Shown piece by piece: positions 1 through 64,000 of a DNA stretch of 64,000 nucleotides. Position numbers and translations under genes: made by a program. This DNA comes from Cyanidiococcus yangmingshanensis (lineage: Eukaryota > Rhodophyta > Bangiophyceae > Cyanidiales > Cyanidiaceae): contig VWRR01000003.1 in assembly GCA_013995675.1 (NCBI GenBank), positions 372,001 through 436,000 of the forward strand, read 5' to 3'. The notes beneath the pieces are model-generated. The model saw only the letters and a program-made list of their open reading frames with translations. It was not told the DNA's origin and searched no databases. Numbering within the stretch: position 1 is the first letter of the stretch; each line of letters begins with the position of its first letter.

Positions 1-673
1 TGGAACGTCTCTGTTTCAGAGCCTCTAACTGACGAGCGACGGATAGTCGATCCTAGGTCCAGCCACAACCTTATTTATCGAGAAGCCCGACGTATGGCTC
101 TGTTGGATGCTTTACCTGCTGCTGTTAGCACTCGTTTTCTTCCGTTCATACAACAAGGATACGTTTGGCCGAGGCAGAGAACTTGAACGCTTTTCACCAC
201 CGTGCGCGAGTGCATTCGACACTGCTCATCAGGTTGGTTTGGCGCGGACGGCTTTTCTTGTTCTTTCCTTTACGGACCTGAAGCGAGGTTCTTGGGGAAC
301 AGTGCGAACGGTAGCCGAATGGTTGTCCAGTGACCCGGGGGCCCGCTCGTGCAGCTACAGAAAACCTGCACAAGCTTCGTGGCGACAGCAACTTTCCTGA
401 ACGAGACAGCCTCTTCGTGCAAAAGCAATCAAAGCTGGCCTGAACGATGACCCTCAACGAGTCATTGACGAGCGTATCCCAAGTGTATATGTGACCCCTG
501 TTGAGGCACACCTTTCATAAAGATTACGGACACTGTTCTGGCCAGCTTCACAACTTGCGTCTTTAGTCTAGAGTTCAAATAGAGAACGTGTAGCGTTCGC
601 GTGCACCACAAAACCTCCATTTCGATTGTACTCAAGGTACCGACAGGACGACACCTAGAGTCCAATTCGAGCA
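1..673. other. Gene-free left edge
   Basis: I see no recognisable gene here. The short open frames on both strands have no family resemblance and no hydrophobic or low-complexity pattern typical of a real protein. It lies just downstream of the NhaD stop codon, so it probably holds that gene's 3' end and spacer. Confidence 0.4.
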
Positions 674-2083
674 CTAGAAGAAGTGGTGAAACGCTCTTTG
701 TAGCGGCTCGCTATGCATAGATAAGTACACCAGAATGCCTGCAAAATAGCCAGCAAGTGCTGCCAACGATGCATTCCGCAGATACCAAAAGAAACCTACT
801 TTCTCCATTCCCATATAGGCGACGCCAGCGGCCGACCCAATAATCAGAATACTGCCACCTGTTCCGGCACAGTATGCGATGAGTTGCCAAAGTTCGGAAT
901 CCGACGGATGTTGACTCAGTTCGTACATGCCCATGGTAGCGGCAACCAGGGGTACGTTATCGATGACACTGCTCGCCAAGCCGATCACGGTTGGGATCAG
1001 CTCACGAAGTGGCAGATGACTATCCAACCATTGTGCGAGTAGTTGCAGTGCACCTGCGGACTCGAGCGCCCCAACGCTCATCAAGATACCTAGGAAGAAA
1101 AGAATACTGCTCTGGTCAATACGGGCGAGAGCGCGAGCAGCTCGCAGCTCGGTGCGTTCCGGTTCGCCAGCATGCAAGAGGTCCGTCAGTAGCCACATGA
1201 AGCCCAGTCCAAGCAGCATACCCATATATGGAGGTAGATCTGTCACGGCTTTGAAAATTGGAACAAACAACAATGATGCAACGCCACAGAAGAAGATGAG
1301 TCTTCCCCGAGGCGCAACTGCCAGACGCGGAAGCGATTGCTGGGTGCCACTGCTGTCCTCCGTTCTCGCTGCCTCAGCAACCATTGGGCTGAATATAGAC
1401 AAAGAGACCAATAACGACACGAATGAAGGGAGCAACAAATCTCGAACGGTCGCCATGGTGGTGATCTGGCCCCCAATCCAGAGCATCGTTGTAGTGACAT
1501 CGCCCAGTGGCGTTGCGACACCACCACAGTTGGCGGCAACCACCACGGCTGCGCCCACAAGCAGTCGTGTGCTCTGAGGCACCAACTGTCGCAGAATAGA
1601 AACCATGACAATCGTCGTGGTCAGATTATCCAGTATTGCGCTCATGAAAAAGGTAATCAGACTAATCATCCATAGCAAAGCGACCGGATTCCGAGTCCGA
1701 ATCGCGTCCGTTACGGTACGAAACCCTCGATGACCGTCAACGATTTCAACGATCGACATGGCTCCCAGTAGGAAGAAAAGCAGAGGAGCCACCTCAGCTA
1801 TACTATGGCCGACTGCCTCGAGGACTTGCTGCTGACTAGCCGACAGCGTTTGCCCCGTCGGCGTGGAGAGCGCCAGTGCAGTCCACAAGGCGACTGCCAT
1901 CAACAACGCAGCACCGGCTTTGTGAAACTCCAAAATGTCCTCGAGAATAATACCGGCATAACCGCTGCAGAAGAGGATCCAGAGTGCTTCGATGGTATTG
2001 TGTTCGACCCATTCAACACGAATAAGCGCCCCAACGACCCCGATAAAAGCTAGCAATGCCGCTAGTCGGCTATTGTCTCGCAC
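674..2083 (-). CDS. nhaD: NhaD-type Na+/H+ antiporter
   Basis: This is a membrane antiporter of the NhaD branch of the ion transporter superfamily; plant members (NHD1) sit in the plastid envelope and export Na+ against H+. The protein is about 470 residues with around a dozen hydrophobic segments. An early stretch (FCSGYAGIILEDILEFHKAG) resembles the NhaD signature with an acidic pair before a Lys-Ala. Later loops carry SAILDNLTTTIVMVSILR and SSVIDNVPLVAATMGMY, the paired D-N motifs of this superfamily. The frame has no ATG at its 5' end: residue 1 here is a GTG codon. The frame stays open upstream to a TGA at 2261-2263 and reads like a transit peptide (Ser, Thr, Arg rich). Beyond that stop the same frame has an ATG at 2455. 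The true start is therefore unresolved: an upstream exon or another frame change is likely. Confidence 0.85.
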   Translation of the reverse strand: MRDNSRLAALLAFIGVVGALIRVEWVEHNTIEALWILFCSGYAGIILEDILEFHKAGAALLMAVALWTALALSTPTGQTLSASQQQVLEAVGHSIAEVAPLLFFLLGAMSIVEIVDGHRGFRTVTDAIRTRNPVALLWMISLITFFMSAILDNLTTTIVMVSILRQLVPQSTRLLVGAAVVVAANCGGVATPLGDVTTTMLWIGGQITTMATVRDLLLPSFVSLLVSLSIFSPMVAEAARTEDSSGTQQSLPRLAVAPRGRLIFFCGVASLLFVPIFKAVTDLPPYMGMLLGLGFMWLLTDLLHAGEPERTELRAARALARIDQSSILFFLGILMSVGALESAGALQLLAQWLDSHLPLRELIPTVIGLASSVIDNVPLVAATMGMYELSQHPSDSELWQLIAYCAGTGGSILIIGSAAGVAYMGMEKVGFFWYLRNASLAALAGYFAGILVYLSMHSEPLQRAFHHFF

Positions 2084-2263
2084 TGAGCGCTGGCGCTCAG
2101 CCCCTTTTGACAGTAAGGTGGCCGAATCGGGCGCATCAGCCGAACCGCCACTAGTTAAGGTTCGAGGGACCGAAGCTTTCAGTGCCGTTTCCAGAAGGAC
2201 CGTTCCTGACTGACGGCTGATGCTGCACCCTTGGGTGGCTCTGTCCCTTCCTTGGCAGGCTCA

Positions 2264-3882
2264 CGACTCCTGCCGACAGCAAACCCGGGCCACCTGGGGT
2301 CTCGGAACGATCGTGCCTCTCTGTGAACGAGTCTGCCGCACTCGATTCAATCGGTCACGTCGCCCGTTAGGGACCGCCACCTGCCACAACAGTAGCCGAC
2401 TGTGACCCCGGACGCCCGCCATCGTTCCAACAAACAGCAGCACACCGTCACCCATGGTTCGTCACTGCCAGAAGCGAGGCGGCCTGCCAGCCAGACCGAA
2501 CGACACAGTCCAATTGGGACGGGTTTTCTGAATCGAGGTTCTGAGTGCAACTCGAGTCGGGAGAGCCACAACGTCGTCCCAAAAACCCAAGTCTTTTTTG
2601 CGAGGGCGACGTCGGCCCCAGTGTGCCAACGCCAACGCGCTGTCGAGGCGTCAAGACGGTCGCAGTTCGAATGCAACGGGAAGGTTTGATGTTTCGATGT
2701 GAGTCGTTGGTTTTATCGGACTGATATGGTCAGGAGTCTTGGACGGAATAACGAAGGCGCCTTTTGAGGGATACGACTTCAAGCAGCTTCGTTCCAGAGG
2801 TCGTTTTGGCTGCGAACGAACGCAGCATAGTGATCGCTGCCCGATAGCGCGTATGGGCTGGAACACGGTACCGTACACAGGGTTGTCTCTCCAAAGTTTA
2901 CGGCTAAAACCAAGCCATTGAACTAGTTTCCAGTCACACTCTCCGTTGGGTTCTCGTACGTTGCACTCGCGGCCTTGCTATAGAGCTTTTTCCACACCGA
3001 AATTGATCTCAGCACCAATGGTCGCCGATTCCGACGTTGCGGCGATTCCCTCTCCGATAAAATTCTCATCAGAGGCGAATCCCTAGAAGATCAAAACCCT
3101 TGTCTTTTACAACGGCGTGATACGTGATATCAGTTGCTACGCAATGCGGAGGCGCCGGAACTGTCACTCGGGTCTGAGAGCGATACCAAGAGCAGCAGCT
3201 CCTCGGACCGTCCGCCGGAGATGGAACGCAGTGCGTCGCTTCTTGCGACTGATCTATGGAATTCCACTCGAAGATCATTTGGAAAGCCTCTCTGTACAGA
3301 CCAAGCCAGTACCGAGACCTGGAACTGCCTTCAGAGTTGCTCTCTATCCATGAGTGAAAACAAGGGCCTTGCAGCATACCGGTGTATCACTCGTGGTCAA
3401 CACCGCTTCACGAATACGGATGTCATATCGCCAAATAGGTCCATCCCAAGTCGACGACAATCGTCATTCGATATCGCCACTCTGTATTCTTTGGGTGACG
3501 TGTGCCGCTCGCTTCGTTCATGAAAGAGCTGGGTTACGGCCACACAGCTGGTGTACAAGCCTCGTCCTGACACCTGCAGCGTCGACGTCGTGTATGTTCT
3601 TCACAAGCCATGAAAGCTGCATCCAAGCCATGGATGCCGGCGATAAACGACCAGCGTATCCTGATCGCTCAACCAAGTCTCTCGAACACGAGCCACCCGC
3701 GTTCTTTATCTGATTTCGCCGCCGTCAAGGAGTAAAGACCTGGCTGGGTGGCGCCAAGACTCCTCCCCCGAGAATCAGGATCGCTGCACATGATCGACGG
3801 AAAGAGACAAGTCGTCTTTTGCACCCATGAATAGGGTTTTACAGAACGATATAGGGGATGCGATTTCAGCGTCACCAGTCCA
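2264..3882. other. Long spacer, no gene recognised
   Basis: About 1.6 kb between the NhaD upstream region and the 3' end of the Rho GTPase gene. Several open frames of 60-130 codons occur on both strands but none resembles a known family. It may contain the 5' part of the NhaD gene near 2264-2455. Confidence 0.35.
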
Positions 3883-4561
3883 CTACTGCACACCGCATCC
3901 ACAACAACCGCTGCTTGCTGGTTGCGAGTCATTTTTTCGATTCCGTTTCGATTCGTACTCACCTTCATGGTGCAAATCTTTCCAGGCTCGCTCGCTTCCA
4001 ACGAAGGAGTCGTCGCTTTGAGACAATGCGGCTCTGGCCGCAGCCAAAAACGCCCGCTCTACATTGGTGCCAGCGCGAGCCGACACCTCCACATACTGCT
4101 CAGCGCCAAGCCGTCGAGCCAAACGAGCGCCCTCTTCCGTCAAGACAACTTGAGCAATCGCTGCTGATCCCTGCAACAGCGCGCGATCTCGAAGATCGAC
4201 TTTGGTCCCGAGCAGCACGAACGGCACCGTCGAGTCAAAGTCCTGCATCTCGGCCAGCCATCGTTTCTCACAGTGCTGCAGCGTCCGACGATCTACCAAG
4301 GAAAAACACAATATAAAGACATCGAGCCCTGGATGATAAACATATTGTCGGACTTCGTCAAACTCTTTCTGGCCAGCACAAGTCCCAGATGTTGATCTCA
4401 ACGAGCTCGCCAGCGCCCAGCTTCCGAACGGCAGTGTGCGAATCAAACGTTGTCGGCAAATAGGCGTCAGGAAACTCTCCCAGAGCAAACCTGGTTGCTA
4501 GTGACGTTTTCCCAACCCCTCCATCGCCAATAAGAACACATTTGACCCGTTTCATGGACAT
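3883..4561 (-). CDS. Rho-family small GTPase (one +1 frame change)
   Basis: A membrane-anchored molecular switch of the Rho/Rac family. The start is taken at the ATG at 4561 (MSMKRVKCV). G1 is GDGGVGKTS; the switch I area reads PTTFDS, close to the Rho PTVFDN; G3 begins WD; after it the other frame reads AGQKEFDEVR, then a Rho-like FILCFSLVDRRTLQ, then G4 GTKVDLRD and G5 EVSARAG. A few extra residues after G4 lie where Rho proteins carry their insert. The tail SSGCCGCGVQ ends in a CxxQ box, suggesting prenylation. G3 is split: the bases read TGG GAC T TGT GCT GGC CAG, so one T after GAC (near 4381) must be skipped to give WDCAGQ. Everything before and after is well conserved, so I infer an assembly indel or +1 shift rather than an old pseudogene. 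It is divergent from the hydrolase gene. Confidence 0.8.
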
Positions 4562-4751
4562 AAAATTCTGTTCTGGGAAGACACCAGCACTCGTCGAAGG
4601 AGGAAATTCAAAATCACGGGAAAGTTGGCGGCTGCGCGACCCAGCGCGTTGCGGCACCGACCGGGCCAGCGACACCCGCGACTACAATGTTTTCAACGGC
4701 GTTGTGACCTCGTAGTACCTGCATGTCTTTTTTGATGCTTCAGTCGAAACG

Positions 4752-6275
4752 ATGAAAGGCCGAAATTGGGTCAGCGCTCTACAAGGACCGGCTTGTGTTT
4801 CGTTTTATCGGTCGAAGCGAGGTCACGACGAACGTCTCCCGAGCGACGACGCTGGTGAGCGTTCGGGGACGTTGCTCATCGCTCGGGTGGCCACGCCGTC
4901 ACCCGATGATTATCGTTTGGTCGCTTGCATGGTCAAGTTGGGAGACTGGGATGCTCGTGACGGATCATTCGCCGAGTCTGGGCCCGATCACAGTGCTTGG
5001 TTGCATTCCAGGTGTGGGCGCAGCGCACGCCATGTGGTTTCCGCTTTTGAACGAGCTTGCAGGGCACTGCGCTGCAGCGAACTGGAGTGCGAGGGTGCTA
5101 TCTTGCGTGCTTGATCGATAATCGTGGCTGCGGTGGGTCGGACGCCTACCCGCCCAGGCCTACTTGTCAGTGTCGTTCGACCGCCACGAGGCGTCGCTAC
5201 CGGCACTGGTGGACGGTGGATGCCCTAGCCAGTGACGCGTGGGACGTTCTCGAACATGTGATCGCGACGCTACGTGATTCCGAAAAGGTTCATGCAGACA
5301 CACCGATTCGCATCATTCTTCTTGGCCATTCGCTTGGCACGGCAGTGGTGTGTCGCATGCTTCTTCTGCAGTCACGACGGCGACAACGAATGCCTATTTC
5401 AGGCGTTTTGCTCATGTCGATGCACAGAGGCTGGCTGCGAGATTGGGTTCCACCCAGCATACGGGCGCTGAAAGCCTCTGTGCAATACTTTTGGTGGTAC
5501 CTTCGAGTGTCGGCCAGCTCGTCATCGGTTCTGAAAGACCCCAAAGAGCTGCTTCCATTGCTCTCCAAAAGGGCGTCGATTGATCTTAGTCTGCACCTCA
5601 GCGATCGTTTTCTTGCTGAATGGCTGGACCTGTCGACAATGAACCAACTTATGCATCTGATGCCAACAAGCTGCCGACAGTGCCTGGTTGACGACTTCGG
5701 CTGAGGCGGGCGCGGTCGACAAGGCTGGCGCAAGCCGAGATAGCGTCGGCCCTCACACTAGAAGGCTTCGCCGTCACGAATGGTTCCTCCGCCAGTACAC
5801 AGCCGACTCGTATCAGATGTTTCGAGCATGGAACCAAGCGTTGCATGACTCACGTACGTCTCGGAAACTGGTGGATCTTTTCAACCTTCCCGGAACGCTC
5901 GGACAATTGCACGCAATTGGACAGCACCGACTAACCCGACAGGACTTGGTTCAACTCCGTCGACAGATTCCGCACAGGACGATACTTGTTTACGGTCGAA
6001 AGGATCCTGTAACGCTTCCGCGTGGATGCCGCGCGCTCGCGCATGCGCTCGGTATCACTGCGGTGGAGCTTCCCGGAGCGCATCTCATCACAGAGGAGTC
6101 TAAGGATCTACTCGGTCGCATCGTACAGATGATGTGCTACGACCACGAAGATTTCACTTTGGGCTTACGGAGGGAACTTGAAATCGTGAATCATTCGCCA
6201 ACGCAGCGCTCAGGAACGCTTGGACGATTATCAGAGGCGAATAGGGGGCTCATCAGCGATCAGTACAACGCATGA
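4752..6275 (+). CDS. Alpha/beta hydrolase, read in shifting frames
   Basis: A serine hydrolase of the alpha/beta fold; the substrate cannot be told. In order: an oxyanion-region strand (ITVLGCIPGVGAAHAMWFP, about 4988-5045), the family signature ACLIDNRGCGGSD (about 5104), the nucleophile elbow ILLGHSLGTAVV (about 5315) with Ser, the acid strand TILVYGRKDPVTLP (about 5980) and the catalytic His in LPGAHLITEE (about 6070). These parts lie in different frames, joined by +1 changes at about 4962-4982, 5092-5103 and 5690. The last reads GTT GAC GAC T TCG GCT, again a T after GAC. The ATG at 4752 opens the first frame with a coherent N-terminus. The elbow, acid and His are all intact, so the enzyme looks functional if the frames are one gene. 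The helicase is convergent and ends 17 bp downstream. Confidence 0.7.
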
Positions 6276-6291
6276 ACGGAATGGGCTGCCT

Positions 6292-9149
6292 TCATCTTTG
6301 TACGGACAAGGAGGCTCGGTCCGAGATCTCTGGCAAACGCTCTAGGGAGCGCGCCCTGAGCAGGAGTCTGCCTGGTCCCGGTTCAGAAATGCCTCGCCTG
6401 CGAGAACGCTTTCTGACTTCCTTTAGAGTCGACTCGCTGAGTTTGGATCCGCTCGCGTGCCTTGACGTTCGCTCGGACAAGGTTGACGTTCGCGTTTTCG
6501 ACGCCTGAAGCTGCTCAGGGCGCCATTCCTCGCGCTCGCTATGCGCAGCAGAGAGCTCTTCGAGGAACAGCGAAGGCTGCTGATTTGTGTTTGCATCATC
6601 CGCACCTTGATCATGGCTTGCTAGGATCGTGCATCGTTCTCGCGCACGAGTCAATCCGACGTAGAATATGCGTCGCTCCTCTTCGAGATCGACATCGGGA
6701 AAACTGAGCGGACACGCCCCATTGACAGCTCTCAGAATGAATACGAATGGCCATTCTTTGCCTTTGGCATTATGCATTGTGGAAACCGCCACTGCGTCTA
6801 ATGGCTCGCGCTGACGTGCATGAATGAAGGCTTGGGTGCCCTCTTGCCACACATCCTGCAGAGAGAGCAACAATCGATACAGTGGCTCGAACCAGGTCTC
6901 CGTTGCTGGCTCGGCGGCGTTGGCATCCTCTTTGGAGGCTCGCAAGGGAGTCGCCGCCTGACGTCGGCGACGAGCGAGTGCGTCAAAGAGCTGTTGACTG
7001 GTTGGGCTCGGATCCTCTCCCCCGAATGGTTTCAGCTCGCGGCCAGTCGAGCCGTCGCGGACCGTTGGAGGAAACCGCTGGCGCAGATGCATAAGACCCA
7101 GGACACCTCTCTGTCGTTGAAAGGGTTACGCGCTGAGCCCTCACCTCCGCATCGATATGTTGAGCGAGATGGCGCAGGATGCGGCTGGTATCGTGTGGTA
7201 TTCGCAGTCCATGACGATGAGCGGTTTCACGGGCGAGCTCCTGAGCTGCCTCCGAGCATACGCATGAGGCGAATATCGGAGCCTTGCTCTCGCGCAAGCA
7301 CCAACAGTCTTTCGTAGGCGCTCAACAATGCTCTGCATGCTTTCCATTGGCCGCGACTGAGTTTCGGACGATCCTCTGAGGTCGGCACCGCAGACGCTCG
7401 TTTAAAGCCGGGAACCAGTCGCTCAGACACCGTGCTGATCGCCAGTCGCCCACTGCTTTGACCGTCCTGTTCAGAGTCGAGAACAGCGCCGTCCTGGAAG
7501 CCCTCAAAGAACGCAGCGGCATGGTGAACCATGTTACGAACGACATGCATGATTGGAGCGCCATGGCATCGCTGCCCCTCTTGGCCAATACAAGCCTTGG
7601 TCAGCGCGTGCATGGACGGCGCATAGACTCTACAGGCATTATCGAGCAGATGAAGATCAAACTCATTCACCATCAGCAGCAGCAAAGCTGATAACAGGGC
7701 TCGCCTGAACTGAGGGCTTCTCGCCACACGCGCTCGACGCTGCCCGGTGGGATTCGGAGCCCGCGGATCTATTTGCGGTTCACGCGCGACAATCCTCATC
7801 TGGTCTGCTCCAGCATATGGAATTCCTGCCTGTTTCAGGGCACTTCGGACGACCTCCAAAGGCTGCGCAATACGACACAAGATGGCCATGCTTCGCCACG
7901 GAATTCCTGCGCTCGAGTGTAGATGCACCAGCTCCCTTTGAATGTAGGCAATTTCGTCATCGAAGCAGCGTCCGACAATGATGCGAACTCGAATGTGCTC
8001 GTGCTCTGGTAGTGGATCAATGCTTTTCGCTAGACGCCGCTCGTTATGCTGGATCAGAGCGTTTGCACAATGCGCGACATTCAATGGACAACGGAAACTC
8101 TGACGCAAAAACAACAGTTTTGCTCGCGGAAAGAATCGTGAAAACTCCGTCATGAACTGAGGACGGGCCTGTCTCCATTCGTAAATGCACTGATCGTCAT
8201 CACCTGCTGCGCAGATCGAGCTCGCATAGCGTTGGACGAGGGCCCTCAGTAGACGCAACTGGCTTGCACTCGTGTCCTGGAACTCGTCGACGAGAATCAC
8301 GTTGAGACCATTCGGAAAGAGAGTCGGCCAATGCGCATCCGCCTCAAGCAACTTCACTGCCATGACAATCATGTCATCAAAGTCGATACAGTTCAGGTGC
8401 TGCAGCCATTTCTCATAGAGGGCGTAGACAAAGTCAACGAGAGGCCACTGGAATGCCGTCTCCTCGTCCAGCTCCAGCGCAGGCGGCGGAATGAAGGTTG
8501 CCTTTCGCTCCGCGATTTGAACGGATATTTCCTTCACCAATCGGTCATGAGGTGACTTGGGATCATGCTCGGTGGCGAGACCAGCCTCTTCACCCTCCAA
8601 GCCCCTCAGATCGTGCTCGTTGAAGAGCGGACACGGACACGACGGGGGTTGCGTCAGGGAGGCCTGCTGTCGCCTACGATAGCGCTCGATTGCTTCCCGC
8701 AAAATGGCCCGCCGCTGGGTATGAGACAGTACGCGCATATGTGGACGCCGTTGGCAAATGCGCATCAGCGTCGCCGACTCGGCAGACTCGACAAGTCGCC
8801 TACCGATGCCGTGCAGCGTCTGGAATGATTTCCCCAGGGTCTCACGCCCGTTCTTCGTCAAAGCATCAAGTCCTGGCATCCTTTCTAAACGGTCTTTAGC
8901 CTCCTCGACGCCAGCGCGGCTAAACGTCACAAAGAGGAAGTCTTGATACACCAGCTGTCGACGTTGCACGAGGTACGCTAGTCTGGCCAGCAGCGTGTGC
9001 GTCTTGCCAGCACCTGGACTCGCCGCTACCAGCAGGGACTCATCCACCGGCGCAAGGACGACCGCTTGCTGTTCTGACGTCAATCCTTGCAGAAGCATCG
9101 GATGAGTTTTAACCTCCGATTCAAGCAGTCTCAGATCCGTTTCCATCAT
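6292..9149 (-). CDS. UvrD/Srs2-type superfamily 1 DNA helicase
   Basis: A 3'-5' DNA helicase of the UvrD/Rep/Srs2 group, expected in the nucleus or an organelle for repair or removal of recombinase. The start is the ATG pair at 9149/9146; the longer frame to 9179 begins with TTG. Motifs in order: I (VAASPGAGKTHTLLARLAYL), Ia (FVTFSRAGVEEAKDRL), II (VILVDEFQDTSASQLRLLRA), III (CAAGDDDQCIYEWRQARPQ), IV (FLRQSFRCP), V (VAVSTMHNAKGKEWPFVFI) and VI (EERRIFYVGLTRARER). Motifs I-IV lie in the first frame; the 2B-like middle runs in a second frame (about 7250-7110) and motifs V-VI in a third. Both changes are +1, near 7225-7280 and near 7105-7120 (ACC C TTT CAA or close by). It is divergent from the bS6 gene, whose start is 149 bp away. 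Confidence 0.85.
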
Positions 9150-9297
9150 CGTGGACGCACCAGACGTTTTCGGGAACAACCTCGCCTGCTACGCCATCGG
9201 TTCGCGCCACGATCGGTCGGGCGGCCGCCACGGGGCGCGCGTCTTGTTTTCTGCGACGCTTCGCAGGTCTGTTTGCCTGAAGCGACGTCGCCAACGG

Positions 9298-9666
9298 ATG
9301 CCGTACTATGAGACGCTGATTCTCGCGGATCCACGTCTGGGTCGAGGAGAACTGCACGGTCTACTGAAACGGATAGTGGTGCGGCTCATTGATGCCGGTG
9401 GTGTCGTGACTCGCTTAAGAGCGCTGCCTTCGGCGTTTGTAGATGCGGGCGTGAACAGAGCTGCGGCACGTCCGCTGCCACAGGAGCTCCGTGGTCCAAC
9501 CCGGGAGAAGCACCGTGCAGCGATTTTTGTCGAGTGCGGTGCATTTCTTTTTCCTCAAACGCTCACCGCTTTGCAGCGACAACTTCGCCTGGATGAGCAG
9601 ATTCTTCGCATCTCAACGGTTCGTCGTCCGGCGGTGGAGGCGAATCACGAACGCCAACGTAAGTGA
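9298..9666 (+). CDS. Ribosomal protein bS6, probably mitochondrial
   Basis: A small-subunit ribosomal protein of the bS6 family. The ATG at 9298 gives MPYYETLILADPRLGRGELH, the usual S6 first strand and helix, followed by a predicted second strand VVTRLRALPS and, near residue 100, LRLDEQILRISTVRR, matching the conserved DE-x-hydrophobic-R strand. Red algal plastids usually encode their own S6, so a nuclear copy is more likely mitochondrial (inference). The frame stops at 9666 right after CAACGTAAGTGAG. A second frame, shifted +1, is open to 9892 and ends with a protein-like tail (EMFVEEFEKRHPTGVAVYDA). Hence the gene may run on to 9892 through a +1 shift, or GTAAGT may be a 5' splice site; I found no convincing 3' site. 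Confidence 0.65.
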   Translation: MPYYETLILADPRLGRGELHGLLKRIVVRLIDAGGVVTRLRALPSAFVDAGVNRAAARPLPQELRGPTREKHRAAIFVECGAFLFPQTLTALQRQLRLDEQILRISTVRRPAVEANHERQRK

Positions 9667-9942
9667 GCGTGGCGCTGTGACCAGTCGCCGAGCCCAACGT
9701 GCCGCAACGAGCCCGCGAGCATCGCCTACGTTCGTAACGGCGACTTCTCCGGTCAGTGGCCTGGAAATGTTCGTAGAGGAGTTTGAAAAACGACACCCCA
9801 CAGGTGTAGCCGTCTACGACGCCTATCGACTACAGGAAAGTCCCTTTCGGGGGAATCCATCAAGCAACAAGCCAAAAAATGATGCGAAGTAGATCCGAGC
9901 GATCGCTCAGCGCTAGGCGATTTGTTTCATTTGCGAATATCC

Positions 9943-10338
9943 TCAGGACTTGGCGACGCTGAGTCGGACATGGCGAGCGAACCGACTGCAGCGGCCGAGC
10001 ATAGTCGTCGTTTGAATTCGACTCGTTCGCTGACCTGACGTCGATTCACTTTTCATGCATGCACTATGGAGGGCTCGCACGACTCGAATGCCGGTCAACT
10101 CGAGATGAACAAGGACGGATGTGGTCACCAACGCCTCTCGTCGAGCATCCAAAATACACACCTCGTATTGAACGAACCTTGTTCGAAACTTATCAGATAC
10201 GCTAGAGACTTTGGCCTCGGCAACAACTCGACCTGTGTCGGCACACACACGCGTAACGTCATCGAAGGACATGAAGCCAACACGGCAACCTTTGGGCGGC
10301 ATGCATCGTTGAGAATGCATCGGCGTCAATAGGCTCAT
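9943..10338 (-). CDS. Possible hotdog-fold protein, incomplete
   Basis: A weakly supported open frame with an ATG at 10338. Its middle (GRVVAEAKVSSVSDKFRTRF then QYEVCILDARREALVTTSVL) has the alternating strand pattern of the last strands of hotdog thioesterases. No helix with a catalytic Asp or Glu is seen in this frame. A neighbouring frame on the same strand, offset so that a +1 change would join them, is open from 10492 and ends PCWLHVLR. The gene may therefore begin upstream and be frame-split like its neighbours. No function is claimed. Confidence 0.25.
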   Translation of the reverse strand: MSLLTPMHSQRCMPPKGCRVGFMSFDDVTRVCADTGRVVAEAKVSSVSDKFRTRFVQYEVCILDARREALVTTSVLVHLELTGIRVVRALHSACMKSESTSGQRTSRIQTTTMLGRCSRFARHVRLSVAKS

Positions 10339-10492
10339 GACCCGTACCTAGATCGCCCCGAGAGGGGAACGCTTTCGATCCGATCGTCAAACATGCTCGA
10401 CGAGACGGCATGCGGCTGTGGCCAGTCCGGCCATCACCCAAGCGGATCACGATAAACGGAGGAGGGAGTCTGCGCCACCTATACGAATGCAA

Positions 10493-11144
10493 CGCTGACC
10501 CTAAACTTCACCCCAATCTGCTCGTCACAGATGCCGTAACCGCCGTGTACACTCATGAACCATGATCATCGAGTAGGGAGCGTGCCCCATTTGGAATCCA
10601 GTAACGCCAGCAACGCATCGAGCCACGAATGAAACAGCAGGGTGCCATCTCGCCAGCTTGTCCATGGACACGTTTTCGCCTCCGCCTCGCCGATACGTCC
10701 CGTAGACAAACTCGAAATGCGTGCTCTATCTTGGAATCATCCCCACATACAATATGACTGCATGAGATGAATGATCTGTCCAGAAATCATGTTTCCATGC
10801 GGTATCGCAGCGTGACATGAATGTTCAGCCGACGAATCGCCACGCGTGTGCCCTTGTGCGTGCATGCGTGCGGTTTGTGGTCGTCATCGCCGCTGGGCGC
10901 CGACACCACCGATCGATGACGCGCCGTCGCTCACGCAGCGCGCCTTTCGCATCGCGGGTGCCCGGGATGGCGCAACCGCTGGGCCGGTCCTGGCGAGACA
11001 CGCATCTCCAGCGGGTGGCGGCGTCGGGCGCGCCGATCGGACGCCCCGCCAGGATAACGCGGGACAGCCGTTAGTTGCTGCGCCTCTGAGCGAGTCTCTC
11101 GTGTGCGCGCACCATCAACGTTGCAACGGTTTCGCATCTTTACC
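10493..11144. other. Spacer upstream of beta-amylase
   Basis: About 650 bp with no gene I can support. It should contain the beta-amylase promoter. The final part is GC-rich and open in several frames but unlike any known protein. Confidence 0.35.
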
Positions 11145-12683
11145 ATGAGAGGCTGGAATATACTTCGATCGTTTAGTAGAGTTGTTGAGAGCGTGCCGGT
11201 ATACGTCATGTTACCGCTCGAGTTTCCGACCATGGACGAGAACGAGTGTCGCAAGTTGATCGAGCAGACGATTCCGCACGTTGCGGGAGCGACCAAGTGT
11301 GCTGGTTTTATGGTGGATCTGTGGTGGGGTTTGTGCGAGCAAGATCCACGAAAGTATGCTTGGTGTGAGGATCGGTATCGATCGCTGTTTTCGATGTGTC
11401 AACGGTTGGGAGTCAAGTGTCAGGTGGTGTTGGGTTTTCACAAGTGTGGGGGCAACGTCGGCGACTCGGTGACCTATGAACTTCCCAGTTGGGTATTGAA
11501 ACGAGCTCGCGAGCTACGTGAGAAAGAAGATACAGTCATTTTGTACATGGATCGACACGGTTACATGAGCGAGGAGTACATATCGTGTGGAGCCGACGAG
11601 GAGAAGCTCTTTCCCGTGACGAGTACGGGCACGGGTACGCAACACACGACGTCATCGGACGACAGCGCTCAGCAAGGCACAGAGCCGGAGCCAGCTGGCG
11701 GTTCGGACACGGCAGTATCGAGCACAGCGACGGAGATGCGCTCCCCACTGGATTGTTACGAGGAATTTATGCGAGCTTTTGCAAAAGATTTCGGGGATGA
11801 GTTCTTTGGAACGGTAATTCACGAGATCCATATTGGCATGGGGCCAGCTAGCGAGCTAAGGTACCCTTCGTACCCGCTTACCGATGGGAAATGGAAATTT
11901 CCCGGCATTGGCGAGTTCCAATGCTATGACACGTTTTTGATGAAGGATCTGGAGCAAGCGCTCGCGAAGCAGCACTTCTCAGAAGAACAAATTCGCAAAT
12001 GCATCCCGCCACGAGATACGGCTGGTTCGTACTGCGACTCGCCAGATCAAAGCGAATTCTTCCGTTCTTTGTACGCGACCCCGGAAGGTCGTTTCTTTCT
12101 GAAATGGTATGGAAACAAGCTGTTGGAGCACGGCGAGCGCCTGCTCATCATCGCGAACACGTGCTTCCACCAATACGTTTCTGATCGTCGAGTGCGGCTC
12201 GGTGTCAAAGTCGCCGGTATTCACTGGTGGTTCAAGACACCAAGCCATGCCGCCGAGATGACAGCTGGCTACTATCACACCGCGGATGACTCCTGGACCA
12301 TGTACGACGGAATTGCGGCCTTGCTCAGAAAGCACGGTTTTATTTGGAACTTTACCTGCTACGAAATGCGTGACAGCGAGCAAAGAATGGCGAAATGCAG
12401 TCCCGAAGGCCTCGTCAATCGAGTTCGTATCGCTGCCCAGAAGCATGGGGTTGCGCTCGCAGCCGAGAACGCGCTACCTCGTTATGATCGCAAAGCCTAC
12501 AAGCAGATTGTCGCTCAAGCAAAGCCGTCCTCATGGGGAGTATCACTGCCTTTTGGAAAGAAAGCTGAATCCAGAAAAACACTCTGTGGCTTTACGTACT
12601 TGCGCCTTGGGCCAGACCTCATGCAAGCAAACAATTTGCGCGAGTTCGCGAACTTTGTTGGTTGGATGCAGGGAACAAAATGA
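11145..12683 (+). CDS. Beta-amylase (glycoside hydrolase 14)
   Basis: Hydrolyses alpha-1,4-glucan from the non-reducing end, releasing maltose; in red algae the likely substrate is cytosolic floridean starch (inference). I chose the ATG at 11145; the frame is open 14 codons further upstream but only from GTG. Family signatures: VPVYVMLPLEF near the N-terminus, GFMVDLWWGLCE, QVVLGFHKCGGNVGD, then TVIHEIHIGMGPASELRYPS with the catalytic acid Glu, VAGIHWWFKTPSHAAEMTAG, and NFTCYEMRDSEQ with the second catalytic Glu. About 512 residues, near the family's usual length. An insertion of roughly 40 residues at about 11,620-11,740, rich in Ser, Thr and Gly, interrupts the domain between conserved blocks without breaking the frame. 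There is no obvious transit peptide. It is convergent with the reductase gene, 69 bp away. Confidence 0.93.
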   Translation: MRGWNILRSFSRVVESVPVYVMLPLEFPTMDENECRKLIEQTIPHVAGATKCAGFMVDLWWGLCEQDPRKYAWCEDRYRSLFSMCQRLGVKCQVVLGFHKCGGNVGDSVTYELPSWVLKRARELREKEDTVILYMDRHGYMSEEYISCGADEEKLFPVTSTGTGTQHTTSSDDSAQQGTEPEPAGGSDTAVSSTATEMRSPLDCYEEFMRAFAKDFGDEFFGTVIHEIHIGMGPASELRYPSYPLTDGKWKFPGIGEFQCYDTFLMKDLEQALAKQHFSEEQIRKCIPPRDTAGSYCDSPDQSEFFRSLYATPEGRFFLKWYGNKLLEHGERLLIIANTCFHQYVSDRRVRLGVKVAGIHWWFKTPSHAAEMTAGYYHTADDSWTMYDGIAALLRKHGFIWNFTCYEMRDSEQRMAKCSPEGLVNRVRIAAQKHGVALAAENALPRYDRKAYKQIVAQAKPSSWGVSLPFGKKAESRKTLCGFTYLRLGPDLMQANNLREFANFVGWMQGTK

Positions 12684-12752
12684 AACCATTTCCGAATACT
12701 TTGACACGGGAGGAAATCTGGCTTGTGTGAATTCTTCACGAAAACATTCCAT

Positions 12753-13739
12753 TCAATCCGATTTTTGTCGTCGCCTGATACGAATTGCTTCCACGACCGC
12801 CGAAAAATCGCAATCTCCGTATCCGTTCGATTGCGCTGCCTTAAACACCTCGTTGGCAATTGCTGCCAAAGGGAGCCACTGTTCAACCTCGTCACCAAGA
12901 GAGATCGCGAATCGGAGATCCTTCTGCTGATGCTTCAGGGGAAAATGCGCATCATACTCGCCGATAATCATATTGGGCAGCTTCATTCCAAAGAGGGGAC
13001 TGTTCATGGCGCCCTGTTTGAGAATCTCATTGAGGGTCTCCGTCGAAAGGCCACAGGATTCTGCCAGGCTGGCGCCCTCCGCCAGGGCAACCATCATCGA
13101 GCCCATGATCATGTTCACGACAATTTTCATCCTGGTTCCTGCTCCGCATTGATCGCCAAGGAAAAAGGCCGCTTTGCCCATGATGTTCAATCCATTCGAG
13201 GCGATCCGTTCATAAGCTGCGCGATCCCCGCTGCACAGAAAGATCAACGTCCCCGTCTGAGCGGGGACCTTGGAGCCGCTGACTGGAGCCTCCAAAAACA
13301 GCGCGCCACGCCGATGCACCGCCTCGTTGAGGATTTCCATGGTCCCTACATCCAGGGTTGAGCACTCTACCAGCATCTTTTGAGGTCCAAGGCCCAATAT
13401 AGTCCCATTCTCTGGATCCAGGTGGACGGAGGTGGCGGCATCTGGCACGGAGAGCATCGAGTACACGACGCCGGCTGCCGCTGCGACTGCTCGTGGAGTA
13501 TCTGCCACACAGATACGCGGCTGTCCACTCGAAGCACTCGGATTTTCCGTGGCATACTCATGCAAGAGCTCTTTCGCGAAAGCTTCGGCGATGCTGCGAG
13601 TCCGATTCCAGACGATCAGGCTTTGCCCAGCACGAAAGAGGTTCCGAGCCATGCCCGTCCCCATGATCCCCAAACCAATGAATCCCACCGGATTCATAAT
13701 CGAGCTTCCTCCTTCCGCAATGGTTGCGTCAACGTGCAT
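12753..13739 (-). CDS. Glyoxylate/succinic semialdehyde reductase (GLYR type)
   Basis: An NADPH-dependent reductase of the beta-hydroxyacid dehydrogenase family, closest by eye to plant GLYR, which reduces glyoxylate and succinic semialdehyde. The Rossmann start reads MNPVGFIGLGIMGTGMARNL; the substrate-site block is VSGSKVPAQTG; the catalytic Lys lies in GTRMKIVVNMIMGSM; the C-terminal signature is FPLKHQQKDLRFAISLGDE. The reading frame continues upstream to an ATG at 14090, adding about 117 Arg-rich residues. I prefer the ATGs at 13739 or 13697, since the family needs nothing before the Rossmann fold, but a presequence starting at 14090 cannot be excluded. The frame is intact throughout. 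Confidence 0.85.
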   Translation of the reverse strand: MHVDATIAEGGSSIMNPVGFIGLGIMGTGMARNLFRAGQSLIVWNRTRSIAEAFAKELLHEYATENPSASSGQPRICVADTPRAVAAAAGVVYSMLSVPDAATSVHLDPENGTILGLGPQKMLVECSTLDVGTMEILNEAVHRRGALFLEAPVSGSKVPAQTGTLIFLCSGDRAAYERIASNGLNIMGKAAFFLGDQCGAGTRMKIVVNMIMGSMMVALAEGASLAESCGLSTETLNEILKQGAMNSPLFGMKLPNMIIGEYDAHFPLKHQQKDLRFAISLGDEVEQWLPLAAIANEVFKAAQSNGYGDCDFSAVVEAIRIRRRQKSD

Positions 13740-14151
13740 GCAGAGCGCAGATGAAGGTGAATTGAAAGGGCCTCGTACACGCACCCTACCGTACTGGAGT
13801 TGCGAACAGCGACGCTGGGTGAGATCACGCGCAAACCACCTGCCCAGTGTCCAATTTCCCCCACAGCACCGTTTGGATGCGTTAACAAGCACTCGACTCA
13901 AACGCTTTGCGGATGCTCGCCACGTTCTAGGAGCCCCCAACAGGACGAAGGCAACGCCTGGGCATTGGCATCCAACCTGCTTTGCCATACGCGTCAAGAC
14001 TGCACCGCATTGGCGCAGGGCGTCGCATCGATCTGCGCATCGTCTGCGGCGTGCACGCATCGATCGATCGCTACGCATGCGTGTCCGCATGAAGCGATGC
14101 GTGTCTGCTTTCCCCTATCGATTGACTTGAAGAAATGTCAGTAATTAAGAG

Positions 14152-14316
14152 ATGGATGCTTTTTTATATATATCGATCGAAAGAGAGGTCTCTACGAATG
14201 GATGCTTTTTTATATGGATCGACCGAAAGAGAGGTCTCTACGAATGGATGCCTTTGTATATGGATCGACCGAAAGAGAGGTCTCTATGGATGGATGCTTT
14301 TTTATATGGATCGATC
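14152..14316. repeat. Minisatellite, 46-bp unit, about 3.5 copies
   Basis: Three nearly identical tandem units start at 14179, 14225 and 14271 with GAAAGAGAGGTCTCT, preceded by a partial copy from 14152. The unit length is not a multiple of three, so each frame reads related peptides in turn; this argues against coding. The units differ at only a few positions. Confidence 0.9.
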
Positions 14317-15237
14317 CTTCTCTCTGCCGATAATCAAAGATACAGCCATGAATGTCTGCTTGCATGGTTGCTTGATCATCATGCACTGTTGACTGGACGA
14401 AGAGCGTATCGAGATACTTCCTGGGTGACCGTATCCTTTCTCATGGCCCGAGAGACAGATGAAACAGAAACGATCATTTCTGTTCGGTTGGAGCCAGATA
14501 TGGATCGTTCGTGCTGCGCTCTGGATCTCCTGCTGGGCGAACACCTTGGTGTAGCATCCTCTCTTGGCAGTATCTTTTCCAAAACAGATTGTTTTATACT
14601 GAGCATGAATAAAAAAGGGTCTGCAACATTCCCACGATAGTGGTTGCAACCACAAATGCAGTAGCCGCGATAGAGCTCATCTGTACGACTTACGCAAGAC
14701 GTTTCCTTTTTCTGAATCATCGGCGCGATATGCGCCTGCTGAAACGCCCCGAGAGATACAAGACGACCAATGGTAATCGAACCCAAAATCATTCATCAGA
14801 CGAAAAAGGTATGACCTGTATTCAGAGGTTGCTCTACTACGATTGCCTGGTAAGACTTGTTCGGTGAGCATCGATGTATCGCTGAATGCTTTTCGTCATG
14901 GAGCACGCAGAAGGACGAAAGGAAAACAGGCAGATGATACCAAAACCTTTCTGGGTTCGTCGACCCAGTCCCACAACTTCTTGATGGCCCCGATTGGTGT
15001 CAGGCTCGGTACAGCGACCCGTTTTGCGAGAGGCGCAGCGTCCGCCCAGACGCACCCCGCGGACGCCCCACTTATGGAAGCTTCGTTCCTGACTCTGCAG
15101 CCGTAAACGTTTTCTCTACCAAGTCAAGGGTTCTGTTTCAAAAACGCAAGTTTGATTCTGGTAATTGCAGCAGTGCTGGCCAAAGTGCAGGTGCGCACAA
15201 GCGTCCTCACCGGAACCTTCGTCAAGGCCCCGGGACC
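14317..15237. other. Spacer, no gene recognised
   Basis: About 900 bp between the minisatellite and the Mth938-type gene. Open frames of 60-140 codons exist on both strands but lack family resemblance. Confidence 0.35.
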
Positions 15238-15861
15238 ATGCAGATCGTTCGTGGCTTGCTAAGACAAGGCCAGACGCTGCACAAAGCTGCGTTTCGCGCT
15301 CCCGACGCCGATGTTCGCTTCGAAAGACACCCCGGCAACGCTAAAAAAGCTTTGAACGGCGCTAACGAGACAGAGCACGTCGAAGCGGCCTCCCTACCGA
15401 GAGCGTCAACAGTGCCGCCAACCATCCGGGCCTTGATCCAAGCGAGGGCTTCCCGCTCCTTCTGGGCACAAACGCACGTCGATGCAATTCAGGATGACGG
15501 GTTGATCATCAACGGTCTCGTCTTCAGAAGCAGTGCTCTGTTGCTGCTTCCGCACTTTGTTCTTTCGGTTTCATCACTTCATCGACTTGAGGATCTTCAT
15601 CGGGACAGCCTCTGTCTCCTGGAGCTCATAAAGCCGTCTCCAACGGCCTTCGTTATCGGAAGTAACCAGTTCAAGTCCCGCACAATTGGTCCAGTGGTGC
15701 CTCCCGATATTGATCGTTACCTACGTGAACATTTACGTCTATCCTACGAATGCACAAGTCTCGTGAATGCCTGTGCAACGTTTAACGTCTTGAACGAGGA
15801 GAGACGCTTTCCAGCGGCACTGGTTATGCTGGACGAGTCCCCAGATAGGCACGACCCCTGA
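15238..15861 (+). CDS. Mth938/NDUFAF3-type protein
   Basis: The C-terminal half matches the Mth938 (DUF498) fold found in NDUFAF3, a mitochondrial complex I assembly factor, and in AAMDC. Visible family blocks are IINGLVFRSSALLLLPHF, a strand AFVIGSNQFKSRTIGPVVPP where the family has its G-x-G loop, LRLSYECTSLVNACATFNVL (family: gi-x-E-x-m-x-T-x-x-A-x-x-tyN-x-L) and NEERRFPAALVML. The ATG at 15238 is followed by about 80 basic, Ser/Ala-rich residues suitable as a mitochondrial presequence. The assignment to complex I assembly is by family analogy. AAMDC-like function is the alternative, but the presequence favours the organelle form. Confidence 0.65.
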   Translation: MQIVRGLLRQGQTLHKAAFRAPDADVRFERHPGNAKKALNGANETEHVEAASLPRASTVPPTIRALIQARASRSFWAQTHVDAIQDDGLIINGLVFRSSALLLLPHFVLSVSSLHRLEDLHRDSLCLLELIKPSPTAFVIGSNQFKSRTIGPVVPPDIDRYLREHLRLSYECTSLVNACATFNVLNEERRFPAALVMLDESPDRHDP

Positions 15862-16700
15862 CGGGTACCTCTGATCATCCCATCTATGGTTTGCCAATAC
15901 GTCTCCGAGATATCGTTTGTTTGCGTTCACCTGAGGTACGCCAGTGATGCTCGCTCTACGGAAACACGGTACAATCATTGCAGCGTTGGTCGCACGCACG
16001 CTTCACTGGAGGTACATGCCGCTTTTGTGGCGCGCTCGTCTAAAGCAGTGCTTTCTCATACTCTTCATCCAAGCGATGCAACCAGTGCGCCCCATGGCTC
16101 CTGTGACGTTTCAAGACTCGCTTCCGATGGTCCGCGGACGCGACCGCTTGCGAACGAACCATTTCCGCTTCGATGTCGGTGACAATCGTCATCTTCGATC
16201 ACCGTTCTGGTTGTGATCGAGTCCATTCGTTTCAAGAAAGGGATACTGAGCGATGGTTTCAGCGACGCAGCAGCCGTCATCGCAACGTTCGGTTCCAAGT
16301 CAGTGGCCATCTCTGTCACGAGGATCCTTGCAACAGTAAGTCGAGCAGGACCGTTGCTCTCATGATGCTGAGCTCGCCTCACCAATCCTTCGTGTAATCA
16401 ACCGGCAGTCCGTTGTCTTCGATAAGCGAAAAGAAAACCAATACGATTCCTTTGAGAGCGCGCTTCCAAGACCGACCTTGTCCCGACATCTCGCTCGATG
16501 ACGCACCTACTCGGACATATTTAAGCAATGCCCCAAGCAAGTTCAACGACGAGCGCACAGATCTCTTTCACCATGCATCGCACAGGTCGTTACCATCCAG
16601 CCAAAGAGAATGACTCCACGGAGAGACACTCGTTCCCTTTGGTGTAACCTGCGATGCTTCGACGGTATCAGTCTCATCATGATCTCGGATGCAGCGATGA
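15862..16700. other. Spacer, no gene recognised
   Basis: About 840 bp between the Mth938-type gene and the purD 3' end. Open frames of about 90-105 codons are present on both strands, none resembling a known family. Confidence 0.35.
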
Positions 16701-18133
16701 TCACCTCGGGGTACGCTCATCCAACCGAATCGTTTCATGCTGCTCACGTTGCAGTGCTCGCCAGCCGATATCTCGCCGATAAAACGCATCTGGCCAATCA
16801 ATCTTCTCCACTGCAGTATATGCCAACTGCTGTGCGCTCGCAAACGTCGATGCTCGAGCAGTGATGTTCAAAACTCGCCCGCCTTTGGCAATGAGCTGTC
16901 CCTGGGCATCCCGAGCGGTGCCAGCGTGGAAGACTTTGACACCGGGGATCGTCTCGGCCTGTTCGAGGCCTCGAATGACATCTCCACTTCGGTACGCTCC
17001 AGGATATCCTGGCGATGCAAGCACGACCGTCAATGCTGCCGTTTTCGAAGCCCAATGAAGCGGTACTCGATCCAGGTTGTTTCCAGACACAGCAGCCGTT
17101 TCGTAGAGCACTGGCAACAGATCCGATTCAAGCAACATACAGAGCACTTGACACTCCGGATCACCAAAACGAACATTGTACTCGAGCACTTTGAACATGC
17201 CATTGGGTTCAATCATGAGACCGCAGTAGAGCACCCCTCGAAAGGGCGTCCCTTCAGCGACCATTCCAGCAGCGGTGGGCTGAACAACCTCCGCAATCAC
17301 TCGCTCGGTAAGTGCGGCTGTTACCACTGGTGCTGGAGCGTAGGCACCCATACCACCAGTATTGGGACCTCTGTCTCCATCGTATGCTGCCTTATGATCC
17401 TGTGCTGGTAACAGCGGTAGCACATCCAAACCATTCACCAATGCGAAAAAACTGGCTTCCTCACCGGACAGATAGTCTTCGAGGATGACTGTTCGACCAG
17501 CAGCGCCCAGCGTTTTTTCTACAAAAAGCGCTTGAAGCACGTTTTCCGCCTCTGCTTTGTTCCATGCAATGAATACACCTTTTCCAGCTGCAAGTCCATC
17601 CGCTTTGATCACCACTGGGTACGCTGCACGACGCTCTAGTGCCGCCATGGCCTCCTCCAGTCTTTCGCAACAATCGTAGGCGGCTGTTGGAATCCATGAC
17701 GCTTCATAAAAGCCTTGGCAAACGCTTTACTACCTTCAAGTTGGGCAGCAGCCTGACTAGGCCCAAAAGCGTGCACCTGCATCGCCTGCAACGCATCAGC
17801 GAGCCCAGCGACGAGTGGAGCCTCTGGACCGATCACAACCAGATCGATCGCCTTCTCCTGAACGAAACGACAGATAGAAGGTATATGCCCAATATCAAGC
17901 GCTGATTCACACTGAGCGAGACGCTCCATGCCCGGATTGCCAGGGGCCGCGTACAACTTCCCGAGGAGCGGCGACTCGGCAATCTTATCACAGAGAGCAT
18001 GTTCGCGTCCGCCACTGCCAACAACTAGGACCCGCAACGAAGCCCATAACCTCCTCGCGTTAGATCGATGACGACGACGACGACCTCCAGTTACCCAAAA
18101 GCAACACGGTTCACGTCCTTGCCACCGAGTCAT
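16701..18133 (-). CDS. purD: Phosphoribosylamine-glycine ligase
   Basis: GARS catalyses the second step of purine synthesis, joining glycine to phosphoribosylamine with ATP. The N-terminal domain begins LRVLVVGSGGREHALCDKIA and includes VVIGPEAPLVAGLADAL. The ATP-grasp part has YPVVIKADGLAAGKGVFIAW and the metal site LEYNVRFGDPECQ; the C-terminus ends with the family's YRRDIGWRAL. It is monofunctional, as in bacteria and plants. An ATG at 18133 precedes about 30 residues before the fold; further ATGs lie at 18253 and 18292, allowing a plastid presequence. The two halves lie in different frames. The junction at about 17,665-17,680 reads GCG AAA GAC TG GAG GAG GCC, so here the change is +2 (or one base missing), again just after GAC. 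The helix EEAMAALERR continues smoothly into the grasp domain. Confidence 0.9.
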
Positions 18134-18400
18134 ACCGCAGCGCTTATGCAACGGAGCCAGAAAGGCCGCTGTCACCAAGCCATCACTGCGCTGTACTCGT
18201 CGAGACGCTCCCCATCGACGATCACGTTGATCACGAAACCCGTCAGAAAACATGGTCAACCATGAATGACTCGAATCCACTTCTATATCCATTCTAGACC
18301 AGGGCTTGTATCCTGGTCCGCAGGTCTTTGGCTTTGCACAAGTGTTCGTCGAGCCAGTGACCAACTCGTTTTTCGAAAGCGTTGACGTGGCTTAACCGGG

Positions 18401-18425
18401 CGACGACGACGACGACGACGACGAC
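18401..18425. repeat. (CGA)n microsatellite
   Basis: Eight and a third perfect CGA units in the spacer between the divergent purD and midasin genes. A shorter run of GAC units lies at 18070-18084 inside the purD 5' region, where it encodes arginines on the minus strand. Confidence 0.9.
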
Positions 18426-18485
18426 AACGTCTTGTTCTATAACGTTTCGACCCGCGGTTGCCTACTGGCCTAACACGTTCGTTTC

Positions 18486-21400
18486 ATGGCATCATTGGCG
18501 AAAAACAAAGATGCTCTGGTAGATGCTGGAACGAATGAGGCCACGTGGCTCTCGCCAGAACTCGTGAAGGATCTGATCAGGCTGGAGAAGCTGGACGCAG
18601 ACCTCCCTGAGAACCGTCAGACAACCCATGCGAGGGATCGAACCGATGAAAGAATGGATGCACCAGGGATCGACACCGGTAAATGTTCCTGGTCTAGAGC
18701 CAAACCAGTTTCCGGAAACGCCCCGTTGCTCGATCGTCTGTACACTACGCTGGGAGACTTGGATCCGAAGACACTGCCCAAGGTTGCCTCTACGCTGGCC
18801 CAAGCGGGACACTACGGCTCATTGGTGCGCATCATCGCAATCACAGGCGGTGCAACAACGCTTCTATCTCTGCTGCCGACCAAGTCTCGTTTGACGAGCC
18901 ATCAGATCGCCCTGCTTGCCTATTGCTGTGGCGGAAAGGCCGTCCTGCGTCGAGCACTTGACTTGACGCGTTGTCTTGCGGACTGGAACAGTTCAGGAGA
19001 AAGCGAACGGGCGACCGTTGCTTGCCTGGCGCTGGCATTAACGTTTGGCTTCCGTTCTGTCTGTGTGGCTCGCTATCGAACGGCAAGGGCTCATTGTCCC
19101 CTGCACGGTCTCGTCTGTGATGCTGTTCTCGATGCATTCTGGACCGAAATAGACTATATAGAAGCGACGCATCAGCAGTTGGAGGCACAGTGGCGATCAC
19201 TGCTCCTGTCGAATGCTGAAGCGCAGTCACTGGCCTCGGGAAGCACGTTTTCCACTGGTTGTAACTCTCCAATGCTGTCGACGGAGGACCAATCCATGAC
19301 ATGGAGTGGCGAGGCATCGTCCCTGAACGAGGAGCCACGGCAGGTGTACGGAAAGATGGCCATAGCGAGAGAAACGACATGCTGTTTGAAAAACGATTCC
19401 GCTGAAGATCATCAGGAGCGCGTCCATGACATTCAGGTTGCACGTTCTAGGCTCATGCGACGAAAACCAGACTATGTCATTGTGGCCAGTCGAAGAAAAG
19501 CACTGGACCAGTTACGCGCTGCAGTCGCTTACGGAGCACCGGTGCTTCTCCAAGGAGAGTCAGGTTCCGGAAAGCGTTCCATACTCCATTACCTTGCTGC
19601 AGAGACAAACCGATCGGTGACGACCTTTTACTGGGATCGACTCGGTTTCGAAGAGGACGCTTTTCTCGATGCCATCGCGATGATTGCACCAAGTGGCCCT
19701 GGTCGCTTCCAATGGCGACTGGGACCAGTCGGAGAAGCACTCGTTCAAGGCCACTGGCTGGTTATGGAGGGCCTCGGAACCAGCACCCACGCCAGTCGAC
19801 GTTTCGCGACCAGCATGGTTCACCAGCTTGCCAGTTTGCGACCGGATGATGTCTTCGAGCTCCCCGGACGAGGCCTCGCGCTGCAGCTGCACATGAACTT
19901 TCGCCTGTTCGTCACCAGGTCTCTATCGTATGCGGAAACAGTAACAACAACAACAACAAACGCGCTACAGGATCGTTCATCATGGCACGGTTGGATGGTT
20001 ATCTCATTGACGCCCTATTCAGCTGTCGAGCGTCGCCAAGTGCTCGTCCAGCGCTTTCCAACCAGTGCAGCTTGGATAGATCGTGTCCTCGCCTCGGTGG
20101 ATATCTGTGCAGCGTCCTCTCAAAAGAGTTCAGGATCGAACCGCAGTCCTGGCTTGACGGAAGCCGTCCGCTTGGTCGCTCGCTTGGAACGCATTCAGCA
20201 AGCGCAGCAGATGCCGCTGACCCCAGACACCGCACTGTTGCACGCCATGGATGTGCTGCTACAAAGCGAGCACAACTGTCGAGACGTTGCGCTGCGTCAA
20301 CTGGCCAGCCTGTGGAGTGTATCGGAGCATGAGGCCACCACCTTGGCGCTACAGGCCAGTGCGTCTCCACCGATGCAGGCGCTTCTGGAGCGCATGGTAT
20401 TGGCACCGACACAACCGACTTGTATGGCGCTTCGCCAACTTTCGGTTGCCCTTGAACACGAGGAGCCGGTCCTACTCATCGGCGAAGCCGGTGTTGGCAA
20501 AACCTATCTGGTGCAGGAGTTGGCACGTAGCCTCGGTCGCCATCTCGTCGTGCTGAACATGTCTCAACAGAGTGATCTGGCGGAACTTCTCGGTGGTTAC
20601 CAACCCGTGGATGCTCAGAGACTGATTCTGGATTTGGCTCGTCAACTGGAGATCGCTTTTGCTGCGACGTTCTCGAGTCGTCAGAACACAGCATTGTTGC
20701 ATCAGCTTCGTCAAATGGCTCGTCGACGGGATGTTGGTCGTCTCGTACGCCTTGCTCGCGGCCTATTGGCCCGGGTCGGTGCAAGTGCTCGGCTCAACGA
20801 CACCAATGTCATCCATTGGGAACAGCTTCAGCGACTTGTTCGACAGACCGAGGACGCCTATGGTACTGAAGTTGTTCAGCGTCGTCCACGAAGGCCTGCA
20901 CCGAAGGCATCCGCGCCGGAGCTGGACAGTGAACGTCAAGGAGCAGTAGCAGCAGTAGCAGCACGTCCACACAAACGCGCTGGAACAGAAACCCAGGCCC
21001 AGGGCGCTACCTCGAACGAGTCCATTCAGACAGGTTCTTGGCACGATGAGAACCAAACTTCTGATACCGATGAGGCTGCGTTCGAGTATCCGAGTGGACC
21101 AAGCCTTCGCTTCGCCTTCAAGGAGGGCATGCTCGCCGCTGCCATTCGTCAAGGAGACCTGGTCCTGCTCGATGAGCTCAACTTGGCTCCGCCCGCGTGT
21201 CTGGAACGACTCACAGGCATCTTGGATACATTGAACGAGCCGCCAGCGAGCGCTCCGGCTGCTCGTCTCGCTGCCTGGCAGACCAACGAGTTGGCACACT
21301 TGGCTGGCAGTGGCATGATCCGTCATCCCGACTTTCGACTCATTGCTTGCATGAATCCCGAGACGAATATCGGCAGACGAGCACTTCCACCAACGTTACA

Positions 21401-23872
21401 AAGACGTTTCACCGCCATCATTCTCTCGGATGATCTCGTCGAGTCGGACCTGCATCAAATCGTGGAGCACATGTTCACCAGACGCTTGTGCAGCGACAGG
21501 CATCAGGTTGCATCAGGAGGTCCTGCACTCACAGAACGAGTGGTTGCTTTCTATCGAGAGGTACGGACACTGAGTCGCAGTCAACTGGCCACGGCAGGAG
21601 ACGAGACAGCACCTCGCTTTTCGCTTCGAGCACTGGGTCGCATGTTGCGTCTGGCGACGCATCTCACTCGGCAGGGACTCGATGCTCGTCGAGCACTCTA
21701 CGAAGGTGCCTGTCTTGGATTTGCCTCCTATCTCGATGAAGCCAGTCGTCAACGCGTCCTTGGGCTGGCGCATACGCTTCTGGGTCCCGAACTCACCGAG
21801 AACGACTTGAGCCAACCAGTCACCAAGTTGTTGATGCCGTCATCATCGCTCGCCAGTCGAGCAGTGATCGACCTTGGCGGTCAATGGCTCGCAGTCTATC
21901 CTGGTCATCAAGCGACTTGTCCAGCAGGGACACCTCCATGCCGAGCAGGAGCGTTGAACGATCCCCAAAGGCTGATGCCAGGCCATGATCTGGAGCACCA
22001 GCCGAGAACGACCACCGCATTCACATTTGTCTGTACACCGACCATGGAGCGTGCTCTTTGCGATATCGCGAGAGCGTTGGTCGACGGTCTCAGCAAGACA
22101 CCCGTATTGATCGAGGGGACCACAGCAGCTGGCAAAACGGCGCTGGTCCAGTACATCGCTCAATGTACTGGCCATGAACTCATTCGGTTGAACCAACACG
22201 AACACACCGAAGTGAGCGAATATCTCGGTCGTTATACAATCGGACCGAATGGTGATCTGGTCTTTGTGGAAGGACCGCTCGTTCGAGCAGCCCGAAATGG
22301 GCACTGGGTACTGCTCGATGAGTTAAACTTGGCCCCAGGTGACGTGCTCGAGTCCATCAATCGACTCTTGGATGAGAATCGCGAGCTCATTATTCCCGAG
22401 ACGGGTCAAGTGATACAAGCCCATCCTCATTTTGCGTTGTTTGCGACGCAGAACCCCAGCGGTGGCACGGGTATCGGTGGTGCTCATGCTCGCTACGCGG
22501 GTCGCAAGTCGTTATCACCAGCGTTTCGTTCACGTTTCATGCTCATTCATCTTCCGGAAATGAAGGACAAGGAGTTGGTCCAGATCCTCTGTGTACGTTA
22601 TGCACTGCCGACGAGCTTTGCGACAGCCATGGTGAATGTTCTGCGAGATTTGCAACTCCGACGATCTGCGGAACGAATCTTTGCCGGTGCCGAGGGTCTG
22701 GTCACGGCCAGAGACTTGTTTCGATGGGCAAGTCGTCAGCCTAGGGATCGTCGTTCGCTTCTCTTCCATGGACGTTGTCTCTTGGTGGAACGTATTCGAC
22801 AGGCTCCTGAACGAGCGGCAGTCTGGCGGATTCTCTGTCGCCATGTGGGTGTCTCAGCACAAGGCGTGACGACGACGACAAACGCCGCGGTTCATGAACG
22901 CAATCAGATAGAAACGCTGAATACAATCGATGATGACGACGACAATCTGAACGATGCGGTGACGGCATGGGAACAATGCTCATGGGCACTGGAGACACTC
23001 CAGCATGGGGACCAGGGATGCGCTGCCTCGTCCAGGTCTGTTCCAGAACAAGTGTGGAGACGAGTGCTTCACGTGGCCCAGGAATGCGGGCTGGTGCTGG
23101 TTCCAGCCCTGCGTCGACTCCTTCGACTTGCACTCCACTGTATCATTCATCGTGAGCCAGTGCTCTTTATTGGCGAGACCGGTATCGGCAAAAGCACTGT
23201 CTGTAGCGTACTGGCCACTGCATTGGGACGTGAACTCATCACCATGAATGGACATCGTCATACGGAGGCAGCGGACCTCGTTGGACGTTATGTGCCGTGC
23301 TCGGCACCGTCCGTTGCATCCAAGCCATCCTTTGTCTGGCAGGATGGCCTGCTCACCATGGCCATGCGTCGAGGAGCCTTTCTACTGCTCGATGAAGTCA
23401 ACATGGTCGATGACTGCTGTCATTGAACGACTGAACAGCGTCCTCGAGCCATCAGGCCAGCTGGTGCTCAGTGAACGGGGCGGAGACCCGCTCCAAGTCG
23501 TCCAGGCAGCACCCAGTTTTCGGGTCTTTGCCTGTATGAACCCAAGTGGTGACTTTGGTAAGAAAGAACTCTCCACAGCGATTCGTAATCGTTTCACAGA
23601 GATTTGGGTTCCTTTCGAAGGCTCCTGGAGCGATCTCTGGCCAATCGCCAGCAGCTTGCTGGCCAAGGAACCTCCTGCCATCAGGAGACTGTGGCAGGAG
23701 GCACTGGCCTGGCTCCTCGAACACCAGCAACGAGTACCAAACATGCCAGCAATGAGCATTCGAGATCTCACCGGCTGGATTCGAGTCTACCGAGCTGCCT
23801 GCAACCGTTGGAGAATGGCTCCTGGCTTGGCTTTGGCCCAGGGCATCGAGGCCGTTTGGGGTCGTCGTCACC

Positions 23873-23903
<31 letters not shown>

Positions 23904-26900
23904 TCAAGAGAAGGAGGAGACGCTCCGAGACATGGCTCCCTCTGGCCTGGATCGAGCAACCTTTTTATCGAGACTGGGTTTGGATCCACAGACCGACCTA
24001 GATGCTGCCTTCTTTACCGAGACGGTGCCACAAACGGATCGCTGGTGCTCGACTGCACCCACTGTTCGAAAGCATCTCGCTCGACTCTATCGCGTCTTGG
24101 ATGCTGATCAGCGACCGATTCTACTGGAGGGCCCACCTGGTGTCGGCAAGACGCAGCTGGTCATCTACCTGGCCCAGTGTCAGTCTGTGCGGTTGCATCG
24201 TGTGAACTTGAGCGAGTCCACCGAGATGATCGACCTTGTCGGGACATTTGTTCCTCACGAGGGCGGGTTTCGCTTCCAGAAAGGTCCCCTCTATGTTGCC
24301 ATGGAACAAGGAGATTGGATTCTCGTTGATGAACTCAATCTGGCGAGTCAGTCGGTCCTGGAGGGCCTCAATGCAGTGCTGGACCATCGTCGACTGTTGC
24401 AGGTACCCGAGTTGGCCCTGTCGATTCAAGCAGCAGCGCAGTTCCGCTTCTTTGGTACCCAGAACCCAGCTGGAACGAGTGCGGGTAGACGACCACTGCC
24501 TCACAGTTTTCTCAATCGATTTTGGTGTATTCCATGTCAAGCGTATGATGTTGCCGACTATGAACAGGTGCTACAGACACTGTTTCCGGAACTCGACGCC
24601 ACCGCATGCCATTGCTTAACGCACTGGTGGCCACAACAAGTACGCAACGCGACTGGTCGGCATGCCAACCTTCGGGATGTGCTGCGTCTGGCGACACTCT
24701 GGCACGCCTATCCGCAGACACAGGTCACAGACTGGGCCCGACTACTCCTGCCACAAGCTTTACGGCTGCAGCCACAGGAGCGAGCGCAGGATTTGCCTCG
24801 AGACGAACCGCAACGACCGCATCTGGTTGGGATATCGGAATGTACGGAACGACGAGAACAACAACAACAACAACACTGCATGTCTTGTTGGCGACCCGGG
24901 GTCTCGTTTCGTGGGCCAGCGCCAGTCCTGGTGCGAGACCTGAACATGCCATCGTTTGATGCTGTCGTCGAGCGTGAACTGCTTGAACAAGGTAGCCTGG
25001 CCACGATGACCGTCTCGAATGCATCCGGTCTCTATCATCAGATTGGCACCATGCTGGGTTCGTCCATGACCTCATTGGAATATCATGGCGTTTACAACGC
25101 CAGCGATGAACAGCAGACGCGACCTAGGCAGCACAGCAACGCGTTTGCAACACCAGACGCTGTTCCCTGTCGAGCAGCGAAGGACTCGACAACATCATGG
25201 GCATTGTATTGGGGACCTGTTCGGCTTCCATGGAGGGATGTTCAGGGTCCCACCGACCGAGGCTTGCTAGCTGAATCGTTTGCCACACCATCATCATTAC
25301 CGCTTTTCCGACCCGAACAAGCCTCTTACTGGACAGCACTGGCCATTGGCATTGCGCAACGATGGCCGTGCCTGCTTGTAGGCCCAGACGCGGTTGGCAA
25401 AGCGAGTCTGGTCCGAGCCATGGCCCAGCTCTTGGGTGCTCCCCTAGCGGAGATCCTGCTGAGCAACCAGGCCGATTTGACGGAACTACTTGGTGGTTAT
25501 CGTCAAGCGATGGAAACAGACCCGATTCTGGCATCTACGGGGACCAAGTCAGCGCGATGCGACCAAGCACCTGCTGCTCGGTTTGTTTGGCAACCGTCTC
25601 GCTTGTTGCAAGCGATTCAACAAGGTCATTGGGTCTTGTTGCGTCATGTGGAGGCCCTGTCTCCAGCCCTTGTCGATCGCCTGAATCCGTTACTGGAAGA
25701 GGGCGTCACTCATTTTTCAGTACCCGAAGCGCCCCTTGAACAACACGATGGGACCAGCGAGCAGGAGTGCACCACCCGAACAAGCGGGAGGAGCGACGCC
25801 AATGCTATCGTGGTGCATCCCCAGTTTCGTATCTTTTTAACCGTTACAACAACAACAACAACGGATTCCATGGGGTTTGCAGGCGTGTCGGAAGCGTTAC
25901 AGAACCGCTGCTTGACGCTCTGGATACGACCCGGTGTCTCGTCCTCGGGATGGACTCGACCTGTTTTGGATGGTGTCGCAACCACCAGCCATGCACCTGG
26001 GACCGATGCATTGGCATCATGGGTGGCCCCGTCAACCGCTTCCGGACTTGTGCCCGATGCTCAAGCGATACATCCAGCGTCCAACGACCACAAGCAGCCA
26101 GGACGACAGACGTGGTCACGACCGGCTCGAGGACATTCATGCTGGCCAGCACTGCGTTTTTTCTACGACCCACTGCGGGTGTCCATCGAGGAGGATCTGG
26201 AACGGCTTTGGCAGGTGAGCCACTGGCAGGACCAGGGCGACCACAATGATGTCGAGCGACCAAGTCTAGTCGGTCATCAGTCGCAGCCAGCCACCGACTG
26301 GCAGCGACACGGAGACGCGTCGAGGAGATACCAAGCGCGACACCTGGCCATTCCGTGGATTCGTCAACAACATCGGGAAGCAGCGGGCCTCTTTCTGGTG
26401 CTCGCATCGTCCGCAGACTTGGGCGCAAGACTGGCCCTCGTGGGTTTCGAGCCAGCGTCGCCCATACGAGACCTGCTCCATCGCCAGACGAGTGCAGCAC
26501 TGGCGTCGCTGTCGACGCAACCATGGCTGGATCGACTCCAGTCTATGGATATGGAGACAGACGCGGAGACGGCAACATGCTTGACGCTACTTGTGGTCTA
26601 CTGGCGATGTCTCTGGCCATGGGCAGTACCGTGGCCACAACTTGCAACGAAACCGACGCTGACCAGGGAGACGATTGTCGCGATGCGTCTGGCGGCCTTG
26701 CAACACATGGCCATGAACGCGAGCGTGAACAACCTGCCCAATGACGATACCCGTGCGGTGAACGAGGACAGGTACACCAACAGCACGGGGCGCAGGTGGC
26801 GGTCAAACGCTATCCTGGTCGCTGCCTGGCAAGCCATCCGAGCTGTTGCTTGGCCCCAGGCACTCGATCCCTCATCGGGAAGGTGTTTGCCTCAGTGGAT

Positions 26901-29900
26901 GCTCCCCAATGCCTATACAGCAAGCGCGAGCCAAGCACTCTTTCAGTTGCTGCAACCGACGCAAAGGCGCGTCCCTGCATCGTGGATAGAGGCAGCTGCA
27001 GAAGAGGTCTGCCGTCTGACCACGCCAACATCATCATCAGTGACTGCTGCCGAGATGGAACGTGCTTCCGAAAGGACGACTGCAGGGACCATGCACCTCG
27101 TCGACGATGCCGCTGAGGACGAGTGCAGCCTAGAAACGAGCACCTCGTCATCATGGCTCATCTGGTTGGTGCTCGTGAACACGGCTCGACTCTTGCGAGC
27201 GAGCAGCCAGCTGGAGGACGCGAAGACAGCGATCGACAGCACCAGGCAGCAGGAACTGGCCATGGGTTGGTCCAGCCTCTACACGTGGCTTGTTCACTTC
27301 GCGTGGCCTCTGCCACTGGTGGCCGCCATCAAGCGGGTCATGAAGTGTTTTGGCATTCATGGTCATGCCAGCAGCGCTTTCGTTCGTGGATCGGCCCTGG
27401 CTCAGGTTGCCCTCTACTGGCATCAGCTGCTCTGGTCGCTCCTGTCGGTACCGAGTCCTGCGTCGGTGATGAGCTCGCCAAATATCTGTCGAGCGTCATT
27501 CCGTTCCGACGGTACACCTTGTGGTCTGTCCAAGTCCTGGGCCACGTTCTTGTCGGGTTGGTGTGCATGGCGTTGTCTCGGACGAACGCTCCGTCAACGA
27601 CAGGGAACGTTTGCAGATGCACGAGACAGGAGCGGTGATTTCATCCGAGAATCGCTCTGGTCTTCGATGCCATCAACAATCGAGTCGACAACCGACGCTT
27701 TGCTACTGGAAACGTTTGTTCAGTTGCCGTGTTTTGAAGCGTTTGCAACGTCATCGACCTGGATGGATGCTTGGTTTCGGTTCTCTGATGATGGCGAGCC
27801 CTGTCTGGATCCAGCGCTGGTCTATGCGTATCTACGCGACGAGGCACTCCCATGGTTGCATCAGCTGCAACAGCACGATCAATGCATTCAAGAACAGGTG
27901 TTGAACGGTGTTTTCTATCGGGTGCCGGGGACCACCGACTGCGGTCTCGTACAACGAGTGGACTTGACGCCTGAACAGCTTGCTGAGCTGGATGCAGTGT
28001 CGCATTGGCGAGCCTGTTATCGTCCTTCGGCTCCAGTTCTGGATGAGGCGCTACGGTATCTCGCCGAATGGAGACTTGGTCTCGCTCGACTTGAGGAAGC
28101 GCACTCGACGACGAGACCGGCATGGTCGCCAGCGCAATGTGAACAAGCCCAACAGTTGGCTGAACTGGCGAGCGCATTCCTTCCTGCTGGTCGTTTCCAT
28201 CAAGTGCACGATGTGGCTGGTCTGTTTCTGTTGCAGTTGTATCAAGGATACTATGCACGCGCCTTGCAACCGTTACTGCGTTTCGAACAGGAGCGTGTCC
28301 TCGACGCTGCTGTTGACTGGTCGACGCTCTGGACGCCGTTGGCGTTGTTGTGGTCACCCAAGCAGACGGACGTGGTATGCAGGCTGTGTTCGCCATCCTC
28401 AGCGGCGTTGTCGTCCGCATCGACAAGAGCACCACAGATGATGCACCTGGGGATGCCTCGTCCTCGGCCAGTGCTCGTCACGTACTGGAACAGCTTGCAG
28501 TCGAATTCGGAAGATGCAGAGGAGCGTCTTTTGTCGAGCGCTTGGGCACTCGTGCTCGATGCATTGCTGCAGGAGCATGCTGGATTGGGTCTCGGTCGAC
28601 GCGTGATACAGCATCCGCTGGTACAGGACGCTTGGCAGACGCTGGTCGATGCTGTTTGGCCGGAGACGCTGGACCCAACGACGGACCCAAGTGATCCTGA
28701 GCATCTCTTTGGGGACTCGTTGTCGCTTCTGGAGCAATGTTTGGACCCTGTGCGCAGTCTTCACGAGACAGCGACGACAAGGATGCCTCTGGACGATGCA
28801 GACGAAGCGCATGATACGGAAAGTGCTCTATGGATCGCCCTGGAACTTTTGGAGAGCCTCTCGATGCCAATGCCTTGCGCCCAGCAGTTGATGAACTGGG
28901 AAATGCAGGACGAGCCAACAACTGCGCCCACAGGGCAGGGTTCAGCGCACGTGCCCGTGTCTGGCACATGCTCGTCCCGGAAGCATTCATCATCACCATT
29001 GTCTGTCCCGGTGACGGCAAGCACGAGCACTTGGACGAACAGCAGGAGTGCGTCATCCGGGACCGCGTTATGGCAAGCGCTGCCTGCACTGGTGGCCCAG
29101 CTACTCGACAAGCAACCTAACCGTGATGCTGCCCATCGAATCCATGATGGTATTGCAGTGGCACTGCTGCTTGTCCTGGCCATGAGGACGAGCGCTCGAC
29201 GCGGGACTCGACGATCCGGCCAGGAGCAGGATCGTCGTTGCAGCAGCAGCAATAACAACAACAACAGGATGGCCTGCTATCGGGCGCTACTGAGTGCCTA
29301 CGTCTCGGTAACGAGTCAACTACTAGAGTTGGAGCCTGCAGCGGTCTGGCTCTCTGTCCTACGCCAACGCGACTCGATGCCTTACTTTTGGATGGCTTGG
29401 CAGCGACCGACCGGCATGGGGCCTGCAGCCCAGGGAACCGCGTCCCCGGCTGGCCCACTGGACGAAGCAGAGCCTGTGCTTCATCAGCTGCGCGCACAAG
29501 TCCATCAGTGGGCACTGGAAGAGCCAGAACAAGCGATTTGGCTCCATTTGGATGAACAATGGGACATGTGCTGGGCCCGTCTTGGTCAGGGGTTGCGTCG
29601 TGGCCAAGCGCGCGAGGCCATAGAAGCTCTCTTGGAGCAGTTGCTCGAGCCGTTGGCACAGCATCTCTTTCATCGTTGTGCTTTTGGTGACTCGACCGAG
29701 CGCGACAACGCCTTGTTCGTGTCGACGTTACGTCGTCTGGGAGCTGTCATGGCATCGCTACGTCTTCGATGCTTTGGATTGCCGTCGTTCCGACGAGCAC
29801 GACGCTGGTTGCGTTATCATCGACGAGTCGCGGAAACGTTACCAATCTGGGTTCGAATGGCCAAAGCTGTATCATTCGGGGACGATGGAGATGTTGACCG

Positions 29901-32900
29901 CGCAACCCAAATGCCAACGGCAAGGAAACAACACGAAGCGATGCACCTGCTGGTCTGGACAGCATGCGGTCGACTCGTTGAGCAACTTGCGCTCGGGTAT
30001 GTGGGGCCCCTTGCTGCAACTGTGGGCGCTGCTTGCAGACAGCGGTCCCTGTTTCGACCCGAACTTGTTTCCATGGGCAACCATGCTGCAAGTTCTGGAA
30101 AGCTACTATGGACGCTATCGGAGTCCTCATTCAGGAGACGCTGCATGCAACCATGGACCGCCTCGATCATGCCTGGCAGAAGCAACGAGAAGTGCTTGGT
30201 TGGCAGGTTGCGTCAGCCCTGGCAGAGTCATATCGATTGGGAACGCTATCGGGATACAGTTCAGCAGGGCCAGCGGCTTGAACGGCAGCACCTGCGAGCA
30301 TTGGCACAACAGTTGGATAGCCAGGTCCAGCCGTTGCTCTACCAGTATCGACAGGAAAGATTGCGGCGACTCGACGAACGTCCTCGGTTCCATGAGACAG
30401 GTTTTGACAAGTCGAGCGAAGCCTGTCGAACGCCCAAAGCCATTCAGTACATCGCTGGCCTCGTTCAGGATTTGGAGGCCTACGCCCACGCTCTATCCGT
30501 ACAGTTGTCGCAGCAGGTGACGCTGCAATCCATAGAGCGCTCACAACGACAGGTGCTGCAGTTGCTTCGTGAGCGCGGCCTACGACGCTCAGGTTATGTG
30601 GAACCGCTTCAGCTGCACTGGCCACAGACTGCACTCTGGCTGGGACGTGCTCCCTGGCGAAACCTGGAACCGACTCGCGGAGCTTTGCTCGATGAGGCAC
30701 TCTTTAACCTGCTGGATGCACTCTTGGTTCTAGATGAACAGTTCTGGGCCGAGACGGCGAGGCAGTCTTCCTCCTCCGGAATGCGTTCAGTGGCCTCGCT
30801 ACGATCGATATTGCTAGGTCTACTGCAGGACATGGCCGACCAACGCCTCTACTGGTCTTGTTGGAAGGCGAATATCGACAGGAACGGAGCAGGCACCAGA
30901 TATCCGTGGCCCTCTGGAACCGATGATGAAGAGGTGACTCGAGCGGCTGCTCATCGCTCATCCGTAGCAATCCATCTCGACACAAATGGAGCCAGCACAA
31001 GCCAAATACGCACATCCATGGGCACTGAGGAAACAGACAAGGACAACGCGCTAGGTAGGGCACTGGCAGCGACGGAGGAACTCACTGTGCTGTTGAGCTG
31101 TTGGCCCTCGACGGAAAGGTTGCAGAGCCGTCTGCAAGCACTCGTTGAACGAATCGACATGCTTCTGGCAAAGGGTGATTTGTCTGGAGCAACCGCCGCT
31201 GCATCGAGTTTGAGGAGCCTGCTCAACTCTTCGCTGCATCAGGAACTGGGGAATGTGTCGCTCCCGCAGAGCGATGTGCTTGAGCGGCTCTGTCATGGTG
31301 CTGCCGACCTCGTCCAGGTCATGCTCGAGACGAAAACCAAGGAAGCTGAATGTGCTCCTTGGGCGTCGACTGGAACATCCGAGCGCAGCAGCGGCAACGC
31401 GTCTAGCGCAGCAACGAATGATCTCTGGACGCAGTTCCAGAGCGCTCTGGAGGAGGCACCAGACCAGACTCCACGACCTCTGCAGACGATGCTTCGTTGG
31501 CGACCCAGTACCTTGTCGACATCAACTGATTCGCATGCTTCTTGTGCGCTCGATTGCAGCCAGTTGGAAGCAATCGTCGATGTACTAGCATTGCTTCACG
31601 AGCAGCTGTTGGTGCTCGCGCAGCGACTTGCCCAGATCGCGACCATGCTGCTGACGTTGCTGGCCAAAGCGTCTGTTTCTGACACTGCAACCGAAACGAA
31701 CAGCGAATGAGCAATGCTGTGAGGGACCTGGACTCGCAGCGGATGGCGCTGTGGATGCCACTGCTCGTGACTGCACTGCCCAAGTGAATGCCACGGAGAT
31801 TGGTGAGGAACTTGCATCCATGCGGTGCTCATCGACCTCTTCGGAGACTGCTCCATCGGAATGCGATGCTTCAACCGATGCCGAAGCACTCGACGTGCCA
31901 GCGGACGCTTTCGATACAACAGACCAGGGTCGTACTGCTTCAGAGCGAGGAGCGTAACCCAGATGACGCAGACAGCAGCAAGGATGGTCCTGGTCCCAGG
32001 CGCTCTCTTTCTGATCAGGAGTCCCAGCTGGCCTCCGAATGCAGTTTGGATTCGCTGGACAGGGCGGCCCAAGCAGAGCACGCGGAATCGTCAACACCGC
32101 GGATGCCGTCTCCTCCCAACGGTATGGCGGACGAGAACGAGGATGATGATGATGATGATGAGTCTGATATGGATGCTTGGACCACGCCAGCGAACGCCGA
32201 TGACGACCAAGTGTCGAAGCATGGCCATGAGACACGAGACGAAACCGCCAGCGATGATCAGTCCGGTCCAAGTGCTGACCTGTTTCTGCCAGGTGATCGC
32301 AACGATGACGATGCAGAGTCTGAAACGACAAGCGTGGTCGACCAGGAGACGTCAGGGATGGAGGCCATAACCTCTGCAGCTGTTCATGACCACGAGGAAG
32401 CGGAAAGCGGATCATCCGATCATGGCTCAACGACTGAGACTGCCTTGGATGCCAGCACGTCCGAAAGACCAACATCGACGGATGTTGTTGTGGAAACAGC
32501 CCCGATGGCGTCACCTGCGGGACAAGCGAACGCTTGGGGCAACGCCACCCACACAGGTAGAGCGAACGAGTTATCGGAGACTTGTCCAACGTCATCGATG
32601 CCGATGGCTTGGTCGGACACCACGGAGCCTGTCATTCTTGGATCCGAGCCAAGAGCAAGTGCGACGGCGAAGGTGAACGGCCTCGAAGCGCGGAGTACGG
32701 AAAAGGCCTTGGACGGAACCTCCCCTGCCATGGACGCGTATTCCAACGCGACGCTGTCGAGACGCGCAGCCTTGTACCATCAGGAATGCGAATGGACACG
32801 TAACGAGTTGCAGGCGTCGACGGAAACGGAGCCAATGACCCTTGACGAGAGAACCTCTCCAGGCGAACAGGTCAGTAGCCAGCACGATGATGCGCGCCAT

Positions 32901-34077
32901 TGGAGATGTTGTGGAGCGAGCGACCGCTCTGTCGACGACAGCGCCACCAGCTGACCTGTCCGACCAGGATGCGGATGCCATCGTCGCGTTGCAGCAGCAG
33001 CAGCAGCAGCAGCAAGTCCAAGGATCATCTGGGGTCATGACCCGCGCATCCTCCTCATCGTCGTTGTCTACCGAAGCCAAAGACGAGAAAACACCTGCGA
33101 GTCAAGACCGAGCGCGAGCAACAGCGACGCCCGAGCCCATGGATGTGGATGCCGCCATCTTCCAGACCGCTCTGACAAGGAAACAGAGCCACTGTGCTGG
33201 TGGCTTTTGGAGCGTCGCCACGAGGCCTCCTATTGCCGCATTGACTCGCCGTCTAGAGCCGATTCTGGAATACAATCAGCTGACTCGTTTTGCAGGGGAC
33301 TTTAGGACAGGCAAGCGACTGCATATGCGTCGACTGGTCGACTACGTGGCCAGCAACTATACTCGTGATCGGATTTGGATGCGTCGAGTACGACCGGATC
33401 GCAGACAGTACGACATTGTCGTGGCGGTGGATGACTCGGCAAGTATGCGCGAGTCTGGCGCTTATCGTCTAGCACTCGAGTCGTTGGTGGTCGTTGCAAC
33501 TGCCCTGCATCGTCTCGAGCTGGGCCATCTCGGCGTGATACGCTTTGGTGTTGATGCCCAGGTTGTTCATGGTCTCGCGGATGGTATGCCTGCTGCTGGA
33601 CCGCTCGGGGATCGACTGGTGCGTCAGTTCACGTTTCAACAGGAGGCAACCAATATTGCTGCGATGCTGCAGTGTGCACTGGCGATGTTGACGGAAGCTC
33701 GCCAGCAATCAAACTGGGACCCTTGATCCTTGGCAACTGGTACTGATTCTCTCCGATGGACGTCTCGGGGATCGGGAGGCGCTTCGAGCACTCGTTCGAG
33801 AGGCCAACGCTCATCGACAGTGGTTGGTCTTTTTCATTCTGGATGAGGTGGCCGGACATACGACCCCGGAAGCGTCGTTTCGGGCCACCGCCACGACGTC
33901 GGTGCTGGACTATGAAGCAGGTTGCGTTCACCGAAGCAGGGACGTCTACAGATACGACGCTATCTGGAGGATTTTCCTTTTCCGTTCTATGTGATTGTGC
34001 AGGATATGGAGGCGTTGCCGTTCGTGTTTGGTGACGCGTTGACCCAATGGTTGGCAGCGAGTGAAGTTCAACGCTGA
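18486..34077 (+). CDS. MDN1: Midasin (Rea1/Mdn1), giant ribosome-assembly ATPase
   Basis: A dynein-like AAA+ machine that strips assembly factors from nucleolar and nucleoplasmic pre-60S particles. About 5,190 codons from the ATG at 18486, normal for midasin. Six P-loops are visible: GESGSGK (19553), GEAGVGK (20481), GTTAAGK (22115), GETGIGK (23172), GPPGVGK (24130) and GPDAVGK (25381). Walker B motifs (LLDELNLA, LLDEVNM) follow several of them. A long Gln/Leu-rich linker runs to about 31.7 kb, then an Asp/Glu-rich region, then the MIDAS domain (YDIVVAVDDSASM at about 33,411) with the DxSxS metal site, ending at 34077 with FPFPFYVIVQDMEALP. Seven frame changes are needed, all +1: about 23,413, before 31,708, 31,920-31,955, 32,845-32,950, 33,724, 33,911 and 33,937-33,955. 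Between the first and second the frame is clean for about 8.3 kb. Confidence 0.93.
23869..23907 (+). repeat. Coding CAC/CAA triplet run in midasin
   Basis: Consecutive CAC then CAA codons encode a His tract followed by a Gln tract in the segment between AAA modules 4 and 5. Similar short CAA/ACA runs occur near 19,941, 24,857, 25,849 and 29,250 in the same gene. Confidence 0.9.
32992..33015 (+). repeat. Coding CAG run (poly-Gln) before the MIDAS domain
   Basis: Seven CAG and one CAA codon encode eight glutamines between the acidic region and the MIDAS domain of midasin. A GAT run at about 32,142-32,162 encodes an Asp tract upstream in the acidic region. Confidence 0.9.
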
Positions 34078-34865
34078 GCAAACGTCTAGGCACTTGATGA
34101 CTGCGAAGTCCATTGCCTTGGCAGATATCCAGGGCGAGCGCTCACCAGAGCTATGGGTCTGCAGAGTGCATCAAGGGAATGGATACGCAGGGAGAGCAGC
34201 GCCTGCTCCTGAATTGGCGTTCTATCGGCTCGGTTGTGGCGAACAGGCACCGTTCACAGATACAGAAGACAAGTGTCGGCAGCGAGAAGAAATACGGGGT
34301 TGTACAACGTCGTCCCAGGTCTCTGAACGACGTAAAATCATATCGGCCACTGGAGCAGATAGGGTTTATTCGGATCGTTGCGACGACCTCGAGTTGAGGG
34401 AGCCGCAGACGCCTATGATTGGCGAGCGTTTGAACGTCCCGTGTCGAGAAGCTTTCAAGACATCTGGACAGGCGAGCGCGAGCACGTACAAACAGGGCGC
34501 GTTGGTGGACAACCTCAAGGTCATTTCGAGAGTGTCCATCGAGCGAGTTGTTCGTTACCTCACGATCGGCTTTGACAAGTAATCCAGATGAGCATGACTG
34601 CATCTTCACCGGGCTCGACGAGTAGGGTGAAACTGCCTATGCAAGCATCTTCACACAAGGTCGTGTCAAGAACGGTCTCTTGCGATGGGGTTATCAACCC
34701 TGCGGGTGGATCCGGCTCAGCTGAAACTCCTCTATGGCCACAAACCCTCGAGTGCGTTCACGTCAGTGTGAAAAAGAGTTTCGATCAGACAGCGTGAATC
34801 TCCAGAGGCGTCAATGCAGCTGCTCGCAGACGACAAAAGGGATGGAAGCGCTCTTGTTTCGATCA
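34078..34865. other. Spacer between two converging genes
   Basis: About 790 bp between the midasin stop and the stop of the Rpp40-like gene. An open frame on the plus strand (about 34,061-34,582) has no family resemblance. Nothing else is seen. Confidence 0.35.
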
Positions 34866-36120
34866 TCATCCATATAGATCGCTTGATCGTGATGCCAACC
34901 AAAGAAACCAAAGACGTTGGTGCTTCGTGGAAGCGCGCAGGTTGGCTTGCGCTCCTCCTCTATCTGGTCTTGCTTCAGCTGGCAGCGCATGGTATTCGGT
35001 ATAAAGGACCACGTCGAGTGGAGTCTGTACGCTTGCCAAATGCAACGCCCAGACAATCGGTACAATCTGTTGATACCAACGATGTGGAAGGAGCGACCTC
35101 TTATCAGCGCCCCACTCATAGAGGTGAAAAGCGGCGCGCTCGTTTGTTGCAGCCTCAGGGTCGTCATCTACTGAGAGCGGCTTCAAATAATACTGGCACT
35201 CATCCTCATCATTCCGTTCCTGCTGCTCATCGATACCAAGCATCAACTGTCCAATAGCATCCATGACAGTCGATATGGTCTGAGCAAAAACGTTTCGATC
35301 GGCTGATTGTCGCTTCCTGAAACGCCTCGCAGAGGACTTGGCGTCTTGCTGTAGAGAGCGGACTTGTAGTGATGCCAGTACGAATTCGGGCTGCAATCTT
35401 CCTCTGTGAGTCTGGTGCAGCCACCAAAGGTGCCTCTACGCCATCAAGAGATGCAATTTGCCATAAAAAGGTATCGGGAATGCGTCCTAGGCAAGTATGA
35501 ATGCGCTTATGATACTTGCTATCTGGACGACTGCTTGCTTGACCGAGATCTATGACCACAAAAGCGCCGTCCCCGTAAACCGGATGTCTCTGCCGCTTTC
35601 TTCCCACGCGAGGGTTATGACCACGCCCGATGAGGCCCAAACGACGGTAAGTGTCCTCTTCCAGGTGCACCAGAAAACGTCCTCTGGAAGTCCATGGCGA
35701 GCAACCGGGACGACTTGAGTGCTAGCGCCGTCCAACGCTCTCGACGTTGAACCTGTGCTGCTTCGCTTGGTCTGATGGCCGCAGATGGAGCGTGTGACTC
35801 TTTGGGGATAATCTTGGGTATTTCGGGTCCTCGGTCATAATCTCTATCGAGTGGAAACTTTCTCAACAGGTCTGAGGGCGTGAGGTGACACTGCTGCGTC
35901 ACGAACGCGACTCGCTCCAACGTTGCTAGCTGCAGCCTTGATGGCTTGCTCCGTCGAGACGGTAACCTTGTCCTCCGAGGGCCACAAAACCAGAACGCCA
36001 ATGTAGGAGGCCAGCTCGATTTCATCGTAGAGCTTCTCCAAAGTCTCCAGATTCCGCACGGGCTTGCCATAGTTGCCACGTTGGCTGTGGCACTAGGTTG
36101 TGCTGCGGAAGCCACGCCAT
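34866..36120 (-). CDS. Rpp40-like RNase P/MRP subunit, frame-split
   Basis: Possibly the p40 protein subunit of RNase P/MRP, the tRNA and rRNA processing ribonucleoprotein. The central part SRGRFLVHLEEDTYRRLGL, followed by GRKR and, some 25 residues on, IDLGQASSRPDSKYHKRI, matches by eye the human RPP40 order of GKLILSLDKDTYEETGL, SGRK, a strand ending in IDL, and LDSKKYERI. The rest is too divergent to judge. The ATG at 36120 starts MAWLPQHNLVPQPTWQLW. The protein runs through four +1 changes: at about 36,040 (GGA GAC T TTG GAG), 35,885-35,935, about 35,677 (ATG GAC T TCC AGA) and about 35,396-35,400 (AAG A TTG CAG). Two of the four again have T after GAC. It is convergent with midasin and divergent from the next gene. 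Confidence 0.5.
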
Positions 36121-36465
36121 CGCTTCATCCGCAGACGCTTCCTCAGACACCTGCCTTGGCCTGTATGTCCGCAGCTATCAAACACTACGATTATTAGGAT
36201 TCCACTCTCCGCGACCCTAGTTATCACCAAAGAACCTGAAAACACTTCAAAAGTGTCACACGGAGAGGGCAACCTTGTCTTATAGACACGGGCTGGCTGG
36301 TCGTCGTGCCTTTCGAAACATCCTGGTGCGTTGGCGGAGCGAACGCGGAGACGCTGCAACAGCGGACAGACTTTCCCAGTGATTATTTTCGATTCTTATG
36401 CCTCTGGAGAAGATCTTGAGGTGAGTGATCAGAGCTAACCAGCAGAAGCGTGGTCCAGGACTTTT

Positions 36466-37129
36466 ATGCCAGGCGTGATCGCGAAACTCTTGCTCTTGTC
36501 GGTTTTGAAAAAAGCTGCAGTCTTTGCTGTAGCCAAGACTTATGGGTTTCCGCGCCTCTACCGCCGACTCATGGAATTGAATAGGAAAATCTTCCGGGAA
36601 AACCGAACGCAGCAAGTATGGTTACGAGCTCGCGTTCAGTGCTTGTTTCGTCTGCCACGAATCGTGGTCCAGCGTCTCCGCAAAAGACCAGAGCATGCAA
36701 GTCGCGCTGGCTTGCTCGTCTGTCTGACCACAACAGCCCCGGGTCACTTGCTCCGCCTGAAACCAGACTATCCAGAGCAAGGCACCCGTGTTGACGTCAG
36801 GATTGACGTAACGAGTCGCGCCCGCAGAGACAGCTGTGTACTGAGCCGCAGCGAGACTGTGCCAGGCCTCGTTTCGTCGCAAACTCGGTATCGACGCCAT
36901 GTCTTGGCACGGCTATGTCGAGCCGCTTGTTCTTGCTCGAGAGCCTCTGGTCGCTCTACTTATGCCATTGCAAACCAGTCGTGGGCGTATGGACCTGAGC
37001 AAGGCGATGCACTGGCAAGAGACATCGATGGACCGGTACGACCGCGTATATTCAGAGGACGACCGTTTACATCTCCAAGTAGCCGAGCGATTCCTTGGCG
37101 CCTTCGCCTTTCCCAAAGATGCGCGTTGA
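36466..37129 (+). CDS. Unrecognised protein with hydrophobic N-terminus
   Basis: I do not recognise this gene. The ATG at 36466 opens a basic, hydrophobic start (IAKLLLLSVLKKAAVFAVAK) that could be a membrane anchor or organelle presequence. That frame runs to 37167 without a stop, but parts of it look less protein-like than the +1 frame. At about 36,602-36,720 the +1 frame gives KYGYELAFSACFVCHESW, and at the end LSKAMHWQETSMDRYDRVYS and LQVAERFLGAFAFP to a stop at 37129. As with its neighbours I suspect several +1 changes. Its 3' end overlaps the 3' end of trpC by about 60 bp on the other strand. Confidence 0.4.
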
Positions 37130-38245
37130 GCTTAACGGACCAAACTTGGTACTTCCTTTGGATGTGAATGCCTTGAGCATCCCGTATGCCTCATTGAAAC
37201 TCGACTGATAGGCATTCGACGCAAATTTCGATCCCATCGCAGCTCGAATCAAAGTCTCGCCAACGAGGATCGAGGAGTATCCAGCATCACGCAAGCGCCA
37301 AGCATCCATAGCATCTTTGATTCCGCTCTCAGCAACAGCAACTACTTGCGGTGGGTACCGCTCGATCAACTGAAAACAGCGCTCCAGGTCGACCTGAAAC
37401 GTGCGTAGGTCTCGGGCGTTGGTTCCGATGATTTCAGCGCCAGCTGCCTTGGCTATCTCCAACTCTTCTTCATCGTGAATCTCCACCAAAGCCTCGAGAC
37501 CATGAAGATGAACAGCATCCAGTAGTTTGCGCAAACCAGTCTCGCCAAGGGCCGCCACGATAAGCAACACCGCAGCAGCGCCATGCTCCGCTGCCTCCGC
37601 CACCTGAATCTCGTCGATGATAAAGTCTTTGCGCAGCACTGGACACGGCCCCGGAAACTTGCCTCGAAACTTCTGCTGATGCTTCACGACCGTGCCCAGG
37701 TCTTCTATCGTTCCGTCAAAGGCTGCGTCGGTCAGCACGGAGATGGCGGCTGCACCCCCTTTGTAGTAGAGGTCGCTCAGCTGTCGGACGTCGGGAATCT
37801 CGGCAATGAGTCCAGCACTTGGAGACCGACGTTTGATTTCCGCAATCACGGATATGCTTCCTTTCGGTTTCCGTATAGCTTTGCTGAACTGCCGCGACTG
37901 AGGGAGCTTCCCATCGGCAGCAGCCTCGAGTCGGCGCTGTAGTGGGTGTTGCGCCCCCGCCTGTGCCACCTCAGCCTTTAACCGAGCAACCTCCTCTTCC
38001 TTCCTTCGAAGAATTTCTTTCAGAACATCTGGGACGCTTCCGTAGTCGATCTGCGCTTGAGCAGCGGCCTGTATAGAACGCAGGGCCACCCTCGTCGCAC
38101 GAGCAGCACCAGAAGCAGCAGGGCCGTTCCGAGCAGGACTCTCGCCTCTGCGCTGAGAACACCAAGAGGTGCCCCGTATCCAAGTTTTGTGTCCAATGGA
38201 GCTATAGACACAAAATGCTGTTGAATTCTTTCGCATGCTTACCAT
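37067..38245 (-). CDS. trpC: Indole-3-glycerol-phosphate synthase, plastid type
   Basis: Closes the indole ring in tryptophan synthesis: CdRP to indole-3-glycerol phosphate plus CO2 and water. The (beta/alpha)8 barrel is complete: ISVIAEIKRRSPSAGLI with the catalytic Lys, GGAAAISVLTD, CPVLRKDFIIDEIQV, AAVLLIVAAL, LVEIHDEEELEIA, IIGTNARDLRTF, VAVAESGI and SSILVGETLIRA. Upstream lies VLKEILRRKEEEVARLKAEV, the usual N-terminal helix. The start is taken at the ATG at 38245 (or 38236), giving about 80 Ser/Arg/Ala-rich residues fitting a plastid transit peptide. The longer frame to 38389 begins with GTG. It is a stand-alone enzyme, not fused to PRAI or glutamine amidotransferase. The C-terminus has about 30 residues beyond the barrel, overlapping the opposite gene. 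Confidence 0.92.
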   Translation of the reverse strand: MVSMRKNSTAFCVYSSIGHKTWIRGTSWCSQRRGESPARNGPAASGAARATRVALRSIQAAAQAQIDYGSVPDVLKEILRRKEEEVARLKAEVAQAGAQHPLQRRLEAAADGKLPQSRQFSKAIRKPKGSISVIAEIKRRSPSAGLIAEIPDVRQLSDLYYKGGAAAISVLTDAAFDGTIEDLGTVVKHQQKFRGKFPGPCPVLRKDFIIDEIQVAEAAEHGAAAVLLIVAALGETGLRKLLDAVHLHGLEALVEIHDEEELEIAKAAGAEIIGTNARDLRTFQVDLERCFQLIERYPPQVVAVAESGIKDAMDAWRLRDAGYSSILVGETLIRAAMGSKFASNAYQSSFNEAYGMLKAFTSKGSTKFGPLSSTRIFGKGEGAKESLGYLEM

Positions 38246-38968
38246 CACGAGTGAGGTCGTCGCGAGAAACTTCACTTGGCGAACAGAGTTTTGCAAAGGC
38301 ACAGGTCGCCGGTGGCCAGTTGGCGTCGAGCGCCTCCTTGTGGATGCTCCGCGAAAAACGGCGAGATGCGCGATGCCAAACGGATCCACTCAAGTGGCTT
38401 CAGGGTAACTCATCTGTAAAAGGCTCTTTTCTTCTGGATCTTTTGATCATTTGTGACGAAAACGCTTGCTCAAGATCAAGTTCAGTGTCCCGTCTCTTCT
38501 GGAGGTACCGGTTGCTGAACAAGAGGTTTTGGACCAACTCAGTTGCGAGTGTCTCGTTCGTTTCTGGAACGCTTAGTTTTGTATCACTGATACCACTGGT
38601 CACAAAGAAAAAGCGTTTTGAAGGCAAACCAGGGCAAGTTGAGGCGTCTGCGCCTTTTCATCAGGGCTTTTCAGTGGCCTGCAAGTGGCCATGGACGTTG
38701 TCCAAGACGGAGCATACGGACGAGTGACGCTTGTTCGGGTCGCCCTAGGGAGACGCACTTGGCCGCCAGCGTGAGAAGGCAGCACAAAAGGCCCGGGCAC
38801 TTGTTCGAGGAGTTGCAGCTCGTTTTGTGGCGATCGGGGGGATTCTCGCGCCTCCGCGGTGAACACTCTGCTTGCCGGAACCGATTTGGTTGGCGAAGGC
38901 CTCGAAACGGTGACGACGACTACACAGACAAAACCGCGATTCGGCTTCGGAGGCAGTGTTCGAGCCTT
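38246..38968. other. Bidirectional promoter region of trpC and TRM5
   Basis: A divergent spacer. The TRM5 frame stays open upstream to 38618 but has no ATG, so I leave that part non-coding; it could be a presequence if an upstream exon exists. Confidence 0.4.
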
Positions 38969-40486
38969 ATGAGCACCACTACGTCTTGCGAAAACGGCAT
39001 ATGTGAGTTCCGTTCTGGTGTTTCGGCGGATATTCGGGAACGATTTCGACAAGAGTGGGTGGTCTACGCCTTGCGCGTCTCGCTAACCGAAGTGGCGTCA
39101 CTGCGTCGAGCGTTGGCCTCTCGGCATCTGCTTCGACTGCCTCGGAAACCGAGTGTTGTGAGGCCTTGGACTCAGTCGGTGCTGGCGAGCGAGAGCGCCT
39201 TGTTTTGTTGCGATATCTTGCCGAGAATCAGCCGTCAGTTCATACGATCCCCGAGGACAGCAATCTCTCTGCAGCGTATGTGTCCAAGGATCCAGTGGCA
39301 TTGGTTCAAATGCTTCGTGAGGAGCTTTGCGAGCCGCCTGGGAAGCGAAATCCCCGAGAGACTATCTCGAGCGCTGACAACGTCACTGCTTAGCACGTAC
39401 AGGCTCCAGCTGGACTACGATTATTTTGGTCATTCTTATATTCTTAGACAGCTATTACCATCGTCTGTGCCGGCTCCCAAATCGTTCGAAACGATTGGAC
39501 ATGTCTTGCACCTGAATCTGCGGGATGTGCATAGGCCGTATCGTCAGCTTATTGGGGAGGTACTACGGGAGAAAATCCCTGGTGTAGAGCTTGTCGTGAA
39601 CAAGGCCGCAAACGTTGGTGGAACTTTTCGTACCTTTGCGATCGAGGTGCTCGCTGCCGTCCCAAACTATCGGACGCAAGTCAGTCTGCGAGAAAATGGA
39701 TGCTTGTTTCACTTGGACATCAGTCGAGTCTACTGGAATTCGCGCCTTGAGACCGAACATCGTCGCTTGATCGATACCATCACCGCTCGTCACAGCGACT
39801 TTGTGGCCGCAAAGGTACAGAAACATCCAACAGCACCATCGATGCCTCTTGCGGATGTCGTTATTGTGGACGCCTTTGCTGGAGTTGGGCCTTTTTCGAT
39901 TCCATTAGCGAAGCGGGGGTTTTCGGTCTATGCAAACGATCTGAACCCTGATGCCATCTCCTATTTGGAACAGAATATTGCTGCGAATAACCTGGTCCGT
40001 GCACGTTGTCAAACCTCATGTATGGACGCACGTGCTTTTCTTGAAGACGTCATCCAAAAAAAGCATCTCCCAGTGCAGCATATCATTATGAACCTACCTG
40101 CTGACGCTGTTTCCTTTCTGGATGTTTTGGTTGGGCATATAGCACCCCATAAGCCACTTCCATTTGTGTATTGCTACTGCTTTGGTCGTGGCGAAGACGC
40201 TCAAGATGAAATTATCGAAAGAATTACGCAAATCCTGGATGATGCATGGCAGAGGCAACGAAAGGGAGCAATCCATCCATTCAAAGCTTTCGCAGAGGTT
40301 AGTACTGAGGCCCCAGGCACGCTGTCCGATGCCAAGCGATATCGACCTGAGCCTTTTCGTTTCGACTCTGAGAAAGATCAACTCCGCATTCGTTGTGTGC
40401 GACATGTCGCTCCTGAAAAGTTTATGTTCTGCGTCGAGTTTCAGTTTCCAGAACGCCTCGCAAGGTCGAAGACTGCCTTCTCTTAA
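38969..40486 (+). CDS. TRM5: tRNA (guanine37-N1)-methyltransferase Trm5
   Basis: Transfers methyl from AdoMet to N1 of G37 in tRNA, which prevents frameshifting on the ribosome. The ATG at 38969 starts MSTTTSCENG, followed by the N-terminal D1 pattern EWVVYALRVSLTEVASLRRA. The D2/D3 part has LDYDYFGHSYILRQLLP, IGHVLHLNLRD, VVNKAANVGGTFRTFAIEVL and FHLDISRVYWNSRLETEHRR. The AdoMet site is VDAFAGVGPFSIPLAKRG with YANDLNPDAISYLEQN, and the NLPADAVSFLD loop matches the catalytic NLP motif. The frame is open throughout. However, between about 39,165 and 39,385 the frame one base earlier reads more naturally (GERERLVLLRYLAENQPS) and would need a +2 (or -1) change followed by a +1 change (GCT GAC A ACG). 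I think two compensating shifts exist here. Confidence 0.9.
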   Translation: MSTTTSCENGICEFRSGVSADIRERFRQEWVVYALRVSLTEVASLRRALASRHLLRLPRKPSVVRPWTQSVLASESALFCCDILPRISRQFIRSPRTAISLQRMCPRIQWHWFKCFVRSFASRLGSEIPERLSRALTTSLLSTYRLQLDYDYFGHSYILRQLLPSSVPAPKSFETIGHVLHLNLRDVHRPYRQLIGEVLREKIPGVELVVNKAANVGGTFRTFAIEVLAAVPNYRTQVSLRENGCLFHLDISRVYWNSRLETEHRRLIDTITARHSDFVAAKVQKHPTAPSMPLADVVIVDAFAGVGPFSIPLAKRGFSVYANDLNPDAISYLEQNIAANNLVRARCQTSCMDARAFLEDVIQKKHLPVQHIIMNLPADAVSFLDVLVGHIAPHKPLPFVYCYCFGRGEDAQDEIIERITQILDDAWQRQRKGAIHPFKAFAEVSTEAPGTLSDAKRYRPEPFRFDSEKDQLRIRCVRHVAPEKFMFCVEFQFPERLARSKTAFS

Positions 40487-40976
40487 TGGCAGGAAAAGCA
40501 GTCGCAAAATGTTTTGGCGCTGGCCGTGAAAGCTAAATAAAACGTTCGCATCGTCGTTTGTAGCTCTGACTGGCACTTTCTGCGGGAAGAGGCAGCCCTT
40601 GAATCTGGTCGTCCCGTTCTTTTGACAAAACCTTCCAGACCGGAGAAAGCAAAGCGACATTGCTATCGTCTTTTTGCAGCGAAAAAGTGTTTGCCACCGC
40701 GCGAACTGCTCGGTCTTCGAACGTCGTCTTAACCTGGCGCACCGCTTCAGTTTCGGTGCTGATTCATGTCAGCGAGGCAAAGGTGCTGCAGAGGTTCCAC
40801 GCACTCTCCATTCGACACTCGTCAACGATTTGGTCACTTTGACTCTTAAAAGTGCTTAGACGACTTATCGGCGGTATTGGTGGTTTGAGTACCCGCGGCG
40901 CCAGGTGCCGTGCTCGCTGAGCCCGCGTTGCCTTGGCCCGAAACCCGACCCTCGTTTTGATTCCTCACTCTGTTTG
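40487..40976. other. Spacer, TRM5 to kinesin-like gene
   Basis: About 490 bp with no supported gene. The kinesin-like frame stays open upstream to 40905 but without an ATG. Confidence 0.35.
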
Positions 40977-42098
40977 ATGACACACGCGGGACGCGACCGT
41001 GACTGGTTGAAGCCAGCGTTGCCGGTCGGTGTGGCGCTCTGTGGTAGACCACTCCTGGACGGAGAACGACTTTCTCGAAGCGCTCTGTTTTTGGGAAGCG
41101 AAGACGCCGTCTACACTTGCGATGGGGACTCGAGCTCAGTGATGGACCATCTCTCTGGATACAGGATCGAGTTTGACGGAGCTTTCGTGCTTGGTTATCA
41201 AGACAGTCCGAGCCAACTCTATTTCGATGCCGCTTTTCGGAGCAGCATCACAAGTCCGCACAAGGCTGAGGGCGCCGCCCATAACAGTGTTTGGTCTATT
41301 CAGGATGCCATTCTGGCGGCAATTGAGGGTCTTACCGATGTCTGCATATTCACCTACGGGGGCAATGGGACTGGCAAGACGTACCTGCTTAGACGGCTTA
41401 TGCTGCTGGCTGCACAGGATATCCAACGACAAGCGCTCTCCTCTCAAGCGGTCATCTCCCTGCACGCAACGGATTACTCGTATGAAGACGAAGATATTGA
41501 AGTGGCACGCTCATTCTATGCATCCGACTGCGTCGAGGCTGACCAACTGCCGAGTCTTCTTTGGAGCGAATTTCGTCGAAGGGAGCAGTACGAAGCGGCA
41601 GGAAACTCATCGCACCAAGTTTGGCGTCTAGTCCTCGAAAGTGGAACGAGAATCACCTTCGCAGATACGCAAGGAGCTTCCCGAATTGTGCCTGATGGTG
41701 GCGTCTGCAGGCCAGACCTGACGATATTCTCTTTCGAGCAAGCTGTTATGCACGCTGTTGAGCACGCCGAATGCACAGAGTTTACCAGATCCATCGCAGC
41801 AGGTTTGGGCGGCAACGCTATTGGTATCGCGCTGTGCTGTTTTGGGCAGACTGCTTTTCACCGTTTCCACGAAAATGCTCGCACTTTCGGGATCGCTCAA
41901 GGCCTCATGCGACTCATCAATCGAATTCCGGTCGAGCCGCCACTGGAACGCAAGCAAGTTGCAATGGAGGGTTGCTCGGCGACAGAGTCCCCACAAAACA
42001 TCTCCCTTTTGGCGGAGTTGTCTGCTCTCCAACAAAAAGCGATCCAAGACCGATCGAGCCAAGGGATGTCACAGCCTAGTATAACATTTTATGACTGA
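40977..42098 (+). CDS. Degenerate kinesin-like motor protein
   Basis: A short (about 374 residue) protein that keeps the order of kinesin motor motifs but not their standard sequence. The P-loop block is DVCIFTYGGNGTGKTYLL, compared with kinesin FAYGQTGSGKT. The switch II position reads ITFADTQGASR instead of LVDLAGSER. Near the end AAGLGGNAIGIALCCF followed by FHENARTFGIAQGLMRLIN corresponds to the SLGGNSKT strand and the RFA-x-RAK-x-IKN helix. No long coiled coil follows. The ATG at 40977 is the first in frame. It may bind ATP, but loss of the NxxSSRSH box suggests it is not a normal microtubule motor. Alternatives are a kinesin-related regulator or a decaying motor; the frame is intact, which favours function. 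Confidence 0.65.
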   Translation: MTHAGRDRDWLKPALPVGVALCGRPLLDGERLSRSALFLGSEDAVYTCDGDSSSVMDHLSGYRIEFDGAFVLGYQDSPSQLYFDAAFRSSITSPHKAEGAAHNSVWSIQDAILAAIEGLTDVCIFTYGGNGTGKTYLLRRLMLLAAQDIQRQALSSQAVISLHATDYSYEDEDIEVARSFYASDCVEADQLPSLLWSEFRRREQYEAAGNSSHQVWRLVLESGTRITFADTQGASRIVPDGGVCRPDLTIFSFEQAVMHAVEHAECTEFTRSIAAGLGGNAIGIALCCFGQTAFHRFHENARTFGIAQGLMRLINRIPVEPPLERKQVAMEGCSATESPQNISLLAELSALQQKAIQDRSSQGMSQPSITFYD

Positions 42099-42127
42099 AA
42101 ACTGGTAGAGAACGCACCTTTGGGGGC

Positions 42128-42376
42128 ATGCGTCCAATCAACTTTTCAGTGTCTGCCTCGCAAAAAGCGAGAGCTCTTTCATGCAGATTCGACAGCTTTG
42201 AAGCAGCAGAAAAAGACAAGCCATGCTCTCCAATACGAGTTGTGCATGTTCTGGCGACGCCACGCGAGCAACTTGAGCGAATCAATGGGTTGCCAAAGAA
42301 CCTGTCGAAGCGGGTGTTTCCCACCCCTTATGACCATAAAACCTCGTGGTATCGCCCTCACTACCTCCTGATGTAG
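42128..42376 (+). CDS. Small unknown protein (82 aa)
   Basis: The ATG at 42128 gives an 82-residue basic protein that I do not recognise. It is rich in Arg, Pro and aromatic residues at the end (PTPYDHKTSWYRPHYLLM), a composition seen in small organelle-complex subunits. It lies 30 bp after the kinesin-like gene and overlaps, tail to tail, a short ORF on the other strand. Confidence 0.4.
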   Translation: MRPINFSVSASQKARALSCRFDSFEAAEKDKPCSPIRVVHVLATPREQLERINGLPKNLSKRVFPTPYDHKTSWYRPHYLLM

Positions 42377-42513
42377 CCACCGCTCTCTAGGATCCAGGGG
42401 ATTCTCCCGAGCACCGTGAGCGCATTCAGGCGCAGAAACGCTCCCAACGATTCAGCTTGATCCATCTGCTCAGAGAAGATCGGCCACTCATCAAATGACA
42501 CAGAGCCATCCAT
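42361..42513 (-). CDS. Very small ORF (50 aa) downstream of prohibitin
   Basis: The ATG at 42513 gives MDGSVSFDEWPIFSEQMDQA and an amphipathic end (LGAFLRLNALTVLGRIPWIL). The frame is open upstream into the prohibitin stop region without another ATG. It shares 16 bp with the 3' end of the plus-strand small ORF. Unrecognised; it could be chance. Confidence 0.25.
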   Translation of the reverse strand: MDGSVSFDEWPIFSEQMDQAESLGAFLRLNALTVLGRIPWILESGGYIRR

Positions 42514-42545
42514 GCAAAGCAGGCCAATCTTCGAGTCGTGGAGCA

Positions 42546-43400
42546 CTACAAACCGGGATTCAGTAAGATGTTTGTTCCATGCGCCGAAGGGAGATAAATG
42601 ACGTTTGGGGCTTTGGAGAGGGTCTCAGCGATCTCACGAGCTGCCTCAATACGGCGCAATTGAATGAAACCTGCACCGCTCTCAAGCAGTGCCTGACTAA
42701 CAAGAGCCGCTGCCTCCGACTCACCTTCGGCTCGCGTGATTGCCGCCTGTCTTTCCTGTTCTGCGATAGCTACGATGTACCGACTGCGTTCAGCTTCCTG
42801 TTGAGCGACTTGCTTCTGCTCAATCGCTTGAGCGAACTCTCGTCCGAAAGTCAGATGCGTCATTGACACATCGTCTAGTTCTATGTCGAAGGCTCTCGCT
42901 CGCGCCGTGAGCGTCTCCCGGATTTGGCGACTCACTTTCTCACGTTGCGTGAGCAACTGCTCTGCATTGTATTGAGCGACGATCGCTTTCAGAACCTCGT
43001 TACCGATCGAGGGGAGCACTCTTTCATCGTAGTCAACACCTAAGCGAGAATATATCCGAGGCAACTGCTGCTTGTCGGGTTTGCTCAATACGCGTAGCGT
43101 CAGGTTCACCATCTGCAAGTCTTTGGTTCCGGTCACCGAGGATATCGTCCGCGGTCGAGTGCGCACATCATAGATGATCGGCTTCTGCACCCAGGGAATA
43201 CGCAGATGTGTCCCTTCCCCGACAACGCGTTGCTCAACCCCTGTAAAACGATTGAAAATGACAGCGCGATGACCACCCTCAACCGTGTACAGCGATGTCT
43301 GCAACAGACTGCCAATCACACCGAGCGCGATGGAGTACTTCGCCGCCGTGTTCAACGTTTTGGCCAGTTTTGCTGCTGCCTCCTTCCCGGATACGCTCAT
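42546..43400 (-). CDS. PHB2: Prohibitin 2 (mitochondrial)
   Basis: A ring-forming scaffold protein of the mitochondrial inner membrane that pairs with prohibitin 1. The ATG at 43400 gives 284 residues, the normal size. A single hydrophobic N-terminal segment ([19 protein letters not shown]) is followed by the SPFH core: [78 protein letters not shown]. Then a coiled coil ([20 protein letters not shown]) and the C-terminal IRRIEAA-type helix. The tyrosine after SL and the VEGGHR context favour the type II (PHB2) paralogue over PHB1. The frame is fully intact. The inverted repeat copy begins 187 bp upstream of its start. Confidence 0.95.
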
Positions 43401-43586
43401 GGATGGTAAAAATTGCGAGAGCTGCTGCTAAGTAAAGGCCAGTTTCCCAGGGAACACAACGGTATTGTGACCGCTGAGTAACTGAAACCGCGCGGCGCGA
43501 CGAGGGTGCATTGGACATTCGGCTCGACGTCCAGCCGCGTTGCTGTCCCGCATGACTCGCTCCGGATCAGCACCATCATGTTGCTC

Positions 43587-44622
43587 TCTTGGCGACATAC
43601 GTAACAAATATCCATCATCCCGCCTGATCCCGAAATGGATAGCACCGGGAGAATGACTCTGCAAGCTGGGGGATGCGTTTGGTACTTGCCCACCAACACC
43701 AGACAGTAAAGAACAGAACAGAGTCTCAGGGGACGCAACAGCAACACCTGTTTATGCCTCTATCCAAGCGGCGTCCACTCCTTCGGCGATCATGGAAACG
43801 CTCGAGACGATGAAGAGCATGCCGTATACGACTGGCTCCGTGCTGGTATGCGCGCGTCTCATGCCCGAAAGGTTTTTCATGCCCGGTCCAGATACCAGAC
43901 TGAGTGCGAGACCATATCGATCTGGAAGGGATCAGCTGGAACTCGTTCCGAATGGCGACTTGTGGCGAAGAGAATCCCCCTTGTCGCCGCAGTCACGTGG
44001 TCGATTCTGGCGTCCCCTCTGGTCCTGGGAAGCGTGCTCTCCACGACCGACTCGCTAGAGCGCAGCGCCGGACTCGAATGCATCACTGGCGCTCTTTCGA
44101 CGGAGTACTCGTCCAGATCTGTTTTCTTGTCCGCGCGTATCCGCGTATCGACTTGGCTTGCATATGCAGAGAACGTCGATGCGCTCGAACGAGAGCCTGC
44201 TGGACTGGCATGAGCGAACGAGAGCTTCTTGTTGCTTTCGGCGAAACGATGGTTCTCTGGATCTGGGGCGGCGACGAAGCCAGGTTGCCGATAGCCTCAT
44301 GATTTTCGTTCACGTGCTGTTCATTGTAGCAGACGGGCTGTCGATATGTTGCATGCGATCGTGTTCTCAAGTGATCTGAGCGCCTGATGAGTGCTTGGGC
44401 CTCTTTTCGGAATTCCGAAAACCATCGCCATGACTGGGAGGCTCGGCTCGCGCGTGTGGCTCCTCGAGCAGCCTCGGAATGGGTCTTCAGTATCACCACA
44501 TACCAACAGGTGGCAGGTTTATCGCGTGCTCTGTATGCATTGAGTGTTTTCTATCTATCATCCTGGGGACTCGACACATTACTAGTGTTTTTGGAGCCTG
44601 AAACGCCTATTATCGGAGAAGC
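43587..44622 (+). repeat. Inverted duplication, left copy (1,036 bp)
   Basis: This segment recurs in reverse at 56937-57972. I count 12 substitutions (nine transitions, three transversions) and no indel, about 98.8% identity. All three frames hold long open stretches, including a membrane-like stretch at 44,297-44,370. The substitutions fall on all codon positions in every frame, so none is clearly under purifying selection. I see no terminal inverted repeats, transposase or target duplication; left and right edges are sharp. Confidence 0.95.
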
Positions 44623-45626
44623 GCCTGCGGGCCTGAAAGGAGAACCAATACACTCCTTGGATAGCAACGTCTCACTCGCCATCAGAGATTTCTTCCCCCG
44701 CTAAAGAGAGCTTCACTTTCATCCCAAGAGGCATTTCCTTTTTAGAGTTTCTTTGTCTTCTAAACCCAACAGTCGGCTGCAAAAAGTTTAGCGGGCGGAA
44801 ATTGCGCGACCGGAAGTGGCATTAAGGTTCCGGACAATGACGACGAAGTAAAATTACTGCAGCTCACAGAGTTAGAAATTTATGGCTCCCGTTTTGAGTT
44901 TGACACAAAAATTGGAATTTCGGTAAAGCTCTGGTCTGGCGAGCGCTCTGCAAGTCGCCTTTAGCCTCCAGATAAGTTTCTTTCATCATCAATAGCCAAA
45001 CTTGTCCTTGAAAAAAGGCTTAGAATCTGTTTCTGAGATGCCGCGCTGACTTCTAGGAAGTCGAAGTTATTTGACGGGGGCTGTCAAAACAGCTATAACA
45101 TCATCAAGAGACTGTTGCGTGAACAGTTCGTACCTTTATTTTGGGGTACAAAAAACTTCGAGCGTGCTGTAGCGTGTATCCGTTATTTGCCTTCGAGCGA
45201 TCATTCTGGATCAAACAGCTCTGGAGACCCTTTTTCTATGAGCACATGAGCGCAGCTTCAAAGTGTCCTTCGATGAAAACCCTGCCAAGATCTTGGGCCC
45301 TTTAGTTTGGTGTGGGTCGTCCTGTTAAGCACTGCGTATGTACCGCAAGTGTCCGCACGGAATAATCGGACAAGCTTGGGGCGCTCATTAAATTCATATC
45401 ATCCCGGATGAAGCTCCTAGCCCCTAGGGCCGAGCGTGCTGGTGGAAGCAGAACAGTTCCGCTGAGAGCAGACACTAGGACACGTGCGCTCTCTATGTGG
45501 CTCACTGGAGTTCCATCTGATTCATGGGTGGTCGTGCGTTTCGGGATAAAACAGCACCACAACTTAAAGTACTCCCGCGCCTGTAGAGAGCCACGCCCTA
45601 TGGCAACCGGCGCCTGCAGCTGTTCT
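44623..45626. other. Spacer, repeat edge to methyltransferase
   Basis: About 1 kb without a supported gene, moderately AT-rich near 44,700-45,200. From the ATG at 45408 a frame runs into the methyltransferase signal-like segment and could be part of its targeting sequence. Confidence 0.35.
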
Positions 45627-46437
45627 ATGATCAACCTAGAGCGTCGGCGTTTTCTTAAAAGCATCGGCTGCTCCCTTCTAAGTATTTACCTTCATAGACT
45701 ACTGTATTCTTGCAGCGCCAGTGGATTCCGCTGCCCTGGGCGCAACCACGAATCCGCTCTACGATGACTGGGCGAGTTCGTATGACGCTCTAAACGACCG
45801 TTCTTGGTTTACAAAATGGAGCGGTCTTGACAGCTTCCGGGAGCTTGCTGTATCGAATCTGTATGGTCAAGTTTTGGAGATAGGAATTGGAACGGGCATA
45901 TCGCTCTCCTTTTTGCTTGAGCGCGAGCTTGGGCCCTCAAAACAGTTACTCGAAAAGGAAGCGTCTCCTATTCGTTCAGTTGTTGGCCTTGATGCAAGCG
46001 CAAAAATGATAGCAAAAGCGGCCGATCGAGTACACCATCTAAACGAGAGGTTGCCTTTTCAAGTACAGCTCATTCAAGCAGACATTCTGGATGGCCTCCC
46101 CTTTGAAAATGAATGCTTTGATTGTGTCTTTTGTGCGTATATGCTATGTACCGTGAAAGACGTTGGGAGTGCGCTTCGAGAGTCCCTGCGGGTCCTTCGA
46201 CCTGGAGGACGTCTCATCATCCTTGATCATGTGCGTTCCGACAAATGGCTGTTTGCCGCATACCAGGACCTTGTGGCTCCCTTGGTGAAGCTCTCGGCTA
46301 AAAATTGTCAATGGAATAGAAATATAGAGCACGAGCTCGCAAACCATAGCCAAAGAACGTTTCGTGTCGTGAGGACCCACCGTTTCCTCGCTGGCACGGT
46401 GGAGCTTATTGTCGCCGAACGCGCCGGATCTGCGTGA
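45627..46437 (+). CDS. SAM-dependent methyltransferase, possibly thylakoid-lumenal
   Basis: A class I methyltransferase of the Methyltransf_11/METTL7-like group; the substrate is unknown. Motif I is VLEIGIGTGISLSFLL; then SVVGLDASAKMIAKAA, the acidic loop VQLIQADILDGLPF, FDCVFCAYMLCTV and motif III LRVLRPGGRLIILDHV. The catalytic frame has no ATG before a stop at 45679; its first candidate codon is GTG at 45721. The frame behind it (a +1 change near 45,712-45,720, TCT TGC A GCG CCA) starts ATG at 45627 and reads MINLERRRFLKSIGCSLLSI, a twin-arginine signal followed by a hydrophobic stretch and Cys. With a transit peptide from the ATG at 45408 this would be a bipartite Tat lumen-targeting presequence, as in some plant homologues. 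The targeting is inference. Confidence 0.75.
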
Positions 46438-46626
46438 TCTATCCCTGCCGTTGAGGGTCCCAACTATAGCCTTTTTGCATGCACTATTTCTGTCATTAGG
46501 AATTGATGAGTCCTCAATGAAGGCTATTTTAGTGTCGATGGTTCGGATGAGTTTACTCGAATTCTTTGGTGTGATGCACCCAGAGATGCAGCGCAAAAAT
46601 GAGCCACTGATGGACAGCTGCAAGTT

Positions 46627-47700
46627 CTACCTATGCTCGATCGCATAAGCGAGGAGCTCCTCTTGCTCAGAGACGATGCCTCTGTACCAATCGAGCTGAT
46701 GCCGCAGCCATTCGCACTCGCGCCTAAGTGCCTCCACTTCTATCGTGATGGTTTGCCTCGTTGCTTCATGAAGCTGCTCCTTATTCACAAGCTCGTCTTC
46801 GGCAAAATTTGCTTGGTCCTGATTTTTAGGAGCATGGGAGAATTTTTCAGACTCACCTGATGCCAGATTCGCTTCGGTTTCATGGGAAACTAGGTCAGGG
46901 TTCCTCATCTTGCGCTGTTGTTTGAATGCCTTTTTTTCGGCTTTCACTGAATGTGCGCTTCGGGTTGTGTCGGTGTGGTTTTGATCTTCCATTTGTTCTG
47001 CACCATCTTTGCTTAATGTTCTCGGAGTCTCATGGCTTGAACTCGACGCAATTACCTGCACTTGGGTTGAGCGACGCGGAAAAGCATCGCTGTGTCGTGA
47101 AGTCGACTCGTATTTCTTTTCAAAATGACGTCGGAGTTGAACGAGCTCAGCTTGCAAGCTGCTTCACCTGCCCCTCAGCTTTCCATTTCATGATTGAGAG
47201 CTCCGCATTCTGCCTTCGCAGCGCCTCCAGGTCTCGGCTGGCCGCCTCTGCCGCACGACGATGCTGCTCACGCTCTCGCTCAGCCAACTGCTTTAGTTTC
47301 CCGTAGTCCGCTCGAAGCTGATGCTTTTCTTCACGAATCCTTTCTGCTGAGGCGTGTTGCGTCTCAGTCTCCGTCCGCAAAGCCCGGACTTGCTCTGCAT
47401 AATATTGTGCTTTGTAAGGTTGCCGCTCCAGCTCCTTGACCAAATCAAAAATTACGTTCAACGCCTCTGCTAGGGCACGCTCAATGCCATCTCCGTCCAT
47501 CAGTCGCGCACTCTGATCGTGTTCTCCAGCATTTCGTTCGGCAAGAGGCCTTTTCCGTCTCAAATAGTTCCTCTCTTCCGAAAGGCAAGCAATAGCTTCG
47601 GTGAGAGACCTAACGCTGCAAGTCGTTCATTCAAAAATCCTGTGCATGAATGAATCGAGTGAACTGAGCAGAGGCTACTAGGCTCATTAAGAGACGACAT
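46627..47700 (-). CDS. Coiled-coil protein of unknown function
   Basis: I do not recognise this gene. From the ATG at 47700 (MSSLNEPSSLCSVHSIHSC) it shows helix-forming sequence (GFLNERLAAL), then long charged heptads (LRADYGKLKQLAEREREQHR and RRQNAELSIMKWKAEGQVKQ), a Ser/Lys-rich linker, and a final coil (VEALRRECEWLRHQLDWYRG). The reading frame changes at about 47,610 (a missing base or +2) and about 47,155 (CAG C TTG CAA or CTT G CAA, +1). The heptad pattern continues across both, supporting one protein of about 350 residues. It could be a cytoskeletal or centromere/spindle adaptor, but nothing in the sequence decides. It is convergent with the methyltransferase. Confidence 0.6.
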
Positions 47701-49054
47701 CGAGTTCCCGCTCAGCACTGAAGCTGGTTCGAACACGTTACCAAGCGTTGCTGCTCCGCAGAGCACATTGATGTGCCCAGGTCCTGTAACGGTTTCCAGC
47801 GCGCAGCGATCGAAGGGCTCGCTGGTGGCGCGGCATCGATGGCGAATTGACTCACCGGCTTTGGAGATAACACCGAACTACCATCTGGAGTACAAGGGAG
47901 ACTCGTGCCTTGAGAACGAACCTCAAGGACCTCTTTCGAGAACCTATGGAGCTCCTATGGAAGAGACAACGCTGGTGAACATGGTTTCCTTTCTGAAGGA
48001 GAGTTCAGTGACGCGCACGAAGCCAGCTCTCAGGGAAGCGAAGGCCAACTCTTCGCAATAGATAGTTCAGTCTTGCAGAGAAACGGGAAGATCGCAGAAA
48101 CGTTTTCTTTTCGACTGTTAAAGTCGAAAGCTTTAAATTGGGACGGCTATCTGAAGCAGTGACCCTGCAAAGAGCAGTTCGCGCTTTGGTTTCGCTTCTT
48201 CGACGGTCCGCTGGACCTGGTCCTCGCGAACTAGAAAAGTCGTCGTTGGCTGTTTTTCTGAGTTTTGAATGATATTGATGAGAACAAGCCTTCAAACAAC
48301 TGATTGTTCTACTTTTAAAACTGAAGGTCCGTGCTACCCGTTTTCGCTATGAGGTGAAATAGCGCAAGCTGGCCGATACGTCGAGTTTCAGAGTCATCTG
48401 AATGGTTTCTTGCTTCTCTTGAGCGAGCGACTGCAATTGAAGTTCGACGATCCCTGATTATTAGGTACAGGATGCTGTATCTACATCTTTCAGGGAAATC
48501 CGCTTGACCAGATCGTAAAGCCTCAATGCTCTGGCTCTTTCCAATTCTCTCATATACGTTGTTTTCGTATCTGTACTGTTTCTGAACAGGTCCTTGCTTC
48601 ATGCTCTGATCGAAACTTATTTTATCACGGGAGCGTATTTCGACGGGAAGAGCCGCACCGGAGCTCAAGCGGGACGCCTCTGAAAATGACGTCTTCTTCC
48701 TTTCACTCTCTGCCGTGAGACAAAATCGTACCGAGCCGATCATAGAGTCTCCAACTCCCGCGTGTGAGATCATAACTGCGATTTTCACCGTCCATGGAAT
48801 ATAGCACATTTGCTGATCACAACTCATGCCTCTTGGAGCCACCTGGGCATCGCAAAATGTCTGCTCGTTCAGCCAATGCCGAGCAGTATGTGCCTAGCAT
48901 TGGTGTAGCTCTACGCAGGAACATTGATCTCATGCTTTCGTGCCGAGCGCTCACATGCGCGACCAAACAATAAATGAGTTCTCCGTGATTCCAAGCCTAC
49001 TTGCGTTTATGTTCGGGAGAGCCTCTCGTCACTTTGCCAGTTTTGTTAAGAACC
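47701..49054. other. Spacer upstream of CCR4
   Basis: About 1.35 kb. One minus-strand ORF (48315-48827, ATG at 48827, 170 codons) and one plus-strand ORF (47768-48061) are open but resemble nothing; ORFs of that length are expected by chance in a window this size. The CCR4 frame is open a little upstream from TTG only. Confidence 0.35.
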
Positions 49055-50899
49055 ATGAGCACGAAAGACAAAGTTAGTGCTGCACAGAGTAAAGCTGGAG
49101 GGGCCAGTAGGGAGAGAGCATCATCTCACGAAGGCGACGATGACGGTGTTCGAGTGAACACGCGTAAACCACCGAACGAACCTGCGGTTGTTCGAGTAGA
49201 GTTGCTTCATACGCGAACTCCTGTTGAAGGTTGTGAGATGACCCCTTTCATCCTTCTTCGCGACGTCAATGGAGACCAGCGAACGGCTGAGGCGATGGAG
49301 ACGCGAACAAAGGGAGTCCTTTCTGCGCAGTACCGTTGGTACCGACGGGAGCATCGCTTCGTCTGTGCAAAGACAGGTTTGCCAGCACAGTTCGAGTGCC
49401 TCGAGCTGGGTCGCGTCTGTGCTGAACTGGAGCGTTTAGGGGACAGCTCCGCGGTGAACCTCTCGAGTCTCGCTTATTTCCATCAGGTTTCTGAGATGCG
49501 AGAGATATGGTCGACCCTGCGGGAACTATGGCGAAGAGTGCTGATACTCCGCCAGAGCAAGCGTCGACCGGACTCGATTTTGAGCGGCAAAAGTGCGAGT
49601 CGTCTTGATCAGGATCGGGAGGCAGCTTTGTTCTGTGAGATGTCACCTGATAACGACTCAAAATTGGTGGAGTGCGGCTTCGTCCGCAATTATGCGCCCA
49701 CAGTGGTTGACATAGGCCGAACGCTTCTGCTGGAATGCCGTTATATCTGGAAAGTGCCCAACGAAGATATCCGTATTGGTCCGCCAGTATTTCTAGAGAC
49801 GCTTCCGGCAATTCGTTTCACTCAGCCGCCCCCAGAAAGACGAATGTTCTTGGTTGCGGACACGAATTGCGATTATTCCGTGAAGGATCGCGCACGAAGT
49901 GGTGAACCAAACAGCTTCCCTCTGCGATTGCTTTCATACAACTGCCTCGCGGAAATATATGCAAACTCGGACCTGTATTCATATTGCCCGGACTGGGCAT
50001 TGGCTTGGAACTATCGCCGCCGAAACTTACTCCGCGAGATTTTGAGCCTTGAGGCGGACGTTGTTTGTCTCCAGGAAATCCAGGCCGATCATTTCGAAGA
50101 GCATTTTAACCCAGCAATGCGTCGGGCAGGCTTCGAAGGAATATACAAGGCCAAGATGCGCGAGTCAATGGGCCGAAAAGGCAAGGTCGACGGGTGCGCC
50201 ACTTTTTACCGTCGAGATCGATTTCGGTTGCTTGAAAAGCATGAGATAGAGTACAGCACCATAGCCCGCGAGAAGGTCAAAGAGAAACGCCTGTTGAATC
50301 GTCTCATGAAAGACAATGTCGCTCTGTTGGTTGTTTTGGAGGATTTAGCAACGAACAACAGCGTTTGCGTGGCGAATACGCACATATTCTGGGACCCGGA
50401 TCAAACCGATGTGAAGCTGTTCCAGGTGGACACTTTTCTCCAAGAAGCAGAGGCCTATGTCGGAGCCCGAAATCTGCCTTTGCTCATTGCCGGAGACTTC
50501 AACTCTTTGCCGGAGAGCTCAATTTATGAGCTCATCGTTCGCAACGAGGTTAGCGGCCAACGACCCGACGTCATTGATGGCATGCTAGAAATCCTGAAGA
50601 TATCACCATGCCAACACAATCTAATGCTCCGCTCAGTGTATGGCTTAGGGGGCGAATTTACAGAACCTTCTTACACCAACTATACTGGACATTTTGTTGG
50701 GACACTTGACTTTATCTTTTTCACACCAGATTCTATCGTTCCGGTTGGAACGCTGGAGATCCTTGACGAGGCGCGTCTGCTGGGCGATGAGTACACTGCT
50801 CTGCCGAACCCGCGATGGTCTTCGGACCATATTTCCATCATGGCTGACTTTGATATTCGGGCATTGCGTCAAAGTCAGGCCTCAACGGCCTGGGGTTAG
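49055..50899 (+). CDS. CCR4: CCR4-type poly(A) deadenylase
   Basis: The exonuclease subunit of CCR4-NOT, shortening mRNA poly(A) tails in the cytoplasm. The ATG at 49055 is chosen; upstream codons lack ATG. About 614 residues. The C-terminal half is an endonuclease/exonuclease/phosphatase fold: LRLLSYNCLAEIYANSDLYS, ADVVCLQEIQ with the metal-binding Glu, KVDGCATFYRRDRF, VCVANTHIFWDPDQTDVKLF, LLIAGDFNSLPESSIYELI, FVGTLDFIFFTPDSI and the terminal RWSSDHISIMADF. YNCLAE and WDPDQTDVK are CCR4-specific rather than general for the fold. As in plant CCR4 there is no leucine-rich repeat for NOT1 binding; the N-terminal 270 residues instead hold an unassigned domain. The frame is intact. Confidence 0.93.
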   Translation: MSTKDKVSAAQSKAGGASRERASSHEGDDDGVRVNTRKPPNEPAVVRVELLHTRTPVEGCEMTPFILLRDVNGDQRTAEAMETRTKGVLSAQYRWYRREHRFVCAKTGLPAQFECLELGRVCAELERLGDSSAVNLSSLAYFHQVSEMREIWSTLRELWRRVLILRQSKRRPDSILSGKSASRLDQDREAALFCEMSPDNDSKLVECGFVRNYAPTVVDIGRTLLLECRYIWKVPNEDIRIGPPVFLETLPAIRFTQPPPERRMFLVADTNCDYSVKDRARSGEPNSFPLRLLSYNCLAEIYANSDLYSYCPDWALAWNYRRRNLLREILSLEADVVCLQEIQADHFEEHFNPAMRRAGFEGIYKAKMRESMGRKGKVDGCATFYRRDRFRLLEKHEIEYSTIAREKVKEKRLLNRLMKDNVALLVVLEDLATNNSVCVANTHIFWDPDQTDVKLFQVDTFLQEAEAYVGARNLPLLIAGDFNSLPESSIYELIVRNEVSGQRPDVIDGMLEILKISPCQHNLMLRSVYGLGGEFTEPSYTNYTGHFVGTLDFIFFTPDSIVPVGTLEILDEARLLGDEYTALPNPRWSSDHISIMADFDIRALRQSQASTAWG

Positions 50900-50975
50900 A
50901 GGAGTGCCTGTACCTTTGATAGATCAGGCCTCGTAAATACGGTCAAACAGAATCTTTCTCGTCGATTTTCTCGCA

Positions 50976-51567
50976 ATGAGTATCCCAGTTGGCAGTTCGG
51001 CAGCCCAGCCCGCTGCACCAAATGATGTACGAGCTTCGGGCGAGGCAGAGTGTCATATTGTTCTACATGAATCACTTTTCAAAGAGGTCTCGCAACGATC
51101 AAACAGGAATCTTGACGATTCAACCGCTTCATCGCAATGATTCATTACCAGCAAACGCGCCGAGAACTAAACTACCTATCAAATCAAGGTGTCTCATTGA
51201 AAGGGATAAACTTGAGCATTTTGCTGCGCTCCAAGTCAGAGCTCTTACGGCGACTGGCAACAGAAATGAAACCCGCAGAGACAAGTACACGGATACTAGT
51301 CCTGTTCGGAGCAGCGATAGCGCGCATGATTGCAAGCACTTTTCCTCTATACATCAGTTACCGCAGATCCCTGTTGTTCACCACAACAAGACAAACCTTT
51401 TCACTGAATGTCTACAAGATTCAAACTTGACGAATCACTGTGAGCATACGCTCCCTTCGTCGCACCAGAACACCGGCTCTGCTGATGAGCCGAGCTGCCC
51501 CTTAGCGGCTACAAAAGCCGAGGAAACAGTCCTTTTCGATTTATTTTTTCATCATCCAACGAGATGA
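50976..51567 (+). CDS. Unrecognised protein, one +1 frame change
   Basis: I do not recognise this gene. The ATG at 50976 gives MSIPVGSSAAQPAAPNDVRA and continues about 54 codons to a TGA at 51138. The +1 frame is open from there to 51567 with helix-like DKLEHFAALQVRALTATG and a Ser/His-rich end. The junction CAA T GAT reads through the TGA if the T is skipped, as at two midasin sites. It lies 77 bp after CCR4 on the same strand. Confidence 0.4.
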
Positions 51568-52077
51568 TCTTCCAAGTTCCACCTATCAGCAGAGCTCTAC
51601 ACAATATTTAAAGCTGGCTGGACCGGGAGCCAGAACACCAACGCCTCTGGCTTCGCAGAAGCTTGGAAAACCCGTCACGGATCGTTTTCGAGTGGCTCAG
51701 TATTGCATGATAGCAGTTAAATTGTTTTCCTTTCCAAGCAGTTTTCAAATCAGACTACGGAGGCATAATTGCCTCTTCTTACAAGCTACAGTCCTGAAGT
51801 ATCTGTTATTACTCGCAATGTGGATATTCCTCGGCTAAGAATCGCAGTGCCATGCGTTTTCCGGTCTGGCACGCGAGCTCATTGTTCTTTGGCCAGCTGC
51901 TGCTCTACTGCTAAAGAGGACTTGGTTAATTCGTGTTGGCAGGTTTTGCTCTTGTGATTGATATGTTTGGAATTGTTAGGGACTGGCATTTGAAAGAAAA
52001 GATTTTTGGGACGCACTCGTTCTCAAACCCTCAAGGTGTTCAGGGGCAACTCCTGGACGGGAAACACTTCGAGCCGA
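51568..52077. other. Spacer upstream of the vinyl-reductase family gene
   Basis: About 510 bp. A frame open from 51933 runs into the next gene's 5' region in the frame that would need a +1 change; otherwise nothing is recognised. Confidence 0.35.
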
Positions 52078-53517
52078 TGACACTATGCGCCTTTGTGCAT
52101 TGCGTCAGCGTTCGTTCTCAACTCAAGCCGCGTCTTGCGTTTGATTTTGAGCCCCAACAAGATCGCCAGGAACTCTCGAGCCTTAGACGGCGATTCTTTT
52201 TGCGTCAGGGCCGACTTTCCAATAGGAGGCTCAGACTCTGGACGGTGGCGGAGCAGGAGCGCGTTCAGCACAGCGTGTCTGAGCCGAGACATCGTAAACT
52301 TTCCAACTGGGGTGGTCTCGGTGGTGCATATGATACGAAAAGTGTATCCAGCAAAAGACCTGTGCTCGCACTGCGGCCTATGCGATACCCGCTACATCAC
52401 CTATGTCAAAGAAAGTTGTGCTTTCCTCCACCAGCACGTCGCTGAACTAGAGGAGAAGACTCACGGCCGAAGCCGCAACCTATTATCTGAAGATGAGCTC
52501 TACTTTGGTGTGTTTAAAAAGATGCTCGTGGCACGGAAGCGGCAACCAATCGCTGGAGCTCAATGGACTGGTATTGTTTCCTCACTTGCAATTGCGATGT
52601 TAGAATCTGGTCTCGTTGAAGGTGTCGTTTGTGTCCAGAGCAGTAAGCGCGATCGCTTCAGTCCTCAACCAGTCATCGCGAAGACTCGAGAAGAAGTGCT
52701 GTCAGCGAGAGTGAACAAACCAACGTTGTCCCCGAACCTTTCCGTGCTCGACGCCGTGGAACGGAGCGGGATGAAAAAGCTCCTTTTCATTGGTGTTGGA
52801 TGCCAGGTCGAGGCGCTCCGCTCAGTACAGGATCGGATCGGACTGGAGAAACTGTATGTTTTAGGGACTCCATGTGTAGACAATGTCACTCGGGCAGGTC
52901 TTCAGAAGTTTCTGGAGACAACATCATCATCTCCGGAGACAGTAGTATACTATGAGTTCATGCAGGACTTTCGGGTTCATTTCAAGCACGACGATTCTGT
53001 GATCAATGGCCCTGGCCGCAAGTGGGAAGAAATCGTACCATTCTTCGCGCTCGATACAAAGGAACTTAAGGATGTGTTCGCACCATCGTGTCTGTCCTGT
53101 TTTGACTATGTGAATTCGCTGGCTGACATCGTCGTCGGTTACATGGGTGCGCCTTTTGGTTGGCAATGGCTCGTTGCGCGGAACGATGCTGGATTGGAAA
53201 TGCTTGAAATCGCTCGCAAGTTCTGCGATCTTGAAGAGACCCCAGTAGCCTCCCGGGGAGATCGGCGTAATGCAGTACAGCAGTCGATTACTGCTTATGA
53301 CCGAGCGCTTACGCTGCCTCGATGGATTGCGGAGTTTCTGGCAGTGATTATTGATAGAATTGGACCAAAAGGCCTTGAGTATGCGCGATTCTCAATCGAT
53401 AGCCACTTCACCCGGAACTACCTATATGTGCGTCGGAGACACCCTGAAAAGTTAGAGACTCATGTGCCAGAATACGCTAAGCGTATTGTTGCCCAGTACA
53501 GACTTCCAGAAAACTGA
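52078..53517 (+). CDS. F420-hydrogenase beta family reductase (8-vinyl or hydroxymethyl-chlorophyll type)
   Basis: A plastid Fe-S flavoprotein of the family containing the cyanobacterial-type divinyl chlorophyllide 8-vinyl reductase (BciB) and plant 7-hydroxymethyl chlorophyll a reductase (HCAR). Cluster ligands are visible in DLCSHCGLCDTRYITYVKES, in VLGTPCVDNVTRAG and in FAPSCLSCFDYVNSLADIVV. The flavin-binding half includes KKLLFIGVGCQVEALRSVQ. Red algae make no chlorophyll b, so 8-vinyl reduction is the more likely role (inference). The first in-frame ATG is at 52330, right at the cluster domain. The frame is open upstream to 52093 with a Ser/Arg-rich presequence but only from TTG. An ATG at 52078 in the preceding frame would supply a start if a +1 change lies within the presequence, so the start is uncertain. 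Confidence 0.82.
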
Positions 53518-53546
53518 GCGCCCATGTCAAAAACATTCGCAGAGCT

Positions 53547-55708
53547 TTAGTCGTCTAGGGAACGTTCCGTATCTGGCGTAGCGGCGCTTGTGTGCTCCCC
53601 ACGACGTCGGTAGCAGAGCTCTAAATCCTTTGGATTCCGCCATATTAACCAACGCACTGTACCCAAATTCGTATTGGGATCTATGACCTGGCCGCGACAG
53701 AGAATTTCGATGTCCTGTGGAGGTGGAATCTCTGTCTCAGAAGGTGATACGTCCGGGGGACTGCGACCGCCTATCTGGGACACTTTGTTGGCACCCGAGA
53801 ATGTGCGTTGGCTCCCTGTGGGTTGCTGTTCGGAGAGCTTTGTGGAGACATATGCCATTGCTTTTCGAATCCGCAGAATGCGAGGAGCTGTGAGCTTGCT
53901 CTGGCGCAGACTCTGCAGGGAACTACCGATTGCTGGTTCAAGGCTGAAAGATATTTTGATCTGCTCCTTGGCAAGCGTCCGATTGAAGCCAACAATGTCG
54001 ATTACCCATGATGGCATAAGCGCTGCTCCTTCTCGGAGCCATCAAAGCGATGTGCGAGCTTGTGGATGAGAGGCTCGATATGCCCAGCCTCGTTGATTAC
54101 CACAGGAATATCTCCTGGAAATACAAAGGGGGTCACAGCCGTGGGCTTTTTCTCCTGGGGCACCGGCGATTCGTCGTTTGATGAAGTTGCTGAAGACGCT
54201 GTCTTCAACAGATTCGACGAGTCTGCGATTTGCGGGTTATGTTTCAGCCACTGTTTTCGCCACCAGTGAAACAGTCCTCTCAATACATGCTCGCCGATAT
54301 TCAATTTTTGATCATCGGACTCTGTCTCGAGATCAATGTCGACAGCATAAACATCCGCATCACTCACGGTGCTCTTTCGCAATCGAATACCGAGGCTGCC
54401 CAAACGCGTATCCACGGTGAACCATGAAGGCACGTAAACGAGCTCATCAACCTCTTTCTGCACATCTTCGATGCTCCGGTTATTGCCGAAGCTTCGGATG
54501 CACAATGCCCGACAAACATCCCACAGATGGATTCCATCGTCACTGTCCCGCAAAAGCACGTGCCGTCGGTTATTCAAAACCCGATAGTCGACTACGGACG
54601 GCAAACCTTCAATGACGCATTCCTCGCTAGAGCCCTCCGCCCTGATTGGAATGCGTCGAAGATGAGACTCACCGAAGGCTATCCATGCCTCTTTCGCGTA
54701 ATTGTCCAATGGAGCCAAGCAAATGCGCAAAACCGCCTTGGACCAGTTACAAACTCGGTCTCTGTCTCTGGACTCGAGTTCATTGCCATATAGTCGGACG
54801 GTTTCTTTTGAGCCCCTCAATTCTGTGCGACACACTGTACCGTCGCGCGAGCCCGATAGGAACCAAGCAAAAGATGGTGGAGTCTCGATCGCCCACACCG
54901 AGTCGTTGTGGACATGATGAAAGGCGCTCAGACACCGCTGCTGGCGTATATCCCAGAGTCGAACGACCCCGTCGCTACCTCCGCTTAAGCATACGAGACC
55001 GTTAGAAGATAACTGAATGCACCGAACAATGTCAGCGTGGCCTTGTAACCGCACTTGGTCTTGGCCTGTGCGCAAGTCGTAGATTCGTATCGATCGATCG
55101 GAACAACCTGCTGCAATCGTCTGGCATCCTTCTGAACCATTCAACGAGCCATCTCGATGAAGGGTTGACGCAACACAATAAACAGAGTCGACGCCCTCGC
55201 TCTGAAATTCAGAGAAAGCTGCGAGGCGCTCGATGTCCCAGAGAATGAGACGACTGTCGAAAGCCGCACTGACAAACTGTCTCTTGCCGACGTTTGCTAA
55301 GGCGCGCACATAGTCTTGGTGTTCGACCAGCGTTGCCAAGCAAGAGCCACAAGCGAGATCCCAAACCTTTACTGTTGCGTCGGAGGAGCACGAGACCAAC
55401 GTCGGATATCCAGCGGGCGAAACGATATCGTTGACCCAGTCCGTGTGCTCTTCTAAAGAGCGCAAGTGTGCCCGTTTCGCAATGTTTCCACTCCGTGTAT
55501 TCGGGCCGATAAACCAAAGTCTGATCGACCCATCTCGACCAGCTGAAGCCAAAAAGTACTCACTCCCCTTTCCATCAGGGGTTCGCAGGGCCAGTCCTGA
55601 GTTAACACCAAATCGGTGCTGTTGCTCAGGAAAACGACACCAATACGTCACCGTCCTTTGCTCAGCTCTAGGATCTCTGGCGAAAGACAAAACTCCCGAA
55701 TCTGTCAT
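53547..55708 (-). CDS. WDR48: WDR48/UAF1-type WD40 protein
   Basis: A beta-propeller cofactor that activates the USP1/USP12/USP46 deubiquitinases. From the ATG at 55708 there are seven or eight WD40 repeats (for example SAGRDGSIRLWFIGPNTRS, DATVKVWDLACG, GGSDGVVRLWDIRQQRCLSA). The diagnostic second half follows: VVDYRVLNNRRHVLLRDSDD, IHLWDVCRALCIRSFG and YVPSWFTVDTRLGSLGIRL. The C-terminal DUF3337 region begins PSWVIDIVGFN and ends with the ubiquitin-like IEILCRGQVIDPNTNLGTVR and RNPKDLELCYRRR. The last 150 residues are in another frame: the junction at about 54,010 reads AAG GAG CA GCG CTT ATG, a +2 change or a missing base. The homology continues at once, so I treat it as one gene. It is convergent with the vinyl-reductase family gene, 29 bp away. 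Confidence 0.9.
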
Positions 55709-56936
55709 CCACACTCAATCCAGGGAGACTATTTGGACAAAGAAGTTACAGTTTTGAGGGCTTTCTTTTAGGCCCCTGCTCGTTAGCCATCGCAACAAGA
55801 TGCGGAAGACGGTTTATGTCTGGTAGGGTCTCGCCCTGAGCTGTCGCGTTTCATCATACGTGGGTACGGCCCTATCTTCGTGCGGAGACCTATGCACTTT
55901 GGTCTCTCTCTAGTTTTCAAACATAACATCTTCCGATCGTGCATATGGTTTCCAAACTAGGATGACGGTATTCATCGACTCGAATGCGGTGAAAAGTACT
56001 GCGGAGGTGTGTCCTATAGGGCCGCTACAGCTCTCCATCAACTGGAACGAGCTTCACCTAGTGCCCTCTTCAGTGAGGTGATATCTGTTGGTTTTAGAGT
56101 GGTTCATGCGAAGTCCAAGGCCACAACGGGTATGTAAAAGGCTGCACTTGATCGCGCGAATGCTGCTATGATCCCGTACGCTTCAGGATAAGATGCGATA
56201 AAAAGCTGTTGACTAACCTCGATCATCTTTACGTTCTCTGAGAGCGCATCGTACTTAGAGTTCTTTGAAATGTTTCACAATAGAAGGATGGTCTTTCAAG
56301 TCCTTTCAATGCCGGTAAAGATGGCGATACCTTTCGTCTGTTTGTGCATGTGCTCACGGCTGACGACGACGTGAACTTCAGAGAGCTTCCGGAGCCCGAC
56401 AAAGCAAACCCAATCGTGACTATTCATCAGCCCTGCGAGAAGCTTTATCGAGCTGGATTAAAACCTCTAATGAATCCTGAGTCCCCTTGCGGCGCGTTTA
56501 CCGACTGCAGTTCCAAAAGAACACCCTGTTGCCGCAAGTGCCATGCAATACTTCCAGTGCTCATCATACAATCATGAATCGCGGCTGATGGAGCTTAAAA
56601 CGACTTCATCAGGACGCCTCCGGATCCGCATCGAGATCCGTTTGATTCATAGCCCAGATTCACTGCTTTTCGCTTGTTACGTTTGGTTGGCTGCAGGACG
56701 ACCGTTATGCAATCCAAGATGAGTGCATTACCAAAGCGATGACTCAAGTGCTGATGCTGGTTACGGGCGCTCGTGAAACGACTCCAGGCCACAGATCCGT
56801 CCAACTGCATCGTTTCTCACCGCGGACAAAGAAAACTTGAATACTAAAACAACGCAAGTGACTGCGCCGCTGTTTTAGATGCATTCTTCGATAAAACACC
56901 AGAGCAGTGACAAAATTTATAGGGGAGTTTCCAGAT
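55709..56936. other. Spacer, no gene recognised
   Basis: About 1.2 kb between the WDR48 start and the right copy of the inverted duplication. A plus-strand ORF at 56344-56577 has no resemblance to known proteins. Confidence 0.35.
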
Positions 56937-57972
56937 GCTTCTCCGATAATAGGCGTTTCAGGCTCCAAAAACACTAGTAATGTGTCGAGTCCCCTGGATG
57001 ATAGATAGAAAACACTCAATGCATACAGAGCACGCGATAAACCTGCCACCTGCTGGTATGTGGTGATGCTGAAGACCCATTCCGAGGCTGCTCGAGGAGC
57101 CACACGCTCGAGCCGAGCCCCCCAGTCATGGCGATGGTTTTCGGAATTCCGAAAAGAGGCCCAAGCACTCATCAGGCGCTCAGATCACTTGAGAACACGA
57201 TCGCATGCAACATATCGACAGCCCGTCTGCTACAATGAACAGCACGTGAACGAAAATCATGAGGCTATCGGCAACCTGGCTTCGTCGCCGCCCCAGATCC
57301 AGAGAACCATCGTTTCGCCGAAAGCAACAAGAAGCTCTCGTTCGCTCATGTCAGTCCAGCAGGCTCTCGTTCGAGCGCATCGACGTTCTCTGCATATGCA
57401 AGCCAAGTCGATACGCGGATACGCGCGGACAAGAAAACAGATCTGGACGAGTACTCCGTCGAAAGAGCGCCAGTGATGCATTCGAGCCCGGCGCTGCGCT
57501 CTAGCGAGTCGGTCGTGGAGAGCACGCTTCCCAGGACCAGAGGGGACGCCAGAATCGACCGCGTGACTGCGGCGACAAGGGGGATTCTCTTCGCCACAAG
57601 TCGCCATTCGGAACGAGTTCCAGCTGATCCCTTCCAGATCGATGTGGTCTCGCACTCAGTCTGGTTTCTGGACCGGGCATGAAAAACCTTTCGGGCATGA
57701 GACGCGCGCATGCCAGCACGGAGCCAGTCGTATACGGCATGCTCTTCATCGTCTCGAGCGTTTCCATGATCGCCGAAGGAGTGGACGCCGCTTGGATAGA
57801 GGCATAAACAGGTGTTGCTGTTGCGTTCCCTGAGACTCTGTTCTGTTCTTTACTGTCTGGTGTTGGTGGGCAAGTACCAAACGCATCCCCCAGCTTGCAG
57901 AGTCATTCTCCCGGTGCTATCCATTTCGGGATCAGGCGGGATGATGGATATTTGTTACGTATGTCGCCAAGA
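56937..57972 (-). repeat. Inverted duplication, right copy (1,036 bp)
   Basis: The reverse-oriented copy of 43587-44622, exactly the same length. One substitution puts a stop in a frame that is open in the left copy (TGG to TGA, left coordinate 44206-44208), again arguing against strict coding in that frame. It ends 233 bp upstream of the RAMA-domain gene, and so may contribute to its promoter, just as the left copy lies upstream of prohibitin. Confidence 0.95.
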
Positions 57973-58205
57973 CTTCGACGAGTCAAAACAAAAAGCGAAT
58001 GCTTTTGCTCGCCTGAATCGATTGAGGCGGATCTGTGGCATATCCAAAGGATTGAATCCGCCGCTATTGTGCGGATAACCCAAGCGGAGTCGAGTCGCGA
58101 ACATAAGTGAGATATAGTTCTTTCAAACTTGCGAAATTGTTCTGAGCTGTTTAAATACAAAAACTTACCGAAAGCGAGCTTACTTCAGCTCTGTTATCAA
58201 GGAAA

Positions 58206-60908
58206 ATGCTCGAGAGGGAGTCGTCCCGAAGCGCGAGCGACTCTGAGGACGTTAACGGCTCAGAGTTGCTGAGTCGTTCTGGCTCGAAGAATGTTCACAA
58301 CAAACTATTGAGCTTGAAAGCCGCTGGAATTCTCCTCCCTGGAGATCAAGTAACAGCAAAGTACAAGCGCGATGTCTTCATCGCGGAGCTGGACACTGAT
58401 GGTTTCCTCGTTGTGCTGGGCGCCAGAGAAGCAAGCTCTGGTGCAGACAATAGCGCGGAATATCAAGACCTTATCGGGGTACGTTTCGGGTCACCTTCGA
58501 CTTTCCTGAACGCTATGGTGAATCTGTATCTCTCGCGTTGCCGTGGAAGGCGGGGCCGTGAAAAGATGGACAGTTGGGGACTTTGTCTAGTCCAGCGGCA
58601 CCAAAAGTCTTTGGCGCAGTTGTGTCGTCAGCTGGAGCAGAAGGCTGTTGCTTTTCCTGGAAACTCCACAGAAGAGAGCGCCGCACAAGATGGGCGCTCC
58701 TCGGAGAAACGACCGGCCCCTTCCTCGGGCACTCTTATCCGGAGCCGGAGAGGAAAGAGCTCTGGAGAATCATCTTCATCAGCGAGCGCATCAGAAGGAT
58801 TTCACGATGCAGAAACCCGTGGAAAAGATGCTTCGCAAGCATCACGAGCTGATGATGAGTCTGATTCGTCCGACTCGGATAACAAAGGCGATGAGAAACA
58901 AGTTGAACCGAGGCGTGAAAGGCGATTGCCGCGAAAAGAATCATCTCGCATGAATACTTCGACAAGATCCGCAAGCGTATCCAGGTCGATCGAAAAAAAG
59001 CCGACCGCAGAAAAGTCGGGAAAAGTTTACAAAAAAGGGCAACAAGCAAGTGCATCAAGCAAAGCGATTGGGGAACCAACTCGACGCCGATCTGCGCCAA
59101 CACAATCGAATCAGAAAAACTTGGAGGAAGCGCAAGAATCGGACTTTAGTCTGTCGAGCCCCTCAACAGAAGCTGAAACCCAAGTTCTTCTTAGTGATCG
59201 TGGAAATAATGCAAGAGAAACATCTTTGAAAGTGGAGGCATCCCAGCTGGCAATAAGCTTGTGGAATCTCTCAGACTGGGTAGCAATTGCTCGTAGAATG
59301 TTAGATATGCTTACCCTGAAGCCAAAAGTTTTGCTCAGTGATCAGGAGCCAGTCAGCTGTGAGAACATGCAGGCATTCGTGGACTATGTGAAGAGCGCGG
59401 CCTTGAATCTAGCTCCACATAGCCACGTTGACGACGCATGTCTTGCGTCTTTCGCGGCCGGTGTTCTCCAAGGAGCTGCCGAAGTAAGACAAGCTGTAGC
59501 ATCGCGTTCCTCGAAAGATGCCATTTTGAGTAGCAGTGATGCACTACGTGAATTGAACATGACCGGCAACCTGAAAGAACATGGGACGCTTGAACAGGTT
59601 CCCTCAGGCAAGTCTCCAGACGCGGAGGCTGCTGAAGACTCGAGTGAGCTGGGGCGCCTCGAATCTCGCGCTTCCGAATCAGAGCGTGGTTCAAAACGTC
59701 GAAAGTCTGAACTTGACGAACTTCGATCGAAGCTGGAGTCGGAGATGGGAGCTCGACAGGAACTTGAGTTGGAACGCCGAAACCTGCTCGTTCATTTCGC
59801 TGATGCTCAAAAACTGATTGTTCGCGAAGCCAAGCGACGAAGGACGCTCGAAGAGGACCTCGCCACGGAACGAATGACTGTGAACGAGTTGAATGATCGA
59901 ATTGATCGAGTCAAATTGCGGTTAACTCAACTGCTCGGAGTCGGCAACTTTGTTGACTCAGACCATATACCAGAGCAGCATCGTTCACAGGAATCGAGTC
60001 AACAAATCGAAGATGCAAATACGGAGGATAGTGTCCAGCATGTCCCAATCAGGGAGAAACCTGAAAATGAGACAGCTGAAGTGATCCCTACTGCTGCAAC
60101 GGGCGCAAGTCAAGAACCGAATCGTTCGATGGATCAAGTAGGTCGAGGCTGGATCATTACGGAAAATCAAGCTTTGAGAGCTCGGCTAGCAAGAATGGAA
60201 AAAGAGCTTAGGGAGTGGCAGAATATGCTAGTTGCGGAAAGATGCGTGCGGTCGCTTCTGACTGATGCAAAAGCCCGTTTGGAATCAGATATTGGCGATC
60301 TGCGGGTTATCTCTGAAAGGGTACACGAAAGGCGGCGGATCCACAAAGAGCCCGCACAGAAAAAGTCCAAGAAAAAACCTGGCCAGAAAGAGCAAGATCA
60401 TAGCACTGCACCCTCGCAACTGCAAACGTATACATTTTCATCCGCGCCGCCAACACAATTCGTTTACGGAAATGAGAATGCAATGTACGATCGGGTCGAC
60501 GGGTTCCTTCTTCCGCCTGTGCAAGGCGGCTTCCCTGGTATGAACCCATATCCGACATTCTATCACAACCAAGCGTTTACGCCTCAGAATGGCCTCATAT
60601 CCGAACCGCCGTTGCTAATCTCAAATAACACTGGATGGCCGCCGCACGAGGAGATGCCGCCGCCATTTGGGATGGGACAGCATATGGTATATCTGGACCG
60701 AACGCAGTTTGGTGTCCAGGGCGGTAATATGCAGTTCACAATGGGTATGGACCCAAATATACGCATGGGATATGTCGCTGGGCAGGATCGGGGTCTTGAG
60801 GACAACTTCAGAATGGCCGCTCCATCATCAATGCAACTCTATCCGCCCGAAGCATACCAGCACGACCCGACACTCTACGGTTACGGGAATACTCCAGCTA
60901 TGCGGTAG
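58206..60908 (+). CDS. RAMA-domain coiled-coil protein
   Basis: A 900-residue protein, intact from the ATG at 58206. Residues about 35-145 fit the RAMA fold (restriction-enzyme-adenine-methylase-associated; also in eukaryotic MPND): LKAAGILLPGDQVTAKYKRD, IAELDTDGFLVVLG, GVRFGSPSTFLNAMVNLYL, DSWGLCLVQRHQKSLAQL, i.e. a G-x-L start, a dG strand, an SPS helix and a W-rich end. Then a long Ser/Lys/Glu-rich disordered part with phosphorylation-like SDSDSS patterns, a helical block near 360-440, charged coils (about 500-590 and 660-710) and a Pro/Met/Tyr/Gly-rich tail. The RAMA domain is thought to bind modified DNA or chromatin, so a nuclear chromatin role is inferred. Composition differs from the GC-rich genes at the left of the window. 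Confidence 0.75.
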   Translation: MLERESSRSASDSEDVNGSELLSRSGSKNVHNKLLSLKAAGILLPGDQVTAKYKRDVFIAELDTDGFLVVLGAREASSGADNSAEYQDLIGVRFGSPSTFLNAMVNLYLSRCRGRRGREKMDSWGLCLVQRHQKSLAQLCRQLEQKAVAFPGNSTEESAAQDGRSSEKRPAPSSGTLIRSRRGKSSGESSSSASASEGFHDAETRGKDASQASRADDESDSSDSDNKGDEKQVEPRRERRLPRKESSRMNTSTRSASVSRSIEKKPTAEKSGKVYKKGQQASASSKAIGEPTRRRSAPTQSNQKNLEEAQESDFSLSSPSTEAETQVLLSDRGNNARETSLKVEASQLAISLWNLSDWVAIARRMLDMLTLKPKVLLSDQEPVSCENMQAFVDYVKSAALNLAPHSHVDDACLASFAAGVLQGAAEVRQAVASRSSKDAILSSSDALRELNMTGNLKEHGTLEQVPSGKSPDAEAAEDSSELGRLESRASESERGSKRRKSELDELRSKLESEMGARQELELERRNLLVHFADAQKLIVREAKRRRTLEEDLATERMTVNELNDRIDRVKLRLTQLLGVGNFVDSDHIPEQHRSQESSQQIEDANTEDSVQHVPIREKPENETAEVIPTAATGASQEPNRSMDQVGRGWIITENQALRARLARMEKELREWQNMLVAERCVRSLLTDAKARLESDIGDLRVISERVHERRRIHKEPAQKKSKKKPGQKEQDHSTAPSQLQTYTFSSAPPTQFVYGNENAMYDRVDGFLLPPVQGGFPGMNPYPTFYHNQAFTPQNGLISEPPLLISNNTGWPPHEEMPPPFGMGQHMVYLDRTQFGVQGGNMQFTMGMDPNIRMGYVAGQDRGLEDNFRMAAPSSMQLYPPEAYQHDPTLYGYGNTPAMR

Positions 60909-62947
60909 AAACCGCGCGGCATCTGGTTTCATTCAAGGCACTGTGAATTTATGAAACAGGCGATGAGGAATGAAATAGTTGCTCGCAAAACTCGCCGGTA
61001 GTTTTTCTGTATTGTTTAGAGCCTGCTTCCTTGTGCCCGAAGCTGGGCATTATACCTACATATGGTTGGATTCGAGAACTGAAAACGGTTTCCCGAATAT
61101 GAATATTGCTTGATGCCACAGGTTCAATCTTTTTTTTGTCCCGTTTGGTCCGCGTAAACAAAATTCTGGACTCACGACTCAGACAGTACAGCACGTAAAA
61201 TAAGGGTAACTTGTCTGTGAGTTGACCACTCAGCGCGAATATTCGGAAGCGCGCCAAAGGTGCAGAGAACCAAACCGCATAAGAATCTGACAAAATTCTC
61301 TGCGTAACGCTCGAGTAAGCAGGGTTTAAGAGTACTCTATCTCGTACATCATGGATGCACGAAACCATCGCTCCTTGGAAAAAAACAGAAGGTTTCAATT
61401 TAGACTCAGCAGTAGCCGTACATCATTTCAAAGTTCACGAGCGCAGTCTGCTCGTATTTGGTGCGCACAGTAGATGCAGCGAGAGAAATTTGTTCCGCCA
61501 CAGAAAGCGTCCTATTTCTTATGCTAACCACATGAAAAGCACTAATATTTTCGACAGTATCGCTCAGGACACAATCTCCGGCGAATGTGAGGCGACGAAC
61601 TCTCGGGAAAGCAGCATGTTTGCGAAACAATCGCATCTGAAACATGATATCTCGATAATCATATCATAAAACAATGAAGTAGCATTCAGATTGATTTAAA
61701 AAAAGCCCATGGCAAGAATAGGGGAAGAGATTGAAAGATCTTTATGAATTCTCAAATAAATCACGATCGCAAAACCGAAGAGAACGCATCAAAATCCAAT
61801 CTCCCTCTTTTTCTTAGAGACCAGATGAAGAGCTAAGTAGCAACCACTGCAAACCTTTTACAAAGCTGTCAGAGCGAGAACCATGATTAGGTTCCGATAC
61901 CGAGACGATTTCAGAGGAGTAGTGTATGAATGCTTCGAAGCGTCTTCAAGAGCTTGTGCAAATAAATCAATTCGTGAATCGGAATAGCTGCGCGCATGCG
62001 GAAATGAATTTAGAGACTAAAAATAAATAAATTTATCTCATGCCAGCCCGCGTCGGATAGGGCGCTTTTGCTTTTTGAGTGTACGTGGTTTCTCAAAATT
62101 GCGTCCATGAAATTTATTTTCCGACTTTTAACGCCGGAACAGGATACGACAAATAGTTGGCCCTTGCTTGTACCTGATCCACTGCCCTTGTGGTCAGAAA
62201 GATGAATTAGGTTTTCAATCCTTCCTGATATACACGTCATAGAGGAAGTAATATGTTTACTTCTGTTCGTCGATCGGCCTCTTTTGCGGGATTCAACAGA
62301 CATGGTAGAATCTAAAGAGAGCTCAATATATAAGCTGCTCGCATCGATCATCCAAGATTGTGGGATCTTCCAGCTCTCTCCTGGTAAAAAATCTTCGTTT
62401 CTATACGTAAATTACTCACGAAGACGCACACGTCGTGGTGTATGCTTCAGCTTCTACCATTAGTTTTTCTCTATCTTGGAAGACAATGTATTTCTGAATC
62501 ATTGTTGCTTTCAATTGCTTACTAGCATCTCTCGCATTTTCTAATTTTTCCGTACTCTCAAAATTCATATCTGATTCCTTTTAAGATGGAAAGTCCTTCT
62601 GTAAGGCATGAGAAAAAATTAAATACGGAGAGTTTCCGGTGCGTATCCAGCTCCCGAAGAGGCAAAACTGTATGAATTGCTTTAATATTTTTTCTGAAGC
62701 GCTCCTGTAGATTTATTTCTGCTTTAGTTGCGACCTAAAAGCGGAGAGAACACAAAGTTCACAGAATGCAGTTGGATAACGCATGCTATGGTGATCGAAA
62801 TGAGAGCGCTTTTTCGCTCAGAAGGGAACATTTTGCGTCTTCATTCCAGTGTATAAATCAAAAAAAAACCAGAGCTGAAGCGCGAACCTTTCAGGTTGCA
62901 AATCGGCTCTTTTGATTCGCCTCTTTTAACTACACAAATATGCTGCT
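60909..62947. other. AT-rich gene-free stretch
   Basis: About 2 kb visibly richer in A+T than the rest of the window, with many A/T homopolymer runs, no tandem repeat that I can see and no recognised gene. Short ORFs (for example 62010-62351 on the minus strand with an ATG) resemble nothing. It separates the RAMA-domain gene from the CENP-C-like gene. Confidence 0.6.
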
Positions 62948-63853
62948 TTATGGACTTGCAAGTGTAGAACGGGGAAGAATATCATTATAAAAGGCCGCTC
63001 TTTCTGGGCTCACGACGCGACTTTGGCAGAATGCGCGGAAACCACTCTTTGGCGCCTCCGAGGCGAAACGGCGACGCACGCTCGGCAGCATATCTCGTGG
63101 TGATGCTGGTGCAATAACCGCTACATTGAGCGTTGGGAATCGAAGTCGCTCATTCAATGAATATTCCACGGTTTCACCGCGCCAGAACCGAAGAACACGC
63201 ATTCTCTTTCGTCGTCCGTTTGCTGTTGACTCTGAGCTCCGGAACTCGATCCGACTTCTCTTGGCAAGATAAATTTCCCGTTCCCGCTGGCTCGCAACGA
63301 GGTTGGCAAACCGAGTCCCAAGACTCCGCTTCTTCGGTATAATTCTCGCTGCTTCGTGTTCTGTCTGAACCGCTTTGGTCAAGCTCGGTCCTTTGTCGTG
63401 TATATCTGCCTCAGAGTAGGTAGCACTGCTTCTCTGAATAAAGTTTTGGTGTGATATCGGCTTCTCCGGCGTTTGCAAGAGTGGTATATCTTGACTGTAC
63501 GGTAGCGAGTCTCCAAAACTGAGATCAAGCCCGTGGTTTTCCACGCCGAATCGATTCTTCTCGGGAGTACAAGCCTCCAGCGATTGTTGTCGAAATGATT
63601 CCCCGTGAATTTTCTCCGGTGAATCAAGTGCAGTCTTCGAATCATGCGCGCCCAGCAAAGCCTCTTCAACATGCTGGCACAGAATTCTGCCACGTTTGCG
63701 GCCTCTTACGAAATGCAGCTTCGACCCGCTATAATCCTCATCAGGATAGTTTTGCCTACTTAAGCTGGTTTGATCTAGAGAGTTTTCCATGTCTGCACCG
63801 AAATCGAGCCGATGCGCAATTGATGCTATGTCTTCTTCATGGCTGCTTACCAT
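62948..63853 (-). CDS. CENP-C-like kinetochore protein (candidate)
   Basis: A 301-residue, mostly disordered basic protein with one strong block at residues 213-231: GRRKRMRVLRFWRGETVEY. This resembles the CENP-C motif (an RRS-x-R-type start, then yWRGER and Y), which binds the CENP-A nucleosome. About 12 residues later VAVIAPASPRD parallels the VIGI-x-YASP stretch after the motif in plant CENP-C. As in plants, the protein ends about 50 residues further on, without an obvious cupin domain. It lacks the usual Pro before the aromatic-Trp pair. Several SPE/TPE sites suggest cyclin-dependent kinase control. The start is the ATG at 63853. The identification rests on one short motif plus context. 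Confidence 0.5.
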   Translation of the reverse strand: MVSSHEEDIASIAHRLDFGADMENSLDQTSLSRQNYPDEDYSGSKLHFVRGRKRGRILCQHVEEALLGAHDSKTALDSPEKIHGESFRQQSLEACTPEKNRFGVENHGLDLSFGDSLPYSQDIPLLQTPEKPISHQNFIQRSSATYSEADIHDKGPSLTKAVQTEHEAARIIPKKRSLGTRFANLVASQREREIYLAKRSRIEFRSSESTANGRRKRMRVLRFWRGETVEYSLNERLRFPTLNVAVIAPASPRDMLPSVRRRFASEAPKSGFRAFCQSRVVSPERAAFYNDILPRSTLASP

Positions 63854-64000
63854 GCACTCGCTGACTGGTGAGCAAGTGCGATTCGGAGCGAAACTACCTG
63901 TGTTTTGGGAGATACTGGCTGCTGAGTTGAATGCTACCGCAGGTGAGAATAGTTTCGAGCATGTCGACTTGCCACAGGCTGCCCAGAACTTTGTGACGTC
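63852..64000 (+). CDS. Start of an unknown gene, cut by the window edge
   Basis: From the ATG at 63852 the frame is open to the end of the window and reads like a real protein (MHSLTGEQVRFGAKLPVFWE, then LAAELNATAGENSFEHVDLP). An in-frame ATG also lies upstream at 63828, inside the CENP-C-like gene on the other strand. The two start codons share the palindrome CATG, so at least one of the two starts is probably further inside its gene. No family recognised. Confidence 0.5.
   Translation, partial: MHSLTGEQVRFGAKLPVFWEILAAELNATAGENSFEHVDLPQAAQNFVT

Follow-up and report, generated by a model that had tools for sequence, protein, structure and literature searches.

Interrupted genes in the window

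The window analysed here is a stretch of 64,000 bases (bases 372001-436000 of contig C14, which has 844,003 bases) from the red alga Cyanidiococcus yangmingshanensis, whose genome assembly comprises 12,072,675 bases over 20 contigs; the GC content is 53.6% in the window vs 54.9% in 20 sampled loci. The window harbors a midasin gene (18486..34071, plus strand), a UvrD-type helicase gene (6483..9149, minus strand), and an Rpp40-like gene (34817..36120, minus strand), along with genes for a Rho/Ras-family GTPase, an alpha/beta hydrolase, purD, and a WDR48-like protein, and in all of these, the coding sequence passes from one reading frame into another. An earlier note on this DNA had described pervasive +1 frame changes inside conserved genes, and the pattern proved real and more one-sided than had been claimed. 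When the midasin, helicase, and Rpp40-like regions were aligned, protein to DNA with an extra base and a missing base made equally costly, against uninterrupted relatives (P0001, P0122, and P0125, respectively), all 21 junctions were of the +1 kind (10, 6, and 5; two-sided p 9.5e-7, with the junctions treated as independent although they are clustered). The positions given below are good to a few codons and are looser in the weakly conserved part of midasin (31.7-32.9 kb).

The midasin gene was recognized from the alignment with P0001, the tblastn frames, and Pfam, and its C-terminal piece matches solved midasins. From the 165 matches, of which 120 were listed, P0001 (5337 aa) alone was used; aligned in overlapping pieces across 18486-34071, it gave ten +1 and no -1 junctions, near positions 23415, 30004, 30128, 30207, 31705, 31934, 32883, 33709, 33911, and 33939. 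Alignment with two stretches of P0001 yielded seven of these, and alignment of the whole gene added three. At ~30004, ~30128, and ~30207, the frame is restored within one long open reading frame, so that these shifts are invisible to a reading guided by stop codons.

In the helicase gene, the first 1.4 kb (7767-9149) is free of junctions, and the remainder contains six of the +1 kind, near 7766, 7711, 7686, 7253, 7069, and 6504. These positions come from P0122 (924 aa; six +1, no -1); the second reference, P0123 (915 aa), gave five +1 and no -1, and four junctions coincide exactly between the two. The four helicase matches also included P0124 (Cyanidium, 867 aa), which was left out of the alignment, and P0121, the window's own database protein. 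The helicase is a red algal nuclear gene, with relatives in Cyanidium caldarium too (P0124).

The Rpp40-like gene, identified by the alignments with P0125 and P0127 and by the Pfam domain Ribonuc_P_40, contains five +1 junctions, near 36051, 35933, 35689, 35322, and 34934, and no -1 junctions when compared with P0125 (434 aa, 403/433 identical). Comparison with P0127 again gave five +1 and no -1, with three positions identical to those from P0125; all three Rpp40 matches were aligned. P0125, a 93%-identical protein, is encoded on a different public contig of 8,332 bases (source code 'lgn', presumably Logan) and is continuous across the five places where the window breaks. For both P0001 and P0127, the longest contig on record measures 109,415 bases, so the midasin and Rpp40-like genes are probably neighbors there too.

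The earlier note had rightly perceived +1 breaks in these three genes but had counted too few of them, namely, seven in midasin, two in the helicase, and four in the Rpp40-like gene. It had also stated that an independent assembly lacking the extra base would indicate assembly errors. P0125, P0127, P0122, P0123, and P0001 are all continuous where the window breaks, and none is of the same strain. Among the relatives recovered by protein search, there was no same-species full-length midasin or helicase, although the corrected F7 assembly might have been a source of one, and this counts mildly against the interpretation of the breaks as errors of assembly that we develop below.

The remaining interrupted genes were delineated mostly by Pfam domains. 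The GTPase gene (3886..4681, minus strand) is split between two frames by one +1 change near 4360-4400, with Ras positions 1-54 in the open reading frame 4361-4681 and positions 56-160 in 3886-4497 (both minus strand), as the earlier note had it. In the hydrolase gene (4974..6272, plus strand; start provisional), changes are present, but two +1 by frame order, not the three proposed; the Pfam domain extends over the first of them alone, and no Pfam match was obtained for the third piece. Two further genes depart from the +1 rule, both as previously described. The purD gene (16704..18391, minus strand) has a single -1 junction, located where the frames overlap at 17639-17726, with GARS_N in one frame and GARS_A/C in another, and is supported by PDB relatives; the WDR48-like gene (53550..55714, minus strand) has one near 54005-54041, where the WD40 and DUF3337 domains fall in different frames.

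Database gene models built on the interrupted DNA

The frame changes have left traces in the database proteins derived from this assembly. The segments of the model F1559_003410 (P0126; window 34814-36900, minus strand) match the window exactly, and they are separated by five gaps. Four of these, of 28, 31, 25, and 34 nt, are all of length 3k+1, each absorbing one extra base, whereas the fifth, of 541 nt, brings in 92 residues of another open reading frame. The four gaps of 25-34 nt look like false introns that soak up the extra bases. That they are very short but real introns that restore the frame, as the gene model would have it, seems to us extremely improbable: once the junction is read through in the neighboring frame, the gapped stretches encode the very residues that the model skips and that P0125 retains. 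Furthermore, the whole species has 35-36 introns according to the gene tallies in PMC13353863 for two other assemblies, namely, F7 (4,832 genes, 36 introns) and NIES-4659 (4,884 genes, 35 introns); the text of that source mentions one gene with two introns, and its table and text differ by one.

The database helicase P0121 (window 7230-9149, minus strand) has 640 aa, compared with 915 and 924 in P0123 and P0122; it is out of frame from the first junction to the third and terminates just beyond the fourth. Proteins taken from this assembly are shortened, partly out of frame, or joined by what look like false mini-introns, and any tally of introns, truncated genes, or lost genes based on this draft would mislead. 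The significance of these observations lies in data quality rather than in biology.

Genome-wide excess of +1 changes

Outside the window, a hidden Markov coding-frame scan of 20 loci of 10 kb, one per contig (111.7 kb called coding), detected 24 +1 vs 4 -1 shifts (p 1.8e-4, with the junctions treated as independent although they are clustered). At least one shift was found in 16 of the 20 sampled loci. By extrapolation from the total count, every 4 kb of coding sequence would contain about one shift that the scan can detect. Another dense patch is apparent in L015 (contig C7), where a coding stretch at 5718-9601 carries five successive +1 calls.

The scan was trained on the same sequences that it scanned; on the reversed-sequence control, it called no shifts. 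Shifts simulated in 24 clean genes were recovered near the true place and with the right sign in 68 of 72 cases for insertions and, likewise, in 68 of 72 for deletions, with four and three stray calls, respectively, and a single call across the 24 untouched genes. Because insertions and deletions are recovered equally, the +1 excess is no product of the scan method, though some of the joins are doubtful. A Pfam search with 20 pieces from the sampled loci showed two pairs that fit one gene over the junction (an ABC transporter, and a desaturase with cytochrome b5), whereas most of the pairs searched shared no domain. In L009, where a pyrophosphatase lies beside FBPase, a -1 call may represent two adjacent genes; the 24:4 count, therefore, includes doubtful joins.

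Inside the window, the scan was far less one-sided, with four +1 and three -1 calls (eight and four, respectively, under the most permissive setting), and it missed most of the junctions placed by homologues; a -1 call that it made in midasin corresponds to two +1 changes in the homologue alignment. This is why the homologue alignment was used in the window. Independent DNA of a relative was also sought: the viral-contig search returned eight loci at 25-36% identity, which were set aside, and the genome-contig search returned none.

The breadth of the phenomenon bears on whether the interrupted genes are pseudogenes in this strain, disabled by real, strain-specific mutations. The lesions are, indeed, in the deposited DNA and missing from relatives, as such a scenario predicts. 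However, midasin, with ten lesions, the Rpp40-like gene, with five, and the others would all have to be broken together, with 16 of the 20 sampled loci hit as well, and both coding composition and high protein identity persist on either side of the lesions. We consider this scenario highly unlikely, in accord with the earlier note, which had also set pseudogenes aside.

Properties of the junction sites

At the 21 homologue-placed junctions, the shifted codon was never a stop, and in two of the 21 a stop was present within three codons. The information content around the sites was borderline when summed over columns (p 0.05), and the best column was unremarkable (p 0.51), both against a null matched for codon phase; a motif test on 18 sites gave p 0.014 when codon phase was ignored and 0.07 when it was matched. 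We claim no shared motif, given that the summed signal is borderline and the best column never unusual. Homopolymer slippage is not supported, as short runs are not significantly enriched at the 21 junctions: a run of at least two bases is present at 16 of the 21 (expected, 15.0) and one of at least three at five (expected, 2.8; p 0.14).

The distribution of the junctions, in contrast, is distinctly uneven. The first 11.5 kb of midasin contains a single junction, the rest of the aligned coding sequence (8.0 kb) contains 20, and the dispersion is 2.05 vs 0.95 (p 0.004). The densest patch, at 30004..36120, involves both strands and holds 14 of the 21 junctions in two convergent genes, namely, the 3' part of midasin (plus strand) and the Rpp40-like gene (minus strand). 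Furthermore, three helicase junctions within ~85 bases cancel out, and so do three midasin junctions within ~210 bases. Patchiness, the crossing of strands, and cancelling triplets are properties of assembled stretches of DNA, not of translated messages.

These features weigh heavily on the possibility of widespread programmed +1 ribosomal frameshifting, whereby the extra bases are real and the ribosomes skip them, one of the two options that the earlier note had left standing. The one-sided +1 changes in essential genes would be expected under such a mechanism, and the borderline information around the sites is at least compatible with it. Nevertheless, we regard it as very improbable, considering that the shifted codon is never a stop and no column stands out, that triplets of shifts cancel within such short distances, that patches extend over gene and strand borders, that the 93%-identical Rpp40-like protein is continuous, and that -1 junctions occur too. 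Pervasive +1 shifts are, moreover, unlikely because the gene numbers reported for other assemblies of the species are ordinary and the introns few, 35-36 in all (as tabulated in PMC13353863).

Programmed +1 frameshifting on a large scale is described for Euplotes, where stop codons specify the shift (PMC4759687, PMC10235951, and PMC5011710). The window resembles Euplotes in the many +1 frame changes within conserved genes, and differs from it in that the shifted codon is not a stop at any of the 21 junctions and -1 junctions are present. Were the extra bases real, pervasive non-triplet decoding would extend to a second lineage. One could also conceive of a strain-specific, genome-wide tolerance of +1 changes, in which motif-free extra bases gained since the split from the 93%-identical relative are skipped in translation, but we assign to this idea a probability close to nil.

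Origin of the frame changes

The extra bases are present in the assembly, insertion-biased over all samples taken together, patchy in distribution, and absent from relatives in other assemblies. We are highly confident that the frame changes reflect consensus errors of one base each in an insufficiently corrected long-read draft and that the genes are continuous in the cell; judging from the sequence comparisons, the extra bases are almost certainly errors rather than real DNA. We favor this explanation because all 21 placed junctions are +1, the bias is genome-wide, the 93%-identical copy is continuous, the junctions are patchy, and triplets cancel, and also because stops at the shifted codon and a homopolymer excess are both lacking, some junctions are -1, and gaps of length 3k+1 appear in the model F1559_003410 from a species reported with 35-36 introns. 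Thus, of the two options mentioned above, it is the insertion-biased assembly that gains support.

The argument that random indels should not be so one-sided does not hold for long reads, as insertions can dominate their raw errors. PacBio continuous long reads, if the consensus were under-corrected, would leave patchy single-base insertions and few deletions, without a strong preference for homopolymers. In the present case, the consensus errors would be mostly insertions, with few deletions, left in patches of under-corrected draft, and we infer that PacBio continuous long reads were used. A strong insertion bias without homopolymer excess fits such reads rather than nanopore reads. Indel errors that persist in long-read assemblies after insufficient correction have been described elsewhere, for example, in the published account of Kastor (PMC12007338). 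Like those assemblies, the present draft shows gene-fragmenting frameshifts and premature stops that are absent from relatives; unlike them, it has a strong insertion bias and no excess at homopolymers. The literature searched for Cyanidiococcus frameshifts and for THAL066 yielded no earlier report of these errors.

The window probably belongs to the draft assembly of strain THAL066 by Liu et al. 2020; for this strain, PMC10272599 gives RNA-seq data under BioProject PRJNA564651 (SRX6816975, SRX6816977, and SRX6816979). Table 1 of PMC13353863 lists 19 telomere-to-telomere contigs for F7 and 20 for NIES-4659, and PMC9812998 describes F7 (JANCYV000000000) as an HGAP4 assembly of PacBio reads with short-read correction by Bowtie2 and Pilon. 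Within the terminal kilobase inspected, telomere-like AATGGGGGG repeats are absent from both ends of contig C1 and from the left end of C14, and because such bare ends misfit telomere-to-telomere assemblies, the draft is probably THAL066 rather than F7 or NIES-4659; the repeats are present in the last kilobase at both ends of contig C13 and at the right end of C14, the contig that carries the window.
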